From contig NZ_MTPW01000001.1 in assembly GCF_002954765.1 (NCBI RefSeq), forward strand, positions 372,001-436,000: a stretch of 64,000 nt of DNA, in the 5' to 3' direction. Positions 1-64,000 of the stretch are shown here, one piece after another. This stretch comes from Nonlabens arenilitoris. GTDB lineage: Bacteria > Bacteroidota > Bacteroidia > Flavobacteriales > Flavobacteriaceae. The notes under the pieces are model-generated. The model saw only the letters and a program-made list of their open reading frames with translations. It made no database searches and was not told the DNA's origin. Each line of letters starts with the position of its first letter. Position 1 is the stretch's first letter. The position numbers and the translations under genes are program-made.

Positions 1-422
1 TCTTTCTCAAAGTATGTAGACCATACATTTTTATCATCTCTACCGTGATGATACACCTTACCTATGCTTATGGTCTTATATCCATTACTATTGAACAACT
101 GTGGTAAGGACACCAGTTCTTTATGTACTTTACGTAAAGGTGTGAAAATGTTATAAATACCTAAAGTTTCTGGGCGTAAACCTGTTAACATACTCATTCT
201 TGAAGGGGCACAAATTGCCTGTTGAACATAAGCCTTGTTAAACATTACTCCTTCTATGGCTAGTTGATCTATGTGAGGAGTAATAGCTGTTTCACTTCCA
301 TAACAGCCCAACTCTGCTCTTAAATCGTCTACATAAAAAACAAGAACATTAGGTGGATTTTCTTGTGCGGTACACTGCGTTAAACATAAAGCAGTAATAC
401 ATAATGCTAAGATTTTTTTCAT
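1..422 (-). CDS. Sulfatase, S1 family (iduronate-2-sulfatase-like), C-terminus outside window
   Basis: Partial gene: the N-terminal 140 residues are present and the rest lies beyond the window edge. The product begins [10 protein letters not shown] and has a lipobox-like LTQC, so it is probably exported as a lipoprotein. The metal-binding start of the alkaline phosphatase/sulfatase fold is visible as [18 protein letters not shown], and the formylglycine signature is C71-A-P-S-R followed by MSMLTG. Cys71 would be matured to formylglycine for sulfate ester hydrolysis. It lies 21 bp downstream of another sulfatase on the same strand, so the two are probably co-transcribed. The substrate is inferred from context as a sulfated rhamnose-containing ulvan oligosaccharide. 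The S1 subfamily cannot be fixed from this fragment. Confidence 0.9.
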
Positions 423-443
423 TGTATAATTTTAGTCTTATTC

Positions 444-1940
444 TTAATTTATGACCAGTGATTGTGGTGATTGCACCGTACCTTTTCCTTTGTTCCAGCT
501 CCTCCAGTCTATTGCGTTGCGCTTATCATCAAACTTATATTTCCATTTTTTCATGTAGTAATTTCTGGGTCTTATGGAATCTCGTATATGTTGCAGTTGT
601 TGCTTCAATTGAGTATCTAAGTCTTTCTGAATTTCTTGAAACTCTGGCTTGCCTAATAAATTATTTTGTTGGAATGGATCATTAGTATTATCATAGAACA
701 TAGTAGGTCCATCAGGTGTGACTGCATAAGTATATTGTTTTGTTCTAATGGCTCTATAAGGTTGATCCTTAAAGTTTGAACCAAATGGTGCGACGTTCAT
801 AATTAATGCTGCTCTATCTTGATGAATATTAGGGTTTTTAATTAGTTGTGAAAGGTTCTCTCCTTCCATATCTTCTGGAATAGCAATATCTGTTAAACCT
901 AATAATGATGGTAAAATATCTGGTGTTGTTAACGGTGCGTTTACAATTTTCCCTTTATGCTTTCTTATGGAAGGGTAACGTATTAAAAATGGTACTCTAG
1001 CAGCTTCATCCCAGGCGAGTTGTTTTACAAACGGTTTTACGCCATGTGCGCCCATCATCTCACCATGGTCAGATGAAAATATAACGATGGTATTATCAAA
1101 CAATTCTAGCTCTTCCATTTTATCTAACAATCTACCTATGGCTTCATCTGTAGCCGTTGCATGCGCATAATAGCCTTGTAACTCTATGCGTGCTTTTTCC
1201 TTGAATTCCTCTGATATATTAGGATTCAAAGTGAGTTTTTCTGGTGGATATAGGTCTTTATACTTCTTTGGTGCACTGCCGTGCGGATAATGTGGTGTAG
1301 CAATAGAGACAAAGGCTAAAAAAGGTTGCTCATCACTAGCATGGTCTGTAATATACTGATTAACGTCATTTACAATAGCAAATGGTGAGTAGGTATCCCA
1401 ATGTTTTAACTTGGGATTATCATTATCATAATACGGCATTTTGGTGTAATTATGAGAACATTCTATGGCTTTCCAGTATTCAAAACCTTGACGTCGTTCT
1501 TTTGGGATATAAGAAGACCTTCCGTGTCCATCGAGGTGCCATTTTCCCCAATAGGCTGTTTGATAACCTTGGTCTTTAAATAATTCTGCCATGGTTACTT
1601 CTTGTGCTGGAAAGTAGATGTCATTTAAAAACATACCTGTGGTAGTAGGAAATTTACCGGTTAACAAGGCTGCTCTATGAGGTGTACAAACTGGCGTTAC
1701 AGAAACGGCGTTAGTAAAGTTTACAGACTCTTTTGCAAGAGCGTCTAAATGTGGCGTTTTCACATCTGGATTACCAGCATATCCCAGTGCAGTGCCACGC
1801 CATTGATCTGTTAGTATATAAATAATGTTTGGTTTCTTAGAAATTTCTGCAACATTAGATGAGTTTTCTTCTTTTCCTTCATTAGTCTTACAACTTAAAA
1901 GTGAACAAAAGCAGCATAGGATCATAATAATTTTCTTCAT
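444..1940 (-). CDS. Sulfatase, S1 family, lipoprotein
   Basis: Complete 498-residue sulfatase. A lipoprotein signal with lipobox LLSC ends near residue 17. The sulfatase fold starts with NIIYILTDQWRGTALGYAG (metal-binding Asp near residue 45), and the formylglycine motif is C85-T-P-H-R-A-A-L-L-T-G. The His in place of the more usual Ser is still compatible with the C-x-P-x-R signature. Further family hallmarks are GKWHLDGHG and SSDHGEMMGAHG. It probably removes sulfate esters from ulvan oligosaccharides in the periplasm or at the cell surface; the position specificity is not readable. It precedes a second sulfatase by 21 bp and follows the nucleoside-hydrolase-like gene by 155 bp, a gap that carries one of the repeated palindromes. 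Confidence 0.93.
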   Translation of the reverse strand: MKKIIMILCCFCSLLSCKTNEGKEENSSNVAEISKKPNIIYILTDQWRGTALGYAGNPDVKTPHLDALAKESVNFTNAVSVTPVCTPHRAALLTGKFPTTTGMFLNDIYFPAQEVTMAELFKDQGYQTAYWGKWHLDGHGRSSYIPKERRQGFEYWKAIECSHNYTKMPYYDNDNPKLKHWDTYSPFAIVNDVNQYITDHASDEQPFLAFVSIATPHYPHGSAPKKYKDLYPPEKLTLNPNISEEFKEKARIELQGYYAHATATDEAIGRLLDKMEELELFDNTIVIFSSDHGEMMGAHGVKPFVKQLAWDEAARVPFLIRYPSIRKHKGKIVNAPLTTPDILPSLLGLTDIAIPEDMEGENLSQLIKNPNIHQDRAALIMNVAPFGSNFKDQPYRAIRTKQYTYAVTPDGPTMFYDNTNDPFQQNNLLGKPEFQEIQKDLDTQLKQQLQHIRDSIRPRNYYMKKWKYKFDDKRNAIDWRSWNKGKGTVQSPQSLVIN

Positions 1941-2035
1941 AAGTAATGTTGTGTCTTTTTTATTTGTCCCATTAGTTCATCAACAGGTCATAAGAATCTC
2001 AATGATAATTATTTACACTGTGTTTTAATTGTCTA

Positions 2036-2051
2036 CGCTTTCGCGAAAGCG
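2036..2051. repeat. Iterated 16-bp palindrome CGCTTTCGCGAAAGCG
   Basis: This is a perfect 16-bp self-complementary sequence in the gap between the first complete sulfatase and the nucleoside-hydrolase-like gene. Identical copies occur at 46453, 57171 and 61775, with near-perfect copies at 11114 and 21046. Function is unknown. Confidence 0.85.
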
Positions 2052-2095
2052 AAATAACCTAGTATAATTAAGATGTTAAAATATCTCACGTTTTT

Positions 2096-4075
2096 TCAAT
2101 TCTGTGCTGTGATATAATTTAGTAAAATATGTTTAACATCAGTTACAGTGCCTTGTTTAAGACCTTGGTGAACATTAGCTCCAGTAATCCAGTAAAGAAT
2201 CATACCAGCATCAGAACAATCCCATTTGCCTTTTTGAAATTTAACGACATCATCCACCTCTGCCATTTTACCGTATAACCATACCTGCTGTAATCTTGAA
2301 TCTTTATGGTCTCTGGCCCAATTCCACTGTTCCATATTTACTTTAAGTTTTATATTCTGATCTGGAATGCGCACTTCTTCTACTCCAAAATCTAATATTT
2401 GCTGCCAGGAGTAAAAATCTCCTGCGTCATCATTTGCAGGATGGTGAGTGACTACCTTTACAAATAGATGCTTGTCCTTATCACTAGCTGCTAGAGCAAA
2501 ACCTATAACATCTGGCTCTCCTGCTTCTATAATCCAAAGTGGATCACTTGCTGTAGATGCGTTTATGGCTCGAGCTAAATCTTTAATAGTATGATCTAAA
2601 TCCCATTTTGCGTCTAAAAATTTAAGATGATCAAAACCACCCCATCGTCTTGCGGTCACATCGCAAACACTTTGCATCATAGCATGTCTTTCTATTTCGG
2701 CTTTTTCTGAAATTCGATTAACGCGTAATAAATCACAACTGTGCGAGTAATGTACTAGACGGTCTTCTAGTCCAGCAGCTCTTAGTAACGCAATGGAAAC
2801 CGCGGTTCCTCCTAAATCATCTGGGTCTGGTGAGTTACCGTCAGCTACTACAGCGATACGACCTGAAGGTGGTATTATGTCAGGTATCTTATTATGTACC
2901 ACTTCTAAATTACTTTTAAAGGGTGTTTTTATCACATCTTTTCCTTTTCCTACTGGTGTGAAAATGATACCAGACCATCGTGCTCTGGCAAATTCTTTTC
3001 CATCTGCACTAGCTATTTGACCACTTACAGTGATTTTATCACCTTTATGCAGTTTTACATTTTCCCAAAGTGCGTTGTTTTTTTCACCTTCTTCAAATAC
3101 ATCTTTAGCTAATGGTGGTTTAAATGTTCCAAGCGTGTTACCATTGATACTTATTTTAAACTCTGATTGTCCATCATTTTCACCTACGGCTACAAATACG
3201 AGGTCGTAGTTTCCATTTTTAAAGGTAAACGTAGTTGTCGTTTCAGCCTCTTTATGTTTATTAGGATTAATTCCTAACCATTTCCCAGAAGCATGTTTGT
3301 AAAATTCTGTACCATTAACAGGAAAGTCATTAATAGGTAAGGTTTTATTCTCGATAACAGTTGCTGCTATTTGTTTATAGTAAGAACGCAGTGGCCAAAG
3401 CGTCGTGACTTTTAAACCTTCATCTTTTGGTATATAATTGATGTTTTTAGTTAGAATAAATTTATCGAATTCAAAACCATCTTCCCGCATACTAAACTGT
3501 ATATCGTGCGTGCCTGGTTGATTGAAGTCTAAATATATTTGTTGTGGTACGCCACAGTGCTCCTCTTTTGTGCGCTGCTTACTTTCCCAGGTCCATTTGT
3601 TTTTTCCTTGACACCATTGCATGCGTCTACCATTTTCTGGCCACTGTCCATTGAGACCTACATGTATACCATTATCTTCACTTCCTGTGCTATATGCACG
3701 CACCCAAACGTAATAACGACCTGGTGTATTTATTCTAACTTTATAGTGTAATATTCCTAATTCTCCTGCTTTATTTGAAAAATTTTCTCCTACCACAAGT
3801 GCGTCTTCATGTGTGATTCTTGTGTCTGGCAGTATTTTTATATAGCCGTTATTACTCGCCTTATCCTTAGTTTTTTTATCATTTGCGGTAATGTACCACT
3901 GTCTTATTTTAGACTTGCTTTGTTTATAGAAATATTCTGCTTCAACGGCAATTGCACCATTGTTTTCTATAAATATGACCTCATCATCAACAATGGGTAG
4001 TGAAGATTCTTTAGTTTGAGCATTTAAAGTCAAGCTAAAAACTACAAACAACATTAAAAAGATTTTAATTCTCAT
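2096..4075 (-). CDS. Secreted protein with N-terminal carbohydrate-binding region and C-terminal nucleoside-hydrolase-like domain
   Basis: A 659-residue protein with a Sec signal peptide ending near LTLNAQ. Residues about 30-200 resemble a CBM-type beta-sandwich (AVEAEYFYK, then RYYVWVRAYSTG and GTHDIQFSMREDGFEFDKFIL), of the kind found in secreted agarases and other PUL enzymes. A second sandwich-like stretch covers about 240-370. Residues about 400-659 carry the Asp-rich start of the nucleoside hydrolase fold (VVADGNSPDPDDLGGTAVS) and a WIIEAGEPDVIGFAL stretch. Nucleoside hydrolases cleave N-ribosyl bonds, but in this setting a glycan substrate or a non-catalytic role is more plausible; that is inference. 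It starts 10 bp after the GH78 stop, so the two form an operon under the ulvan-type promoter at 6898-6942. Confidence 0.6.
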   Translation of the reverse strand: MRIKIFLMLFVVFSLTLNAQTKESSLPIVDDEVIFIENNGAIAVEAEYFYKQSKSKIRQWYITANDKKTKDKASNNGYIKILPDTRITHEDALVVGENFSNKAGELGILHYKVRINTPGRYYVWVRAYSTGSEDNGIHVGLNGQWPENGRRMQWCQGKNKWTWESKQRTKEEHCGVPQQIYLDFNQPGTHDIQFSMREDGFEFDKFILTKNINYIPKDEGLKVTTLWPLRSYYKQIAATVIENKTLPINDFPVNGTEFYKHASGKWLGINPNKHKEAETTTTFTFKNGNYDLVFVAVGENDGQSEFKISINGNTLGTFKPPLAKDVFEEGEKNNALWENVKLHKGDKITVSGQIASADGKEFARARWSGIIFTPVGKGKDVIKTPFKSNLEVVHNKIPDIIPPSGRIAVVADGNSPDPDDLGGTAVSIALLRAAGLEDRLVHYSHSCDLLRVNRISEKAEIERHAMMQSVCDVTARRWGGFDHLKFLDAKWDLDHTIKDLARAINASTASDPLWIIEAGEPDVIGFALAASDKDKHLFVKVVTHHPANDDAGDFYSWQQILDFGVEEVRIPDQNIKLKVNMEQWNWARDHKDSRLQQVWLYGKMAEVDDVVKFQKGKWDCSDAGMILYWITGANVHQGLKQGTVTDVKHILLNYITAQN

Positions 4076-4085
4076 AGCATATCAT

Positions 4086-6878
4086 TTACTTAACTACAGA
4101 TTGAAATGAGTAACTACCAGGTTGAACTTCTAGTTCAAATGCATCTTTTCTGGTATTTTTTAATAGCACACTGTTAGTATCAGAAAAAGTAATTCCATCG
4201 AGAATCAATTCTTGATCAGTATTTGCTGGCACCAGCACTACCGCAATGGTATTAGGTGGCACGGTTATATCTAATTGAAATTGATTTCCTTTAATTTTCC
4301 ATGAAGAAGATACCTTACCATAAGGAGTGTTTAATGAGGCAGCGGCTGCGTTAAGTGGTTGCCTTACCTGTGGTGCTATTTTTATGATTTTATATCCAGC
4401 CTCTAGAGGTGCGATACCTGCGATACGTTCATACATCCATTCTCCTATGGCTCCATAAGCATAATGATTGAGGCTATTCATGCTCATAGTGTTATAACCA
4501 TCTGTTTTACTGTAACTATTCCATCGTTCCCAGACGGTCGTCGCACCTTGATTAATGGAGTAAAACCAGGAAGGATAGGTTTCATTAAATAATAATTTAT
4601 AGACTACATCTACTTCACCCATATCATCTAAAACTTTAGATAATAAAGGCGTCCCTAAAAAGCCTGTTCTTAAATGATAATCAGCTTCTTTAAGTTTACG
4701 CAATAAATTAGTCTGTGCATTTTTTACTTTATGTTCTGGTAATAACTCAAATGCTAATGCTAATAAATACGAAGTTTGCGTTTCTGTAACATCTTTTACT
4801 TTTCCAGTTTCATCAAAAAACTTATTATCAAAAGCTTTTGCTACCGTTTGATACAACGCTTCATATTTAGCTTGCTCATCTGTTTTACCTAGTACTTGTG
4901 CAGCTTGAGCGGTTAATTGAGCTGAATGTGCAAAAAATGCTGTTCCAATTAAGTTTCTAGAAGTATCTCCTGTATTTTTTTTACTTTCTGGATATGGCTG
5001 TAACCAATCTGAAAAAGACATCATATTAGAAATATGGTTATTTGATTTCTTTTGATGATAAGCTACCCAGTTTTTCATCATCTCATAATTATCTTCCAGA
5101 ACACCTATATCTCCCGTACGCCTATAGATTTTCCAAGGTATAATGGTTGCAACGTCGCCCCAACCTGAACTTCCTATTTTATTACCTCGTGTATCTGGTA
5201 CCGTCCAGGGAATAGCACCATCTTCAAGTTGTGCTTCACGAACACTTTGCAACCAGCTGGCCCAAAATTTATATACATCTGCATTAAACATAGAGGTAGG
5301 TCCAAAAACTTGTGCATCTCCGGTCCAGCCTAATCGCTCATCACGTTGCGGACAATCTGTTGGGATATCCAGAAAGTTCCCTCGTAATCCCCAAACTATA
5401 TTGCTTTGCAGTTGATTGAGTTTCTCATGTGATGATGTAAATGTACCATTATTTTCAAAATCTGAATATTGCACTATTCCTGTTAACCAGTTTTTTACAG
5501 GCTTTTTTGAAGTGTCGTAACCACTTAATTCAACAAATCTAAAACCGTGAAAAGTGAATTTAGGAGTGTATTCTATATCACCATCCTTTGAAGCGATATA
5601 ATAATCAGTAGAATGGGCGCTTCTATAGTTCTTAGTATAAAAGGTTCCATCAGGAGCTAACATTTCTGCAAATCTTATCTTTAATGTATCTCCTTTTCTC
5701 ATGGGTACTTGAACACGAGGTACTCCTACCATATTTTGTTCTAAGTCAAAAATAGTGGTACTATCTGTTTGAGTAATTTTTTCTGGGGATAATTCTATCA
5801 TTCCTTTTACCGTTGTGTGACGCTTAGGCTCCAGTGCTACATCATCATCTAAATCAGACACCTCAACGTTTACCCAATCCTTATCATCAAAATGATAAGT
5901 CACCCAATGAGGTATTTCAAAATTTGCATTATAGATTTCTCCATCATATATCTCTGCAAATTGAAGTGGCCCATTAGTTGTTCCTTTCCATGTTTCGTCT
6001 GACACCACAGAGACTTTAGCACCATCATTCATAGTCATTTCTAACTGTGCTAAAACTTGAGGTGAAATGGTATTATCCCAAGGTGTGGTTCCCCACAATA
6101 ACCTGCCGGAATGCCATCCAGAAGCTACTTCTACACCTATGGTGTTTTCCCCAGATCGAATCAATTTTGTGACATCATAAGTAAGTGTTTCTATGCGCTG
6201 ATCATAGGTTGTAAAACCAGGCGACATGACGTCATCTGATACATTTTTACCATTTATAGAAACATCAAAGACGCCTTTGGCAGTAATATAAAGTCTTGCA
6301 TCAATTACTTGATCAAGTAGCTCAAATTCTTTTCTCAAATATTGTGGTCGATGTATCAGTACGTTTTCTCTGCCTCTTATACTGTCTTTTGCCGTATTAA
6401 GGCCTATCCATTTTGCGTTCCAATCTTTATTTTGCAATAACCCTAGTTCAAAATGATTAACAGCACTCCATTCAGAACCTTGATTACTTTGATTCCAAAA
6501 CTGGACTTGCCAGTATACTTTCTGACGAGATTTTAAAGATTCACCAGTGTACTTTATCCATGCTGACTGATTAGATTCTCGTTTGCCAGAATCCCATAAA
6601 TCTGCGTTATTAGGTAATAAATCTTCACGTGAGGCTACCACGATACGGTATGCTGACTGATTTATAATATCTTTATTAATAGGAAGTTTCCATGAAAAAG
6701 TAGGAGTAGCATCGTAAAAACCTAAGGGATTTCTAAAACCTTCAGAGACGGTTAATTGTTCTGGTTGCTCTAGCCTATTAGGTTGTTTACATGCCGTAAG
6801 ATTTAGAAGCATAAGTGTCATAAAAATGACTGAAACACAGTTGAAATATGATTTTTTGAACATATTAGTCAGCATCAA
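4086..6878 (-). CDS. Alpha-L-rhamnosidase, GH78, lipoprotein
   Basis: A 930-residue protein with the GH78 domain order: N-terminal Fn3-like and jelly-roll modules (WKLPINKD, VYWQVQFWNQ, DWNAKWIGLN), an (alpha/alpha)6 barrel, and a C-terminal beta-sandwich. The catalytic-region signature DCPQRDERLGWTGD is present, as is the later acidic motif TTVWERWNSY followed by SLNHYAYGAIGEWMY. The signal peptide has a lipobox LTAC. It would release terminal L-rhamnose from desulfated ulvan oligomers. The start could be Met1 or Met6 (position 6863); the second gives a cleaner signal peptide. It is the first gene of an operon with the nucleoside-hydrolase-like gene 10 bp downstream. Confidence 0.92.
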   Translation of the reverse strand: MMLTNMFKKSYFNCVSVIFMTLMLLNLTACKQPNRLEQPEQLTVSEGFRNPLGFYDATPTFSWKLPINKDIINQSAYRIVVASREDLLPNNADLWDSGKRESNQSAWIKYTGESLKSRQKVYWQVQFWNQSNQGSEWSAVNHFELGLLQNKDWNAKWIGLNTAKDSIRGRENVLIHRPQYLRKEFELLDQVIDARLYITAKGVFDVSINGKNVSDDVMSPGFTTYDQRIETLTYDVTKLIRSGENTIGVEVASGWHSGRLLWGTTPWDNTISPQVLAQLEMTMNDGAKVSVVSDETWKGTTNGPLQFAEIYDGEIYNANFEIPHWVTYHFDDKDWVNVEVSDLDDDVALEPKRHTTVKGMIELSPEKITQTDSTTIFDLEQNMVGVPRVQVPMRKGDTLKIRFAEMLAPDGTFYTKNYRSAHSTDYYIASKDGDIEYTPKFTFHGFRFVELSGYDTSKKPVKNWLTGIVQYSDFENNGTFTSSHEKLNQLQSNIVWGLRGNFLDIPTDCPQRDERLGWTGDAQVFGPTSMFNADVYKFWASWLQSVREAQLEDGAIPWTVPDTRGNKIGSSGWGDVATIIPWKIYRRTGDIGVLEDNYEMMKNWVAYHQKKSNNHISNMMSFSDWLQPYPESKKNTGDTSRNLIGTAFFAHSAQLTAQAAQVLGKTDEQAKYEALYQTVAKAFDNKFFDETGKVKDVTETQTSYLLALAFELLPEHKVKNAQTNLLRKLKEADYHLRTGFLGTPLLSKVLDDMGEVDVVYKLLFNETYPSWFYSINQGATTVWERWNSYSKTDGYNTMSMNSLNHYAYGAIGEWMYERIAGIAPLEAGYKIIKIAPQVRQPLNAAAASLNTPYGKVSSSWKIKGNQFQLDITVPPNTIAVVLVPANTDQELILDGITFSDTNSVLLKNTRKDAFELEVQPGSYSFQSVVK

Positions 6879-6897
6879 TTAAACAAATCAAGTAATT

Positions 6898-6942
6898 GTA
6901 AAGTGCAATAATTACTATAAACAACCATCCTGCTCTGTCTAG
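6898..6942 (-). promoter_or_regulatory. PUL operator/promoter (divergent copy) upstream of GH78
   Basis: Read towards the GH78 gene, the direct-repeat operator is CTAGACA-GAG-CAGGATG (6926-6942). The second half-site is good and the first is weaker. Twenty bases further is CACTTTAC, a poor match to TAnnTTTG. The operator ends 47 bp before the start codon. It is the least conserved of the twelve copies. Confidence 0.5.
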
Positions 6943-6981
6943 AATATTATTATTTAAGTATTTTATAAAACTATTGAAAAG

Positions 6982-7011
6982 AAAAAACCAAAGACAGTTA
7001 TATCTCTGGTC
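6982..7011 (-). terminator. Intrinsic terminator after the secreted beta-propeller lyase gene
   Basis: On the minus strand ACCAGAGA pairs with TCTTTGGT (8 bp with one G-T) around a short loop, followed by a run of six T. It lies 25 bp past the stop codon of the lyase at 7036. Confidence 0.7.
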
Positions 7012-7035
7012 TATTTGAAAAGGATATTTGATAGA

Positions 7036-9489
7036 TTATTTGATAACCAGTTTTGAATGATAAACTTTTGAATCACTATCAATAACCTTAACTAAATACA
7101 TTCCAGTTTTAAATCTACCCTTGTTTGAAATATCTATTCTGTTAGAATTGATAGTTTTTTGGTATACTAATTTACCCAGCATATCATATATCGCAACACT
7201 AGCTCCACTATTTTGATTCATTACAATCGAGAACTCATCCTTTGCTGGATTAGGGAATATTTTGATATCGCTAATTTTATCATTTACCTCTGATGTACTC
7301 AAAGTGGTAGATTCTACTATCCATTTAGAGCGATCTCCAGAATTAGGCACGTGTTCAATGATGCCGTTAGGGTTGTGGTATATATAATTTCCACCATTCC
7401 TGGTTTGAAATTGATACGTATTATCACTGCTATTATAAATGACAGTAAATTGTTTATCAGAATCTTCCCTAGGTGCTACAAAACCGGTATTAATAACATC
7501 ATTAGGTGGACTACCAGCGGCTCTTAAAACACCTCTATCTGTTCTTTTACTTTCAATATTATAGAAATTTCCTACCTGAACGATTTCCCATTCTTTATCA
7601 CCAGAAACCGTATTAATTCCATCTATACTTTCCACTACATCTGCGCCTACTGAATGCATATACTGACCAGTGACAAAGTTCTTAATGCGATAGATGTCTC
7701 CTGTTAAATCATTAGGGTCATCCATACGCCAGTTCACCGTGATAGGATTTGAAGTTACAGTATTATTAGTAGCGTTATAGGCTACAGCCTCTACAGTATA
7801 AGCCGCCTCTACAGTTGGCGCCCAATCTAAGGAATATGGTGTGGTAGTATCTGTTCCTAATAACGTACCGTCTACCATAAATTCGACTCTTGAGATACTT
7901 CCATTATCATCTGCAGCATCTGCTAAAATTTGAATAGTCTGACCTATATCATAAGTCTCGCCATCAAATGGAGCTGTTAACGACACTCTAAAAGGATCAA
8001 CGACAATGTCTAAATCAATGATTTGAAGATATAATGGTCTAGCGCTACCAGATGCATTTTCCATGAGATAGTAATGAAGTTTTCCATCTATGATATGAAC
8101 TTTACCATGGCTAAAAGTTCTACCTGTAGTTGCCTGATAAATTGTTGTAAAATTATTTGTTCCACCATCTGTTTTTTGAACTCTAACTCTTCCATTATTT
8201 AAATCGATAATGAAAACGTCATCACCTGCCGTATAAATAGCCTCACCACCTGAAAAATTCTCAGAAGTTGTAAAGTTCATCGCTCCGGCAGGTTTGTAGA
8301 TATGTAGATTTTTAGTGACGTTATTTTCATCATCTCTTACTCTACTTATAATATGAACATCTCCATTATCTGTAACTGTCCAATCAAAGCCACCAACTAT
8401 ATATACTTGATTTGCTTGTTGTGTTTGCACATAATCTCCTGGCTCCATGATTTTAATTAAATCAGCATCATAAAGTGGTAGACTAAAAGGTGTTCCATCG
8501 TGGCTTTTCCAATTAGAAGCTCCAGTTTGATCATCTGAATAGGCATAATATACACCATTTTGATATTGATACTTATCGTTATTATCCCCAGATCTACGTT
8601 GAAACCCTATGCGCATTTTACCGTTAACATATTTTAAACTACCATAAAGACCCCAATTATGAGTAATACCTGATTGATTTTGTGCATTTAAAGCATTGAA
8701 GTCGATAAAACTTGACCAGTTACCTGTGTTTGCATCATATTTGGTGAATTTATATTTACCATTATTATTTCCACCTTCACGCATATTCATGATTAACTCG
8801 CCTGAGTCGTTAAGAAAAAATGTTGGATAGGTTAATCCATCAAATTGATTTTGACTAATAGAACCAGTTAATCGTAAATGTTTATAGCCGCCAGCATTAT
8901 TCTGTACAAATTGACTAAGTGTGAATTGTGAGTCTGGTAACGTCGCCGCATTAGGTACTGAATAAGAATATCTAAAATAATCGTTAGCTAGACTACCATC
9001 TGAAGGTTTAGTCGCACTATACGCATGCATATCGTAAAGTAAATGAATAGTCCCATCTAAAGGACTAATCCCGACCGCTATGGTATTATGAGACTCACCT
9101 AGCCACCACTTATTTTGAAAACCTGTGTGAGTATGAGGGAATTGTATAGTCGCCATGGTTCCAGTAACCTTATTGTATCTGGTGAGCATGACATGTCTGT
9201 TTGTTTTACCGCCATGATACCAAGTCATAAAGACATAATCTCCATAGGTTTTAATACAATCTCCATGCGCTGAAATTTTATTTCCAAAAACATAATCATA
9301 AAGAGCACTGCTTCCATTATCTGGAGAAGAATTAGCTACTCTTGCACCACTGAAGTGTAGTCCAAAATCAGTGATTTTTACTTCACTTTCAAGAACTACT
9401 TGACTGAAAACCAACGATTGGAAAGAAAAGAATATCGTAAAAAGGAAAATAATTGAACTTGTATTTGCTTTAAATGCAATATTTCTCAT
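7036..9489 (-). CDS. Secreted BNR_4 beta-propeller ulvan lyase candidate (PL24/PL25-like) with Ig, RICIN-like and T9SS domains
   Basis: An 817-residue protein with a signal peptide ending near LVFSQ. Residues about 30-490 form a BNR_4-type propeller with the hallmark block WWLGESHNTIAVGISPLDG and then IHLLYDMHAYS. In PL24/PL25 ulvan lyases this fold uses His/Tyr/Arg residues to cleave rhamnose-3-sulfate to uronate linkages. Residues about 500-590 are an Ig-like module (SLTAPFDGETYDIGQTIQI). Residues about 600-735 are a RICIN/beta-trefoil-like module closely similar to that in the PL28 protein at 21187-22725. Residues about 745-817 are a type-A T9SS domain (IFPNPAKDEFSI, GMYLVKV). It is therefore exported across the outer membrane. 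It lies 71 bp downstream of rhaM. PL24 is my best guess at family; the fold assignment is firmer than the family. Confidence 0.75.
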   Translation of the reverse strand: MRNIAFKANTSSIIFLFTIFFSFQSLVFSQVVLESEVKITDFGLHFSGARVANSSPDNGSSALYDYVFGNKISAHGDCIKTYGDYVFMTWYHGGKTNRHVMLTRYNKVTGTMATIQFPHTHTGFQNKWWLGESHNTIAVGISPLDGTIHLLYDMHAYSATKPSDGSLANDYFRYSYSVPNAATLPDSQFTLSQFVQNNAGGYKHLRLTGSISQNQFDGLTYPTFFLNDSGELIMNMREGGNNNGKYKFTKYDANTGNWSSFIDFNALNAQNQSGITHNWGLYGSLKYVNGKMRIGFQRRSGDNNDKYQYQNGVYYAYSDDQTGASNWKSHDGTPFSLPLYDADLIKIMEPGDYVQTQQANQVYIVGGFDWTVTDNGDVHIISRVRDDENNVTKNLHIYKPAGAMNFTTSENFSGGEAIYTAGDDVFIIDLNNGRVRVQKTDGGTNNFTTIYQATTGRTFSHGKVHIIDGKLHYYLMENASGSARPLYLQIIDLDIVVDPFRVSLTAPFDGETYDIGQTIQILADAADDNGSISRVEFMVDGTLLGTDTTTPYSLDWAPTVEAAYTVEAVAYNATNNTVTSNPITVNWRMDDPNDLTGDIYRIKNFVTGQYMHSVGADVVESIDGINTVSGDKEWEIVQVGNFYNIESKRTDRGVLRAAGSPPNDVINTGFVAPREDSDKQFTVIYNSSDNTYQFQTRNGGNYIYHNPNGIIEHVPNSGDRSKWIVESTTLSTSEVNDKISDIKIFPNPAKDEFSIVMNQNSGASVAIYDMLGKLVYQKTINSNRIDISNKGRFKTGMYLVKVIDSDSKVYHSKLVIK

Positions 9490-9560
9490 AACCTATTTAT
9501 TTTGAGTTGAATGTAAAATTTAGATATCACAGGATTATCACGTACTTACCTTGATAAAAG

Positions 9561-9875
9561 TTATTCCATATAGAAGACCTCTTCTAAAGTTATAGAGACT
9601 GGCGAGTAATCAGGATTTACTTCCATGATATCTGCCATGAATCGCCACCATTTTTGAACAATGGGATGATCTGATAGTTCTTGTGAACCACTATCACCTG
9701 ATACTTTTTGAAAAGCAAACAGCGTATCAGTTTCATCATCTAAAAAAATAGAATATTCACTTACTCCATTATCTTTAAGAAGCACCTTGAGCTCAGGCCA
9801 TAATTCATCATGACGCTTTTTATAAACCTCTTTTTGTCCTTCTTTAATTTTCATTTTAAAGGCAAGTCGTTGCAT
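9561..9875 (-). CDS. rhaM: L-rhamnose mutarotase
   Basis: A 104-residue cytoplasmic protein, the usual length for RhaM. It interconverts the alpha and beta anomers of L-rhamnose. The start MQRLAFKMKI, the catalytic-region motif R21-H22-D23-E24-L-W-P-E-L and the WWRFMADIME block fit the family; His22 is the catalytic residue in the E. coli enzyme. It has no signal peptide. This is the only rhamnose-catabolic gene in the window, so isomerase/kinase or oxidative-pathway genes must be elsewhere. It sits between the CBM6-like gene and the lyase gene on the same strand, but a terminator precedes it. Confidence 0.93.
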   Translation of the reverse strand: MQRLAFKMKIKEGQKEVYKKRHDELWPELKVLLKDNGVSEYSIFLDDETDTLFAFQKVSGDSGSQELSDHPIVQKWWRFMADIMEVNPDYSPVSITLEEVFYME

Positions 9876-9894
9876 GTCTTAATGTTTATGAATT

Positions 9895-9928
9895 AAAAAA
9901 ACCCATTTTTTGCAGAACAAAAAATGGG
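9895..9928 (-). terminator. Strong intrinsic terminator after the CBM6-like gene
   Basis: On the minus strand an 11-bp perfect stem CCCATTTTTTG/CAAAAAATGGG with a 5-base loop is followed by seven T. It lies just past the stop codon at 9959 and just before rhaM, so rhaM and the lyase are either read-through products or have their own promoter. Confidence 0.88.
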
Positions 9929-9958
9929 ATTATCTATACTGGTTTTAATAAAAGATGA

Positions 9959-10900
9959 TTACTCTTTAATCACCTTTCTACTAAAATTATTTCCATTTTC
10001 ATCCTCAAATCTTACTATGTATAAACCACTATTTAAAACACTCATGTCTAAGTTAAGAGTATCGCTACCATTTTGAGAAACTTGTTCAGTTAAGACTTGC
10101 TTACCTAAAAGATCAAAAACTGCAATTTGCTCAATATTTGAATTCAAACCACTTACTATCATTAAATCCTTTATTGGATTATTAATAGCAACAGTACTAC
10201 TGTTTACATCATCATTACTTAGAACAGAGTTAGTAGTTATCATAATATGGTTATAATTAGGGCCATTTACAACTATTCTAGATTGTATTACATATGTTCC
10301 TGCCGTTATATCTGCAGTTCCATCGGTAGGAGACACAAAATCTTGAAAGGTAAAAGAGTTACCGGTAGCTGGCAATATATCATTATTAAGAAAGGTATGT
10401 ACATTACTTAAATCTGAAATACGTCTTAAAAATAGCTGTTGGCGTTTATTAGTACCACCTGTTGCATAATTTAAAGCCATGGTATAGTTCCCATCTTGAG
10501 CAAAAGTCACCGTATACATTTGATATTCCTGACCTTGACCTTGACTTATTGCAGTTACAGGAGCACCAGATACACCATCCGTATAATCGCTTATATCAAC
10601 TTCTGTATTTACACGATAAGCACTATTTCCTAGATTAGCAGAAGTCTTGTCATTGTAAGTTCCAACCACACCAGATGGTGGTGTTGAGGCGTTATCATTA
10701 TAGTTTACACCATCATCGGTTCCAGCTGAATCAGAACTATCGAAATTTTCACATTCAATTATAATTGAGTTGCCTGGAACAGTACTAGTAACAGGAGCTG
10801 ATCCTCCAAAAGGAACACCCAAATATTGGGCGTCTGCAATTTGTAGTCCAAAAAATATCAACCCTAAAAAATATGATGCTTTGAGTAAAGATGTTTTCAT
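9959..10900 (-). CDS. Secreted CBM6-like carbohydrate-binding protein with T9SS domain, no catalytic domain
   Basis: I place the start at 10900 (MKTSLLKASY), giving 313 residues. A longer open frame from 10987 would translate the operator itself and lies upstream of the -7 box, so it is rejected. A signal peptide ends at IADAQ. Residues about 40-215 resemble CBM6 (IIIECENFDSSDSAG, YRVNTEVDISDYTDG, YQMYTVTFAQDGNYTMALNYATGG). The C-terminal 75 residues are a T9SS sorting domain (INNPIKDLMIV, VFDLLGKQVL, SGLYIVRFED). No glycosidase or lyase domain is present, so it is likely a surface or secreted glycan-binding protein. It is the first gene after a well-formed PUL promoter. Confidence 0.75.
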   Translation of the reverse strand: MKTSLLKASYFLGLIFFGLQIADAQYLGVPFGGSAPVTSTVPGNSIIIECENFDSSDSAGTDDGVNYNDNASTPPSGVVGTYNDKTSANLGNSAYRVNTEVDISDYTDGVSGAPVTAISQGQGQEYQMYTVTFAQDGNYTMALNYATGGTNKRQQLFLRRISDLSNVHTFLNNDILPATGNSFTFQDFVSPTDGTADITAGTYVIQSRIVVNGPNYNHIMITTNSVLSNDDVNSSTVAINNPIKDLMIVSGLNSNIEQIAVFDLLGKQVLTEQVSQNGSDTLNLDMSVLNSGLYIVRFEDENGNNFSRKVIKE

Positions 10901-10934
10901 AAGAATTAATTTATAACATTTGATTTGTTTCAAA

Positions 10935-10979
10935 CAATAATAGCTAGAAGAATACACATTCTTATCCTGTCCTATCCTG
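10935..10979 (-). promoter_or_regulatory. PUL operator plus -7 box upstream of CBM6-like gene
   Basis: Read towards the gene: CAGGATA-GGA-CAGGATA (10963-10979), then 20 bp, then TATTATTG (10935-10942), one mismatch from TAnnTTTG. Predicted transcription start is near 10928, 28 bp before the ATG at 10900. The two half-sites are identical, making this a perfect 10-bp-period direct repeat. Confidence 0.8.
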
Positions 10980-11113
10980 TACTTCATTAAGGTTTAAACA
11001 TTTAAAGTTTAAGGTTAGTTTTTTACAAGATTTCTTAATTCAAACAGTTTACCATGAGTCAATAGTTTCAATTAAAAGACATTTCTGATTACCTAATAAC
11101 ATATGGGTTATTA

Positions 11114-11128
11114 CGCTTTCGCGAAAGC
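11114..11128. repeat. Iterated palindrome, 15 of 16 bp
   Basis: CGCTTTCGCGAAAGC followed by A instead of G, in the gap between the CBM6-like gene and GH3. Confidence 0.8.
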
Positions 11129-11316
11129 ATACTTACAAATTTATTATTTAGCACTATTATCAATTATTATAAGTACTTATTTAGCCATATTATACATTCA
11201 ATAATCAACCTATTTAATTAAACTAGGATAACTAGTAACCGGACTTATTTTTTACATACTTGAATCTACGAATACGATAATTTAAATACTTTACCGCCTA
11301 TACATTAGTTCCATAA

Positions 11317-13490
11317 TTATTCAACCTCAAGTGTCACTTTCTGTAAATCTCTATCTATCGACGACGCTCCAATTGAGATTGTAAAAGAACCTGGTTCAAC
11401 GACCTTTATCATGTCTTGATTCAATATATTAAGTTCATCAAAACCTAAATTAAATGTGACCGTTTTTGTCTCTCCTGGTTTTAACGAAATACGTTCAAAA
11501 CCTTTAAGCATTTTCAAGTAACGCCCTACCGAAGCATAATTATCTCTTACATATAATTGTACTACTTCATCACCTTGTCTTTGTCCTGTATTTGTAACAT
11601 CTACAGAAACTTTTGTAGAACCATATGTATTTATTATTGAACTTTCAAGTTTAGGTGAACTATATTCAAATGTAGTGTAACTTAATCCATAGCCGAACGG
11701 ATATAAAGGTGTTTTATCAGCATCCTTATACAGTCCTTTACCTGACCCTATAAAATCAGGACGCTCAAGGTAAGTAACAGGTAACTGACCTACATCACGA
11801 GGAAAAGATACTGTTAGTTTACCTCCTGGATTAACATCACCGAAAATAGCATCAGCAATAGCATCACCAGAACGCATACCGGAATACCAAGTCTCTAGTA
11901 CTGATGGGATATTTTCAGCTATATAATTAATTGTCAAAGGCCTACCGTTAATTAGAACTACAATAACTGGTTTTCCTGTTTTATGAATGGCTTCTACTAA
12001 TTCATTCTGAACGCCGTATAAATCCAGACTTGAACGATCTACACCTTCACCACCTGTTTTACGAGAACCACCTACTACTAAAACTACGGCATCTGAACTT
12101 TCTGCGGCATTTATAGCTTCTGCAAATCCCTCTTTTGAATTACTCATTAAATCACATCCTCTAGCATAATTAATCTTTACTTTACCATTTGTTTTGCTGG
12201 TTATCCCTTCTAAAACTGAGGTGTAGTACGGTGGTAATCCAGAGTAGCCTCCTAGTAAGGAATAGGTTCCTTTTTGAGGTTGCTCTTCATGTGCATTAGG
12301 ACCTATTATGGCCAGTGATTTAATACTATCTATGTCTAATGGTAATAGATTATTATCATTTTTTAATAAAATCATGGCTTTTTTTGCCATTTCATAGGAA
12401 AATTCTTGATGCTCTTTTCTACCAGCATTTACGGTTTTTGGGTCTTTCTCTTTTGGTTCAGAATCAAATAAACCTAGCTTATATTTTGCGGTAAGAATCC
12501 TTGAGGTTGCTTGATCAATATATTTCTCTAATTTAGGATTTTGCGTTATTGTATCCTTTAAAATGGTTGAATGATAAGATGATAGATCAACACTTTTCCC
12601 TATGACTAAGTCCATGTCCACACCAGCTTTTAATCCTAAAATTGCTGATTCAGCCCTCGATTCAGAAATAAAATGCATGGTTTCTAATCGTGCAACGTCA
12701 TTATTATCAGAAACTATAAAACCATCAAAACCTAACTCATCACGTAAAATATCCTGCAATAAATATGTATTCATATGGCAAGGTACTCCATTGTAGTCTT
12801 GATGACCTGGCATAATGGATCCCACCTGAGCTTCTTTAATAGCGGCTTCAAAAGGTGGAAGATAAACCTCTCTTAAACGACGCTCAGACATATCGCTAAA
12901 ACCACCATTAATACCACGTCTGTTTTCTGGATAACCTACAAAGTGTTTAGCCGTGGCCATTACGTGATTCTCATCAAATTGTTCCTCACCTATACCTTGT
13001 AAACCTTTTATAAAAGCCACACCCATCCTAGAAACTAAATATGGATCTTCTCCATAGGACTCTTCCACTCTTCCATATCTAGGATCACCAGAGATAACAT
13101 CTAAATTAGGTGAATAACAGTGAGTGACGCCTAAAGAACGTGCTTCACGTGCCGTTTGAGAAGCCATTTTTTCAACTAGCTCTGGTTCCCAAGTAGAACC
13201 TGCTGCTATAGCTTGAGGATAAACCGTTGTATTACCGTAGTAGTCAAGAACAAGCCACATACCGTGCAATGCTTCGCCATACTTCATATATGGGATACCT
13301 AGACGGTCATTAGCTGGTGCGTCTTGAGTCATTTCAGCAATCTTTTCATCTAAGGTCATTTTGCTGATAAGATTTTCAACTTTTTTAGCAATTTCGACAT
13401 CCTCCGTATTTTTCAACTTTTTAGATACGCTTTCTGATTTACATCCAAAAAAATCGATACTATACAAATAGCTAATAATACTTTTTTCAT
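11317..13490 (-). CDS. GH3 beta-glycosidase (xylosidase/glucosidase type), lipoprotein; signal peptide broken by a frameshift
   Basis: GH3 architecture: N-terminal TIM-like domain with RLGIPYMKYGEALHG, AKHFVGYPENRRG and the nucleophile block DGFIVSDNNDVARLE; C-terminal domain with LLKNDNNLLPLD and an Fn3-like end (VTNTGQRQGDEVVQLYVRD). The long open frame starts only at 13467. The natural start is ATG at 13490 (MKKVLLAIC), whose frame joins the rest only if the seven-base A/T run at 13447-13453 had eight bases; the restored sequence reads IFFGCKSE, a lipobox. As given, the signal peptide and mature protein are out of frame. It follows the GH5-like gene by 18 bp. In an ulvan locus it is likely to remove xylose or a glucuronyl residue; specificity is not readable. 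Confidence 0.85.
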
Positions 13491-13508
13491 CGTTTGTTCG
13501 TTAATTTT

Positions 13509-14903
13509 TTAGTCAAAGTTTCGTATTCCTGGAACTATTTTAATAGTGAGATCAGTTTGATGGCTTGGCCATTTCAAGACCACTAATTTTTGTGTATTTG
13601 AATCCCATATATAATTTGTAGGATCAAAATTTGTTGGTGATTTATATGTCTCCAACCCTACATTTTTCAAAGGATTATATAACAGTACTATATCTGAATT
13701 TATCAACACAGAAAAGCCATCCGGATAATGTCGATTAGCGCCTATAAATATTTTGGAGACACCTTTTTCATTATCTGTTTTAACCTTTAAGTTCAATGTA
13801 CGTGTAGCATGATTAAATAAGAAGTATTGAATATCACCAGCAATTGTTTGTGGAAAAGGTCTTGATATAATATCTGTAATATACTTACGCTCGACTGTAC
13901 CAACATCGGTACTATCACTAAAAATTGCCCACGTAGATGGTCCTGCTGGCATAAAATTTTGCATTGATCTGTTCCCCAAGAACCAAGCTTTAATAGAACC
14001 TACTCCCATAAGGTCAAAAACCTCAGCAGTTTTTATATACATTTCTTGATACTTCAACTGACCTAAATTTCCACTTATTAAAGTGTCTGTGCGAGCAAAG
14101 GTTGGAAAACCCCATTCACCAATAAGAATCGGTGCGTTTAATATATTAGATTCTTCATCTAAACGATCTAAATTGCTTTTTATAAAATTAATATCATTTT
14201 GGTATATATGTGGTGCAAAAATGATATTCTTTCTCTCAATAGGTGAATTCATTTCTGCATATTGATTGTTATCAATATTATCTCCTTTATTCATAAATAT
14301 AGATTGAAGCAGAATCATTTTATCAGGATTAATTTTCTGACTTTCATCAATAATTTTACGATATAGGGGAATAAGATATTGATCAGTCAAATTCTCATAA
14401 GAAATATCCATGGTTAACTTTCTAGGCTCGTTAATCACGTCATAGCCTAATACAGCTTGACTATTTGAAAATCGATTCCAAATTATTTTCCATGCCTGTA
14501 TGTATCTATCATGTTCTGAGTTTGTATTCCTCCAAAATTCTTCCCAGACAAATTTATCAAGACCATAAACTGTCATTTTAAATATAGTTTTTATCCCGTG
14601 CTTTTTTCCAAGATCAACTAAGGTATCTAACTTTTTGAGGTAATTAAAATCAAATTTACCGCCTGGGAAATCGCTTAATTTTCCCAATTCTAAACGAATG
14701 ACTTGAGTATTAGCACCCATTCTCACCATTCTTATATAATCATCACTATCAAAAAAGACCTCACCTTTATGATCATTTGTATTCACAACAAATCCTCTAG
14801 GTATAATGTGACGTCCTAAATCATCCCTCAAACCATGTTTTATTTGAGCTAGAGACAGAAAAGAAATCAAAGAAATTAGTAAAAAACCAAATCGGAATTT
14901 CAT
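13509..14903 (-). CDS. GH5-like (clan GH-A) glycoside hydrolase, secreted
   Basis: A 464-residue protein with signal peptide ending near LSLAQ. It has the TIM-barrel pattern of GH5: RGFVVNTNDHKG, a long beta4 block ending YDVINEP with acid/base candidate Glu159, and beta7 APILIGEWGFP with nucleophile candidate Glu263. The C-terminal 120 residues look like a beta-sandwich accessory domain. Bacterial GH5 proteins with this type of N-terminus (DDLGRHIIPRGF) resemble the endoglycoceramidase-like branch, but the substrate here is unknown; ulvan xylose or glucuronate linkages are plausible from context. It is first in an operon with GH3 and has its own PUL promoter, divergent from the PL28 lipoprotein. 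Confidence 0.8.
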   Translation of the reverse strand: MKFRFGFLLISLISFLSLAQIKHGLRDDLGRHIIPRGFVVNTNDHKGEVFFDSDDYIRMVRMGANTQVIRLELGKLSDFPGGKFDFNYLKKLDTLVDLGKKHGIKTIFKMTVYGLDKFVWEEFWRNTNSEHDRYIQAWKIIWNRFSNSQAVLGYDVINEPRKLTMDISYENLTDQYLIPLYRKIIDESQKINPDKMILLQSIFMNKGDNIDNNQYAEMNSPIERKNIIFAPHIYQNDINFIKSNLDRLDEESNILNAPILIGEWGFPTFARTDTLISGNLGQLKYQEMYIKTAEVFDLMGVGSIKAWFLGNRSMQNFMPAGPSTWAIFSDSTDVGTVERKYITDIISRPFPQTIAGDIQYFLFNHATRTLNLKVKTDNEKGVSKIFIGANRHYPDGFSVLINSDIVLLYNPLKNVGLETYKSPTNFDPTNYIWDSNTQKLVVLKWPSHQTDLTIKIVPGIRNFD

Positions 14904-14926
14904 AGAGCAGTACTTATTATTTTAAA

Positions 14927-14971
14927 GCAAAGTAAACGATGTGATTTAAAATATCGCCCTGTACTGTGCTG
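14927..14971 (-). promoter_or_regulatory. PUL operator/promoter upstream of GH5-like gene
   Basis: Read towards the gene: CAGCACA-GTA-CAGGGCG (14955-14971), then 20 bp, then TACTTTGC (14927-14934), a shifted match to TAnnTTTG. The operator ends 51 bp before the start codon. It is back-to-back with the PL28 promoter at 15045-15089. Confidence 0.65.
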
Positions 14972-15044
14972 CTTTCTATTGAATATTTTATAGAAGATTA
15001 TAATTAAAAATACTGTAAACAGGTAGAAATAAGCTATAAGAAGT

Positions 15045-15089
15045 CAGCATAGTTCAGGACAGATTGCATATGCTCAATTATTATTTTTG
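15045..15089 (+). promoter_or_regulatory. PUL operator plus perfect -7 box upstream of PL28 lipoprotein
   Basis: CAGCATA-GTT-CAGGACA (15045-15061), then exactly 20 bp, then TATTTTTG (15082-15089), a perfect TAnnTTTG. Predicted transcription start is near 15096, which rules out the upstream ATG at 15064 and supports the start at 15106. Confidence 0.85.
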
Positions 15090-15105
15090 GATAAATAAAG
15101 GATTT

Positions 15106-16023
15106 ATGAGAAAATTAAGATTAATCATTATACAATCTATTTCATTGATTGTATTAATAGGTTTTACTGCTTGTACTAAGGAAGACACCATGGAGAGCGA
15201 TCAACAAACTATTCAAGATCCAGATCCAGACCCAGTAGCTCAAAGCGATGAAGATACAGAACCTATTGTGGATTGTACTAATGTCGGTACTAATTCAACG
15301 AGAGATACTGACATTCCTAATCCTCGAAATATAGGTGATATAGACGACAGAAGTTGCTATGCAAATTATAAAGAGAGTTCCATTCTTGGTAAGTTTTGGG
15401 GTATTTATAATATTACGGATGGCTCTAATCACATAGACGCACCTAACACATTACAACCTAGAATAGAGCGTTCTTTAAGCAGATCTCAAGCAACTGGAGC
15501 TGGAAGTTATGCTAGGTTTAGAGGGATTTTAAGAATTCTAGAAGTTGGAGATACTGGATCTTTTGATACTTCTGGTAGCTACTTTATGCAGGCAAAAGGA
15601 AAACATACTGGTGGCGGTGGATCACCAGACCCTGCGATATGTTTATATAGAGCACATCCTGTTTATGGCGATGATGGTAATGGGAATCAGGTTCAAGTAT
15701 CTTTTGATATTTATAGAGAGCAAATCAATTTTAGAGGAGGATCAGGTAGCGCAGGACGAACTGTAGTTTTTCTTAAGAACGTAGCTAAAAACGAAGAAGT
15801 ACAAATTGAACTAGAAGTAGGATTCAGGCAGGACCCTAACAACCCTTCTCAAACTATACACTATGCAGATGCTAAAATAGGTGGTGAGGAATTTAACTGG
15901 AACATTCCAGAACCTGAAAGAGGTACTGAGTCTGGAATTAGATACGGTGCTTATCGTGTTAGAGGTGGAAGAGCTCAAATGAGATGGGCAAATACATCAT
16001 ACACAAAAGATGAAGTGAACTAA
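15106..16023 (+). CDS. PL28 ulvan lyase, lipoprotein form
   Basis: From the chosen start ([10 protein letters not shown]) the product is about 305 residues. An ATG at 15064 is open but lies upstream of the predicted -7 box. The signal has lipobox IGFTAC followed by an acidic stretch ([13 protein letters not shown]), so it is membrane-anchored, perhaps surface-exposed. The catalytic jelly roll is highly similar to the secreted protein at 21187-22725: [65 protein letters not shown]. These blocks match PL28 ulvan lyases such as that of Nonlabens ulvanivorans. It has no RICIN or T9SS domain. It is a single-gene transcript ending in the strong terminator at 16044. Confidence 0.88.
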
Positions 16024-16043
16024 ATCACTTCATATATTGAGTT

Positions 16044-16075
16044 AAAAAAGGTTGGAAATAGTCCAACCTTTTTTT
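16044..16075. terminator. Bidirectional terminator between PL28 and GH78
   Basis: Stem AAGGTTGGA/TCCAACCTT with a 5-base loop, preceded by A6 and followed by T7, so it works for the PL28 gene on the plus strand and the converging GH78 gene on the minus strand. Confidence 0.9.
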
Positions 16076-16107
16076 AATTCCATTAAATCATTAAGTATAT
16101 CAAGTCC

Positions 16108-18958
16108 TTAAAAAGATTTTAAGTATTCAATTTGATAATCTCCTGATCCTAAAATCACAGCTCCATCGATAATATCAAGTGTATTTTCACTTCTATAATC
16201 CTCAAGTAAATTACTGTTTATACTTAAGCTTTCTAGTTCATCAGTAGTTAGAATAACCTTAGCTTTAGTATTAAATGGCACTTCTAACCGCATGTTTAAC
16301 AGTCCATTATTTATACTCCATTTGTTCCTTATGCTGCCGTAAGGAGTTGGAACATCAACCTCTGTATTTGTAATTTCACGCGGAAATTCTGGATCTACTG
16401 TAAATAACTTATATCCTGAATGTGATTCAGAAGACTCAATACCGCCTAGAGATTCATAAAAGTAAGCTGCAAATCCGCTATGCATAGGGTGATTTAAAGA
16501 GTTAGTCGGACCTTCCATCTTTTCCCATTCAAACTGACGCTCTGGCCACGTAGTAAACCCTGAATTCATCACATAGGTCTGACTAGGGAAATCTGGTGTC
16601 GTTAGTATTTGGTATGCTAAATCTGCTTTTTTATGTTTAGATAGTACAGTATAAATATATCTGTTTCCATGTATTCCTGTAGAATGATGTCCTCCTTTTA
16701 CCTCTACTATATCGTGAACTAAACCATTTACCACATTTTCTATGTCTTTTTCTTGCACCATATTAAACTGTAATGCCTGTACGGTTGCTGTTTGACTTTG
16801 ATACCATTTATATTTTGTTTTAGGAATACTAACTAAAAATTCATGATTAAATGCTTTCTTTAAGGCTTCTTTTTCTTTCTTCATTCGTGCTTCATAGACT
16901 GCATCATTATTGATCTTTGCAAATGTTTCCATGATATTTAAGACATCGTAGAAATACGCATTTGCTGATATAATTGGATCGCATTCCATGGCACTTGGGT
17001 TTTTTCTTCTATCCCACAATGGTGGACACCAGTCACCCATACCATCTTGCATAATTCCGTTTTCATCTTTAAAATTCAAATAAAAATCAGTCAAGTTTTT
17101 CATGTCATCATAATATTCTTTTACCAAAGCATCATCACCATAAAATTTATAATTATACCAAGGTAAATACATGAAAGCAACTCCCCAATCTATTTTTGCA
17201 TAAGTAGATGTACGTTTTCCGGGAGCAATCATTGTAGGGACTTGAAACTTCTGTTCTGGATTATTATGACCTTTTGTTGGTCGCATTTGAGTACGGATAT
17301 CTTCCATATATTTCTTATAGAAGTCGTACATATCATAATTGTACAGCGCATATTCACAAAATGCATGTGCATCTCCTAACCAGCCGCATTTCTCACGATG
17401 TGGACAATCTTCTGGTATACCATGAAGATTATCTACAATCGTCCATTTACTGATGTTGTGCATTTTATTAAGCAACACATCTGAAGAAGTAAAACTTCCT
17501 GTTTCTTGAATATCTGTAGCTACTAAAACCGCTTTAATCATATCAGCATCAGGCTTACTGGTGACACCTTTTATTTTTGCGTATCTAAATCCATGGTAAC
17601 TGAATTTAGGTTCCCACGATTCTAATTGATCACTCTTACAGATATATTTGTAAATCTGTGGCATACCATTAGCACCACCACCTGTAGAACCAAGAAAAAT
17701 ATCTTTACCATTAGTTAGTAAAGCCTCCGTTGTGATAATTTCAATTAACTGATTTTTCTGCTCCTGTACATTTATTTCAACCCAACCAGCTATATTCTGT
17801 CCAAAATCTACAATCCATTCTCCATCTGCTCCCTTGAATATATTTTGTGGTTCGAGTACTTTTAGTTTTTTAATTGGTTGTATTTGTTGCGCACTTATTT
17901 TATTTAGTTTAGGCTTGGTTTCTTTTGCATTTTCCCATGAGGCATCATCATAATTAACCGCTGTCCAGTCTCCTAATTCGTAATTTGCGTCATAAGTATC
18001 GCCTCCATAAATATTATTGAATACAATAGGTCCAGTGGCTTCTTTCCAAGTCTTATCAGTATAAAAGTCTGTTACAGTACCATCCTCATAGGTTAACTTA
18101 ACCAGTAACCTTACTGCAGGCGGTCCATAAGCTAAATCTTTTTCAGATTCTGGATCGCGTTTCCAGGAAATATTCTGTCCATAAAAGCCATTCCCTAAAA
18201 TAATTGCAAAAGCGTTCTCACCAGATTGAACCGCTTGAGTGATATCATAATTTACATAGTAAGCTTGCTTATCATAATTTGATGGTGCTGGATCTAAAAC
18301 ATGGTCACCTACCTTTTCACCATTTAGATATATCTCATAATAACCTAATCCACAAATGTAGGCTTGCGCATTTTTAACTTTTTTTCTACGTCTATTTTAT
18401 TTCTAAAATAACTAGTTGCAAAGCCGTCAACTTTAATGGGCGCTTCCATTCGTCCTGTTTTATAGTCTCTAAAACGATGGGCTGAAGTTCTAGTATCTTT
18501 ATTTAAGGTAATCCATTTTGAAGAACCCCAATTTTCGGTAGTCATCAATCCAGTTTGAAATTTCTGGATCTTTGACCAGTTTAAAACCCATAATTTTCAT
18601 CCCAAATTTTCACTTTCCAATAATATGTGGTCATAGCATTTAATGACTCACCTTTATACTTTACAAATGTAGATTTATCGCTTTCTATTTTTTTAGAATT
18701 CCATATATCAGCATCATCTTCATTTAATAATTCTTTTGAGGATGCTACAAGAATATGATATGCAGATTGTGACTTGTTATAACCTGTTGCATCTACTATC
18801 CATGAAAAAAGTGGTTGCTCACTTTCAATAGAATTTGGGCTTTCTTTTGCATTTACTAAAAGCTGACTAAATGATAGGGAATAATTTTTTTCAGTATTTT
18901 CAATACAAGAAAAACAAATTATCAATAATAGGAAAAAGGAAATAAATAGTTTTTTCAT
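16108..18958 (-). pseudogene. Alpha-L-rhamnosidase GH78 interrupted by two single-base frameshifts
   Basis: Three adjacent pieces together encode a full-length GH78 of about 950 residues. Piece one (18958-18581) holds the lipoprotein signal (LIICFSC) and the first Fn3-like module. Piece two runs to 18345 and reads NWSKIQKFQTGL, then SSKWITLNKD. Piece three is open from about 18379 to 16108 and includes YICGLGYYEIYLNGEKVGDH, WIVDFGQNIAGW, the GH78 catalytic block DCPHREKCGWLGD and TTWPERQ. The first break is at a short T/A tract near 18579-18586, where an extra T would restore frame. The second is a seven-base A run (sense GAAAAAAAG, 18379-18385), where eight would restore frame. No other damage is seen, which argues for recent lesions, sequencing error or slippage. 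It lies 39 bp after the toroid-lyase gene. Confidence 0.82.
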
Positions 18959-18997
18959 TTTTTTATGTCTTAAAAAAATAATGTTTAATTAATTATC

Positions 18998-20917
18998 TTA
19001 ACTTACTGAAATAGAAATTTCTACATATTCGTTTTTCTCAGTATCAAAAAAGGCTTCAAAAAGAATCGCTTCAACACCTGGCACCATATTAAAGGTTCTA
19101 TCACCTTCCATATCTTTAATTTTTAATGGCATATTAGATTTTATGGTTATTAAACCATTTGGTTTTTGAATCGTGATTTCAGTATCAGAAACCTTAGCAA
19201 CCACTTCACTATTTGGTGAAACTATGGGTAATACAAAAGCTGTTTGTGCTATTACCTCTTGTTTAGTATTTGCTTTAATTTCTAGACTATCAGTAGTACA
19301 TTTATAAGTTATATCAAATGATGATGCCGTTCCTTCAACTTCTTTTCTATCTCTATTTTTGAGTTTTACGTCAGTAAGTAACTCAATGACTCCATTCTCA
19401 TCATATGAAGTGACCGTTGCTGGTAAATCGTATAAGTTTGTATACCATACATCTTCCTTAAAAACCTCAACTCTAGGTGTTAAGCATATATCTTTTCCTG
19501 GCTGAGGTTGTTGATTATTTTTTTCAACCATCGCATATTCAGCCATGCTTGCCGCACATAAAAGACCAACTTTATTGTGATATAATACGCCTAAAGAACC
19601 ACCTGAAGCCTGACGATAATCTTCTTTATAATGATACTCTGCATCATAAGCACTTACAGTTCCTCTCCAGTCTCCTCTTGCAAAAAGATATACATCTAAA
19701 TCTTTAAAATGTTTTACGCCATCTGCTGTGGTTCTGGGTAATGCAGTGTTTTTATTAATTTTTGGTAAATGTTCCCAATGGTCCAATAAAGCTGCTAACG
19801 GTTTTGCATGCGTAAAAGTATGATGAACGCAAGGAGGAATTCCTGCTTCTATAAAACCAGGACCACCGTGTATCAATCCATTAGCTGTACATTTTTTTAA
19901 TAATTCCGTGTTTTTTACGGCGGCAGTTCCAAATGCAGGATTAAGATGTGCCATCATCCCAAATGCTGGTTGACTACCATCACAGGTTCTACTGCCCCAA
20001 TAACTCCATTTATACATACGGTTTCCCCAACTGTTGTCCCACGCGCCGTCTGGCAGCATAAACTCTAAATGGCTGTTTAGAGATTTAGTTAAGATATGAA
20101 GCAACTCTTCATCCTTTTCTTTAAGCGCATACATGACTAAACTATTTAAGGTTTCTTCTACATTATACCCTAAGTCAACTCCATAAAATCCTTTCTTGCT
20201 TAACTTACTAGAGCTTTTTTTACACTCACCGTATAGTAAACTTTCATTTGCAGTGAAATATGTTTTTACCTGAGATGCTAAAGTTTTACTCTTAGCTTTA
20301 AAATCATCTCTATCTAATATGTTTCCTATTAAATTCAATCCATAAACTGCTGTGCCTGGATAATTAATATTTGTAAAATCTATGGTGAAGGTGTCGTAGA
20401 TATACTGACCTGCTCTATTAAGGCGCGTAGTCCATGACGCACGTGTAGCCTCATCTAGTACATGACCATGATAATGTAAAGCTTCTGCTAGGGCAATGGC
20501 ACCAAAAATGGTAATTCCTTTCCATGATTTAGGATTACTAATTACGGTCCACGCACCATTTTCTTGTGAGACATTATTCTCTGCCCAAGTCATTACTAAT
20601 TTTGCACCTTCTAGATATTTTTTATCGCCAGTAGTATCTGCCATATATAAAAATGGATATACCGCATCCATACAGCGGCCATGTATATGTGTACAGGATG
20701 GACAACCTAAGGCGCCATGCACTTCTAAATTAGACGGATTATTGATCTGCACCCTTAACATTCCATCAGTCCAATCTTTTAAGAGACTCGATACTAATTT
20801 TTTAAAAGCTAAAGAGTGTTCTGGATGACCGGAACAGGACTGTAATAATCCAAACATAGGTAATGATAAACCTACACCAGCTACTGCAGATATTTGTAAA
20901 AAATTACGTCTTTTCAT
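18998..20917 (-). CDS. Toroid-fold polysaccharide lyase candidate (PL40-like), Tat-type lipoprotein
   Basis: From the chosen start (MKRRNFLQIS) the product has 639 residues. A frame open from 20968 is rejected because it begins upstream of the predicted transcription start. The signal has a Tat-like RRNFLQ and a lipobox LLQSC. Residues about 40-400 are helical with repeats of aromatic and acidic pairs expected of an (alpha/alpha) toroid (GRCMDAVYPFLYMADTTGDKKYLEGA, split here by PFLY; SNPKSWKGITIFGAIALAEA; PDGAWDNSWGNRMYKW). The last 250 residues look like an antiparallel beta-sandwich, as in many toroid lyases. I do not recognise it with certainty; an ulvan-lyase role such as PL40 is inferred from architecture and position. 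It is the first gene of an operon with the frameshifted GH78. Confidence 0.55.
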   Translation of the reverse strand: MKRRNFLQISAVAGVGLSLPMFGLLQSCSGHPEHSLAFKKLVSSLLKDWTDGMLRVQINNPSNLEVHGALGCPSCTHIHGRCMDAVYPFLYMADTTGDKKYLEGAKLVMTWAENNVSQENGAWTVISNPKSWKGITIFGAIALAEALHYHGHVLDEATRASWTTRLNRAGQYIYDTFTIDFTNINYPGTAVYGLNLIGNILDRDDFKAKSKTLASQVKTYFTANESLLYGECKKSSSKLSKKGFYGVDLGYNVEETLNSLVMYALKEKDEELLHILTKSLNSHLEFMLPDGAWDNSWGNRMYKWSYWGSRTCDGSQPAFGMMAHLNPAFGTAAVKNTELLKKCTANGLIHGGPGFIEAGIPPCVHHTFTHAKPLAALLDHWEHLPKINKNTALPRTTADGVKHFKDLDVYLFARGDWRGTVSAYDAEYHYKEDYRQASGGSLGVLYHNKVGLLCAASMAEYAMVEKNNQQPQPGKDICLTPRVEVFKEDVWYTNLYDLPATVTSYDENGVIELLTDVKLKNRDRKEVEGTASSFDITYKCTTDSLEIKANTKQEVIAQTAFVLPIVSPNSEVVAKVSDTEITIQKPNGLITIKSNMPLKIKDMEGDRTFNMVPGVEAILFEAFFDTEKNEYVEISISVS

Positions 20918-20937
20918 TGTTGATTTGTTAACTCTAA

Positions 20938-20982
20938 TCAATATAGTAGTAGCGCTTGAAAGAGCCATCCTGTTTTGTCCTG
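20938..20982 (-). promoter_or_regulatory. PUL operator/promoter upstream of toroid-lyase candidate
   Basis: Read towards the gene: CAGGACA-AAA-CAGGATG (20966-20982), then 20 bp, then TATATTGA (20938-20945), a partial match to TAnnTTTG. The operator ends 48 bp before the start at 20917. Confidence 0.68.
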
Positions 20983-21045
20983 TAGCTTATATAAGATAAA
21001 ATAAAACCTGCTTGCGCTTGTAGAACCTATGTGTGATGTGTGTTA

Positions 21046-21061
21046 CGCTTTCGCGAAAGTG
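21046..21061. repeat. Iterated palindrome, 15 of 16 bp
   Basis: CGCTTTCGCGAAAGTG, one base from the perfect palindrome, in the gap between the toroid-lyase promoter and the secreted PL28 gene. Confidence 0.75.
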
Positions 21062-21128
21062 CAACAATAAAGAACCATTTGTATCATACCATCATTGGTC
21101 CCATAATCATCTATAATATAAAAAACAA

Positions 21129-21155
21129 AAGTCAAACAAATTAATGCCTGACTTC
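21129..21155 (-). terminator. Probable terminator after secreted PL28 gene
   Basis: On the minus strand AAGTCA pairs with TGACTT around a loop of about 14 bases, followed by TTGTTTTTTA. It lies 32 bp past the PL28 stop. The stem is short, so confidence is moderate. Confidence 0.5.
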
Positions 21156-21186
21156 ATTTTACTATAATAAGTAAGAGTTGTATTAC

Positions 21187-22725
21187 TTATCTCACGATAA
21201 GTTTAGTATGATAAATTTCATTATTAGTTCCTACAACTTTTACTAAATATATACCTGAATCAAATTTATCCATATTATTTACGTAAAATTTTGATTCACT
21301 TGACACCGTTTGATAAATTAATTTACCCAATAGATTATAGATTTGAACACTAGCTCCATTTACATTTTCCATGGAGATAGTAAAGCTATCAACGGCAGGA
21401 TTAGGATATACTTTTATCCCAGATTTCACAAAATCATCTGTACTTAATGTTGTAGACTCTACAATCCATTTACTTCTATCATCAAGGTTTGCAGAATGTG
21501 TAATCGTATTATTGGTATCGTGATACAAATATCTATTAAGGTTACGTGTTTCAAAAGTAAAGGTTCCATCTGTATTTTCTATAACCGTCCATATCTTATC
21601 TGTATCTGTATTAGGCGGTGCAAAGTTTGTACTTACTAAGGATGGTGAAGAGGATCCTCCTGTAAATCTTATAACACCTCTTACCTGGCTATCAATATTA
21701 AAATAATTAGAGTTTGCAACACCAGACGCAGTGATCTCCCATTCTTTATCTGATCCACTGCCTGATGTACTCGCGACAATGCTCGAACCAGATGAGGTCA
21801 AATATTCACCAGTAGCCACATTCTTAATCCTAACAATATCTGTGGTAGGCTGAGTATTATTATCAGGAATTTCTACTCTTTGATAGGTAGTGTTAGCCCA
21901 TCTCATTTGAGCTCTTCCACCTTTAACACGATAGACTCCGTATCTGATTCCCGATTCTATTCCTCTTTCAGGTTCTGGAATGTTCCAGTTAAATACTTGA
22001 CCACCTATGGTCGCGTCAGAATAATGAATTTTTAAATTAGGGTCATTAGGGTCTTGTCTAAAGCCTACTTCTAGGACGATATCAACAATCTCATCTTTTA
22101 GGACATTTCTAAGAAAAACCTCAGTTCTACCAGCTGCTCCTGATCCTCCTCTAAAATTAATTTGCTCTCTCCATATATCAAATGACACTTGAACTTGATT
22201 ACCATTAGTATCAGTACCATAAACTGGTCTTGCTAAATACAAACATATGGCTGGGTCATTAGGTCCACCGCCACCAGTGTGTTTTCCTTTTGTTTGCATA
22301 AAATAACTTCCTGTACTTCCAAAGGTTCCGGTATTACCCGCCTCAAGAATTCTTAATGTTCCAGTGAATCGAGCAAAACTCCCTACACCAGTTTCTTGAG
22401 ATCTAGGTAGCGATCGTTCTATTCTAGGTTGTAAAGTATTAGGTGCGTCCCAGTGATTAGAATTAAACGTTATGTTATAGGCGCCCCAAGTATTGTTATA
22501 CACATTAGTCTCATAATAATCTGCATAACATGTCCTATCGTCTACCGTACCTACGTTATCAGGATTTGATATATCGACATTTCTCGTGTTATTGTTTTGA
22601 AAACCCCCTGAAGTTGGGCATGCTATACTAGGATTTGTATCCTCATCAGGAGCTGTTTGCGCCATCAAAGCATACGAAAACATCGTGAAGTATATGATTA
22701 TTAACGTTTTGAACATATTATTCAT
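21187..22725 (-). CDS. PL28 ulvan lyase, secreted, with RICIN-like and T9SS domains
   Basis: A 512-residue protein with a signal peptide ending near YALMAQ. Residues about 45-285 are the PL28 catalytic jelly roll ([61 protein letters not shown] with Tyr281). As I recall, a Tyr at this position is proposed as catalytic in the characterised Nonlabens ulvanivorans PL28 enzyme. Residues about 295-430 are a RICIN/beta-trefoil-like module. Residues about 440-512 are a T9SS sorting domain ([22 protein letters not shown]). It cleaves ulvan between rhamnose-3-sulfate and uronate, leaving an unsaturated uronate, outside the cell. The predicted transcription start lies almost on the ATG, so Met4 (22716) is an alternative start. 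It is monocistronic. Confidence 0.93.
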
Positions 22726-22735
22726 TTCTTTTTTT

Positions 22736-22780
22736 GAAATTTAATACATATAACTAGAAACGGTATCCTGAACTATACTG
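22736..22780 (-). promoter_or_regulatory. PUL operator plus -7 box upstream of secreted PL28
   Basis: Read towards the gene: CAGTATA-GTT-CAGGATA (22764-22780), then 20 bp, then TAAATTTC (22736-22743), one mismatch from TAnnTTTG. The box ends only 11 bp before the ATG at 22725, implying a near-leaderless mRNA or use of Met4. Confidence 0.82.
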
Positions 22781-22856
22781 CACTTCACCAATATTAACAT
22801 ATACGTAGATTGTGAAAAGTTTATTCCTTATGTTACACTTACTTCACTATTGAAAT

Positions 22857-24602
22857 TTATTTAAAATCAATGATTTTGCTAGGATTATATCCTATACGAT
22901 GTGCTTGTACCTTTAATCTAGCTCCTTCAGGTAAGCTTATTGGATTGATATAAACATTCCATTGTAAAGGGATATTAGTCTGGTCATAAATTACTTTATA
23001 TCCTATGGAGGCACCTTCTGTATTACAACTTAAGGTCACCTTATTATCATTCACGTTTATAACAGGCTCAGCAGTTACAGGTTGAGAGCTATTATTTCTC
23101 CATAGCTTATTAATTAATTCTTTTTCAGATAAATCTGGATTATCATTTATAGCCTCAAGCCATCTATCCATTTCACCTCTTAGTTCTTTTAATTTAGATT
23201 GATAGTTAGGATCATCAATCAAATTATTTAGTTCAAAAGGGTCAACTTTACAATCAAATAATTCTTCTCTAGGTTTGGTGTCTCTAAACCATTGTTTTTG
23301 TATTTCATTTAGTTTACCTTCATCTCTAAGCCTTAGTAATTCTTGCATGGCTGGTATACGCTCTCTATAAGAAATAGGTAAATAATAACCTTGATCTGGT
23401 TTATAATTTCTGATGTATTTAAATCGCTGGTCTCTTACTGCTCTAATGACATCTGTTTTTGTATCAAAACGATCTGCAGCGGCATGAATGTATTTTCTTT
23501 CATCAGTTTTATATGATCCTAAGAAAGCTTTACCTTGCATATAAGACTTTGGTTTTTCTCCTATCAGGGATAATAAAGTCGGTGCAAAATCTACAAAACT
23601 TATCAGTTCATTGTTCTTTGTCCCTTCTTTCATTTTATTAGGGAAACGTATTATCATAGGTGTATTTAAACCTGCATCATAAATTAATCGCTTTTCTCTA
23701 GGTAGCGGTCCTCCATGATCTCCATAGAAGAATATGATGGTGTTTTCTAATAAACCATCTTCTTCTAACTGTTTAAGTACCGCTCCTACTTGCTGATCCA
23801 TCTCAGCAATATTGTTGTAAAGTTTCCACATATCACGTTGTGTAACATCATTATCTACTAAGTACGGTGGAATTTTAAATTTTGTATCCTTAGAGATATG
23901 AACAGTGGTTTGAGATTCTGAACTTTTATTGTTAGCATGAGATGCGCCTTTATTTTTCCAATTATAATTTCTGTCACCTGAATGATAGTGCCTTGTTTCA
24001 ATTTCTCTAAATCCGTAAGGCTCGAAGAGACCTGACTCATGTGTTGTCGTAAAGTTAATTACTGAAAAAAAGGGTTGACCATCACCTCTATTTTTCCAAT
24101 GTGCATAGGGACTACTTTCATCCCAAGCCGTAACGGGTGCTTTGAATTGATAATCTGTCTTATAATTATTAGTGCAATAATATCCTGCCTTTCTTAAAAG
24201 TTCACTTATCATTTTAACCTCAGCAGGTGGAACGGCTTCATAAGCAGGAAGTCCTCTTTCCTTAGTAAAAGAATTAGTACGCATATGGTTAGCACCTATA
24301 CTCGATGGATACATCCCAGTGACAATAGCGGCTCTACTAGGCGCGCAAACTCCTGATGTAGAATAAAGATTGGGATACACAACACCTTCTGCAGCCAACT
24401 TGCTCAAATGTGGTGTGACAATTGTTGAATCGCCAAAAGGTGGAATGTAAGCGCCCATATCTTCAGTGACTAACCATAATATATTAGGACGTTCCGGCAG
24501 TTCAAAAGTAGTAGCATCTTCAACCTTACTAGTAGATGAATCTTTAGATTGACACGCTAGAAATAGTATAGGAAGGAAAAGTATCGCTTGAAAAAGTTTC
24601 AT
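22857..24602 (-). CDS. Sulfatase, S1 family, lipoprotein
   Basis: A 581-residue sulfatase with lipobox FLAC near residue 17. The fold begins NILWLVTEDMGAYIPPFG, the formylglycine motif is C86-A-P-S-R-A-A-I-V-T-G, and the metal-site block FYGDHGGPLPREKR is present. The C-terminal 70 residues (EPVINVNDNKVTLSCNTEGA) form a small Fn3/chitobiase-like beta domain. It would desulfate ulvan oligomers in the periplasm or at the surface. It is the third gene after GH3 and GH105, but a strong hairpin terminator lies between it and GH105, so its expression may be lower or partly independent. Confidence 0.93.
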   Translation of the reverse strand: MKLFQAILFLPILFLACQSKDSSTSKVEDATTFELPERPNILWLVTEDMGAYIPPFGDSTIVTPHLSKLAAEGVVYPNLYSTSGVCAPSRAAIVTGMYPSSIGANHMRTNSFTKERGLPAYEAVPPAEVKMISELLRKAGYYCTNNYKTDYQFKAPVTAWDESSPYAHWKNRGDGQPFFSVINFTTTHESGLFEPYGFREIETRHYHSGDRNYNWKNKGASHANNKSSESQTTVHISKDTKFKIPPYLVDNDVTQRDMWKLYNNIAEMDQQVGAVLKQLEEDGLLENTIIFFYGDHGGPLPREKRLIYDAGLNTPMIIRFPNKMKEGTKNNELISFVDFAPTLLSLIGEKPKSYMQGKAFLGSYKTDERKYIHAAADRFDTKTDVIRAVRDQRFKYIRNYKPDQGYYLPISYRERIPAMQELLRLRDEGKLNEIQKQWFRDTKPREELFDCKVDPFELNNLIDDPNYQSKLKELRGEMDRWLEAINDNPDLSEKELINKLWRNNSSQPVTAEPVINVNDNKVTLSCNTEGASIGYKVIYDQTNIPLQWNVYINPISLPEGARLKVQAHRIGYNPSKIIDFK

Positions 24603-24622
24603 AATTTAAAATTGTTAAAAAC

Positions 24623-24655
24623 AAAAAGGAGAATCAAAACTTAAATCTCCTTTTT
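24623..24655 (-). terminator. Intrinsic terminator between GH105 and the sulfatase
   Basis: On the minus strand a 10-bp stem AAAAAGGAGA/TCTCCTTTTT with a 13-base loop is followed by GTTTTT. It lies 22 bp past the GH105 stop and 20 bp before the sulfatase start, so it may attenuate rather than end the operon. Confidence 0.8.
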
Positions 24656-24676
24656 TGACATCTCTATTTTTTAAAA

Positions 24677-25810
24677 CTATTGCAACTTTAAAATTTCACT
24701 TCCGGCTAACAAGAAAGCTCCCGTTCCAAAATTTTGATAACTATCTTTTGAAGCTGGCTCAGGAAAAGCACCTATATTTTGTACCCATCCTACTCGACCA
24801 TCATCGTGCTGGCATGCAGCCATTGCTTTCCATGCTTTTTTAACTGCTGGAATATGTTTTTTATCAAGCAATCCATTGTTAATTCCCCATGCCAAAGCAA
24901 AAGTGTGAAAACCGCTACCACTGACTTCGCCGTGATCATAAGATTCTGGGCTTAACAAACTTGTACGCCATAAACCATCTGATGGTTGAATTTCTAAAAT
25001 CCTTCCGGCCATTTCTTTATATAAATTCACATAGAATTCTCTATGCTCATAATCTTCTGGCATATCATCTAACAATAAGGCTAAACCACCGATTACCCAT
25101 CCATTACCTCTAGACCAAAATACTTTTTTATCATTTGGTTCTTTTCTATCAACTTTTGAGCCGTTCCAAACAAACCGCATATCTCTTGCAAATAACCTCT
25201 CATCTTTGTCGTACAATCTATTATAGGTTTCCATATAATACTCGTGCATCGCATCTAAATACTTAGGTTGTTCAGTATGTTTAGCATATAAATTGATGAC
25301 AGGTGGTGCCATAAATAAGGCATCACACCACCACCATAAAATGGTTTTATCTTCTTTGCTTCTATTTGTTCCTGCCTTCCAACTATTATCTTCATATAGA
25401 TGTGCGTCAAGGAAGTTTTTTGTAGGCTCCAAATCCGCAAAACCTCTTCTTTTCTCATTTATCGCTACATACAAATAGCTATAAGAAATAGCGATATCAT
25501 CTGCGTGATGCAGACGTTTGAAAGGTTTCCAATCATTATGGACGGCTTGATTCTTAAGCGCCGCCATATACATCATATTTTTTGTGGTTTTATGGGCTCT
25601 TGCCACACCAGTATAATAGGCTCCATTTGTCCAATCTGTGGGATGAATTGCAAAAATAGGATGTGCTTCCTGCCACTCTAGAGCCTTAATCATCGAATTT
25701 TTTATTTGAGCATCATTAAATACATTTATCTTTAATGAACTATCATCTTTTGAATCGTTACAACCAGATAGAATTAGAAGAACTAATACTGCTATAAATG
25801 AATTTTTCAT
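24677..25810 (-). CDS. Unsaturated uronyl hydrolase, GH105, lipoprotein
   Basis: A 377-residue protein, the usual GH105 length, with lipobox LSGC. The (alpha/alpha)6 barrel motifs are present: [28 protein letters not shown] with the expected catalytic Asp, [16 protein letters not shown], and [19 protein letters not shown] near the end. GH105 enzymes hydrate the 4,5-unsaturated uronate left by lyases at the non-reducing end and release it as 5-dehydro-4-deoxy-D-glucuronate. Here that feeds KduI/KduD (53086-54724). Being an exported lipoprotein, it works outside the cytoplasm, so the keto-uronate must be imported; the TRAP system at 49043-51827 is the obvious candidate. It starts 7 bp after the GH3 stop. 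Confidence 0.92.
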
Positions 25811-25817
25811 TATAAGT

Positions 25818-28082
25818 CTATTTATTAAGTTTGAATGTGGTTTCTAAATAATCCTGGGATGATGTTCCTACTTTTACCGTATAATTTCCAGCTTCTAAAA
25901 CCTTTTCCATAGTTATACCTGTAAATTCTAACATTTTTGGTGTTATCGTAAACGATACTGTTTTACTTTCTCCAGCATCTAAGGATATTTTTTCAAAACC
26001 TTTAAGTTCTTTATCAGGTCGTGTTACTGAACCTATTTCGTCTTTAATGTATAGTTGTACTACTTCTTTAGCTTTCATATCACCATTATTGGTAACTTTT
26101 ACACTTACCGTAAGTTCGGTAGTTGGCGTTATTTCATCGCCAGAAATTGAAATATCTGAATATTTAAAATCACCATAACTTAAACCATGACCAAATGGAT
26201 ATAAAGGGCCTTTACCTAAGAATAAGTATTCTTTCTTATAATTGATTTCTTTCATGCTATAGTGATACGGTAATTGACCAATAGATCGTGGAATTGTGAC
26301 CGGTGATTTACCAGATGGTGACACCTCTCCAAATACAATTCGAGCTGTAGATTCATCTCCAAACTCACTTAAATCCCAGGTATCTAAAATCGCATCTGCT
26401 TGCGTAGCGATTGTATTTATTGACAAAGTTCTTCTATGTTTTAATACTACGATTACTGGTTTTCCTAAGGCTTTTATTTTTTCTACAAGTTCATCTTGCG
26501 GTCCTACAGGATCAATACTAGCTCGGTCTCCTAATGTACTATTACTAAAATATGCCTCTTTAGCCGTAAACTGATCACCACCTAGAAATAGAACAACTAC
26601 ATCAGAACCTTTAGCTATGTTTACTAATCGGTTTATAGCTTGTGGATCTCTGGCTAACAATTGTGGAGCGCCTCCTTTTTCATTAGTTAAACTAAATCCT
26701 TTCTCAGCTAAGTAGGTAACATTTGAACCGGATACGGACTCAAACATTGTCTTAGTATTCTCTTTTAATAATGGACCTAAAAGTGCGACTTTGGTGGGTT
26801 TCTCTTTACTTAATGGCAACGTCTTGTTTTCATTTTTTAATAAAATGATAGATTCTAAATCAGACTCTTTTGCTAATTCTAAGGAAGATGCTGAACGCAC
26901 CCCTTTCTTAGTTTTTTCTATATCTATGTAAGGGTTATCAAATAAGCCTAAAATAAATTTAGTCCTTAAAACGCGTCTTACAGATCTATCAATTAATTTT
27001 TCTAACTCAGGATTCTCTTTAACCATCTCGGGTAAATAAGCATATGAATCTTCGGCGTATAAATCGACATCAATTCCAGCTTCTAAACCCATTTGTGCTG
27101 CAGCTTCTGGGCTTTCAGCTACCTTCATAAAATAAAATAATCGTGCGATATCATTTGAATCTGAAACTACATAACCTTCAAATCCCCATTGATCACGAAG
27201 AACGCCGGTTAGTAACTCTGGATTACCGTGACTTGCTACTCCGTTTAAATCACCATGAGAAGCCATAATACCTAAGGCTCTTGCCTCTACCACTGCCACT
27301 TCAAAAGGAGGATAAATTTCGTCAATCAATGTTCTTTCAGATATCTCTATGGCCGCAAAGTTAGAACCTCCTAATACTTGACCATATCCAGCAAAATGTT
27401 TTGCTACAGCACCGATATGCGTGCCTTTGCCTAATCCTTCATAATCACCTTGTACACCTATTACAGCATTTTTCACCATTTGTGTTGTTAAATACGTGTC
27501 TTCTCCAAAAGCTTCACTCATCCTACCAAAACGTGGATCACGCACAATATCTGCTTCTGGTGAATGACACATGTGCATTCCTCTCAATCGCGCTTCTCTA
27601 CCTACTATATCCCACTGGCGTCTTACCAGTTCAGGATTAAATGATGCCGCGGATGTCATAGGTCTGCCAAATTTAGTACAGCCTTCAGCATCTACACCAT
27701 TGTATGATTCAGTAACAAATAATGCTGGAATTCCCCAGCGGTTATTTTCGATAATGTATTTTTGAAGTTCGTTATTAAGTTTTGCCGCTGCAACAGGATC
27801 GATATGTTCACCTGGATTTTTTATTCCAGCAATTCCTAATTTTAATTTTTGAGTTACCTTTTCAGATAATTTTAAGTTGCCATTTTCATCTGGTTGAGCG
27901 CCAATGTTAGCGTGAAAAATTCGCATTTGAGCTACTTTTTCTTCTAAAGAGAGCTTAGGCAATAAAGCATCTACGCGTTCCTCAACCGATAAGGTTGCAT
28001 CTTTATAATCTTTAGAACTTGATTTATTGGTATCACAGGATACCATAATTAATATTCCTGCTAGAATAAGTAATTTCTTCAT
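25818..28082 (-). CDS. GH3 beta-glycosidase, lipoprotein
   Basis: From Met at 28082 ([10 protein letters not shown]) the product has 754 residues with lipobox MVSC. A longer open frame from 28121 adds 13 residues that disturb the signal peptide and is rejected. GH3 features: [45 protein letters not shown], the nucleophile block [14 protein letters not shown], the C-terminal domain with [14 protein letters not shown], and an Fn3-like end. It differs clearly from the GH3 at 11317-13490, so the two probably act on different linkages; xylose removal is a fair guess for one of them. It heads the operon with GH105 (7 bp gap) and the sulfatase. I found no convincing PUL operator upstream. Confidence 0.9.
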
Positions 28083-28243
28083 TAAATTATTTTTAATACA
28101 GATTGATTTTCTGTAATACATTAGAGATTGAAAACACCCATTTTCAATTTTGTCCTATAGTAATCATTTCAACCAAAATAAGACTCTAATAATGGTTTTG
28201 ATAAATCTATCTGGCAAACAAATAATTATAAATTCTTAGTAAA

Positions 28244-31200
28244 TTAAAATGAATTTATCTTAAGCTGTATCGTATGTTTTCCTGGAGCCAGTCTTATATA
28301 ATCAAAAGCTGATGGTACTTTTTCTCCATTATGAATTAAATCCTTACCGTCCAATTCGTTCAAAGAAAATTCTGCCACCATATTTCCAGGTATTTCAATT
28401 TCATAAGTTTGTAACCTCGCACCGTTATAAGTGTATTTAGCTTTTATAGGACCTCTAACCGTAGGAACTTCTATTTCACTATTTTTTAATTTACTCATTT
28501 GCGGTTGTATAATTGCTACACCAAATCCTGCTGTTTTAGGCTTAATTCCCCATAATCCTCTAGGAATTATATTTGCCGGTGCGGCACCCCAAGCGTGATT
28601 CCAATCTAAGTTCACCTTATACTCATAATCCCAAGCCTCTAAACTTATGGTAGAACCTACTCTAATCATATTATACCAGCTCCTTTTAGTTTTACTAGCA
28701 AGAAGTTCCAATGCATAATCCTCTTCGCCAGCATTGTACAAACCATCCATTAAAAATTGCGCACCATAAACACTACATGCCATTCCTCTGGATTTCACAT
28801 GCTCGACAACAGATTCCATATATTCTTCTGGAACCAAACCAAATGCCAAAGGCATCATATTAGCATGTAAAGAAGCATGAGATGTCCCTATTCCATCTAC
28901 ATAAACACCACGTTTCTTATCAAACATTTGTTCATTTATCGCTTTTTTTGCTTTAGCCGCTCTGTATTCGAAGTCTAAGGCTTCATCTGTTTTACCTAAT
29001 ACCGTAGCAAACTCAGCCATTATCTTCATATTTTCATAAAAAAAGGAATTAATAACCGTACTGTAAGGTTTGAATACGAATCCGTCACGCTCTCCTTTTG
29101 TTTTACTACGTGCAAAATTCTTAGCCGGCCAATCTACAATATCAGTTAACGGTTTTTTATAGCCTGGTTTAAAGCCTAACTTATACATAAACTCTTCAGT
29201 CACTTTAGTAGAAGTAATGAGACCATCTTCATTAGAAAGTTCATAAAGCGTTTTATGCTTTAAAGGTTCATAATAACGTTCAATAAGCTCTGTATTACCT
29301 GTATACATGTAATCTGTATAAATTAGTAATGCTACATGTTGTTGCCATTCTGTAGGCCAAGTAGGGTTCTCCATGAAATACTCAATGGTACGTCTAGCTA
29401 TGGCAAATTCTCTATCTGTAGTGTAATGGCTTAATTGATTTAGGTATGCATCTGCCTCATACGGGATACGCTCCCTATCTCCATCTACGTATAACCCAGC
29501 AAAAGTGGTTGCTTTTATAGAATATTTACAAAAATCCCAGACTTCATTAAGCACCTCATTATCACTTTTAAAACTACTAGCGTTATCATCCCAATAGCTC
29601 GTGAATCTCAATTGTTCAAAATCTTCTGATGTTAAGGTTGCTCTAGCACCTTCAACTTCGGCATATCTAAAAGGTTGTAATACAGGCCATCCTTCTTGCA
29701 ATGGAATAGCTTTACTAGGTCCTTTCATACGCTTATCTGGAACTGGATTAATCTCTATTCGATACTTTGTTTTTCCAGGTGCAACATCAACTTTAATTTC
29801 CTGATAACGAATATTACTTTTTGCTGGCGGAGTTCTATTCACATTACCATTATCATCTAGCATTTCACCAATTCTAAAAGTTAAGGTATGTGACTCTATA
29901 GCACTATAATTAAAATCAATTGTAGCAAATGCAGCCTTTCCAAAATCCATGAAATAGGTATCGTCTCTTTTTTCAAACCTTGCTGGGTGAACTCTATCTA
30001 TTACATATTTATTCTCTGTTGAAATGATATAGTCTTTAGGTTTTCCTGTTGTGAATTTTTGAGCTTCAGAATAATCTACTAGACGGTTTTCTTGTTCCCA
30101 AATTCTAACTTTCCAATAATAGGTTTTACCTACTTCTAACGGGTTCCCTGAATACTCTACATCGGTAGATTGTGTAGAAGCTACTCTACCACTATCCCAT
30201 ACGTCACCATTGTTATTATCAATATGCTTTTTAGTAGAAGAAACTAGGATTTGATATGCACCTTGAAATTTAGAACCTAATGGAACTGTCCAACCAAATT
30301 CTGGTTTTAAATCAAATATTTCTACCTCTGTGGAAGGTTCTCTAATAAGCTCTACTGTTAAATCTGTAGGTGCAGCTCTATAAGCATTACTATTTCTAGC
30401 AATTAACTCATCTGTTTTTACGCGCAGGTTTTCAGCAATATTTTGGTATCTTTTTTTTCCTATTAAATTTTTAATTTCCTTAGGGTCTTTTTCTAAATCA
30501 TAAAGCTCTTCAATACTTTTATCATTAACATATCTAAAATATTTCCACTTTTTAGTTCTTACTCCTTCACTAGGAGGAATATTTTCAAAATCCCAAATGT
30601 GCTCTATAAGAACAGTATCTCTCGCAATGGTATTCGTTTCTTTTTTTACTATAGGCAATAAGCTTTTTCCTTGCCATGTTTCTGGTGCTTTCAAACCTGC
30701 TAAATCTACTATAGTTTGAGGTACATCAATATTAAGCACCATATCACTAATATCTTGGTGCTTATTCTCCCTAGGGTCAAAGACAATTAGGGGCACTCTT
30801 ATAGAGTTATCATACATAAGCCATTTACCAGCCATTTGACGCTCTCCAAGAAAGTAGCCGTTATCTCCCATAACGATAATAACGGTATTATCATCAAGAC
30901 CTTTTTCTTCAAGCTTTTCTCTAATTTTTTTATTTCCTGATCTACACCAGAAATCATTCTGTAATAACCTTTTACACTATGCTGATATTTTTCTGAATTA
31001 TCATAACGCCATGTCCAGCGTAGTCTGTTGAACCCATCTCTCACTATTTTAGGTTGAGCTTTAAAATATTTATCATCTCCTAGTTCTGGATCAGGCATAG
31101 TGATGTTTTCTAACATGCTATCCATATCAGACTGCCAGAAATATTGATCTTCTGCTGGGTCATGAGCATGTGGCGCGCTAAAACTTAAAGAAAGACAAAA

Positions 31201-31776
31201 TGGCTTATCGCCTGTCGCATTTGATTCAATAAAATCAAGAGCCTTCTGACCGGTGTACCGAGTTAAATGAACTGTGTCATTATCAATAGTTTTATAATAA
31301 TAGCCACGTCTATCTTTAAATCTATTATTTCTATCGTATGATTCGTATTCATCAAATTGCTTATCTAAATCATTGTAACGTACTCCATATTTACCATAAA
31401 ATCCGGTATGATATCCATTATCTTTCAGAAGTTTAGGGTACGAATTTTCCATGTATTCCTCGCGCACATTACCAGTCTGAAAATTGAAGTTGTGTGCACG
31501 CTCATGTAAACCGGTAATGATACTAGCCCTACTCGCAGCACAAATAGGAGTTGTCACAATAGCTGTTTTAAAGTAAGTTCCTGATTGCGCTAGTTTATCC
31601 ATCTCTGGTGTCTGAACATATTGATTACCAGCATAACCTATAGCGTCATATCGCTGATCATCAGTTAGGATAAAAATAATATTAGGCCTTTTTTCATTAT
31701 TGTAATCTTGAGCAGTTGTAGTCTTAAAAAGACAGAATACACAAAGTACTATTAAGAAATAAAACTGTTTAGACAT
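28244..31776 (-). pseudogene. Sulfatase (S1)-GH78 rhamnosidase fusion interrupted by one frameshift
   Basis: One gene of about 1,177 residues split into 31776-30799 and 30871-28244. The first piece has a Sec signal (LFKTTTAQ), [19 protein letters not shown] and the formylglycine motif C79-A-A-S-R. The second resumes at [17 protein letters not shown], the sulfatase metal-site end. About 170 residues later come Fn3-like ([12 protein letters not shown]) and GH78 modules with [15 protein letters not shown] and [12 protein letters not shown]. The break is a seven-base A run (30925-30931, sense ATAAAAAAATTAG); eight A would give [16 protein letters not shown] in one frame. The same sulfatase plus GH78 order is known from the Formosa ulvan locus (P36-type, from memory). 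The fused enzyme would desulfate and then remove rhamnose. It has its own PUL promoter. Confidence 0.85.
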
Positions 31777-31835
31777 ATTTAGAAGGCTTAATTATGGGAT
31801 TTACTTAAATAAAGAATGAAATCTATTTTTATAAT

Positions 31836-31880
31836 TAAAATTACGATTTAAGGACTTAGTTTCTATCCTGTTCTATCCTG
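31836..31880 (-). promoter_or_regulatory. PUL operator plus -7 box upstream of sulfatase-GH78
   Basis: Read towards the gene: CAGGATA-GAA-CAGGATA (31864-31880), a perfect direct repeat, then 20 bp, then TAATTTTA (31836-31843), one mismatch from TAnnTTTG. The operator ends 87 bp before the ATG. Confidence 0.82.
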
Positions 31881-32174
31881 AGAATTATTGCAGATAAAAA
31901 AATACAATTCCATATTGAACATCTCTCAAAATAGCTCCCAAAAAGATATGGTGAGGCTTTAACTTTAAACTTAGAGAATTGAGTGAATTCTTTTTTTAAA
32001 ATTATGTTGTTAGATGATTATAGCTACCATTTCGTGAAAGCGTAATCTCAACTAAAAATCAAAATATTGTAAGCAACTACAATCTAACTAATGACGTCAA
32101 TTACTGCCCCTATCTATCAAAGGATTATTAACAATGATATCACAGTAGGAATATCATACCTAATATTTCAAGAA

Positions 32175-32213
32175 CAAAAAATCCCCTCATTACAATATAA
32201 TATAATGAAGGGA
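32175..32213 (-). terminator. Terminator of the susC-susD-FAS1 operon
   Basis: On the minus strand ATCCCTTCATTA pairs with TAATGAGGGGAT (12 bp with one G-T), followed by TTTTTG. It lies 44 bp past the stop codon at 32257. Confidence 0.88.
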
Positions 32214-32256
32214 TAAAATCCTAATTCAAATAGAGGATTAATTTTTAATAATAACT

Positions 32257-33027
32257 TTAATACGGCTGATTTCTCACCGGATCTGCTATTATGTGACCTA
32301 ATCCATTATTGAAAACATAATTGTGATTTCTTACATTTTCTGTCCATCCACCAGTTCTAGCTGACGCAGGCATAGGTGAACCATTACCATTGATCTGTAC
32401 ATCCCAATCATCATCTCTCTTATAAGAGATGATTCCATCATTTCCAGGAATCATAGTTTGGAAGGTATACCAAGTTTGTGTAACAGCTAAGGTAGGAACC
32501 TGATCTACATAGTCCATAGTTATATGATATCTAAGTAAAGTTCTTAATTTTTCAAGCTTTTCTGGCGTATCAACTCTTTCCATTACTTCATCAGGAGTTA
32601 ACAATACTGTCACCTCATTTCCATCAGGATCTAATACTGGATTACCAGCTGCATCTAACACGGTTTCCCTAGTAGCTGCACTACCGGTAACTATCTGTAT
32701 AACATCACCATTACCTGTAAACGCATTATTGTTTAATAAGAGATAAGTTCTAAGTGCATCTGCAGTTTGATTAAAATCATCCACCATACCAGCTTTTCTT
32801 ATTGCAGCCTCCATATAGTTGAAATGTTCAGGATTATAATTGTCATCTTCAGTAACTGGTGTTGTAAAAGATTGAATAAATTCATAAGCTGTCATTTCTG
32901 CAAAAGGTTCATCAAACACCGCTCCACTTTGAAAATCGTAATTATCTTGTAGTTCTAATTCACAAGAACTAAAAAGTATTGTAGCGAAAAACAAGTAGAA
33001 TATTTTTATTTTAAAAATTGTTTTCAT
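32257..33027 (-). CDS. Fasciclin (FAS1)-like surface lipoprotein of the SusCD operon
   Basis: A 256-residue protein with lipobox LFSSC near residue 22 and an acidic/hydrophobic start. The body fits a single FAS1 domain: YMEAAIRKAGMVDDFNQ, LLTPDEVMERVDTPEKLEKL with LRYHI, and the closing NNGLGHIIADP typical of FAS1 repeats. It sits 11 bp after susD, where SusE/SusF-type surface glycan-binding proteins are normally encoded. I infer a glycan-binding or SusD-assisting role at the outer surface; FAS1 proteins have no enzymatic activity I could claim here. The operon terminator follows. Confidence 0.72.
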   Translation of the reverse strand: MKTIFKIKIFYLFFATILFSSCELELQDNYDFQSGAVFDEPFAEMTAYEFIQSFTTPVTEDDNYNPEHFNYMEAAIRKAGMVDDFNQTADALRTYLLLNNNAFTGNGDVIQIVTGSAATRETVLDAAGNPVLDPDGNEVTVLLTPDEVMERVDTPEKLEKLRTLLRYHITMDYVDQVPTLAVTQTWYTFQTMIPGNDGIISYKRDDDWDVQINGNGSPMPASARTGGWTENVRNHNYVFNNGLGHIIADPVRNQPY

Positions 33028-33038
33028 TTTCTTTTATT

Positions 33039-34612
33039 TTAATAACCTGTATTCTGGTTTAATAGTGGATTTTCAATTAAATGTTCAAAAAATATGGGCC
33101 ATTTAAGTCGTTCTTGTGTAAGTGGAACGGTAACACCTCTTGACTGAATAATTGGAGTCATTGTGCTAATTGCTTTATCATTTCTTAATAAATCCCACCA
33201 TCTTTTTGCCTCACCGTAAAGTTCTAATTGACGTTCATCCAAAATATAGTCTAACCTTTCATCTGGAGTAGCACCGAACTCTGTAGTAGTAGCCAATGGC
33301 AATTGTCTTGCAATTCTAATTTGATTAATAATCCCTAAAGGTACTGCAGCATCTGTTGGATTTAATTTATGCTCGATTTCTGCCAACAATAATAACATAT
33401 CCACAAATCTATATAAGACAACGTCAGTGATATCTTCATTAGCTGGAAATACTGAATCTCCCCACTTACCAGTTTTAGCTTCACCAATAGGAATTGACCC
33501 TAAACCGTTATAACCACCTTGACGAGAGTAAAAATATCGCCAATCTCCGTAATTAAAACGTTGTACTTCAACCGTACCACCCATTCCATCTGGTTCAATA
33601 ACAGTTCTAGTCAGCGCTGGATCAGTATTTGGGTATTTTGTCACCCAATCGGTAGAGTCAGTGGGAAATCTATCCACCCACTTATTTTCAATTTCTTCAG
33701 ACATTAAGTATTGCGGAATTCCTCCACGGAATAACTGTGCTATTGCAGATCTATTTGCACTACCAGTCCCTGCTTCTTCATCTGCACTATATCTTATCGA
33801 CATAATTAATTCAGATCCCTCCTGTATTTTCCCGTCTAAAGCATCGTCTGTAGCTGGATCACCATTACTATTAAAGAATAATTCTCTCCATTCACGAGGT
33901 GTAGTTACTAGACTATGAGATCCTAATGCAATCAAGTTTTGGATTGCTAATTTTGCATTGGGATAATCACCTGAATACGCATACACTTCAGCCTGTAAAG
34001 CATAAATACTAGATTTAGAAAATCTAAAATCATCTGAAGGTATTTGCATCAAATCTTGTGCTCGATTCATATCAGGTATAATAACTTCATTTAAAATTGT
34101 GCTAGCGCTAGTAGCAGGTCTTGTAGCATCTGATAATAATACTACAGGCTCTGTGAATAAAGGAACATCACCCCAAACTCTTATGGCATCAAAATAACAT
34201 TTAGCACGAATAGCCAATGCTTCGGCTAATAAATTTTCATCAAAACTAGGAACATTTGGTGCATTTACTATAACATTATTTGCACGACTAACAGTTCGAT
34301 ATAGATCTGCCCATCTAGTAGCTGAATTCCCCTCCGTAATTGCATTATCAGCAATTTCTTGATTATTAGCATTCACGTTGTTTGATGGAGCATGATTATC
34401 TGCTCTGAACTCACCCCAAAAAAAGTATTGATCTCTATGAAAAGACTGCATACCATCATAACCGGAGATAACAGCAGCTAATAAATCTTCATTGTTTGCG
34501 TAAAAATTGTTTTCTCCAATTTCACTTATTGGATTTTCATCTACTAAGTCTTCACAAGAAGCAAAAAAGAATAAAATAATTGCAGAATAGGCAATCGCTT
34601 TAAAATTCTCAT
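33039..34612 (-). CDS. susD: SusD-family outer-membrane glycan-binding lipoprotein; start region frameshifted
   Basis: SusD/RagB protein of about 524 residues once the start is restored. The uninterrupted frame begins at 34451 (MQSFHRDQYF), but the same frame reads back to about 34600 as FFFASCEDLVDENPISEIGE then NNFYANNEDLLAAVISGYDG, a classic SusD lipoprotein start. The upstream ATG at 34612 (MRIL) is one base out of frame; one extra base in the TTTTAAA tract near 34599-34605 would join them. SusD features: ALAIRAKCYFDAIRVWGDVPLF, the TPR-like helices and the C-terminal LDYILDERQLELYGEAKRWWDLLRN (broken here by reading as LDERQLELYGE). It binds ulvan oligosaccharides as the lid of SusC. It lies 30 bp after susC. 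Confidence 0.88.
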
Positions 34613-34642
34613 ATTATTTAAATTTAACATAATGTTTTTTCT

Positions 34643-37600
34643 TTATAAATTAACCCTTAGACCTAAAATAAATTCTCTATCATTAGGGTATCTTAAATTA
34701 TCTAATGCAGGTGTCAGAGCGCTTCCTCTATTTCCCAATTCGGGATTATAACCATTGTAATTAGTCCAAGTCAATAAATTATTAATAGAAAAATTTACAG
34801 AGGCATTTTTGATTAGTGGCAATTTTTCCAATATCCAATCATCGAGCCTGTATTCAAAACGCAAATAACGCCATTTGATAAAACTACCATCTGTTACAAA
34901 GAAACTATTAGGCCCTAACCTATTTTGAGGAACTCTATCCAATCTAGGATATACCGTAACATCTCCTGGTTGTGTCCATGCACCATAAATACGCTCTGGA
35001 CCAGGACTTTCCGTACCAGCAGCAAAATCATTTCTTAATTCATCCCATCTACTATAAATATCATAATTCAAAGTAAAATCAAAAAGCATACTCACTGTGA
35101 AGTTTTTGTAACTGAAATCATTTGAAAATCCACCATAAGTAGTTCCTAGTCCATTACCTATTATTTTTCTATCGTCTGCGGTAATGCTAAAATCATTATC
35201 TAAATCCTCCCATATGATATCACCGCCTTGAAGCGTTCTTCCAGATATTCTTACTTGATTTACATTTCCTGAATAAAGTTGTCCATTCAAAGTATAATTT
35301 AAGAAATTACCATCTTGATCAAAATTAGGTGTCAATCTAGTACCGTTATCGTCATAGGCATTTGACTCATCATATTGATAGACTCCAAGATTATTATATC
35401 CGAAAATACTACCTATAGATTCACCTTCTCTAATAACGTAACTTCCTCTTGGACCTGCAAAAAATTCAGTTCCATTTGCTAAGCTAGTCACCTTATTTTC
35501 TAAATAACCAATATTAAAATTACTGGTCCAGGTAAAATTATTAGTACGTATAATATCACCAGTTATATTAAAATCAATTCCACGATTATCTACTGCTCCA
35601 GCATTTCTAATTATACCTGTAAAACCTGATTCTTCTGGTAACGGTGTAGTTGCTAATAAATCAGTTGTTTTTTTCTGCCAGAAATCCAGATTCACTTGCA
35701 CTCTACTTTTGAAAAGCCCTAAGTCAAACCCTAAATTTATAGATTCTGTTTGTTCCCAAGATAATTCAGCATTTCCTAGTCTTGTTGGAGCGATACCTGA
35801 TATGCCATTATAGGCAGCTCCTGGCTCTAGAACTCCTGTAAATAAATAATTACCAATTCTTTCATTACCGACAACGCCCCAACTAGCTTTGAATAACAAA
35901 TTATTGATTACTTTACTATCCAGTAAAAACCCCTCTTTACTAGCCCTCCACCCAAGCGTTGCTGACGGGAAATAACCGAATTCATTCTGTTCACCAAATC
36001 TAGAAGATCCATCACGTCTTAATGTTGCTCCTACTAAGTATTTATTCTTGTAGTCATAATTGAACCCACCAAATAAAGAATACAAATTATGCCTTTCGTT
36101 TGCATTATTGTCTCCTGTAATTGTTCCAGGGTTTGCGTTATTCAAGGTTTCTATATAACCGTTAGCAAATTCCCTAGATCGAAAGTCAGTATTTTCAATG
36201 AAATACCTTTGGGTTTGCATTCCTGCAAAAGCTCCAAAGCTATGGTTATCCCACTTATTACTATAATTAACAAAATTTTCTTGTTGAATATCATAAGTTA
36301 AATTCTGACGAACCCTACCTTGATCAAATCCAGTTTCAAATCTATTTGCTATTAATCTTGGATCAAAGTCGTCTCTTTTTCTATAACTAAAATTGATCCC
36401 TAACGTAGATTTCACAGTCAATTTAGGGAGGATTTCAAATTGCGCATAATTGAACGTCTGTATCCTCCAATCTCTATCATCCCTTTTTTGAAGATTTGCA
36501 AAAGCAAGTGGATTTTTACGACCTGCGATAGTAGGAGTAAAGGTTCCATCTGGATTAGTTAATGGTAAGTACGGCAACCTTTCTACTAAATGAGTAAAAA
36601 TACCTCCTTCAGTTAGACCTACCTTATCTTGATGTGTTAAGGTGTTTCTAGTTCCAAATTTAAGTTTTTTTGTGGGTGTAAAATCAAGTTTGATCTGTGT
36701 GTTAATTCGTTTAAAACCACTATTAATAACGATACCTTCTTCTTTTAGGAATCCAGTATTCCAATAATATTTTAATTTTTCATTTCCACCACTAAAAGCA
36801 ACATTAGTTTGGTTCCTAATAGCTGTTCTTGTTAATAAATCTTGAAGATCAAAATCATTTCTTCGTAAAAGACTCAGACTATCACGTTCTAAATTAGTCA
36901 AATTGTCTAGGTTTCCAGACCTTATTCTTTCTAACAGAAAACGCTCCTCAGTATTAACTACTCTTAAATCACCAACTAAATTATTAAAACCAGTAATATT
37001 TGTAACATCAATACGTGTCTTCCCAGACTTACCAGATTTTGTTGTTATTATCACCACACCATTTGCAGCCTTAGATCCATAAATCGCAGCAGTTGCTCCA
37101 TCCTTTAAAACCTCCAAAGACTCTATATCACCTGGATCAATATTATCTATATTATCGAGTTGCTGACCATCAACAACATAAAGAGGAGAAGTTCCGCTAC
37201 CAAAAGTAGAAACACCTCTTACGCGAATATCAAACCCTTGACCTGGACCATTATTATTTAAAATTTGCACACCTGCAACCCTACCTTGAATAGCATCAAA
37301 AGCTTGTACTGGAGTAGCTTTTACTATTTCTTTAGCTTTTACTGTTGAGACAGCTCCGAGTAGTTTTTCTCTTTCGATAGGCTGATAACCAATGATAACA
37401 ATCTCTTCAAGACTTTCAGCACTTTCCGCAAGAGTTACATTAATTATAGTATCAAATCCAACTTCAACATTTTTTGTTTCATAACCTGTATAAGAAAATA
37501 ATAGAGTAGGTGTGCTCGATGTCTTTGATAAAACTATTGTATAATTACCATTAATATCAGTTGTTGTACCGTTTCTAGTATCCTTTTGAAGTACATTTAC

Positions 37601-37747
37601 CCCAAGTAGTGGTTCACCATCATCACCTACAACCTTACCTGTAACAGAATTTTGAGCATGTAAAGAGGTAGTAAAACTATAAAACAACATTGTGATTAAA
37701 AATGATAGCATTGATAAAGACAACCGTACTTTAAAAATTTGTTTCAT
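34643..37747 (-). CDS. susC: SusC-family TonB-dependent outer-membrane transporter
   Basis: A 1,034-residue protein of typical SusC length. It has a signal peptide (SFTTSLHAQ), a carboxypeptidase-D-like N-terminal domain (NSVTGKVVGDDGEPLLGVNV, residues 33-120), a plug domain with the SusC block LYVVDGQQLDNIDNIDPGD and IESLEVLKDGATAAIYGSKA, then NGVVIITTKSGK, and a long beta-barrel ending FILGLRVNL. With SusD it imports oligosaccharides, here inferred to be ulvan-derived, using TonB-supplied energy. It is the only SusC in the window. It has its own PUL promoter (37822-37866) rather than reading from the sugar-symporter gene upstream. Confidence 0.97.
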   Translation of the reverse strand: MKQIFKVRLSLSMLSFLITMLFYSFTTSLHAQNSVTGKVVGDDGEPLLGVNVLQKDTRNGTTTDINGNYTIVLSKTSSTPTLLFSYTGYETKNVEVGFDTIINVTLAESAESLEEIVIIGYQPIEREKLLGAVSTVKAKEIVKATPVQAFDAIQGRVAGVQILNNNGPGQGFDIRVRGVSTFGSGTSPLYVVDGQQLDNIDNIDPGDIESLEVLKDGATAAIYGSKAANGVVIITTKSGKSGKTRIDVTNITGFNNLVGDLRVVNTEERFLLERIRSGNLDNLTNLERDSLSLLRRNDFDLQDLLTRTAIRNQTNVAFSGGNEKLKYYWNTGFLKEEGIVINSGFKRINTQIKLDFTPTKKLKFGTRNTLTHQDKVGLTEGGIFTHLVERLPYLPLTNPDGTFTPTIAGRKNPLAFANLQKRDDRDWRIQTFNYAQFEILPKLTVKSTLGINFSYRKRDDFDPRLIANRFETGFDQGRVRQNLTYDIQQENFVNYSNKWDNHSFGAFAGMQTQRYFIENTDFRSREFANGYIETLNNANPGTITGDNNANERHNLYSLFGGFNYDYKNKYLVGATLRRDGSSRFGEQNEFGYFPSATLGWRASKEGFLLDSKVINNLLFKASWGVVGNERIGNYLFTGVLEPGAAYNGISGIAPTRLGNAELSWEQTESINLGFDLGLFKSRVQVNLDFWQKKTTDLLATTPLPEESGFTGIIRNAGAVDNRGIDFNITGDIIRTNNFTWTSNFNIGYLENKVTSLANGTEFFAGPRGSYVIREGESIGSIFGYNNLGVYQYDESNAYDDNGTRLTPNFDQDGNFLNYTLNGQLYSGNVNQVRISGRTLQGGDIIWEDLDNDFSITADDRKIIGNGLGTTYGGFSNDFSYKNFTVSMLFDFTLNYDIYSRWDELRNDFAAGTESPGPERIYGAWTQPGDVTVYPRLDRVPQNRLGPNSFFVTDGSFIKWRYLRFEYRLDDWILEKLPLIKNASVNFSINNLLTWTNYNGYNPELGNRGSALTPALDNLRYPNDREFILGLRVNL

Positions 37748-37821
37748 TTGTATTAAATTTAGTTTAATAAGTTAAAAATAGATTTATTCATAGTAGAACT
37801 AAATCGATTTCGGAGTTAACA

Positions 37822-37866
37822 CAATTTTATATATAATTTAAACTTTAGGTATCCTGTACTGTTCTG
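37822..37866 (-). promoter_or_regulatory. PUL operator plus -7 box upstream of susC
   Basis: Read towards susC: CAGAACA-GTA-CAGGATA (37850-37866), then 20 bp, then TAAAATTG (37822-37829), one mismatch from TAnnTTTG. The operator ends 102 bp before the ATG. Confidence 0.8.
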
Positions 37867-37973
37867 AATTTTCAAAATTTAATTATTATTATCTATAAAA
37901 AGTATACGAATTAACAGTTTATCCCTTTTTGGTTAAGTAAAATTTATTCTTCAAAAAGATTTACAATTTTGAT

Positions 37974-39401
37974 TTACTGCTTTGAATTATCCCAAAGCAA
38001 TTCCATTTCTTCTAATGTTTTAGCCTTAGTTTCAGGAACTAATTTCCATACAAATATCATAGCTAATATTGACATTACACCATAAATCCAATAAGCAAAC
38101 CCGTGATTAAAATGTTCTGTTAGGTAACTGTTATCATCCATTATTGGAAATGTTAGGGAGATAAGATAATTAGACACCCATTGAGCTGCCACCGTAATAG
38201 CCATAGCTTTACCTCTAATTTTATTTGGAAATATTTCAGATAATAACACCCATGTTACTGGTCCCCAGCTCATAGCAAAGCTAGCGACATACAACATCAT
38301 ACAAACTAGAGCAAAGTAACCCGATGATCCAGCATAAAACACAAAGCCTAGAGAAATCATCGCAATAGCCATTCCTAGTGCTCCAATTATCATCAACGGT
38401 TTTCTCCCATATTTATCTACTGTTCTTATAGCAATGATTGTAAAGAGGAAATTAACAATACCAACTATAATGGTAAGTAATAAAGCACCATCTGTATTAG
38501 GGTCTATTTTTTTAAATATCTCTGGGGCATAATATAAAACGACATTTATACCAACAAACTGTTGAAAGACAGAAAGTGCTATTCCTATGACAATTACAAG
38601 CCACCCAAAAGACAAAAGATGATCCTTAGTCTGCACTACTGAACCTTCTATTTCTTTTAATATATGACGCGCTTCCGCTTCACCATTTACCTTTATAAGC
38701 ACTTCTAATGCAGCAGCAGTTTTGTTCATCAACATGAGAGATCTAGGAGTATCAGGAACTAATAATAGGAGACATAGAAATAATCCCGCTGGAATTATTT
38801 CTGAAGCAAACATCCACCTCCATCCTACTTCATTTAACCAAGCGTCAGAACCACCTCCTTTTGATATGAAATAATTTACAAAATATACCACCATAAAACC
38901 GCCAACGATAGCTAATTGATTAAAAGAAACTAACTTACCTCTACTTTTTGCTGGTGCGATTTCTGCAATATATAAAGGTGATAACATGGAGGCTAACCCG
39001 ACACCAATACCACCTATAATTCTGTAAATAATAAATATAGTTGAAAAGGTATGATCTAATTCACCTACAGGTTTAATAAATAATTCTGGTATAGCTGAAC
39101 CTACTGCTGATATTAAGAATAAAATAGCTGCAAGCACTAAACCTTTTTTTCTCCCAATTTTTTTACTAATCAATCCACTGAATAATCCACCAATAATACA
39201 TCCTATTAGCGCACTAGAGACCAAAAACCCTTTAAATGCGTTAGCCGAATTTTCTGATAAATCTTTAGGGATTACAAAAAAACTATCTAAAGACCCTACC
39301 GTTCCTGAAATCACACCAGTATCATACCCAAAAAGGAGTCCGCCTAAGGTGGCTACCAATGTTAATTTTAAAAGATATCCTGATTTTGCTGATGTTGCCA
39401 T
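37974..39401 (-). CDS. xylE: Sugar/H+ symporter, MFS sugar porter family (D-xylose type)
   Basis: A 475-residue membrane protein with about twelve hydrophobic segments. Sugar-porter signatures are clear: GGLLFGYDTGVISG at the start, GLISKKIGRKKG, RIIGGIGVGLASMLSPLYIAE, VPDTPRSLM, QQFVGINVVLYYAPEIF, DKYGRKPLM and VPETKAKTLEEME at the end. Close relatives transport D-xylose or glucose. It follows xylA by 64 bp and belongs to the GH2-xylB-xylA group, so D-xylose released from ulvan is the likely substrate. It acts in the inner membrane. Confidence 0.9.
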   Translation of the reverse strand: MATSAKSGYLLKLTLVATLGGLLFGYDTGVISGTVGSLDSFFVIPKDLSENSANAFKGFLVSSALIGCIIGGLFSGLISKKIGRKKGLVLAAILFLISAVGSAIPELFIKPVGELDHTFSTIFIIYRIIGGIGVGLASMLSPLYIAEIAPAKSRGKLVSFNQLAIVGGFMVVYFVNYFISKGGGSDAWLNEVGWRWMFASEIIPAGLFLCLLLLVPDTPRSLMLMNKTAAALEVLIKVNGEAEARHILKEIEGSVVQTKDHLLSFGWLVIVIGIALSVFQQFVGINVVLYYAPEIFKKIDPNTDGALLLTIIVGIVNFLFTIIAIRTVDKYGRKPLMIIGALGMAIAMISLGFVFYAGSSGYFALVCMMLYVASFAMSWGPVTWVLLSEIFPNKIRGKAMAITVAAQWVSNYLISLTFPIMDDNSYLTEHFNHGFAYWIYGVMSILAMIFVWKLVPETKAKTLEEMELLWDNSKQ

Positions 39402-39465
39402 AATGGGTTGAATTAGTTAGTTTGTATAATATATTCCGTTTGAAAAATCAGAAAGGATTTCTAAT

Positions 39466-40782
39466 TTAGAGATATTGATTAATAATATTTTCAAAAAGCT
39501 CTTGCTTCCCACTTTTTAAGGATAACTCCCCATTTTCTTGGGCAATGGAATATAAATCTTGAAGTGATAACTTACCAGATTCAAAGTCTTTTCCCTTTCC
39601 TGAATCAAAAGAAGCATAACGTTCTTTTCTTAACTTCTGGTAAGGAGATGAGGTGATAATTTTATCTGCAATTAATAAAGCTCTTGCGAAGGTATCTGCA
39701 CCGCCAATGTGAGCATAAAAAACATCTTCTACATCTGTTGAGTTTCTTCTGATTTTAGCATCAAAATTAATACCTCCTCCTTGTAATCCACCTGCTTCTA
39801 AAAATACTAGCATAGCCTCTGTAGTTTCCTGAATGTTATTAGGAAACTGGTCTGTATCCCAACCATTCTGATAATCACCTCTATTAGCGTCTATGCTTCC
39901 TAACATTCCTGCCTTAGCAGCTACTGTTAATTCATGTTGCATGGTATGCTGTGCTAAAGTCGCATGATTGACTTCAATATTCAATTTAAAATCTTGATCT
40001 AGACCATATTCTTTTAAAAAACCTATTGCGGTTGCACAATCAAAATCGTACTGATGCTTCATAGGTTCCATAGGTTTAGGTTCAATGAAGAAGGTACCTT
40101 TAAATCCTTGAGCGCGTGCATAATCCCTAGCCATAGCTAAAAACTGTCCCATGTGATCTAATTCACGTCCCATATCTGTGTTTAGTAACGACATGTATCC
40201 TTCTCGTCCACCCCAGAAAACGTAATTTTCACCACCTAATTTAATGGTTGCGTCTAAAGCCAATTTAATTTGTCCACCTGCTCTTGCCACCACATCAAAA
40301 TCTGGATTAGTCGATGCACCATTCATATAACGTGGATTAGAAAAACAATTTGCTGTTCCCCACAAAAGTTTTATATCAGTGGCTGCTTGTTTTTCTTTGA
40401 TATAATCTGTAATTGCTGTTAATCTTTTCTCAGACTGGGCAAATGTTGTTCCTTCCTCGATTAAATCATAATCGTGAAAACAGTAATAATCAAATCCCAT
40501 TTTACTCATAAATTCAAAAGCAGCATCTGCTTTATCTTTTGCTGCTTGCAGAGGATCTGACGACTGATCCCAAGGAAAATTTTGAGTTCCTGGACCGAAG
40601 GGATCTCCTCCTTGACCGCAGAAGGTATGCCAATATGCTATAGCAAATTTAAAATGCTCGCGCATGGTTTTACCAGCGACTACTTGATCTGGATTATAAT
40701 ATTTATATGCTAATGGATTATCTGAATCATTTCCTTCAAATTTAATTTTATCTATACCTTTAAAGTATTCTTTATTTGCCAT
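39466..40782 (-). CDS. xylA: Xylose isomerase
   Basis: A 438-residue cytoplasmic enzyme of the long (class II) XylA type. It converts D-xylose to D-xylulose. Hallmarks: [14 protein letters not shown], the catalytic [23 protein letters not shown], the metal-site block [30 protein letters not shown] [15 protein letters not shown], and [19 protein letters not shown]. It lies 171 bp after xylB, with a 12-bp-stem hairpin in that gap, and 64 bp before the symporter gene. Xylose is a component of ulvan (xylose-rhamnose-3-sulfate repeats), which explains its presence here. Confidence 0.97.
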
Positions 40783-40877
40783 GACGGTTCAATTTTAGCT
40801 ATTTTGTTGTGGTTATTTATTTTATCTATTACTTGGTCCTGCGATTGTGTTACGGATTGAAGCATTTGTTGAAGCTC

Positions 40878-40910
40878 TTTTTGTGTTGTTGCACTTATAC
40901 AACACAAAAA
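40878..40910. other. Intercistronic hairpin between xylB and xylA
   Basis: A 12-bp perfect inverted repeat TTTTTGTGTTGT/ACAACACAAAAA with a 9-base loop. On the minus strand it is not followed by a T run, so it is probably an mRNA-stability or processing element rather than a terminator. Confidence 0.6.
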
Positions 40911-40953
40911 AGCGACTGTCGTAAGCTCGACAATTTTGATAACACCATTGTTC

Positions 40954-42447
40954 TTACTTATTTAGTATAATTGCTAATTCCTTTTTCCAATTATTGTAAG
41001 CTCTTAAGTATTTTAATTTTTCTTTTGATGGCTTATAAGTCATCCTGTAATCATTAGTCATAATCATTTTTCCAAAGGTTTCAAAATCACCTTTGTGTAG
41101 ATGCGCTGCTCTGGCTGCCCCTATAGCACCAGTCGTATCGTAAATTTCTATTTCCTTTTCTAACAAACTAGATACTGTATTTGCAAATATCTCTGAACGA
41201 AATAAATTATCATTTCCAGCTCTTATGACACTAGGTTTAATACTATCTGAGGTCATTATTTCCATACCATAAACAAATGAGAAGGCTATTCCTTCTAGAG
41301 CTGCTCTACACATGTGACCTTTATGATGGTTATTAAAATTTATATTTAAAATATGCGTCCCAATTTGTTTATTATTAAGCATACGTTCTGCACCATTTCC
41401 AAATGGTATCACACAGACGCCATCTGAACCAATAGGTATTTGTGAAGACAGATTATTCATTTCTTCATATGAATCAACGGAAAGGTTATTTAACAACCAG
41501 CGATACTGAATACCAGCACCGTTAATATTTAATAGCTTACCAATAGTTTTATTTTCTTTTGAATAATTGACGTGCGCAAAATTATTAAGGCGCGTACTTT
41601 CCTGACCTGATAAGTTTTTTGTAACGGCATAAACAACTCCAGATGTCCCGCCTGTTGCGGCAATTTCTCCTGGTTGCAATACATTTAAGGATAAAGCATT
41701 ATTAGGCTGGTCACCTGCTCTATAGTAGATAGGTGTACCTACAGCTAGTCCACTTTCAGACGCTCCTTTTTCATCTACTAAGGACTGTACGCCAAAGGTT
41801 TCTACGATATCTGGAACTAGGGCTTTATCTATATTATAGTGTTCTAAAAGAAAGTCTGCAACGGAATCATTTTTAAAATCCCAAAAAACACCTTCTGATA
41901 ATCCTGAAACAGTCGTGTTTATGGTATTTGAAAACCTGAAAGCTATATAATCGCCTGGTAACATAAATTTATAGGTTTTATCATATATGTCTGGTTCATG
42001 ATCTTTTACCCATTTTAATTTTGAGGCGGTAAAATTTGCTGGTGAATTTAAGAGATGCGTGGTGCATTTATCAACTCCTATATTTCTGAACGCATTCTCA
42101 CCTATTTGTACGGCTCTACTATCGCACCAGATAATGCTCTGACGAAGTAAATCACCATGCTTATTAATTAACACTAGACCGTGCATTTGATAAGATATAC
42201 CGATGCCTTTAATTTGAGTTTCACTGATATTATTTTCTTTTTTCACCCGTTTAATACCTGTACATATGTATTGCCACCAATCCAATGGGTTTTGCTCTGC
42301 CCATCCATTTTCGTGAGCTAACATGCTCATTTCTTCTTTAGGTTCCTGTACTACCGCTAAACTTTTACCAGACTCTACTTCTACTAAAGCAACTTTTATG
42401 GTGGAACTTCCTATATCTAGCCCTACGTAATAATTCATTTTATTCAT
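40954..42447 (-). CDS. xylB: Xylulokinase, FGGY family
   Basis: A 497-residue cytoplasmic kinase that phosphorylates D-xylulose to xylulose 5-phosphate for the pentose phosphate pathway. FGGY features: the phosphate-binding start YYVGLDIGSSTIKVALV, GWAEQNPLDWW, GISYQMHGLVLIN, SIIWCDSRA, the catalytic-region YRAGDQPNNALSLN, and ATGGTSGVVYAV. The ATG overlaps the stop of the GH2 gene by four bases (ATGA), which indicates translational coupling. Its pairing with xylA and the symporter supports xylulose as substrate over other FGGY sugars. Confidence 0.93.
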   Translation of the reverse strand: MNKMNYYVGLDIGSSTIKVALVEVESGKSLAVVQEPKEEMSMLAHENGWAEQNPLDWWQYICTGIKRVKKENNISETQIKGIGISYQMHGLVLINKHGDLLRQSIIWCDSRAVQIGENAFRNIGVDKCTTHLLNSPANFTASKLKWVKDHEPDIYDKTYKFMLPGDYIAFRFSNTINTTVSGLSEGVFWDFKNDSVADFLLEHYNIDKALVPDIVETFGVQSLVDEKGASESGLAVGTPIYYRAGDQPNNALSLNVLQPGEIAATGGTSGVVYAVTKNLSGQESTRLNNFAHVNYSKENKTIGKLLNINGAGIQYRWLLNNLSVDSYEEMNNLSSQIPIGSDGVCVIPFGNGAERMLNNKQIGTHILNINFNNHHKGHMCRAALEGIAFSFVYGMEIMTSDSIKPSVIRAGNDNLFRSEIFANTVSSLLEKEIEIYDTTGAIGAARAAHLHKGDFETFGKMIMTNDYRMTYKPSKEKLKYLRAYNNWKKELAIILNK

Positions 42448-45400
42448 TTCGATTTCTTAGCTAATACAGTGTACATTCTACTATTTGGCGATACATCTCT
42501 ATCACTATTACCAGCCATAATGACACTTTCACCTTTGACTGCTTTTCTATAAAAAATAGACATTTTCACTTTCTCTACATTTATATCATCACCAGTATCT
42601 CTAAAATCTTCTATAAGAAATTGCGGTCTTGGTACTGTATCATCATGCAATACATAGATATCCATATTTGTACCAGCAATAAATTGTAGTAAATCTCTAG
42701 CCCAGTAACCTTTATCAGAATTAGGTGTCCTAATATATTCGGCACCTCTTAAGTATTGGGGCACCACGGTGTAATTCTTTTCCATATCAGTATAGGCCTT
42801 TTTTCCCCAATGCATATTAGTGCGCAAGATTGCCTTACCATCACCTGTATAGCTAAAATTTGTAAATAACTTACTTCTATTAGTTTCACCAGGAATATAT
42901 TCCGGTATTTCTGGAGTATGAGCTGGCATAGGTTCATTAACAAGCACCTTGTCACATACCTGAGGCTGTTGTGTAGTTAACCCGTGTATAAGAGCTACAG
43001 AATTTGATACTAATTCTATCTTAGAAGCAGGCAAGCCTTCTTTAGTAGCAGTAATTGTAACTGTTCCTGCTTTTAAAAGTGAACGTATGGCAACACGATT
43101 GATACCTGCTTCAATATCTAGAAATAAATGATTAGTTGAATTTTCTTTACCACTGTTATATCCACCACGCCAAATGGCTGGACCTTCAATGGTGAAATTT
43201 ACGCGGCCTGTTGCTAGTGGACATCTTCTTCCAGCGGCATCTAATACTTCAATATCGAGTAAGGCAATGTCTGAACCATCTGCTTGCCATCCTTTAGGTC
43301 CAGTAATGGGTGTTAGTTTTAAAGCTACAGGTTGTCCTGCTGTTTCTTTAGTTTGTGAAGTACGAACTTTATCATCTATAATTCCTTCAGCCCTAATGTT
43401 ACCAGCTTCCCATTCCACATCCTTGAACGTGTATATGTATCCGCTTTCAGGTATATTCTCTTCTCCTATCAAATTATTATTCACGTATAATTTTACAGCA
43501 GCGGTATTTGAAACCACAAAGATGTCTTTTTTTGTTCCTTCTTCATAATTCCAATGACCTACAATATGCACTTGAGGTTCTGGTCGCCACATGGCTTTTG
43601 TGGTATAAAATGCTTCCTTAGGCAAACGAACTGCATCCACCTCTCCACTTGCTCTTGTGACTTCAGTCTGGCTGCGGCCTCCATGCGTGCCATCAGAAAA
43701 AATCCAATTTGCACCACCCACATGATAGGCTTTTCTACCCATTTTATCCCACCAATGCTCTACTTGTCTAACAGCATATTCTTCTGAAGTTATTTTGTAA
43801 GTGTTCTTTTTAATGTTAGGATGACTAAAGAAATTATCATCTGGAGAATATTTATCCCAAATACGTCTAGGCGCTTCTTCTCGCATGTATTCGCTTTCTA
43901 TAATTGGTAGATTTGGATATTCTCGTTCCCAACCTTCTGTTCCTATCTCAATAGATACGTAGTTTTCAGAATCTGTTTTAACATCGGCTCTTCTATTACC
44001 CATTAATCGTTTTCCATTAGGGTCGAAAGTATTAATGACTTCTAAAATTTCTTTATAGTGTGCGGCACTTTCTGCCCAGTTACCACCTTCCCAAATCAAA
44101 ATTGATGGATGATTCCTGTAATACACAATCATATCTCTAAATGCGGCAATTCTAATATCCCATGTTTCTCCTTCATCTTCAGACTCACCACTTACTCCGG
44201 GCATTAAGTTTACGAAGCCATATTTATCTCCCATTGTCACTTCGGCTGGTGAGCCTGCGCAATGTCCCCAACGAATAAAATTGCCACCTGCTTCATCCAT
44301 TAATTGAAAGGTATGCTCACGCAACCAATCTGGTAATGCCGCGCCAAGTCCTGCCCAAGCATTTGTAGGTTTCTGTCCCCAACCATGTAATTTAACATAT
44401 TCACCGTTATTGAAAAAACCTTTGTCTTTATGAAATTCGAAACTGCGTATTCCTAATGGTGTTTCATAGGTATCAACAATTTTATTATTGTCTTTTATTA
44501 CAGTTAACACCTTGTACATATATGGATGTCTTGTGTACCATAGATTAGGATTAGTAAGATTAGTATTCATTGATACAATATATTTCTCTCCTATACCAAA
44601 AGTTTTTTTAGTTGTTACTTTCTTAACGATTTCTCCATCGTTATCAATAATTTGCGCTTCTAAGATTATCGTTTTCTCTACACTTGTATCATTTTGAATT
44701 TCAGTATTAATAAAAATTTCTGCGTTTTCAGCACTAATATTTTCTGCGTATACATATGTGCCCACCGTTTTTAAATTATCATAAAGCGGTAATGTAATAT
44801 GAAGCGGGTTCATGACATGAAGGAATACGTTTCTGTAAATCCCACCATGAGTGGGATGCCAATGTTCATGATTCCAAACCAATGGAAAGTTATCTCTAAA
44901 ATGATTACCTCGATCATTATTAACCTTAACGGCTATAACATTATCTTTATCGCCATACTTAATGTAAGGAGTTAAGTCAAAACCGAATGGAATAAATCCA
45001 GTTTGATTCTGACCGATATGGATTCCATTAATATAAACGTCTGCAATTTGTCTCACAGACTCAAATTCAATAAATACTTTTTTTCCTTTATCAGATGATG
45101 GTAGCTTAAAATGCTTGCGGTACCATACGGTTCCTCGCCACTGATTTTCTTCACCGTCATGATGACCAAGACTATAATCGTCAAAAGTATCGACGTCATT
45201 AAAGGTATGCGGACAGCTTATAACAGACCAAGATTCATCATTGAAATTTGCTAACTCAGCGTTTTCAGGATTTTCTTGAATGAATTTCCAATCTAAATTA
45301 AAATTGTATTTTGTTCTACTATCACTATTCAAAATGTCATTACTACTAGATAGAGAATCCTTAAAATCACAACCTAAAAAGACGAATAAACATATTAATA

Positions 45401-45449
45401 GCGTAAAAAAGTGTTTTAATTTCAATTCGTTCAGGTATTTAGTTATCAC
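42444..45449 (-). CDS. GH2-family glycoside hydrolase, lipoprotein, atypical acid/base position
   Basis: A 1,001-residue protein; the chosen start is GTG (MITKYLNELK) and the lipobox is FLGC near residue 26. GH2 order: sugar-binding jelly roll (NLDWKFIQENPENAE, GTVWYRKHFKLP, VYINGIHIGQNQTGF), Ig-like domain, TIM barrel (HGWGQKPTNAWAGLG), then C-terminal sandwich domains. The nucleophile candidate is Glu520 in IIESEYMREE. At the usual acid/base site (I-W-x-x-G-N-E) this protein reads HPSILIWEGGNW, with Trp458 where Glu is expected. Either a neighbouring Glu (454 or 460) acts, or the mechanism differs. It heads an operon with xylB (4-bp overlap) and xylA, so a xylose- or uronate-releasing role is inferred. 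Confidence 0.82.
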   Translation of the reverse strand: MITKYLNELKLKHFFTLLICLFVFLGCDFKDSLSSSNDILNSDSRTKYNFNLDWKFIQENPENAELANFNDESWSVISCPHTFNDVDTFDDYSLGHHDGEENQWRGTVWYRKHFKLPSSDKGKKVFIEFESVRQIADVYINGIHIGQNQTGFIPFGFDLTPYIKYGDKDNVIAVKVNNDRGNHFRDNFPLVWNHEHWHPTHGGIYRNVFLHVMNPLHITLPLYDNLKTVGTYVYAENISAENAEIFINTEIQNDTSVEKTIILEAQIIDNDGEIVKKVTTKKTFGIGEKYIVSMNTNLTNPNLWYTRHPYMYKVLTVIKDNNKIVDTYETPLGIRSFEFHKDKGFFNNGEYVKLHGWGQKPTNAWAGLGAALPDWLREHTFQLMDEAGGNFIRWGHCAGSPAEVTMGDKYGFVNLMPGVSGESEDEGETWDIRIAAFRDMIVYYRNHPSILIWEGGNWAESAAHYKEILEVINTFDPNGKRLMGNRRADVKTDSENYVSIEIGTEGWEREYPNLPIIESEYMREEAPRRIWDKYSPDDNFFSHPNIKKNTYKITSEEYAVRQVEHWWDKMGRKAYHVGGANWIFSDGTHGGRSQTEVTRASGEVDAVRLPKEAFYTTKAMWRPEPQVHIVGHWNYEEGTKKDIFVVSNTAAVKLYVNNNLIGEENIPESGYIYTFKDVEWEAGNIRAEGIIDDKVRTSQTKETAGQPVALKLTPITGPKGWQADGSDIALLDIEVLDAAGRRCPLATGRVNFTIEGPAIWRGGYNSGKENSTNHLFLDIEAGINRVAIRSLLKAGTVTITATKEGLPASKIELVSNSVALIHGLTTQQPQVCDKVLVNEPMPAHTPEIPEYIPGETNRSKLFTNFSYTGDGKAILRTNMHWGKKAYTDMEKNYTVVPQYLRGAEYIRTPNSDKGYWARDLLQFIAGTNMDIYVLHDDTVPRPQFLIEDFRDTGDDINVEKVKMSIFYRKAVKGESVIMAGNSDRDVSPNSRMYTVLAKKSK

Positions 45450-45479
45450 AACGCATTCAATGAATTACGATCTTGTATA

Positions 45480-45524
45480 CAAGGATATAAATTAACATGT
45501 ATACTTATGTCCTGCACTATACTG
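45480..45524 (-). promoter_or_regulatory. PUL operator plus -7 box upstream of GH2-xyl operon
   Basis: Read towards GH2: CAGTATA-GTG-CAGGACA (45508-45524), then 20 bp, then TATCCTTG (45480-45487), one mismatch from TAnnTTTG. Predicted start of transcription is about 24 bp before the GTG at 45449. Confidence 0.82.
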
Positions 45525-45594
45525 TTTGTAAAGTAGAGTCTAATCAGTTATTAAAAATTCTAAAGCGCATTTCCTTAATTTCACTGTACTAAAT

Positions 45595-45640
45595 CAGTAT
45601 AGCACAGGACAGAACAACTACTATAACTACGTTACTTTTG
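45595..45640 (+). promoter_or_regulatory. PUL operator plus perfect -7 box upstream of uxaC
   Basis: CAGTATA-GCA-CAGGACA (45595-45611), then 21 bp, then TACTTTTG (45633-45640), a perfect TAnnTTTG. It is divergent from the GH2 promoter, with the two operators 70 bp apart. Confidence 0.85.
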
Positions 45641-45661
45641 TCTAGGTATGTGGCTAGTTAA

Positions 45662-47092
45662 ATGCACCATAAATTGATAAAAACATCTAAAATGGAATCC
45701 TTTATTAACGATAATTTTCTTTTACAAAGTAAATTTGCTAAAACGCTATACCACGATTATGCTAAAGCACTTCCTATCATAGATTATCACAATCATTTAT
45801 CTCCTCAACAAATAGCAGATAACACCACATTTGATAATATTACCCAAGTATGGCTTTATGGAGATCATTATAAATGGCGCGCTATGCGTACTTATGGCAT
45901 TCACGAAGATTATATTACTGGTAACGCACCTGATAAGGATAAATTTTTAAAATGGGCAGAGGTGGTTCCTTACACCATGCGAAACCCACTATATCACTGG
46001 ACACATCTTGAGTTACAGCGTTATTTTGGGATTGACGATTTATTATCGCCTAAAACAGCCACCGCTATATGGGATAAAACATCTTCAATTTTAAAGCAAT
46101 CGTCACATTCTTCTAATGGATTATTGAAACTAATGAATGTTGAATCTTTATGCACTACAGACGACCCTACTGATGATTTAAAATATCATAGAGTAATTAA
46201 AAAAGATAGCTCTAGAGTAAAAACACTGCCTACATTTAGACCAGATAAGGCTTTTGCGATAGAAAATGGTCAGGAATACATCGATTATTTATCGCTACTA
46301 TCAGACGCTTCAGGGATTGAAATCACGACATATTCAGATTTAATTAATGCCTTGCAACATCGCGTGAATTTTTTCCATGAAAATGGTTGTAGGTTGTCAG
46401 ATCATGGTCTTGAACAATTGTATGTGGTGGACGGTGAGTTTAATGTTGATTCCGCTTTCGCGAAAGCGTTACAAAAACAATCTCTATCACTAAGCGAGGT
46501 GCAATCCTTTAAAGCAACCACCATGCGTGAACTAGGCAAAATGTACCACCAAAAAGGATGGACACAACAATTACACTTAGGCCCTATAAGAAATAACAAC
46601 AAACGTCTATTAAAGGAATTAGGTCCAGATACTGGATTTGACTCCATAGGCGATTTTTCACAAGCGGTAGGTTTAAGCAATTTTTTAAACACTTTAGATA
46701 GCACAAATCAATTAACTAAGACCATAGTGTATAACTTAAATCCTGCTGACAATGAGATTTTTGCAACCATGGTAGGGAATTTTAATGATGGATCCATAAA
46801 GGGTAAAGTACAATATGGTAGCGCGTGGTGGTTCCTAGATCAAAAGGATGGAATGGAAAAACAAATTAACACACTGTCTAACCAAGGATTGTTGAGCTGT
46901 TTTGTGGGAATGCTTACAGATTCTCGTAGTTTTTTATCCTTTCCTAGACATGAGTATTTTAGAAGAATACTTTGTAATCTCATAGGAAACGATGTTGCAA
47001 ATTGTGAGTTGCCACATGACGAGGAACATTTAGGGAAGATAGTGAGTGATATTTGCTATCATAATGCAAAGAATTACTTCCAATTTGAATAA
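45662..47092 (+). CDS. uxaC: Glucuronate isomerase
   Basis: A 476-residue cytoplasmic enzyme of the amidohydrolase-related UxaC family. It converts D-glucuronate to D-fructuronate, the first step of glucuronate use. Signatures: the metal-binding PIIDYHNHLSPQQIAD near the N-terminus, DHYKWRAMRTYGI, SLCTTDDPTDDL, LRPTFRPD-type TLPTFRPDKAF, and the end block LSFPRHEYFRRILCNLIG. Start at 45662 or Met11 (45692) are both possible; the predicted transcription start near 45647 allows either. It contains a perfect copy of the iterated palindrome encoding SAFAKAL. It begins an operon with the oxidoreductase (1 bp gap) and the epimerase. Confidence 0.96.
   Translation: MHHKLIKTSKMESFINDNFLLQSKFAKTLYHDYAKALPIIDYHNHLSPQQIADNTTFDNITQVWLYGDHYKWRAMRTYGIHEDYITGNAPDKDKFLKWAEVVPYTMRNPLYHWTHLELQRYFGIDDLLSPKTATAIWDKTSSILKQSSHSSNGLLKLMNVESLCTTDDPTDDLKYHRVIKKDSSRVKTLPTFRPDKAFAIENGQEYIDYLSLLSDASGIEITTYSDLINALQHRVNFFHENGCRLSDHGLEQLYVVDGEFNVDSAFAKALQKQSLSLSEVQSFKATTMRELGKMYHQKGWTQQLHLGPIRNNNKRLLKELGPDTGFDSIGDFSQAVGLSNFLNTLDSTNQLTKTIVYNLNPADNEIFATMVGNFNDGSIKGKVQYGSAWWFLDQKDGMEKQINTLSNQGLLSCFVGMLTDSRSFLSFPRHEYFRRILCNLIGNDVANCELPHDEEHLGKIVSDICYHNAKNYFQFE
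46453..46468. repeat. Iterated 16-bp palindrome inside uxaC
   Basis: Perfect CGCTTTCGCGAAAGCG within the coding sequence, read as part of SAFAKAL. Confidence 0.85.
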
Positions 47093-47093
47093 T

Positions 47094-48074
47094 ATGGAAT
47101 CTGTAAACTGGGGAATTATAGGTTGTGGAGACGTTACTGAGGTAAAAAGCGGACCTGCTTTTTATAAAGTAAAAGATTCTAAGTTAATCGCAGTGATGCG
47201 CAGGAACGCAAGTAAGGCAGAAGATTATGCAAAAAGACATCATGTTCTCTTATGGTACGATAATGCAAATGACTTACTACATAATGATGACATTAATGCG
47301 ATTTACATTGCAACACCACCTTCTAGCCATTTAGAATATGCTTTAAAAGTTTTGAAATGCAACAAAAATGTGTATTTAGAAAAGCCCATGGCATTAAATT
47401 CCATAGAAGCGCAACAAATAGTTGACGCACTCCATAAAAGTACTGCTAAGCTAACTATTGCACATTATAGAAGACAACTGCCTATGTTTTTAAAAGTAAA
47501 GCAACTTATCGATGATGCTGTTATAGGAAAAATAAGATGTGCAGAGATAACATTATTACAGCCTTTAAAAACAAATATAGTAGCATATACGGAAAACGAC
47601 TGGCGTACTAACAAAACTATTTCTGGCGGAGGCCTTTTTCATGATTTAGCTCCTCACCAGTTAGATTTAATTTACTATCTACTGGGTGATTATGAATATG
47701 CTCATGGATTTGCAATGAACCAAAGTAAAGTTAATGATACTGATGATGTTGTAAATGGAATTATTCAACTTTATAATGGAATTCAAGTTAGAGCTTTGTG
47801 GGCTTTTAATATCGATGAATACTCTCAAAAAGATGAGTTGATGATATACGGTAGTTTAGGAAATATAAAACTTTCTATTTTTGGGAATCAAGTTGAAATC
47901 AACAAAAATGGCCAGATAGAACTTTTAACTTTTGAGCATCCTGAACATATTCAACAGCCCATGATAGAATCCACCGTAAATTATTTTTTAGGAAAGCAAG
48001 ATAATCCTTGCCCAGCTATTGAAGGATTAAAAATTATGGAGCTTATGGACTTATTAACTATTTCAAATGGTTAA
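47094..48074 (+). CDS. Gfo/Idh/MocA-family NAD(P)-dependent oxidoreductase
   Basis: A 326-residue protein from the chosen start (MESVNWGIIG), which is 1 bp after the uxaC stop; an open frame from 47046 overlaps uxaC and is not used. The Rossmann start NWGIIGCGDVTEVKSGPAF, the family motif VYLEKPMALNS and the GGGLFHDLAPHQLDLIYYLLG block place it firmly in the Gfo/Idh/MocA family. It is cytoplasmic. Members oxidise or epimerise sugars, inositols and uronates. Its place between uxaC and the epimerase suggests a uronate substrate. L-iduronate, an ulvan component with no dedicated pathway gene visible here, is a possibility; that is inference only. Confidence 0.82.
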   Translation: MESVNWGIIGCGDVTEVKSGPAFYKVKDSKLIAVMRRNASKAEDYAKRHHVLLWYDNANDLLHNDDINAIYIATPPSSHLEYALKVLKCNKNVYLEKPMALNSIEAQQIVDALHKSTAKLTIAHYRRQLPMFLKVKQLIDDAVIGKIRCAEITLLQPLKTNIVAYTENDWRTNKTISGGGLFHDLAPHQLDLIYYLLGDYEYAHGFAMNQSKVNDTDDVVNGIIQLYNGIQVRALWAFNIDEYSQKDELMIYGSLGNIKLSIFGNQVEINKNGQIELLTFEHPEHIQQPMIESTVNYFLGKQDNPCPAIEGLKIMELMDLLTISNG

Positions 48075-48100
48075 CTTCAAATTTTCTCAAAATTAGGTTT

Positions 48101-49000
48101 ATGTATATAATTGAACATGATGAGAATACAGATACAAATCAAGTTATACTAGAGAACTACAGCGGTTCATCTCAGGCGATATTACTATTGAATGAAGGCG
48201 CTAGAGTTCAACGATTAAAACTTGATAATATCTCATTAATAGAAGATTTATCACCATTGAAGTATGCTGATACTTACGCATCATCAGTTTTATTCCCTTT
48301 TGCTAACAGGATAAAAGATGGATCCTATAGTTTTAACGGAAAACAATATCAATTAGATATTAATCATGAAAGTGAAAACAACGCAATTCATGGGTTCATC
48401 TATAATAAGGAATTTGAAATAGTTAATAGAAATACTTCTGAATATGAGGCATCAGTTACTTTAGAATATGAAGAGAATCAATGGACAAAAGGTTTTCCTT
48501 ACACCTATAAGGTTCAATTGATTTATACATTAAGAGAAAGTGGATTAGACTTAAAAGTTGTAGTTAAAAATACAGATTCAACGGCTTTTCCTTTTACTAT
48601 AGGCTGGCATCCCTACTTTACAAGTAAAGATTTATATAATAGTACAGTACAAATTGAATGTGATAAAAAAGTAATTCTGGGTGATAGATTGATTACTACT
48701 GGTACTGAAGTTTATCCTAGAAATGAAAATATTCAAATTAAAAATAATTTACTGGATGACTGTTTTATTTTAAACTCTAATAAAATTGAGTTTTTTACAC
48801 CTGAATACGATATGCAAATCATCTCTTCTTCACCCAACACGTATTTACAACTTTATACACCACCTAAAACAAATAGAATAGCAATAGAACCCACTACAGG
48901 GATTTCTGATAGCTTTAATAACAAAATAGGACTAGAAGTTCTTGGACCCGATAAATCGTATACTATTAATTGGAATATTTTATTAAAATCAAAACACTAG
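48101..49000 (+). CDS. Aldose 1-epimerase (GalM-like mutarotase)
   Basis: A 299-residue cytoplasmic protein without a signal peptide. Aldose-epimerase features: FPFANRIKDGSYSFNGKQYQ, AIHGFIYNKEFEI with the first catalytic-site His, FTIGWHPYFTS with the second, and AIEPTTGISD near the end containing the catalytic-base Glu. It interconverts sugar anomers; in this operon the natural substrates would be xylose or uronates. It lies 26 bp after the oxidoreductase and is the last gene of the plus-strand operon. Confidence 0.88.
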   Translation: MYIIEHDENTDTNQVILENYSGSSQAILLLNEGARVQRLKLDNISLIEDLSPLKYADTYASSVLFPFANRIKDGSYSFNGKQYQLDINHESENNAIHGFIYNKEFEIVNRNTSEYEASVTLEYEENQWTKGFPYTYKVQLIYTLRESGLDLKVVVKNTDSTAFPFTIGWHPYFTSKDLYNSTVQIECDKKVILGDRLITTGTEVYPRNENIQIKNNLLDDCFILNSNKIEFFTPEYDMQIISSSPNTYLQLYTPPKTNRIAIEPTTGISDSFNNKIGLEVLGPDKSYTINWNILLKSKH

Positions 49001-49042
49001 TCCTAATACATGGTTAGTTAACCATACGTCATAAAATTTCAA

Positions 49043-50347
49043 CTATAGTTCAAATAATTGTGGTAAGAACATGGATATTTCAGGAATAAAACTAATTAGC
49101 ATCAACACTGCTACCATAATAAGTAAGAATGGCAATAGTGGTCGTATTACCTGAGTTACCGAAACCTTTGCAACACCACTACCTACAAAAAGTAGCGTTC
49201 CTACTGGAGGTGTACAAATCCCTATACTTAAATTCAGAACAATGACTATCCCAAAGTGAACAGGATCCATACCTAAAGCTATTACAACTGGTAAAAATAT
49301 AGGTGTAAAAATCAACACTGCTGGAGTCATATCCATAAATGTTCCAATAATCAATAAAATAATATTGATTGCTAAAAAAATGGCAAATTTATTACTCAAT
49401 GAATCTAGTAGAAACGAGCTGATCATTTCTGGAATGCCTTCAAAAGAAAACAGCCAAGACATCGCCATAGAAGTACAAATTAAAAACATGACTACCGCAG
49501 TTGTTTTTGCACTAGATAATAATACGCCCGAAAAATCTTTCATTTTCATATCGCCATACACTAAAGACAATATGGCCGCGTATAATACTGCAATCACAGA
49601 AGCTTCAGTAGCGGTAAAAATTCCAGCTACAATTCCACCTACCACAACTACTAATAATAATAAACTAAAAAAAGCTTTTCTAAAAAAGGTCCAAATTTCA
49701 AAGAACGTTGCACGTTTTCCTTTTGGATAACCTTTACTAATAGCGATAAATGCAACATATCCCATAATAGCTAATCCTAATAAGATACCAGGAAGGTAAC
49801 CAGCAATGAATAAAGCAGCTACTGAAGCTGTACCACCACTTGCTAAGGCATATACGATTAGAATATTACTAGGAGGAATTAATAATCCTGTTGTTGAAGA
49901 TGCAATGTTTACAGATGCACTTAAGGTTCTAGGATAACCTTCTTCCTCCATTCTGTCTGTCATAATACTTCCTATCGCAGATGCTGCTGCAAGCGCTGAG
50001 CCTGATATAGCTCCAAATAGCATGGATGCTAAAATATTGACATAAGCTAAACCACCTGGTAAACTCGATACTAAAGATTTTGCAAAATTAATGAGTCGAG
50101 TAGCTATACCACCACGTTTCATAATATCTCCTGCCAAAATAAAAAAAGGAATAGCTAGTAACGCAAAACTATCAATACCAATAGTCATTCGTTGCGCAAT
50201 GGTTGTTATACCTGGTAATTTATCTATATTAAGTAACAGACTTAAAGTGGTAGCTATACCTATACTGTAAGCTACAGGTACTTTAAGTAACAATAAGACA
50301 AAGAAGCTCACAAACAATACTATAATACTTATAACTTCTATGCTCAT
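49043..50347 (-). CDS. dctM: TRAP transporter large membrane subunit
   Basis: A 434-residue membrane protein with about twelve hydrophobic segments, typical for DctM. Signatures: PVAYSIGIATTLSLLL, a long LAIPFFILAGDIMKRGG stretch, LFGAISGSALAAASAIGSIM, LLIPPSNILIVYALASGG, GTFMDMTPAVLIFTPIFLPV, and NLSIGICTPPVGTLLFVGSGV. It forms the Na+-driven translocation channel with DctQ. It starts 2 bp from the dctQ stop in a tight dctP-dctQ-dctM cluster behind kduD/kduI, which points to a uronate or 5-dehydro-4-deoxyglucuronate substrate. Confidence 0.95.
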   Translation of the reverse strand: MSIEVISIIVLFVSFFVLLLLKVPVAYSIGIATTLSLLLNIDKLPGITTIAQRMTIGIDSFALLAIPFFILAGDIMKRGGIATRLINFAKSLVSSLPGGLAYVNILASMLFGAISGSALAAASAIGSIMTDRMEEEGYPRTLSASVNIASSTTGLLIPPSNILIVYALASGGTASVAALFIAGYLPGILLGLAIMGYVAFIAISKGYPKGKRATFFEIWTFFRKAFFSLLLLVVVVGGIVAGIFTATEASVIAVLYAAILSLVYGDMKMKDFSGVLLSSAKTTAVVMFLICTSMAMSWLFSFEGIPEMISSFLLDSLSNKFAIFLAINIILLIIGTFMDMTPAVLIFTPIFLPVVIALGMDPVHFGIVIVLNLSIGICTPPVGTLLFVGSGVAKVSVTQVIRPLLPFLLIMVAVLMLISFIPEISMFLPQLFEL

Positions 50348-50349
50348 AA

Positions 50350-50838
50350 TTAAATTTCTTTTGTGTTATAAATATTGAATATGTGATATAAAGAAAAGCA
50401 CATGATTAAAAAACCACTAAAAGGCATAATTGCATAAACATAACCTAAAGGTATTCTTAATGTACCTGAGAGTTGTTCTAAATGTAAGGTAGTATAGACT
50501 AAATTTAAGCCACCAGTAACCATAACGATAAGTGCAAATAAAAATATAAGTGCTTGAATAAGTACAGCCACCTTTTTTTGGTTAGAGCTAGAAAATTTTT
50601 GATATAAAAAATCCATGGATAAATGCTGTTTTTTTCCATTTAGATAAGCTGCCCCTAAGATGGTCATCCAGATTAGAGCAAAGCGTGCAAATTCTTCAGT
50701 CCATGTAAAAGATTTACCTAAAAGATATCTTGAAAATACTTGAAATAACACATCAAGTACTAAAAGTGCAAAAATCATAATCATGATCCACTCAAGGATT
50801 TTAAGCACTTTATTAAAAATAACGTCTACTTTACTCAT
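50350..50838 (-). CDS. dctQ: TRAP transporter small membrane subunit
   Basis: A 162-residue protein with four hydrophobic segments. It has the DctQ pattern VLKILEWIMIMIFALLVLDVLFQVFSRY (split: VLFQVFSRYLLGKSFTWTEE), then ARFALIWMTILGAAYL and LSMDFLYQKF. It is the accessory subunit of the TRAP channel. The start codon overlaps the dctP stop by one base and the stop is 2 bp before dctM, so all three are co-translated. Confidence 0.93.
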   Translation of the reverse strand: MSKVDVIFNKVLKILEWIMIMIFALLVLDVLFQVFSRYLLGKSFTWTEEFARFALIWMTILGAAYLNGKKQHLSMDFLYQKFSSSNQKKVAVLIQALIFLFALIVMVTGGLNLVYTTLHLEQLSGTLRIPLGYVYAIMPFSGFLIMCFSLYHIFNIYNTKEI

Positions 50839-51827
50839 TAGTTTTTATTTTTAATTTCATTGACTAGTGGTGCGATTTCAGGAAATTTTTCAATAAAATC
50901 TTCTAATACAGATTTTGATTTTTCTGCAAATAAAGATTTCTCAGGAATTATTATCTCCACACCAGCGGCTTTAGCGATTTTCATTGATTCTTCTACAGAT
51001 TCATTCCAAAAGACTTTTTGTGCCTGGGCAGATTCTTCAGCTGCCTCTTGCACCCAAACCTTTTCTTCTTCCGATAACTTGTCCCAAAATTTAGTGCCTA
51101 TTAACAGGATATCAGGTACTGAAGAATGTTGATCTAAAGTATAATATTTACTTATTTCATAATGATTTGAAGATACAAATGACGGTGGATTATTTTCTGC
51201 ACCATCTACTACACCTTGCTGTATAGCCGTATATAGCTCACCGTAAGCTAATGGTGTTGCAGAACCACCCATAGAGTTCACCATATTAATGGCCATTTGA
51301 TTATTCATTACTCTAATCTTTAATCCATCTAAGTCTTCTGGAGTTCTAATAGCTTTTTTGCTGGTATAAAAGCTTCTACTTCCCGCATCATAATAACAAA
51401 GGCCACGAAGCCAGAACTTAGATCCTTTTTCCAAAATAGATTTTCCTATATCACCTTCTAAAACGTCAAACTGATGTTGTTTATCTCTAAACAAGTATGG
51501 AATACCAAATAAGTTATATTCTGGCACAAAATTAGACAACGTTGCGGCACTCACCTTAGTAGCTGCTACAGATCCTATTTGTAATAACTCTAAAACCTCG
51601 CGTTCTGATCCTAATTGTGCATCGGGAAATATTTTAACTTTTAATGTGCCTTTTGATTTTTTTTCTAAAGCTTTCTGAAATTCTACAATTCCCTTATGTA
51701 CTGGATGTGTTTGTGGCAAGGTATGTCCTAAGTATATCACCTTAGCTCCATAATCATTATTACAAGAAGATGTACATAGTACAAGAAATACTAAAAGTAT
51801 AATCATTCTTACAGCGCTATGTCTCAT
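50838..51827 (-). CDS. dctP: TRAP transporter solute-binding protein, lipoprotein
   Basis: A 329-residue periplasmic binding protein anchored by a lipobox (CTSSC). DctP-family blocks are visible: VIYLGHTLPQTHPVHKG, FPDAQLGSEREVLELLQIG, LDGLKIRVMNNQMAINMVN with the carboxylate-binding Arg, and GELYTAIQQGVVDGAENNP. This subtype typically binds sugar acids. With DctQM it would import the glucuronate and keto-deoxyuronate released by exported enzymes of this locus. The gap to the DUF4861 gene upstream is 78 bp. Confidence 0.94.
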   Translation of the reverse strand: MRHSAVRMIILLVFLVLCTSSCNNDYGAKVIYLGHTLPQTHPVHKGIVEFQKALEKKSKGTLKVKIFPDAQLGSEREVLELLQIGSVAATKVSAATLSNFVPEYNLFGIPYLFRDKQHQFDVLEGDIGKSILEKGSKFWLRGLCYYDAGSRSFYTSKKAIRTPEDLDGLKIRVMNNQMAINMVNSMGGSATPLAYGELYTAIQQGVVDGAENNPPSFVSSNHYEISKYYTLDQHSSVPDILLIGTKFWDKLSEEEKVWVQEAAEESAQAQKVFWNESVEESMKIAKAAGVEIIIPEKSLFAEKSKSVLEDFIEKFPEIAPLVNEIKNKN

Positions 51828-51905
51828 GCATTTATTTTTATTATTACGATCTATTAACTGGTAATTAGATTAATCCATTTAAACATAAAATCAACTCAAT
51901 TGAAT

Positions 51906-53084
51906 TTATTTCAAAGATGTTTTCACGATTACTTGTAAAGGGTTGTCAACACATCTGGAAAAATGAGATAAGTAATTATTCCAATCAGTCTTAGTGATAA
52001 ATTGTCCAGATTTTTTCCATCCAAATCCAGCGTAATATTCAATAATCTCAGATACTTTAGATTGAACATATAAATTACTTTCATCCTTTTTATCTGTTAT
52101 GTATTTCTCAAAATCTACTAAGCCTTCTTTATCATTAAGCACAACTCCTTGACCCAAATCTGAATCGTCAAAAGGTTCCCAATAGCTCATCCAGCCTTCA
52201 CTAGCATTAGTTGTAACTTCACCGTCTTGTTTATGAAGAGTGAGTCCAATTGACACATGTTCAGTACCGCTTAATTCCACACGGTATTTAGTTAAATTCT
52301 GTCCATAATCTAAAGATATATGCTTTCGCTCTTTGATTACATTTCCATTAACATCCCAATCTGCATAATCTAAAATAAAACTCGTGCGTATAGGACCATT
52401 AGTAATCGTTTTCCAAGCTGTAAAATTTTTAGAAACCGCATAAGTAGAGTCAGTCTTTACAGCAACACCTCCTACACCGCGACTTACACCTACATGGAAA
52501 TTATCTAAACCTTCACCTATATCTTTATGATAAGCACCTTTTTCAATAACACCTCTAGCATACCATTTATTGATAATTGGGTACTCCACCCGTTTTAACC
52601 ACGCATCGATTCCACTGGTTAATGTTCCTCCTTTAACTCCTTCTTCAACCATTTTTTGAGCCACAGGACCAAAGGTTCTGAAAGCTACTCTATTATTTTC
52701 CCAGGCATAATCATCTGTACGCTCTGGTACAAATCTAGAATAACACCTTATTAAGCTAGAGTCAATTTGTTTTTCTTCTACTAGATTAATGTTATAAGTC
52801 ACCTCAGAATTTGCTGCTATCGCTGGCTGGAACAATATTGTTTTATTTGTCTTTCCTTCTATATCAGAATAGACGGTTTGTGAAATTAACACCTCGTTAG
52901 TTTGAGCGTTAACTACCTCTAAAGATTTTCTTTCTAAATCAATTTTTGTGACATCTACTTCAACCGTTTCAAATGCTCTATCAAAGTCTAAATTATTCTT
53001 AACGGTTACCGTTAGTACTGCTGATGATTTGTCAGTGCAAGAAAGTAGTACTATCGAAAGAATTAAAAAGATACCTTTTTTCAT
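51906..53084 (-). CDS. DUF4861 lipoprotein of the uronate operon
   Basis: A 392-residue exported protein with lipobox LLSC at the start of the mature form. It matches the DUF4861 pattern: repeated beta-rich N-terminus (VTVKNNLDFDRAFETVEV), ENNRVAFRTFGP, KRVEYPIINKWY with YHKDIGEGLDNFHVGVSRG, and CVDNPLQVIV at the end. Such proteins commonly neighbour kduI/kduD in pectin and other uronan loci, but I cannot name a reaction. The exported location and its position 1 bp after kduD suggest it acts on unsaturated or keto-deoxy uronates, or oligomers carrying them, before import. Confidence 0.78.
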   Translation of the reverse strand: MKKGIFLILSIVLLSCTDKSSAVLTVTVKNNLDFDRAFETVEVDVTKIDLERKSLEVVNAQTNEVLISQTVYSDIEGKTNKTILFQPAIAANSEVTYNINLVEEKQIDSSLIRCYSRFVPERTDDYAWENNRVAFRTFGPVAQKMVEEGVKGGTLTSGIDAWLKRVEYPIINKWYARGVIEKGAYHKDIGEGLDNFHVGVSRGVGGVAVKTDSTYAVSKNFTAWKTITNGPIRTSFILDYADWDVNGNVIKERKHISLDYGQNLTKYRVELSGTEHVSIGLTLHKQDGEVTTNASEGWMSYWEPFDDSDLGQGVVLNDKEGLVDFEKYITDKKDESNLYVQSKVSEIIEYYAGFGWKKSGQFITKTDWNNYLSHFSRCVDNPLQVIVKTSLK

Positions 53085-53085
53085 T

Positions 53086-53880
53086 TTATAATTCGTTTGA
53101 TGGTTTACCTATTGTTGCTAGAATTCCACCATCTACATACAGAATATGTCCATTAACAAAATCACTAGCCTTTGAACCTAAAAAGATAGCTGCACCAGCT
53201 AAATCATCAGGATCACCCCATTTAGAAGCAGGCGTTCTGTTAATTATGAAATCATTAAAAGGATGGCCATCTACTCTAATAGGTGCTGTTTGTGCAGTTG
53301 CAAAATAACCTGGTCCTATTCCATTTACTTGAATATTAAAACGAGCCCATTCTGTTGCCATATTTTTAGTTAGCATTACTAATCCACCTTTTGCAGCAGC
53401 ATAAGCACCTACGGTATTTCTACCTAATTGACTCATCATGGAACAGATATTAATAATTTTACCTTCTTTACGTTCCATCATGCCTTTCACCACATGCTTA
53501 GACACAATAAATGGGCTTACTAAATCAATATCTAATACTTTTTTAAAATCATCCACTTCCATTTCTACCAGCGGCGTACGTTTTATAATCCCTGCGTTAT
53601 TTACTAAAATATCAATAGGGCCTACTTCTGATTCAATGGTGCTTACAGCGATTTTGACTGCATTTTCATCTGCCACATTAAATTTGTAGCCTACTGCGTT
53701 AATACCTTCTTTTTTGTAAGCTATCACCGCATCGTCTATTTTTTGCTGTGAGGAATTACCGTTAACGATTATGGTCGCACCAGCTTTTCCTAAACCCATA
53801 GCCATAGCCATACCTAATCCATGAGTACTTCCTGTTACTAAAGCTACCTTTCCTGTTATATTAAATAGTTCTTGTGACAT
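53086..53880 (-). CDS. kduD: 2-dehydro-3-deoxy-D-gluconate 5-dehydrogenase
   Basis: A 264-residue short-chain dehydrogenase. It has the Rossmann motif TGSTHGLGMAMAMGLG, NNAGIIKRTPL, and the catalytic YAAAKGG pair (Tyr, Lys). It reduces 2,5-diketo-3-deoxygluconate to KDG in the unsaturated uronate pathway. The fusion of evidence is its position: 1 bp from kduI upstream and 1 bp from the DUF4861 gene downstream. It is cytoplasmic. SDR sequence alone would also fit a gluconate 5-dehydrogenase. Confidence 0.93.
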   Translation of the reverse strand: MSQELFNITGKVALVTGSTHGLGMAMAMGLGKAGATIIVNGNSSQQKIDDAVIAYKKEGINAVGYKFNVADENAVKIAVSTIESEVGPIDILVNNAGIIKRTPLVEMEVDDFKKVLDIDLVSPFIVSKHVVKGMMERKEGKIINICSMMSQLGRNTVGAYAAAKGGLVMLTKNMATEWARFNIQVNGIGPGYFATAQTAPIRVDGHPFNDFIINRTPASKWGDPDDLAGAAIFLGSKASDFVNGHILYVDGGILATIGKPSNEL

Positions 53881-53881
53881 A

Positions 53882-54724
53882 TTATCTTAAGTCTGTAATT
53901 TTTGCAACATCCATATCATTATAATCTAAGTTCTCACCTGCCATTCCCCAAATAAACGTATAATTTGAAGTTCCAGATCCTGAATGTATAGACCATGGTG
54001 GAGAAATCACCGCTTGATGATTATGCATCCATATGTGACGTGTTTCTTGTGGTTGTCCCATAAAATGGCAGACCGCTTGATTTTCTGGTACGTCTAAATA
54101 GAAATATATTTCCATTCTACGATCGTGCACATGCGCTGGCATGGTATTCCATACACTACCCGTTTTTAATTCTGTCATTCCCATTTGCAACTGGCAAGTA
54201 CTAATAATACCACCTATAATCATCTGACTTACCGTTCTATGGTTAGCCGTTTCCAGACTTCCTAATTCAATTTTATTAGCCTCTGCTAAACTTGTTTTTT
54301 TAGTAGGAAAACTTTTATGTGCTGGAGCAGAATTGATGTAAAATTTTGCAGGATTACTAGCATCATCACTTTTAAAAACAACTTCTTTTACACCTTTACC
54401 TATGTATAATGCATCTTTATGCTCAATGACAAACGTATCTCCATCAACCAAAACACTTCCTGTTCCTCCTACATTAATTATCCCTAACTCACGACGCTCT
54501 AAAAAATAGTCTGCTTTTAAAGGGTCTATAGTTTCTAGTTTTAAATCTGATGAAGTAGGTACGGCACCACCAGCCATGTAGCGATCATAATGTGTATAGA
54601 CAAACTTCACCTTACCAGGTTGCATCAAATCTGGAATTAAGAATTCCTCTCTTAACTGTTCTGTATCATATTGCTTTACAGCTTGTGGGCTTGAAGCATA
54701 ACGTGTTTCAAATGTTGTTGACAT
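53882..54724 (-). CDS. kduI: 5-dehydro-4-deoxy-D-glucuronate isomerase
   Basis: A 280-residue cupin-type zinc enzyme of the usual KduI length. The metal-binding block PAHVHDRRMEIYFYLDVP with two His and one Glu is present, and the later His lies in RHIWMHNHQAVISPPWSIHSG (split: MHNHQAVISPPW). It converts the product of GH105 action to 3-deoxy-D-glycero-2,5-hexodiulosonate for KduD. It is cytoplasmic and lies 1 bp before kduD, 89 bp after uxuA. Confidence 0.96.
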   Translation of the reverse strand: MSTTFETRYASSPQAVKQYDTEQLREEFLIPDLMQPGKVKFVYTHYDRYMAGGAVPTSSDLKLETIDPLKADYFLERRELGIINVGGTGSVLVDGDTFVIEHKDALYIGKGVKEVVFKSDDASNPAKFYINSAPAHKSFPTKKTSLAEANKIELGSLETANHRTVSQMIIGGIISTCQLQMGMTELKTGSVWNTMPAHVHDRRMEIYFYLDVPENQAVCHFMGQPQETRHIWMHNHQAVISPPWSIHSGSGTSNYTFIWGMAGENLDYNDMDVAKITDLR

Positions 54725-54813
54725 ATTATATTATTTGTTTTTTAGTCATCTTTAAGAGCAGTCTATAGGTTGTAATTATGAACTGCGCTCAAAAAGACCG
54801 TTTCAATATTTAT

Positions 54814-55995
54814 TTAAAGTGATCTTCTAATACCTAGTTCTAAACCGCGTAATTCAGCCAGACCACGTAAACGTCCTATTCCTGAATATCCTGGATTAGT
54901 CTTCTTTTTTAAATCATCTAGCATTTTGTGACCATGATCAGGTCTAAATGGCATGCGCAAATCTTTGCGACCTGCTTTCACTCGTTTTTGTTGCTCTAGA
55001 ACTAGAGCTTTCATCACCGCGTACATGTCTACATCACCTTCTAAATGATCTGCTTCATGAAAATTACCGTCATCATCACGTTTTGTCGCTCTCAAATGAA
55101 TAAAATGAATACGGTCACCTAAACGTTTTACCATACCGGCTAAATCATTATCTGCCCTTACACCAAATGAACCTGTACAAAATGTCAGTCCATTATTGCA
55201 ACTTTTTACAGCTTCATAAAGATCTACTATATCTTGCTCTGTGCTCACTACACGAGGCAATCCTAGAATAGGAAATGGTGGATCATCAGGATGAATGCAC
55301 ATGAGCACACCAGCTTGTTCAGCAGCAGGAATAATTTCTGATAAAAATGAAAAAAGATGTGCTTTTAATTCTTTAGGTCCTATATTATTATAGGTCGCTA
55401 GAATTGTATTAAATTTTTCTAGGGTATATCCTTCTTCTGCACCTGGTAAACCAGCAATAATATTTCTTACTAAGGTTTTCTGATCTTGATCAGAGGCATT
55501 TTTTAAATACTGTGCTGCGGCTTCTTTTTGTTTTTCTGTATAATCATTTTCTGCACCTGGTCGCTTTAATAAAAATAATTCAAATGCCGCAAATGCCGCC
55601 GCTTCAAAACGCAACGCCGTAGACTTATCCTCTACTTCATAATCTAAATTAGTACGCGTCCAGTCCAAGACAGGCATGAAATTATAACACACTATATCAA
55701 TACCGCATGCTCCTAAATTTAAAAGAGTTTGTTTGTAATTTTCAATATAGGTTTTATAATTACCCGTTTTAGTTTTAATGTTTTCGTGAATGGGCACACT
55801 CTCTACTACAGACCAGGTTAAACCTACATTTTCAATTTCAGCTTTACGTTTTTTAATATCTTCTATGGTCCAGACTTGTCCATTAGGAACATGATGTAAT
55901 GCTGACACGATACCTGTCGCACCTGATTGTTTGATATCTAAAAGAGAAACTGGGTCATTAGGACCGTACCATCTCCATGTTTGTTCTAATTTCAT
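54814..55995 (-). CDS. uxuA: Mannonate dehydratase
   Basis: A 393-residue enzyme of the UxuA family. Signatures: the N-terminal [80 protein letters not shown] and [12 protein letters not shown]. It dehydrates D-mannonate to 2-keto-3-deoxygluconate. Together with UxaC and the SDR oxidoreductase upstream it completes the glucuronate route to KDG. It is cytoplasmic, in the minus-strand uronate operon. Confidence 0.96.
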
Positions 55996-56011
55996 TATGT
56001 TATATTAATTA

Positions 56012-56027
56012 CGCTTTTGCGCAAGCG
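56012..56027. repeat. Degenerate palindrome copy, 14 of 16 bp
   Basis: CGCTTTTGCGCAAGCG between the mannonate oxidoreductase and uxuA; two substitutions from the iterated palindrome. Confidence 0.5.
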
Positions 56028-56041
56028 TGATTCTAATCCAT

Positions 56042-56869
56042 TTACACACCACTATAAGCACTGAATCCACCATCAATAGGAACGACTATTCCAGTGATAA
56101 ATGCAGCACCATCATCGCACAACCACTTTACGGTACTTACTAAATCATCTGGAGTACCATAACGCCCCATAGGAGTCTGACTGATGATTTGCTCACCACG
56201 TGGCGTGGCAGAACCGTCACTATTAGTCAATAGTGCTCTATTCTGGTCTGTCAAGAAAAAACCTGGAGCGATAGCGTTAACACGAATTCCCACTTTTGAA
56301 AAGTGGACTGCAAGCCACTGTGTAAAATTTGAAACAGCTGCTTTTGCACCGCTATAGGCTGGTATCTTAGTTAGTGGTGTAAAGGCATTCATCGAGGATA
56401 TGTTTAAAACACTACATCCATCACGACCTACCATATCTTGAGCAAAAACTTGTGTAGGAATCAGTGTGCCTAAAAAGTTGAGATTAAAAGTAAATTCAAT
56501 TCCTTTAGGGTCTAAATCAAAGAATGTTTTAAATCCTTCAGTAGCGTTTTCTAAATCTTCTGGTTCTAAAAACGGATTGCTAGTCGTCCCTAAAGGATGA
56601 TTTCCACCAGCACCATTGATTAAAATATCACATGGACCATAAGCTTCATTGATGACTTTTTTTGCTTCAACCAGCGACTCTTTTTCTAAAACATTTGCCG
56701 CTACACTTATAGCGCTTCCACCGTTTTTATTAATAACATTAGCTACTTGATCTGCTGCTTCTTTTTTTAAGTCCAGTACAGCAATATGATGACCTTGTTT
56801 AGCTAATTCTACTGCCATAGTACTGCACAACACACCACCAGCTCCTGTTAATACAATTGTTTTGCTCAT
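56042..56869 (-). CDS. SDR-family D-mannonate oxidoreductase (UxuB function)
   Basis: A 275-residue short-chain dehydrogenase with Rossmann motif TGAGGVLCSTMAVELA, INGAGGNHPLGT, the catalytic YSGAKAAVSNFT pair and the end block VPIDGGFSAYSGV. This SDR type with the GGNHP insert is the common replacement for UxuB in Bacteroidota and converts D-fructuronate to D-mannonate. It is first in the operon ahead of uxuA (46 bp) and has its own PUL promoter. It is cytoplasmic. Confidence 0.88.
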   Translation of the reverse strand: MSKTIVLTGAGGVLCSTMAVELAKQGHHIAVLDLKKEAADQVANVINKNGGSAISVAANVLEKESLVEAKKVINEAYGPCDILINGAGGNHPLGTTSNPFLEPEDLENATEGFKTFFDLDPKGIEFTFNLNFLGTLIPTQVFAQDMVGRDGCSVLNISSMNAFTPLTKIPAYSGAKAAVSNFTQWLAVHFSKVGIRVNAIAPGFFLTDQNRALLTNSDGSATPRGEQIISQTPMGRYGTPDDLVSTVKWLCDDGAAFITGIVVPIDGGFSAYSGV

Positions 56870-56907
56870 TTATTATTATGATGTTTTATTGAATAGATTT
56901 AAAAAAC

Positions 56908-56952
56908 TAAAGTTACTAGCCAAACAGAAAGATTGTATCCTGTTCTATCTTG
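56908..56952 (-). promoter_or_regulatory. PUL operator plus -7 box upstream of the uronate operon
   Basis: Read towards the oxidoreductase: CAAGATA-GAA-CAGGATA (56936-56952), then 20 bp, then TAACTTTA (56908-56915), one mismatch from TAnnTTTG. The operator ends 66 bp before the ATG. Confidence 0.8.
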
Positions 56953-57170
56953 TTTAAACGACACATATTTCGCATAACATTTTAGCAATCAAAATTTTAA
57001 TACAAACAACAATCTTAAAAAACCATCCTTACAATAAATCTTTGAAAGAATGAGACCATTACTTCATGGGAAAATGGAAAAAACATACCATCCATATACC
57101 TTACGGTTTACAATTACAGTTATTTGTGATATTCAAATAAACACCTGACAGTCAACTAATAAAATAGTAC

Positions 57171-57186
57171 CGCTTTCGCGAAAGCG
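57171..57186. repeat. Iterated 16-bp palindrome, perfect
   Basis: CGCTTTCGCGAAAGCG midway between the two divergent PUL promoters. Confidence 0.85.
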
Positions 57187-57357
57187 AAAAAGCCATAAGA
57201 ATACTGCGACAAATAGCTCACCTAGAAATTCAAGCTCAGCTCCTAGTTTAAAAAGTTATCATCTAAAACTAATGATCAACACCATACTAGAATAGTATTT
57301 CAAAAATGACTATTATCAAGTATCACGAGTTCAAATAGCTTTATTAACTAAAATAGT

Positions 57358-57402
57358 CATGATAGTACAGGATTAAAACATAAATATCAACAACTAAATT
57401 TG
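57358..57402 (+). promoter_or_regulatory. PUL operator plus perfect -7 box upstream of the PL38-GH106 operon
   Basis: CATGATA-GTA-CAGGATT (57358-57374), then exactly 20 bp, then TAAATTTG (57395-57402), a perfect TAnnTTTG. Predicted start of transcription is near 57409, leaving a leader of about 150 bases. Confidence 0.78.
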
Positions 57403-57562
57403 ATAAAAAGGTGGATATCTATTCCGTGCATAAATGGATGATAGCACCATGAGATGCGTAAACATTTAAGACCTGTGGTTGAGATGAACTGTTTATGAAT
57501 CAGGAAGTGAATGCTATGATTGAATTTACAAATACTCATCTATCTTAAGAATTAAGATTATC

Positions 57563-58798
57563 ATGCCTGTAAACTATAAATTTATCAACGACATTTTTAA
57601 AAATAAAGCATTAATTATCAGAAATTTAATGTTGCTAACTCTATTAGCACACTCTAGTATCACCCGAGCTCAAAATGTCAATCAAGATATAAATACTGGC
57701 GCATTTCAAGAATTAGAACATAAAAAGTCTCTTATAAAAACAGGAGATAAAAAAGCAGTCATAGCTTATCAACGGCTTATTGAAAAAGCAGATTCCTTAT
57801 TAACCATAGAACCATTTTCTGTAGTTCATAAAACAGGTGTTCCACCTAGTAATAGCAAGCACGACTACATGAGTATAGGTCCATACTGGTGGCCTAATCC
57901 TGAAACAGAAAACGGTTTGCCCTACATCAGAAAAGATGGAGAAATAAACCCAGAAACTCGTAATAATTTTACAGATTTTGTAGAGAAGAAAAACTTTATA
58001 GATGCCATAGGTGAGTTAACAGAAGCATATTATTTAAGTGATGAAAAGAAATATGTCCATAAAGGTATAGAATTGATTAATGTGTGGTTTCTAGATGACG
58101 CTACTAAAATGAATCCTAATGTAAATTATGGTCAGTATGTGCCAGGTAAATCTATAGGAAGATGTTTTGGCATTATAGAATTTTCTGGACTTAAAAACAT
58201 TACTAGATTTTTACAATTAGCAAAATCAAGAAATACCCTAGATAAAAATACGGAAAAAGGTATGCACCAGTGGTTTACAGATTATTCAAACTGGTTGCAA
58301 AACAGTAAATTAGGTAAAGAAGCTCAAACCAGAGAAAACAATCATGGTACACATTATGATTTACAGTTACTAGACATTTTATGGTATTTAAATCAAGAAG
58401 ACGCTGTTAAAGAACACCTCACCACCATAACTAAGTCAAGGATTTTTAGTCAAATAGAACCTGATGGTAGTCAACCTCTAGAATTAAAAAGAACTAAATC
58501 ATTTTCTTATTCCACCATGAATTTACATGGATTTATAAAATTAGTGCGATTAGGGGAAAAAGTAGGAGTTCATTTATGGAGTTTTCAATCTGAAGATGGT
58601 AGAAGTTTAAAGAAAGCTTATCAATACATGGTACCTTATCTCACAAAAGAAAAGGAATGGAAATACAAACAAATTTCAAGCATTAAAAGTTCTGAAGGTA
58701 AGTTAATAGAAGATTTAAATTATGTAAGTCAAACATTAAAAGACTACTCTTTTGACCATATCCTTGCGCAATTACGTCAACAAAATTATAGCCATTAA
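57563..58798 (+). CDS. Alginate-lyase-superfamily polysaccharide lyase (PL38-like), secreted
   Basis: A 411-residue protein with signal peptide ending near ITRAQ. An internal Met at 57629 would give a shorter signal. The family core is SKHDYMSIGPYWWPNPET, QYVPGKSIGRCFGIIEF, and the catalytic-site motif R-E-N259-N260-H261-G262 followed by THYDLQ, and a SFSYSTMNLHGF block. These match the Alginate_lyase (PF05426) toroid fold, including PL38, where Asn/His/Tyr residues cleave uronate linkages. Here a glucuronate-containing ulvan or glucuronan-like segment is the likely target. It is the first gene of a plus-strand operon, 13 bp before GH106. Confidence 0.8.
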   Translation: MPVNYKFINDIFKNKALIIRNLMLLTLLAHSSITRAQNVNQDINTGAFQELEHKKSLIKTGDKKAVIAYQRLIEKADSLLTIEPFSVVHKTGVPPSNSKHDYMSIGPYWWPNPETENGLPYIRKDGEINPETRNNFTDFVEKKNFIDAIGELTEAYYLSDEKKYVHKGIELINVWFLDDATKMNPNVNYGQYVPGKSIGRCFGIIEFSGLKNITRFLQLAKSRNTLDKNTEKGMHQWFTDYSNWLQNSKLGKEAQTRENNHGTHYDLQLLDILWYLNQEDAVKEHLTTITKSRIFSQIEPDGSQPLELKRTKSFSYSTMNLHGFIKLVRLGEKVGVHLWSFQSEDGRSLKKAYQYMVPYLTKEKEWKYKQISSIKSSEGKLIEDLNYVSQTLKDYSFDHILAQLRQQNYSH

Positions 58799-58811
58799 GC
58801 ACTGAGGTATC

Positions 58812-61800
58812 ATGAGTAAAACACTACTATCATTACTTCTTATCACTTCAATATTAGTATCCTGTCAGGAATCTAAGACGGTCTCAGATTCAAAAAGCGC
58901 AATCAGTCTAGAAGAAGGATTTAAAAACCCACCTAATGATGCAAAAGCTAGAACCTGGTGGCACTGGATAAGCGGTAATGTATCTAAATCTGGAATTACT
59001 AAGGATCTAGAAGCCATGAAAGAGGTGGGAATTCAAGAAGCTCAATTATTTAATGTGCATTTAGGTTTTCCACAAGGTCCTGTGAAATATTTAAGTGAAG
59101 AATGGCTGGACTTATTCAAATTTGCTGCGCAAGAAGCGAGGCGTTTAGACTTAGAATTAGCATTTCACAATAGCGCTGGCTGGTCGTCTTCTGGAGGACC
59201 ATGGGTTACAGAAGAAAATGCAATGCAAACCGTAGTTTTTAGTGAACTTAAAGTTGAAGGTGGAAAAGAAATAAAAACACAATTACCTCTACCAGAAACA
59301 AAGTTAACTTATTATAAAGATATTGCGGTTATAGCATTTCCGAAACCTAGGAAAACTCAAAAAATAAATGGACTGGATTATAAAATCCTATCAGAACGTG
59401 TGCGCAATCATTTATTACCAGATACAAAAACAATTCCTGAAGCTGCTATAATTTCTAAAAAGAGCGTCATTAACCTAACTGCTGAAGTAACAGAATCAGG
59501 TATTTTAGAATGGAATGTACCTGAGGGCAATTGGATAATTCTACGTTTAGGTCATACACCTATAGGAACACAAAATCGTCCAGCACCACCAGAAGCAAGA
59601 GGCCTAGAAGTAGATAAAATGAGTAAAACCGCAGTAGACGCTTACTGGCAAGGCGGCGTACAACCCATCATTAATAAGCTTGGCGATTTAGTAGGCACAA
59701 CGGTTAATAACTGTTTAATTGATAGTTATGAAGTAGAAACTACTAACTGGACAGCTGGTTTTGAAACTCAATTTAAGCATTTAAGAGGTTATGATTTAAC
59801 CACTTATTTACCTACCCTAGCAGGTTATTATATAGAAAGTGGTGAACTATCAGAGCGTTTTCTATGGGATTATAGAAGAACCATAGGTGATTTAATTGCT
59901 GAAAATTATTATGCTCATTTTGCAACTTTATGTCATAAAAACGGCATGCAATTTTCTGTAGAACCCTATTGGGGACCGTTTGATAATATGCAAGTAGGCG
60001 CGACAGGAGATATTGTGATGTGTGAGTTTTGGAGTGGTGGCTATCCATTTTTTGATTCACCTAAATTTGTGTCCTCTATAGCTCATTTAAACGGTAGTAG
60101 CATCATAGGTGCCGAAGCTTTTACAGGAATAGGTGGCTGGGACAAGCACCCAGCAGACCTTAAGTCCATAGGTGATAGAGCCTGGTCAGAAGGTATTACA
60201 CGTTTTATTTTTCATACTTATGTACATCAACCTTGGGATGTTGCGCCAGGTATGGCCTTAAGTTATCATGGCTTTGATTTTAATAGATTAAATACCTGGT
60301 GGTCACAAAGCAAAAGCTATATGGACTACCTCGCTCGCTCTCAGTACTTATTACAACAAGGTGAAAATGTGGCAGACGTATTAGTCTTTACGGGAGAATC
60401 ATCGCCTAACATAGGTTTTATAAAGCCTGAAATTAAAGAAATGGGCTTTGACTATGATTTAATAGGTGCAAACAAGTTAAGAGATTTAACCGTTAAAGAT
60501 GGAATGATTCACTCATCTGTAGGTAATACATACAGTGTTTTATTATTGCCAGATTCTAATTTTATAATACCAGAAACTCTAGAAAAAATAAAAGAACTGG
60601 TTGATGGTGGCGCACAAGTAATAGGAAAAAAACCGATGCAATCGCCTAGCCTCACTAATTATCCCTTATGCGATGATGAAGTAGCAAACTATGTGGATCA
60701 ATTATGGGGAAATGGCTTAATTAAGGACATTCCTTTAAAAACTCTTTTAGCACAAAAAACAGTCGACTTTAGAATTGAAAGCAGTGATAACACTGACCTT
60801 AGTTTCATTCATAGAAAGACTAAAGAGGCCGATATTTATTTTATTGCTAATTCCAGAAAAGAAACTAGAGACATCATCGCGCGTTTTAGAGTATCAGGAA
60901 AACAACCAGAATTATGGAATTCAGAAAAAGGAACTGCAGTAGACGCCGTTGTTTTTAAAGAAAATAAGGATGGGACTACCTCAGTTCCTTTACAATTAGG
61001 TCCAGAAGAATCTGTATTTGTAATATTTAAAAAATCAGTAAATAAAAAACACGTAGTAACCACTCAACTAGACTTAGAGCAACCTCAACCACAGCCATTA
61101 TCTCAATTAAAGATTATAAAAGCAAGCTATGGTACATTCTTACAGGAAGGTTTAGTGGATATTACAGATCAAGTAAATAATGAAATTAAAAACGGTAGAT
61201 TAGATTTTAAAATGACACGTGCTTTTTGTGATTGTGATCCTGCCATGGGCTATAAGAAAGAATTCCGGATGGAATACCTCATAGGAGATACTAAAAAGCA
61301 ATTATTTGCAGAAGAGCGTGAACAAGTAACCATTAACGCAGGTGATGAAAAATTAAAAGTACTTAAAGCGGTATTTGGAAAATTTAAAGGTGAAACTACA
61401 GGTATACCTCAACATTATAAAACTTATGATGTCACACAGGAGTTGAAAAACCTAGTAGCAACTGGAAATTATAATATACCAGTAACTGATTCATTAATCC
61501 ACGATAAAATTCCTGAAGGTGATAACACCACGCTTAAAATAACGTTCACTACAGATGGAGAAGAACGCACCATACACGTGCCTAAAGATCAAGTGCTCAA
61601 GCTATCAAAAGAGGAATCTCAACCAGAATTAGTTTATAAACATGATGCTATTTATTGGGTCACGCCATACGCAGGTCATCTCCACTATACTCGTGCTTCT
61701 GGAGAATTGAACACGGTTACAGCACTAGATATACCTCAACCTATGGATCTTTCTAGTAGTTGGGATGTTGAGTTCGCTTTCGCGAAAGCGGAATCTATCA

Positions 61801-62303
61801 AAGAAAAATTTACTCCGCTAATATCATGGTCTCTTCATGAAAATCCAGTCATTCAACATTATTCTGGTACAGCCACCTACACTAAAGTAATTGATTTAAT
61901 TGAAGACCAATTACAACCAGAGAATCGACTAGAACTGGACTTAGGAAGTGTTAGTGTGATTGCTGAGGTGATGGTTAACGACCAAAAAATCGAAACTTTA
62001 TGGAAAGCACCTTACAGAGTTGATATTAGTAATTATCTCGTAAAGGGAGAAAATAAAATCAACATAAAAGTAACTAACTTATGGCCTAACCGGTTAATAG
62101 GCGATGAAAAATTAGAATTAGATTTTGAGCGTAGAGGTAATAAAATAAAACGGTTGCCAGATTGGTTAATAAACGATACAAAACGCCCTAGCACAAGAAC
62201 CACGTTCCCATCATGGAAACACTGGAACAAGGAGGATGAGCTCAAAACTTCTGGACTTTTAGGACCGGTAAAAATTCGATTTTATAAAAATATCAAACTT
62301 TAA
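58812..62303 (+). CDS. Alpha-L-rhamnosidase, GH106, lipoprotein
   Basis: A 1,163-residue protein with lipobox LVSC. The GH106 start is clear: FKNPPNDAKARTWWHWISGN, then SKSGITKDLEAMKEVGIQEA and HNSAGWSSSGGPW. The TIM-barrel part includes MQFSVEPYWGPFD and SIIGAEAFTGIGGWDKHP, with candidate catalytic Glu residues. The C-terminal part has jelly-roll domains (ENRLELDLGSVSVIAEVMVN). It would remove L-rhamnose from ulvan oligomers and complement the three GH78 proteins. It contains a perfect palindrome copy. It lies 13 bp after the PL38-like gene and 1 bp before the BNR_4 lyase gene. Confidence 0.9.
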   Translation: MSKTLLSLLLITSILVSCQESKTVSDSKSAISLEEGFKNPPNDAKARTWWHWISGNVSKSGITKDLEAMKEVGIQEAQLFNVHLGFPQGPVKYLSEEWLDLFKFAAQEARRLDLELAFHNSAGWSSSGGPWVTEENAMQTVVFSELKVEGGKEIKTQLPLPETKLTYYKDIAVIAFPKPRKTQKINGLDYKILSERVRNHLLPDTKTIPEAAIISKKSVINLTAEVTESGILEWNVPEGNWIILRLGHTPIGTQNRPAPPEARGLEVDKMSKTAVDAYWQGGVQPIINKLGDLVGTTVNNCLIDSYEVETTNWTAGFETQFKHLRGYDLTTYLPTLAGYYIESGELSERFLWDYRRTIGDLIAENYYAHFATLCHKNGMQFSVEPYWGPFDNMQVGATGDIVMCEFWSGGYPFFDSPKFVSSIAHLNGSSIIGAEAFTGIGGWDKHPADLKSIGDRAWSEGITRFIFHTYVHQPWDVAPGMALSYHGFDFNRLNTWWSQSKSYMDYLARSQYLLQQGENVADVLVFTGESSPNIGFIKPEIKEMGFDYDLIGANKLRDLTVKDGMIHSSVGNTYSVLLLPDSNFIIPETLEKIKELVDGGAQVIGKKPMQSPSLTNYPLCDDEVANYVDQLWGNGLIKDIPLKTLLAQKTVDFRIESSDNTDLSFIHRKTKEADIYFIANSRKETRDIIARFRVSGKQPELWNSEKGTAVDAVVFKENKDGTTSVPLQLGPEESVFVIFKKSVNKKHVVTTQLDLEQPQPQPLSQLKIIKASYGTFLQEGLVDITDQVNNEIKNGRLDFKMTRAFCDCDPAMGYKKEFRMEYLIGDTKKQLFAEEREQVTINAGDEKLKVLKAVFGKFKGETTGIPQHYKTYDVTQELKNLVATGNYNIPVTDSLIHDKIPEGDNTTLKITFTTDGEERTIHVPKDQVLKLSKEESQPELVYKHDAIYWVTPYAGHLHYTRASGELNTVTALDIPQPMDLSSSWDVEFAFAKAESIKEKFTPLISWSLHENPVIQHYSGTATYTKVIDLIEDQLQPENRLELDLGSVSVIAEVMVNDQKIETLWKAPYRVDISNYLVKGENKINIKVTNLWPNRLIGDEKLELDFERRGNKIKRLPDWLINDTKRPSTRTTFPSWKHWNKEDELKTSGLLGPVKIRFYKNIKL
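61775..61790. repeat. Iterated 16-bp palindrome inside GH106
   Basis: Perfect CGCTTTCGCGAAAGCG within the coding sequence, read as part of FAFAKAES. Confidence 0.85.
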
Positions 62304-62304
62304 A

Positions 62305-63723
62305 ATGGTGATGAGTAAACAGATTTTTAAAACACTTTTGATTTGTTTTTGCTTTATAGGATGTGCATCTAAAACTAAAGATGTAAAAGCAACCATGGAA
62401 GAGCCTAAAATGGTGGACTATTTTGCTGATAATGGATTTGGAAACGCAGTTGCCCTAGTGCAACATCCATCGGGTGTTTACCACAAAGGCATTACTTATG
62501 TAGCTTATCAAGGTGCTTTAGAAGATCCGTATGTAGCGTCTTATAATCATAAAACTAAAGAATGGAACGGTCCATTTAAAGCTGGGATTAGTGAAATGGG
62601 GAAAGATCCTAATCGCAAAAAAAGAATAGACAACCATGGTAAGCCAGCTATTTTAATTGATGATGCAGGCTATATTCATATTGCTTATGGAGGTCATGGA
62701 GGTAGACCTGAAGATGGTCATAATCCACTAGGAAATCATCATTATGGGAAAAACTTACATGCGGTTTCTAAAAAACCACTGGATATTTCAGAATGGGAAA
62801 CACTAGATAATATTTCAATATTCGGTACCTACAGTCAGTTTGTAAAAATGGATAATGGAGATATATATCTATTTTATCGTCATGGAGCTCATAGAAGCAA
62901 TTGGGTATATGAAAAATCAACTGATCATGGTAAAACTTTTGAAGCACCAGTTTCTTTTTTAAAGCATAAAAGAAGAACTGATGTGGAAGCTGAAGATTCT
63001 TGGTATCCATGGGTGAGTAAAGGCAACGGTGACGATATTATCGTTGCTTTTGATTATCATATTTGTAGAGATCATAATAATTCACAGGACGATAGAGGTC
63101 ATATTCCAGAGCGTCATCATTTATATTACATGGTATTTAATACTAAAACAGAACAATGGAAAAATGTTGAAAATGAACCTTTGGTGATGCCATTAACTAA
63201 AGAACAAGCAGACGAAAAAGCCTTAGTTAAAAGAATACCTAACGACTGGACATTTCAAGGAATCGTAGATGTAGATGCTGATGGAAATCCACACCTAGGT
63301 GTGTTAGTGGGACCAGATATAAATGCAAAAAGAAGTGGTCCTAAACAAATGCAATATTTTAGGTGGAATGGTGAAGAATGGTGGCAAGGTAATACATCTA
63401 ACTTCCCTCGTGGTAATGGTGATATAGAAGTCACATCTACTACAGAAGTGAGTTTCTATCTTGAACATAAAAATGATGATGTAGGAGAAATAAGTAGATG
63501 GGATAGCTATGATGGTGGTACATCTTTTAAAAAGAAAATCGTTTTTTTAGAACGTAATCATTCAGGATTTGCAATTTCTGCTCTTATTGATAATCCACAT
63601 CCTGATGCTAGAATTATAGTTGCAGAAAATGAAGAAAACTCAGATTATAGAAGAATGTATCTTGTAGGAGATAATGGCCCAATTACACGTTCTAAAATTG
63701 AAACTCAAGTATTAAAGAAATAG
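62305..63723 (+). CDS. BNR_4 beta-propeller ulvan lyase candidate (PL25-like), lipoprotein
   Basis: A 472-residue protein with lipobox FIGC. Met3 (62311) is an alternative start. The single-domain propeller shows the BNR_4 pattern NAVALVQHPSGVYHKGITYVA, DNHGKPAILIDDAGYIHIAY, then GGHGGRPEDG and NHHYGKNLHAVS, VDVDADGNPHLGVLVGPD. It resembles the PL24/PL25 ulvan lyases and lacks the Ig, RICIN and T9SS parts of the protein at 7036-9489. PL25 is my best guess. As a lipoprotein it may act on imported oligomers or at the surface. It lies 1 bp after GH106 and 7 bp before the sulfatase. Confidence 0.72.
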   Translation: MVMSKQIFKTLLICFCFIGCASKTKDVKATMEEPKMVDYFADNGFGNAVALVQHPSGVYHKGITYVAYQGALEDPYVASYNHKTKEWNGPFKAGISEMGKDPNRKKRIDNHGKPAILIDDAGYIHIAYGGHGGRPEDGHNPLGNHHYGKNLHAVSKKPLDISEWETLDNISIFGTYSQFVKMDNGDIYLFYRHGAHRSNWVYEKSTDHGKTFEAPVSFLKHKRRTDVEAEDSWYPWVSKGNGDDIIVAFDYHICRDHNNSQDDRGHIPERHHLYYMVFNTKTEQWKNVENEPLVMPLTKEQADEKALVKRIPNDWTFQGIVDVDADGNPHLGVLVGPDINAKRSGPKQMQYFRWNGEEWWQGNTSNFPRGNGDIEVTSTTEVSFYLEHKNDDVGEISRWDSYDGGTSFKKKIVFLERNHSGFAISALIDNPHPDARIIVAENEENSDYRRMYLVGDNGPITRSKIETQVLKK

Positions 63724-63730
63724 TATTTAA

Positions 63731-64000
63731 ATGAAAAATACTCCTTTTACATTCATCATTTTACTCCTATTTGTTTTTTCATGTAAAAATGAAAAACATA
63801 CAGCAATAAAGTTTAAGTCTTCTAATCCTAATGTCCTTTTCATAGCTGTTGATGATTTAAATACGTGGATAAGTCCTATAGATAATTTTACTAGTGTAAA
63901 AACACCCAATTTTGATAGACTAGCTTCCTTGGGAATTACTTTTACAAATGCGCACGTGCAAGCGCCACTTTGTGGTCCATCTCGAGCTTCTATTATGACA
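63731..64000 (+). CDS. Sulfatase, S1 family, lipoprotein; C-terminus outside window
   Basis: Partial gene: the first 90 residues are present. The product begins MKNTPFTFII with lipobox VFSC, followed by NVLFIAVDDLNTWISPI and the formylglycine motif C81-G-P-S-R-A-S-I-M. This VDDLNTW start is typical of the iduronate-2-sulfatase-like S1 branch. It is the fourth gene of the PL38-GH106-BNR_4 operon (7 bp gap) and very likely acts on the same ulvan fragments. Length and subfamily cannot be judged. Confidence 0.9.
   Translation, partial: MKNTPFTFIILLLFVFSCKNEKHTAIKFKSSNPNVLFIAVDDLNTWISPIDNFTSVKTPNFDRLASLGITFTNAHVQAPLCGPSRASIMT

What the first reader, a model, noticed from the sequence alone, without database searches (positions are those of the whole stretch)
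6898..57402. One promoter architecture shared by twelve transcription units of the locus
Read in the direction of the downstream gene, twelve sites have CAGnATA-N3-CAGGA(T/C)A (a 10-bp-period direct repeat), followed after 20-21 bp by a TAnnTTTG-like Bacteroidota -7 box. Operators are at 6926, 10963, 14955, 15045, 20966, 22764, 31864, 37850, 45508, 45595, 56936 and 57358 (17 bp each). Three -7 boxes are perfect (15082, 45633, 57395) and six have one mismatch. All twelve point the same way relative to their gene and most end 38-102 bp before it. The repeat sits where the -33 element would be, which suggests an activator replacing -33 recognition. A 10-bp direct repeat bound on one face of the helix fits AraC-type DNA-binding domains, such as those of hybrid two-component systems. 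No regulator is encoded in the window.
Basis: seen in the sequence. Interest (0 to 1): 0.82.

Follow-up and report, generated by a model that had tools for sequence, protein, structure and literature searches.

The report
Rhamnose-regulator operators across an ulvan locus
Twelve promoters of a seaweed-sugar (ulvan) gene cluster, and one of the same genome's rhamnose operon outside it, share a repeated DNA tag near a fixed distance from the start signal, and comparison with relatives points to a GntR-type sugar regulator encoded just beyond the window as its reader.

Summary
A whole-genome scan for operator + 20 bp + TAnnTTTG (up to 3 mismatches) returns 12 places: 11 of the 12 listed sites, and one new site before the rhamnose operon about 10 kb beyond the window; the reversed control returns 1. 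Site 6926 is weak and has no -7 box.

The AraC/HTCS reading is not supported. The likely reader is a GntR protein with a LacI-type sugar domain (C1:445396-446436), divergent from that operon. Across 397 family genomes the operator co-occurs with close orthologs (66/14/13/304, Fisher 1e-47). Among genomes with rhaEW, the first rhamnose gene, it is in 66 of 78 with the regulator and 2 of 17 without. All 79 distinct divergent GntR-rhaEW regions examined carry the site and no other conserved word except A/T-only 6-mers. The box is at 20 bp in 64 of 64 rhaEW promoters (19-21 compared). Paralog clades have other recognition helices and other 10-bp repeat words, with the box again about 20 bp away.

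Best model: a rhamnose-responsive GntR activator bound head-to-tail at about -49 to -33, replacing -33 recognition. Binding, inducer and activation are inferred.

The parts
6926..6942 (-). operator 1, CTAGACAGAGCAGGATG, before GH78 rhamnosidase (4086-6878); weak, no -7 box found
   Evidence: absent from the composite genome scan
10963..10979 (-). operator 2, CAGGATAGGACAGGATA; -7 box TATTATTG at 10942-10935; gene start ATG 10900, later than the longest-ORF start (protein with T9SS sorting tail)
14955..14971 (-). operator 3, CAGCACAGTACAGGGCG; box TTACTTTG at 19 bp; before GH5-type gene (13509-14903)
15045..15061 (+). operator 4, CAGCATAGTTCAGGACA; perfect box TATTTTTG 15082-15089; before PL28 ulvan lyase (ATG 15106 probable)
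20966..20982 (-). operator 5, CAGGACAAAACAGGATG; box TATATTGA (2 mismatches) at 20 bp; before ORF ending at 18998 (ATG 20917)
22764..22780 (-). operator 6, CAGTATAGTTCAGGATA; box TAAATTTC; before PL28 ulvan lyase (21187-22725)
31864..31880 (-). operator 7, CAGGATAGAACAGGATA; box TAATTTTA; before sulfatase gene (30799-31776)
37850..37866 (-). operator 8, CAGAACAGTACAGGATA; box TAAAATTG; before SusC-type receptor (34643-37747)
45508..45524 (-). operator 9, CAGTATAGTGCAGGACA; box TATCCTTG; before GH2, then FGGY kinase, isomerase-like and sugar transporter genes
45595..45611 (+). operator 10, CAGTATAGCACAGGACA; perfect box TACTTTTG 45633-45640 at 21 bp; before UxaC (45662)
56936..56952 (-). operator 11, CAAGATAGAACAGGATA; box TAACTTTA; before SDR (56042-56869), then UxuA, KduI, SDR, DUF4861 and TRAP transporter genes
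57358..57374 (+). operator 12, CATGATAGTACAGGATT; perfect box TAAATTTG 57395-57402; before alginate-lyase-fold gene (57563), GH106, BNR_4

Best explanation
The CAGnAYAGnn-CAGGAYA repeat is the operator of one GntR-family regulator with a LacI-type sugar-binding domain, encoded at C1:445396-446436, 9.4 kb to the right of the window and divergent from the rhamnose operon (rhaEW, isomerase-like, FGGY kinase, FMN dehydrogenase and one more gene). Two winged-helix domains bind the two 10-bp words head to tail on one face of the helix, at about -49 to -33. A sigma-A -7 box (TAnnTTTG) lies 20 bp further on, and no -33 box is conserved. When rhamnose, or a sugar derived from it, is bound, the protein recruits RNA polymerase in place of -33 recognition. 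This switches on the ulvan-locus units and the rhamnose operon together. Shown here: the sites, their genome specificity, the spacing, and co-inheritance with and adjacency to the regulator. Inferred: physical binding, the inducer, and activation rather than repression.
For: Own-genome specificity: 12 composite hits, 11 listed sites and the rhamnose operon. Co-occurrence with the regulator 66/14/13/304, Fisher 1e-47; among rhaEW genomes 66 of 78 with the regulator versus 2 of 17 without. Site by rhaEW in 20 of 20 loci that I picked around the regulator; within 700 bp upstream of the regulator gene in 65 of 80 named loci, against 0 of 400 Markov controls; in 79 of 79 distinct divergent intergenic regions, where no other word but A/T-only 6-mers passes the null. 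The matrix came from the window alone, so relatives are out of sample. Spacing: 64 of 64 rhaEW promoters at 20 bp (19-21 compared), 48 of 49 where 10-31 bp were compared (partly the same species), 29 of 36 other sites (28 of 34 without two that are rhaEW sites on recount). Clade-B paralogs beside rhaEW have nAACAGTnCAGAACR or a near variant at the same 20 bp in five of the seven clade-B loci read, both words changed together, with residue 56 E->V. Galactose-operon paralogs have CTRGTAGGKW-type repeats. Fold: winged helix plus LacI-type domain.
Against: No binding or expression data. Most characterised GntR proteins are repressors and read inverted repeats (general knowledge). The rhaEW form (GTACAGTAC) has a partial dyad (0.53 against 0.73 for the direct repeat). 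14 genomes match the pattern without the close ortholog and 13 have the ortholog without an exact match. 15 of 80 named loci have no site of score 17 within 700 bp of the regulator gene. Site 6926 has no box. The own-genome rhaEW site is one of the weaker ones (CCATATAG..., score 16.3). Galactose-clade spacing is looser (18-22 bp in 11 of the 14 loci with repeat and box). Two of seven clade-B loci (L034, L035), where the GntR gene is not next to rhaEW, had no site, and the clade-B change rests on five related loci.
Confidence: 0.68

Rival explanations
1. The same GntR protein reads the repeat but is a repressor released by rhamnose; the site blocks the -33 region.
For: Most GntR and LacI-type regulators are repressors (general knowledge). 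The site overlaps the place of a -33 element, as a blocking site would.
Against: A blocking site does not need a fixed 20-bp phase to the -7 box, yet 64 of 64 rhaEW promoters have it and 29 of 36 other sites do. No other word that could be a -33 element is conserved. The six-unit array keeps its last unit at 20 bp (L026).
Confidence: 0.18
2. The GntR dimer reads a palindrome, C-n-GTAC-A-GTAC-n-G, in the manner of AraR, and the conserved GGAYA on the right is an accessory contact. This rival concerns the binding mode only and can be true together with the best explanation's regulator.
For: rhaEW promoters often read CAGTACAGTACAG. The dyad at axis 6 scores 0.53, the best of the dyads tried. The closest solved DNA-binding domain is that of AraR.
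Against: The direct repeat of period 10 scores 0.73. Both words have a pyrimidine at positions 5 and 15. Three- and six-unit head-to-tail arrays exist (L018, L026). Clade-B sites change both words in the same direct sense.
Confidence: 0.15
3. An AraC-type or HTCS regulator binds the repeat.
For: AraC domains contact two major grooves about 10 bp apart (general knowledge). HTH_18 proteins are present in all 16 operator-rich genomes checked.
Against: Reported HTCS motifs have a mean period of 21 bp. The own genome's only HTCS has a strong match in 12 of 30 operator genomes. The operator changes with the GntR clade. The two helices of one AraC domain differ and are not expected to read identical words (general knowledge).
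Confidence: 0.04
4. Another, unidentified factor co-inherited with the rhamnose pathway reads the repeat, and the GntR protein acts elsewhere.
For: Co-occurrence of the operator with rhaEW is nearly as strong (Fisher 2e-41).
Against: rhaEW genomes without the close regulator have the operator in only 2 of 17; none of the four rhaEW loci without a GntR relative that I read had it (L037-L040). No second conserved word for the GntR protein was seen in 79 intergenic regions, A/T-only 6-mers apart.
Confidence: 0.06

Closest known systems
AraR of Bacillus subtilis (GntR winged helix + LacI-type sugar domain)
   Same: Closest solved DNA-binding domain (4egy, E 4.2e-8); same two-part build; sugar-operon control (recalled).
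   Different: AraR is a repressor on palindromic operators (recalled). Here the operator is a 10-bp direct repeat 20 bp before the -7 box.
NanR, FarR, NagQ and TauR
   Same: GntR-family proteins reported on direct repeats (PMC4494728 and PMC5320631, passages). NanR dimers stack on (GGTATA)3 (PMC8012715, passages). TauR is called a transcriptional activator.
   Different: Other subfamilies (FadR, HutC, MocR). NanR repeats are less than half a turn apart and its operator lies downstream of the RNA polymerase site.
DeoR-type RhaR rhamnose regulators
   Same: Rhamnose regulons with imperfect direct repeats of 10-11 bp period (PMC3870299, passages).
   Different: Different protein family. The held text of that paper has no occurrence of GntR or Flavobacteria.
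Bacteroides HTCS and AraC-type RhaR
   Same: Direct-repeat operators for glycan or rhamnose genes in the same phylum.
   Different: Period of about 21 bp; AraC DNA-binding domain.

Membership tests
GntR superfamily regulator | N-terminal GntR winged helix | tested here: met
   PF00392, 38.1 bits over cut-off 27
AraR-type GntR/LacI hybrid | C-terminal LacI-type sugar-binding domain | tested here: met
   Peripla_BP_3 at 25.2 bits is just under its cut-off of 26.5; the model of the ortholog L087 (pLDDT 84.5) matches LacI-type structures at E about 1e-11
AraR-type GntR/LacI hybrid | palindromic operator | tested here: not met
   direct repeat of period 10 scores 0.73, best dyad 0.53; three- and six-unit direct arrays; a partial dyad remains in rhaEW promoters
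AraR-type GntR/LacI hybrid | repressor relieved by its sugar | not testable with these tools
   no expression data
HTCS (hybrid two-component) regulon | HTCS co-inherited with the operator | tested here: not met
   the own genome's only HTCS matches strongly in 12 of 30 operator genomes
HTCS (hybrid two-component) regulon | direct repeat of about 21-bp period | tested here: not met
   period 10; published mean 21
Sigma-A promoter of Flavobacteriaceae | TAnnTTTG at -12 to -5 | tested here: inconclusive
   box at 19-21 bp in 11 of 12 window sites, 20966 with two mismatches; the -12 to -5 position is from PMC9723704, passages; transcription starts were not mapped here

The most novel reading that the evidence does not exclude
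Flavobacteriaceae have a family of GntR/LacI-hybrid sugar sensors that work as activators by laying winged helices head to tail on 10-bp words that end where the -33 element should be. Each clade has its own word (rhamnose CAGnAYAGnn, second rhamnose clade ...CAGAACA, galactose CTRGTAGGKW) in nearly the same frame to the -7 box, and the word can be iterated to six copies. Whole polysaccharide loci join a monosaccharide regulon by gaining this one module.
Probability: 0.5. Interest if true: 0.75.

Novelty: new variant of a known kind. Interest (0 to 1): 0.62.

Why it matters
My searches listed no paper that describes a regulator of ulvan use in Flavobacteriia (open-access library; listings, with passages of one ulvan paper, PMC8511951). 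A named regulator, an operator that picks out the regulon from a whole genome, and a likely monosaccharide signal would make induction of a twelve-promoter seaweed-polysaccharide locus directly testable, and could help to predict rhamnose regulons in many marine and soil genera. It would also show how a GntR-type protein, usually a repressor on palindromes, can act as an activator on head-to-tail words at Bacteroidota promoters.

Tried and rejected
The presence of AraC proteins did not discriminate: all 16 genomes checked have them, 3 to 34 each. The FadR-type GntR beside KDPG aldolase (C1:368452) was considered; the best matrix hit near it, inside a coding region, scores only 12.2.

Ulvan specificity of the operator: rejected. 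18 of 20 PL28 genomes have it, but so do 62 genomes without PL28.

The first regular expression for the galactose-clade repeat had the wrong spacer; redone. The single-sequence structure model was poor (pLDDT 41) and was not used; the 22-sequence model (84.5) was.

The clade-B pattern with one mismatch was not specific: 20 of 39 genomes and 31 matches against 24 for the reversed control (my count). Exact matches occur in 5 of the 9 genomes outside clade A (G108 twice, G222, G357, G384, G064) and in 0 of 30 clade-A genomes; but the pattern was made from sites of four of these genomes, so only the second G108 match and the G064 match are independent.

Rows dropped before counts. In one search only promoters with site score 12.5 or more were pooled (64); L044 and L046 were left out (there the site lies before the gene that precedes rhaEW), L026 because rhaEW is cut off, L030-L032 as other clades. 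In one search, 4 of 80 named loci held no rhaEW and 27 of the other 76 had no site within 400 bp of it; all 27 have a 64-65% identical rhaEW. I opened 7 of these 27 and in all 7 the site lies before the inserted first gene; the other 20 were not opened, but none of the 27 is among the 15 loci that lack a site within 700 bp of the regulator gene. One search used loci L007-L026, L041-L068 and L078-L166 with the two genes divergent and 30-700 bp apart (88 regions, 79 distinct). In one search two of the 36 'non-rha' sites are rhaEW sites on recount (L026 at 19363, and a shifted copy in L015).
Full report
Where the window lies. It holds an ulvan locus: two PL28 lyases, an endo ulvan-lyase-type protein with a PLH30 domain, GH78, GH106, GH3, GH88, GH2, sulfatases, a SusC/SusD pair, UxaC, UxuA, KduI and a TRAP transporter. 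None of the 39 window ORFs scanned is a DNA-binding regulator.

The observation. A matrix built from them separates them from the rest of a 144-kb stretch. The best unlisted site there, score 16.3, is CCATATAGCACAGGATA at C1:446581, which ends 49 bp before the first gene of a rhamnose operon, with TAAATTCG exactly 20 bp on. The composite pattern, operator + 20 bp + TAnnTTTG with up to three mismatches, has 12 places in the whole genome: eleven of the twelve listed sites and this one; the reversed control has one. The exception, 6926, is the weakest listed site and has no box.

The candidate regulator. The rhamnose operon starts with an aldolase/dehydrogenase fusion (rhaEW as named in PMC3870299, passages). 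Divergent from it is a 346-residue protein with a GntR winged helix and a LacI-type sugar domain. Its closest solved DNA-binding domain is that of AraR. A 22-sequence AlphaFold model of the ortholog in L087 (pLDDT 84.5) matches LacI-family structures in the PDB.

Co-inheritance. The exact operator CAGNAYAGNNCAGGAYA occurs in 80 of 397 genomes of the family, often in clusters; the reversed control occurs in 7 of them by my count of the table, one hit each. Close orthologs of the GntR protein are in 79 of the 397 (line drawn where scores fall from 326 to 265 bits). Operator and regulator co-occur as 66/14/13/304 (Fisher 1e-47). rhaEW is in 95 genomes. Among these, 66 of 78 with the regulator have the operator, against 2 of 17 without it (Fisher 2e-8). 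The operator thus follows the regulator, not only the pathway. Against this stand 14 operator-positive genomes without the close ortholog, some of which chance would give, and 13 genomes with the ortholog but no exact match. I read loci of 9 of these 13 (G001, G049, G121, G154, G236, G256, G317, G348, G388): all nine have a near variant, such as CGGTACAGTACAGGACA, before rhaEW or, in G317, before the gene preceding it. Counts across genomes treat related genomes as independent, although 65 of 237 genera have the operator.

Adjacency. In 20 of 20 loci that I picked around the regulator an operator lies before rhaEW, with more sites before SusC-type, sulfatase, GH78 and other genes in many of them. 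In 80 named loci (Winogradskyella, Psychroserpens, Polaribacter, Algibacter, Tamlana, Flavobacterium, Arenibacter and others), 65 have a site of score 17 or more within 700 bp upstream of the regulator gene; Markov controls gave 0 of 400. In 79 of 79 distinct divergent regulator-rhaEW intergenic regions the site faces rhaEW. With site and box masked, only A/T-only 6-mers just pass the null (72 and 70 of 79, null maximum 69); no 7-mer or 8-mer does. So I see no second operator-like element for the GntR protein.

Spacing. In 64 distinct rhaEW promoters the TAnnTTTG box is at 20 bp (TA and TT 64 of 64, final G 60 of 64; spacings 19, 20 and 21 were compared). In 49 named promoters with a site, where 10-31 bp were compared, the best box is at 20 bp in 48; the other has an equal match at 20 (this set overlaps the first in species). 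Of 36 other sites, the window's twelve included, 29 have a box at 20 bp and other spacings have one or two each (28 of 34 without two rhaEW sites). In Flavobacterium-type operons with an inserted first gene (RhaT by Pfam in L143, the one scanned) the box appears one base further. The -7 box lies at -12 to -5 in Flavobacterium psychrophilum (PMC9723704, passages), so the operator covers about -49 to -33. Spacing conserved to this degree is what an activator in contact with RNA polymerase needs. It is not proof.

Direct repeat or palindrome. Over 42 sites, column agreement at period 10 is 0.73; the best dyad reaches 0.53. L018 has three and L026 six head-to-tail 10-bp units; the last unit of the L026 array is 20 bp from a perfect box. 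rhaEW promoters also contain GTACAGTAC, so a partial dyad remains possible.

Specificity follows the protein. A second GntR clade (41-46% identity) occurs near rhaEW in other genomes. Its recognition helix reads SRDT(I/V)V(R/K)AY instead of SRDTVEKAY. In five of the seven clade-B loci read, the rhaEW promoter has nAACAGTnCAGAACR or a near variant 20 bp before the box, with A at both position 3 and position 13; in the other two (L034, L035) the GntR gene is not next to rhaEW and no site was found. A reciprocal genome search is compatible with this but weak (see Tried and rejected). A third group, mostly with SRDTV(L/I)(M/T/S)AF, lies by galactokinase, galactose-1-P uridylyltransferase and aldose epimerase genes in the loci scanned. 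Of 19 such paralog loci fetched (two of them, L179 and L184, with other helices), 14 have a CTRGTA-N4-CTRGTA repeat with at most one mismatch and a box within 12-32 bp, and in 11 of these the box is 18-22 bp away. Four rhaEW loci without a GntR relative have no such site (L037-L040).

Why not AraC or HTCS. The genome has six HTH_18 proteins, one of HTCS size. That HTCS has a strong match in 12 of 30 operator genomes. Reported HTCS motifs have a mean period of 21 bp (PMC3878776, passages).

What is new. GntR proteins on direct repeats are known: FarR, NagQ, NanR, and in the MocR group GabR, TauR and PdxR (PMC4494728 and PMC5320631, passages; NanR stacking, PMC8012715, passages). A 10-11 bp direct repeat for rhamnose regulators is known in the DeoR family (PMC3870299, passages). 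A survey of GntR motifs held one Bacteroidetes protein (PMC4494728, passages). My searches listed no report of this operator or regulator (open-access papers only, most seen as listings). Hence: a new variant of a known kind.

Limits. All evidence is comparative. Inducer, binding and sign of control are inferred. The confidences of the rivals overlap, because the palindrome rival concerns binding mode only.

Noticed in passing
window 28244-31776 (-): The sulfatase and the SGSH_C/GH78 parts lie in different, overlapping frames, while homologs in L018 and L026 are single ORFs of 1171 and 1189 aa: a frameshift or an assembly error in this copy.
   Followed up: partly
window 16108-18958 (-): A GH78 gene appears broken: its N-terminal Ig domain (18581-18958) is separate from its catalytic part (16108-17664).
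   Followed up: no
L026 915-971: Six head-to-tail 10-bp operator units before a SusC-type gene, the last one 20 bp from a perfect TATTTTTG.
   Followed up: partly
L017, L022, L023, L047, L049: Pairs of neighbouring GntR/LacI-hybrid genes beside the rhamnose operon; a heterodimer or duplicated sensor is possible.
   Followed up: no
L167-L185: Galactose genes of the family lie beside a related GntR/LacI-hybrid regulator and a CTRGTAGGKW-type direct repeat about 20 bp before a -7 box.
   Followed up: partly
G010, G242, G394 (same genus): The three same-genus genomes searched show no operator, no regulator ortholog, no rhaEW and no PL28: the regulon may have been gained or lost as a block.
   Followed up: partly
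L102, L123, L124, L132, L143, L157, L165, L044, L046: In these rhamnose operons a 349-356 aa gene precedes rhaEW (RhaT by Pfam in L143, the one scanned), with a site such as AAGGATAGTACAGGACA before it and the box about one base further away.
   Followed up: partly
G246: The one PL28-bearing genome of 20 without a close regulator ortholog also lacks the exact operator; its ulvan genes may be controlled differently.
   Followed up: no
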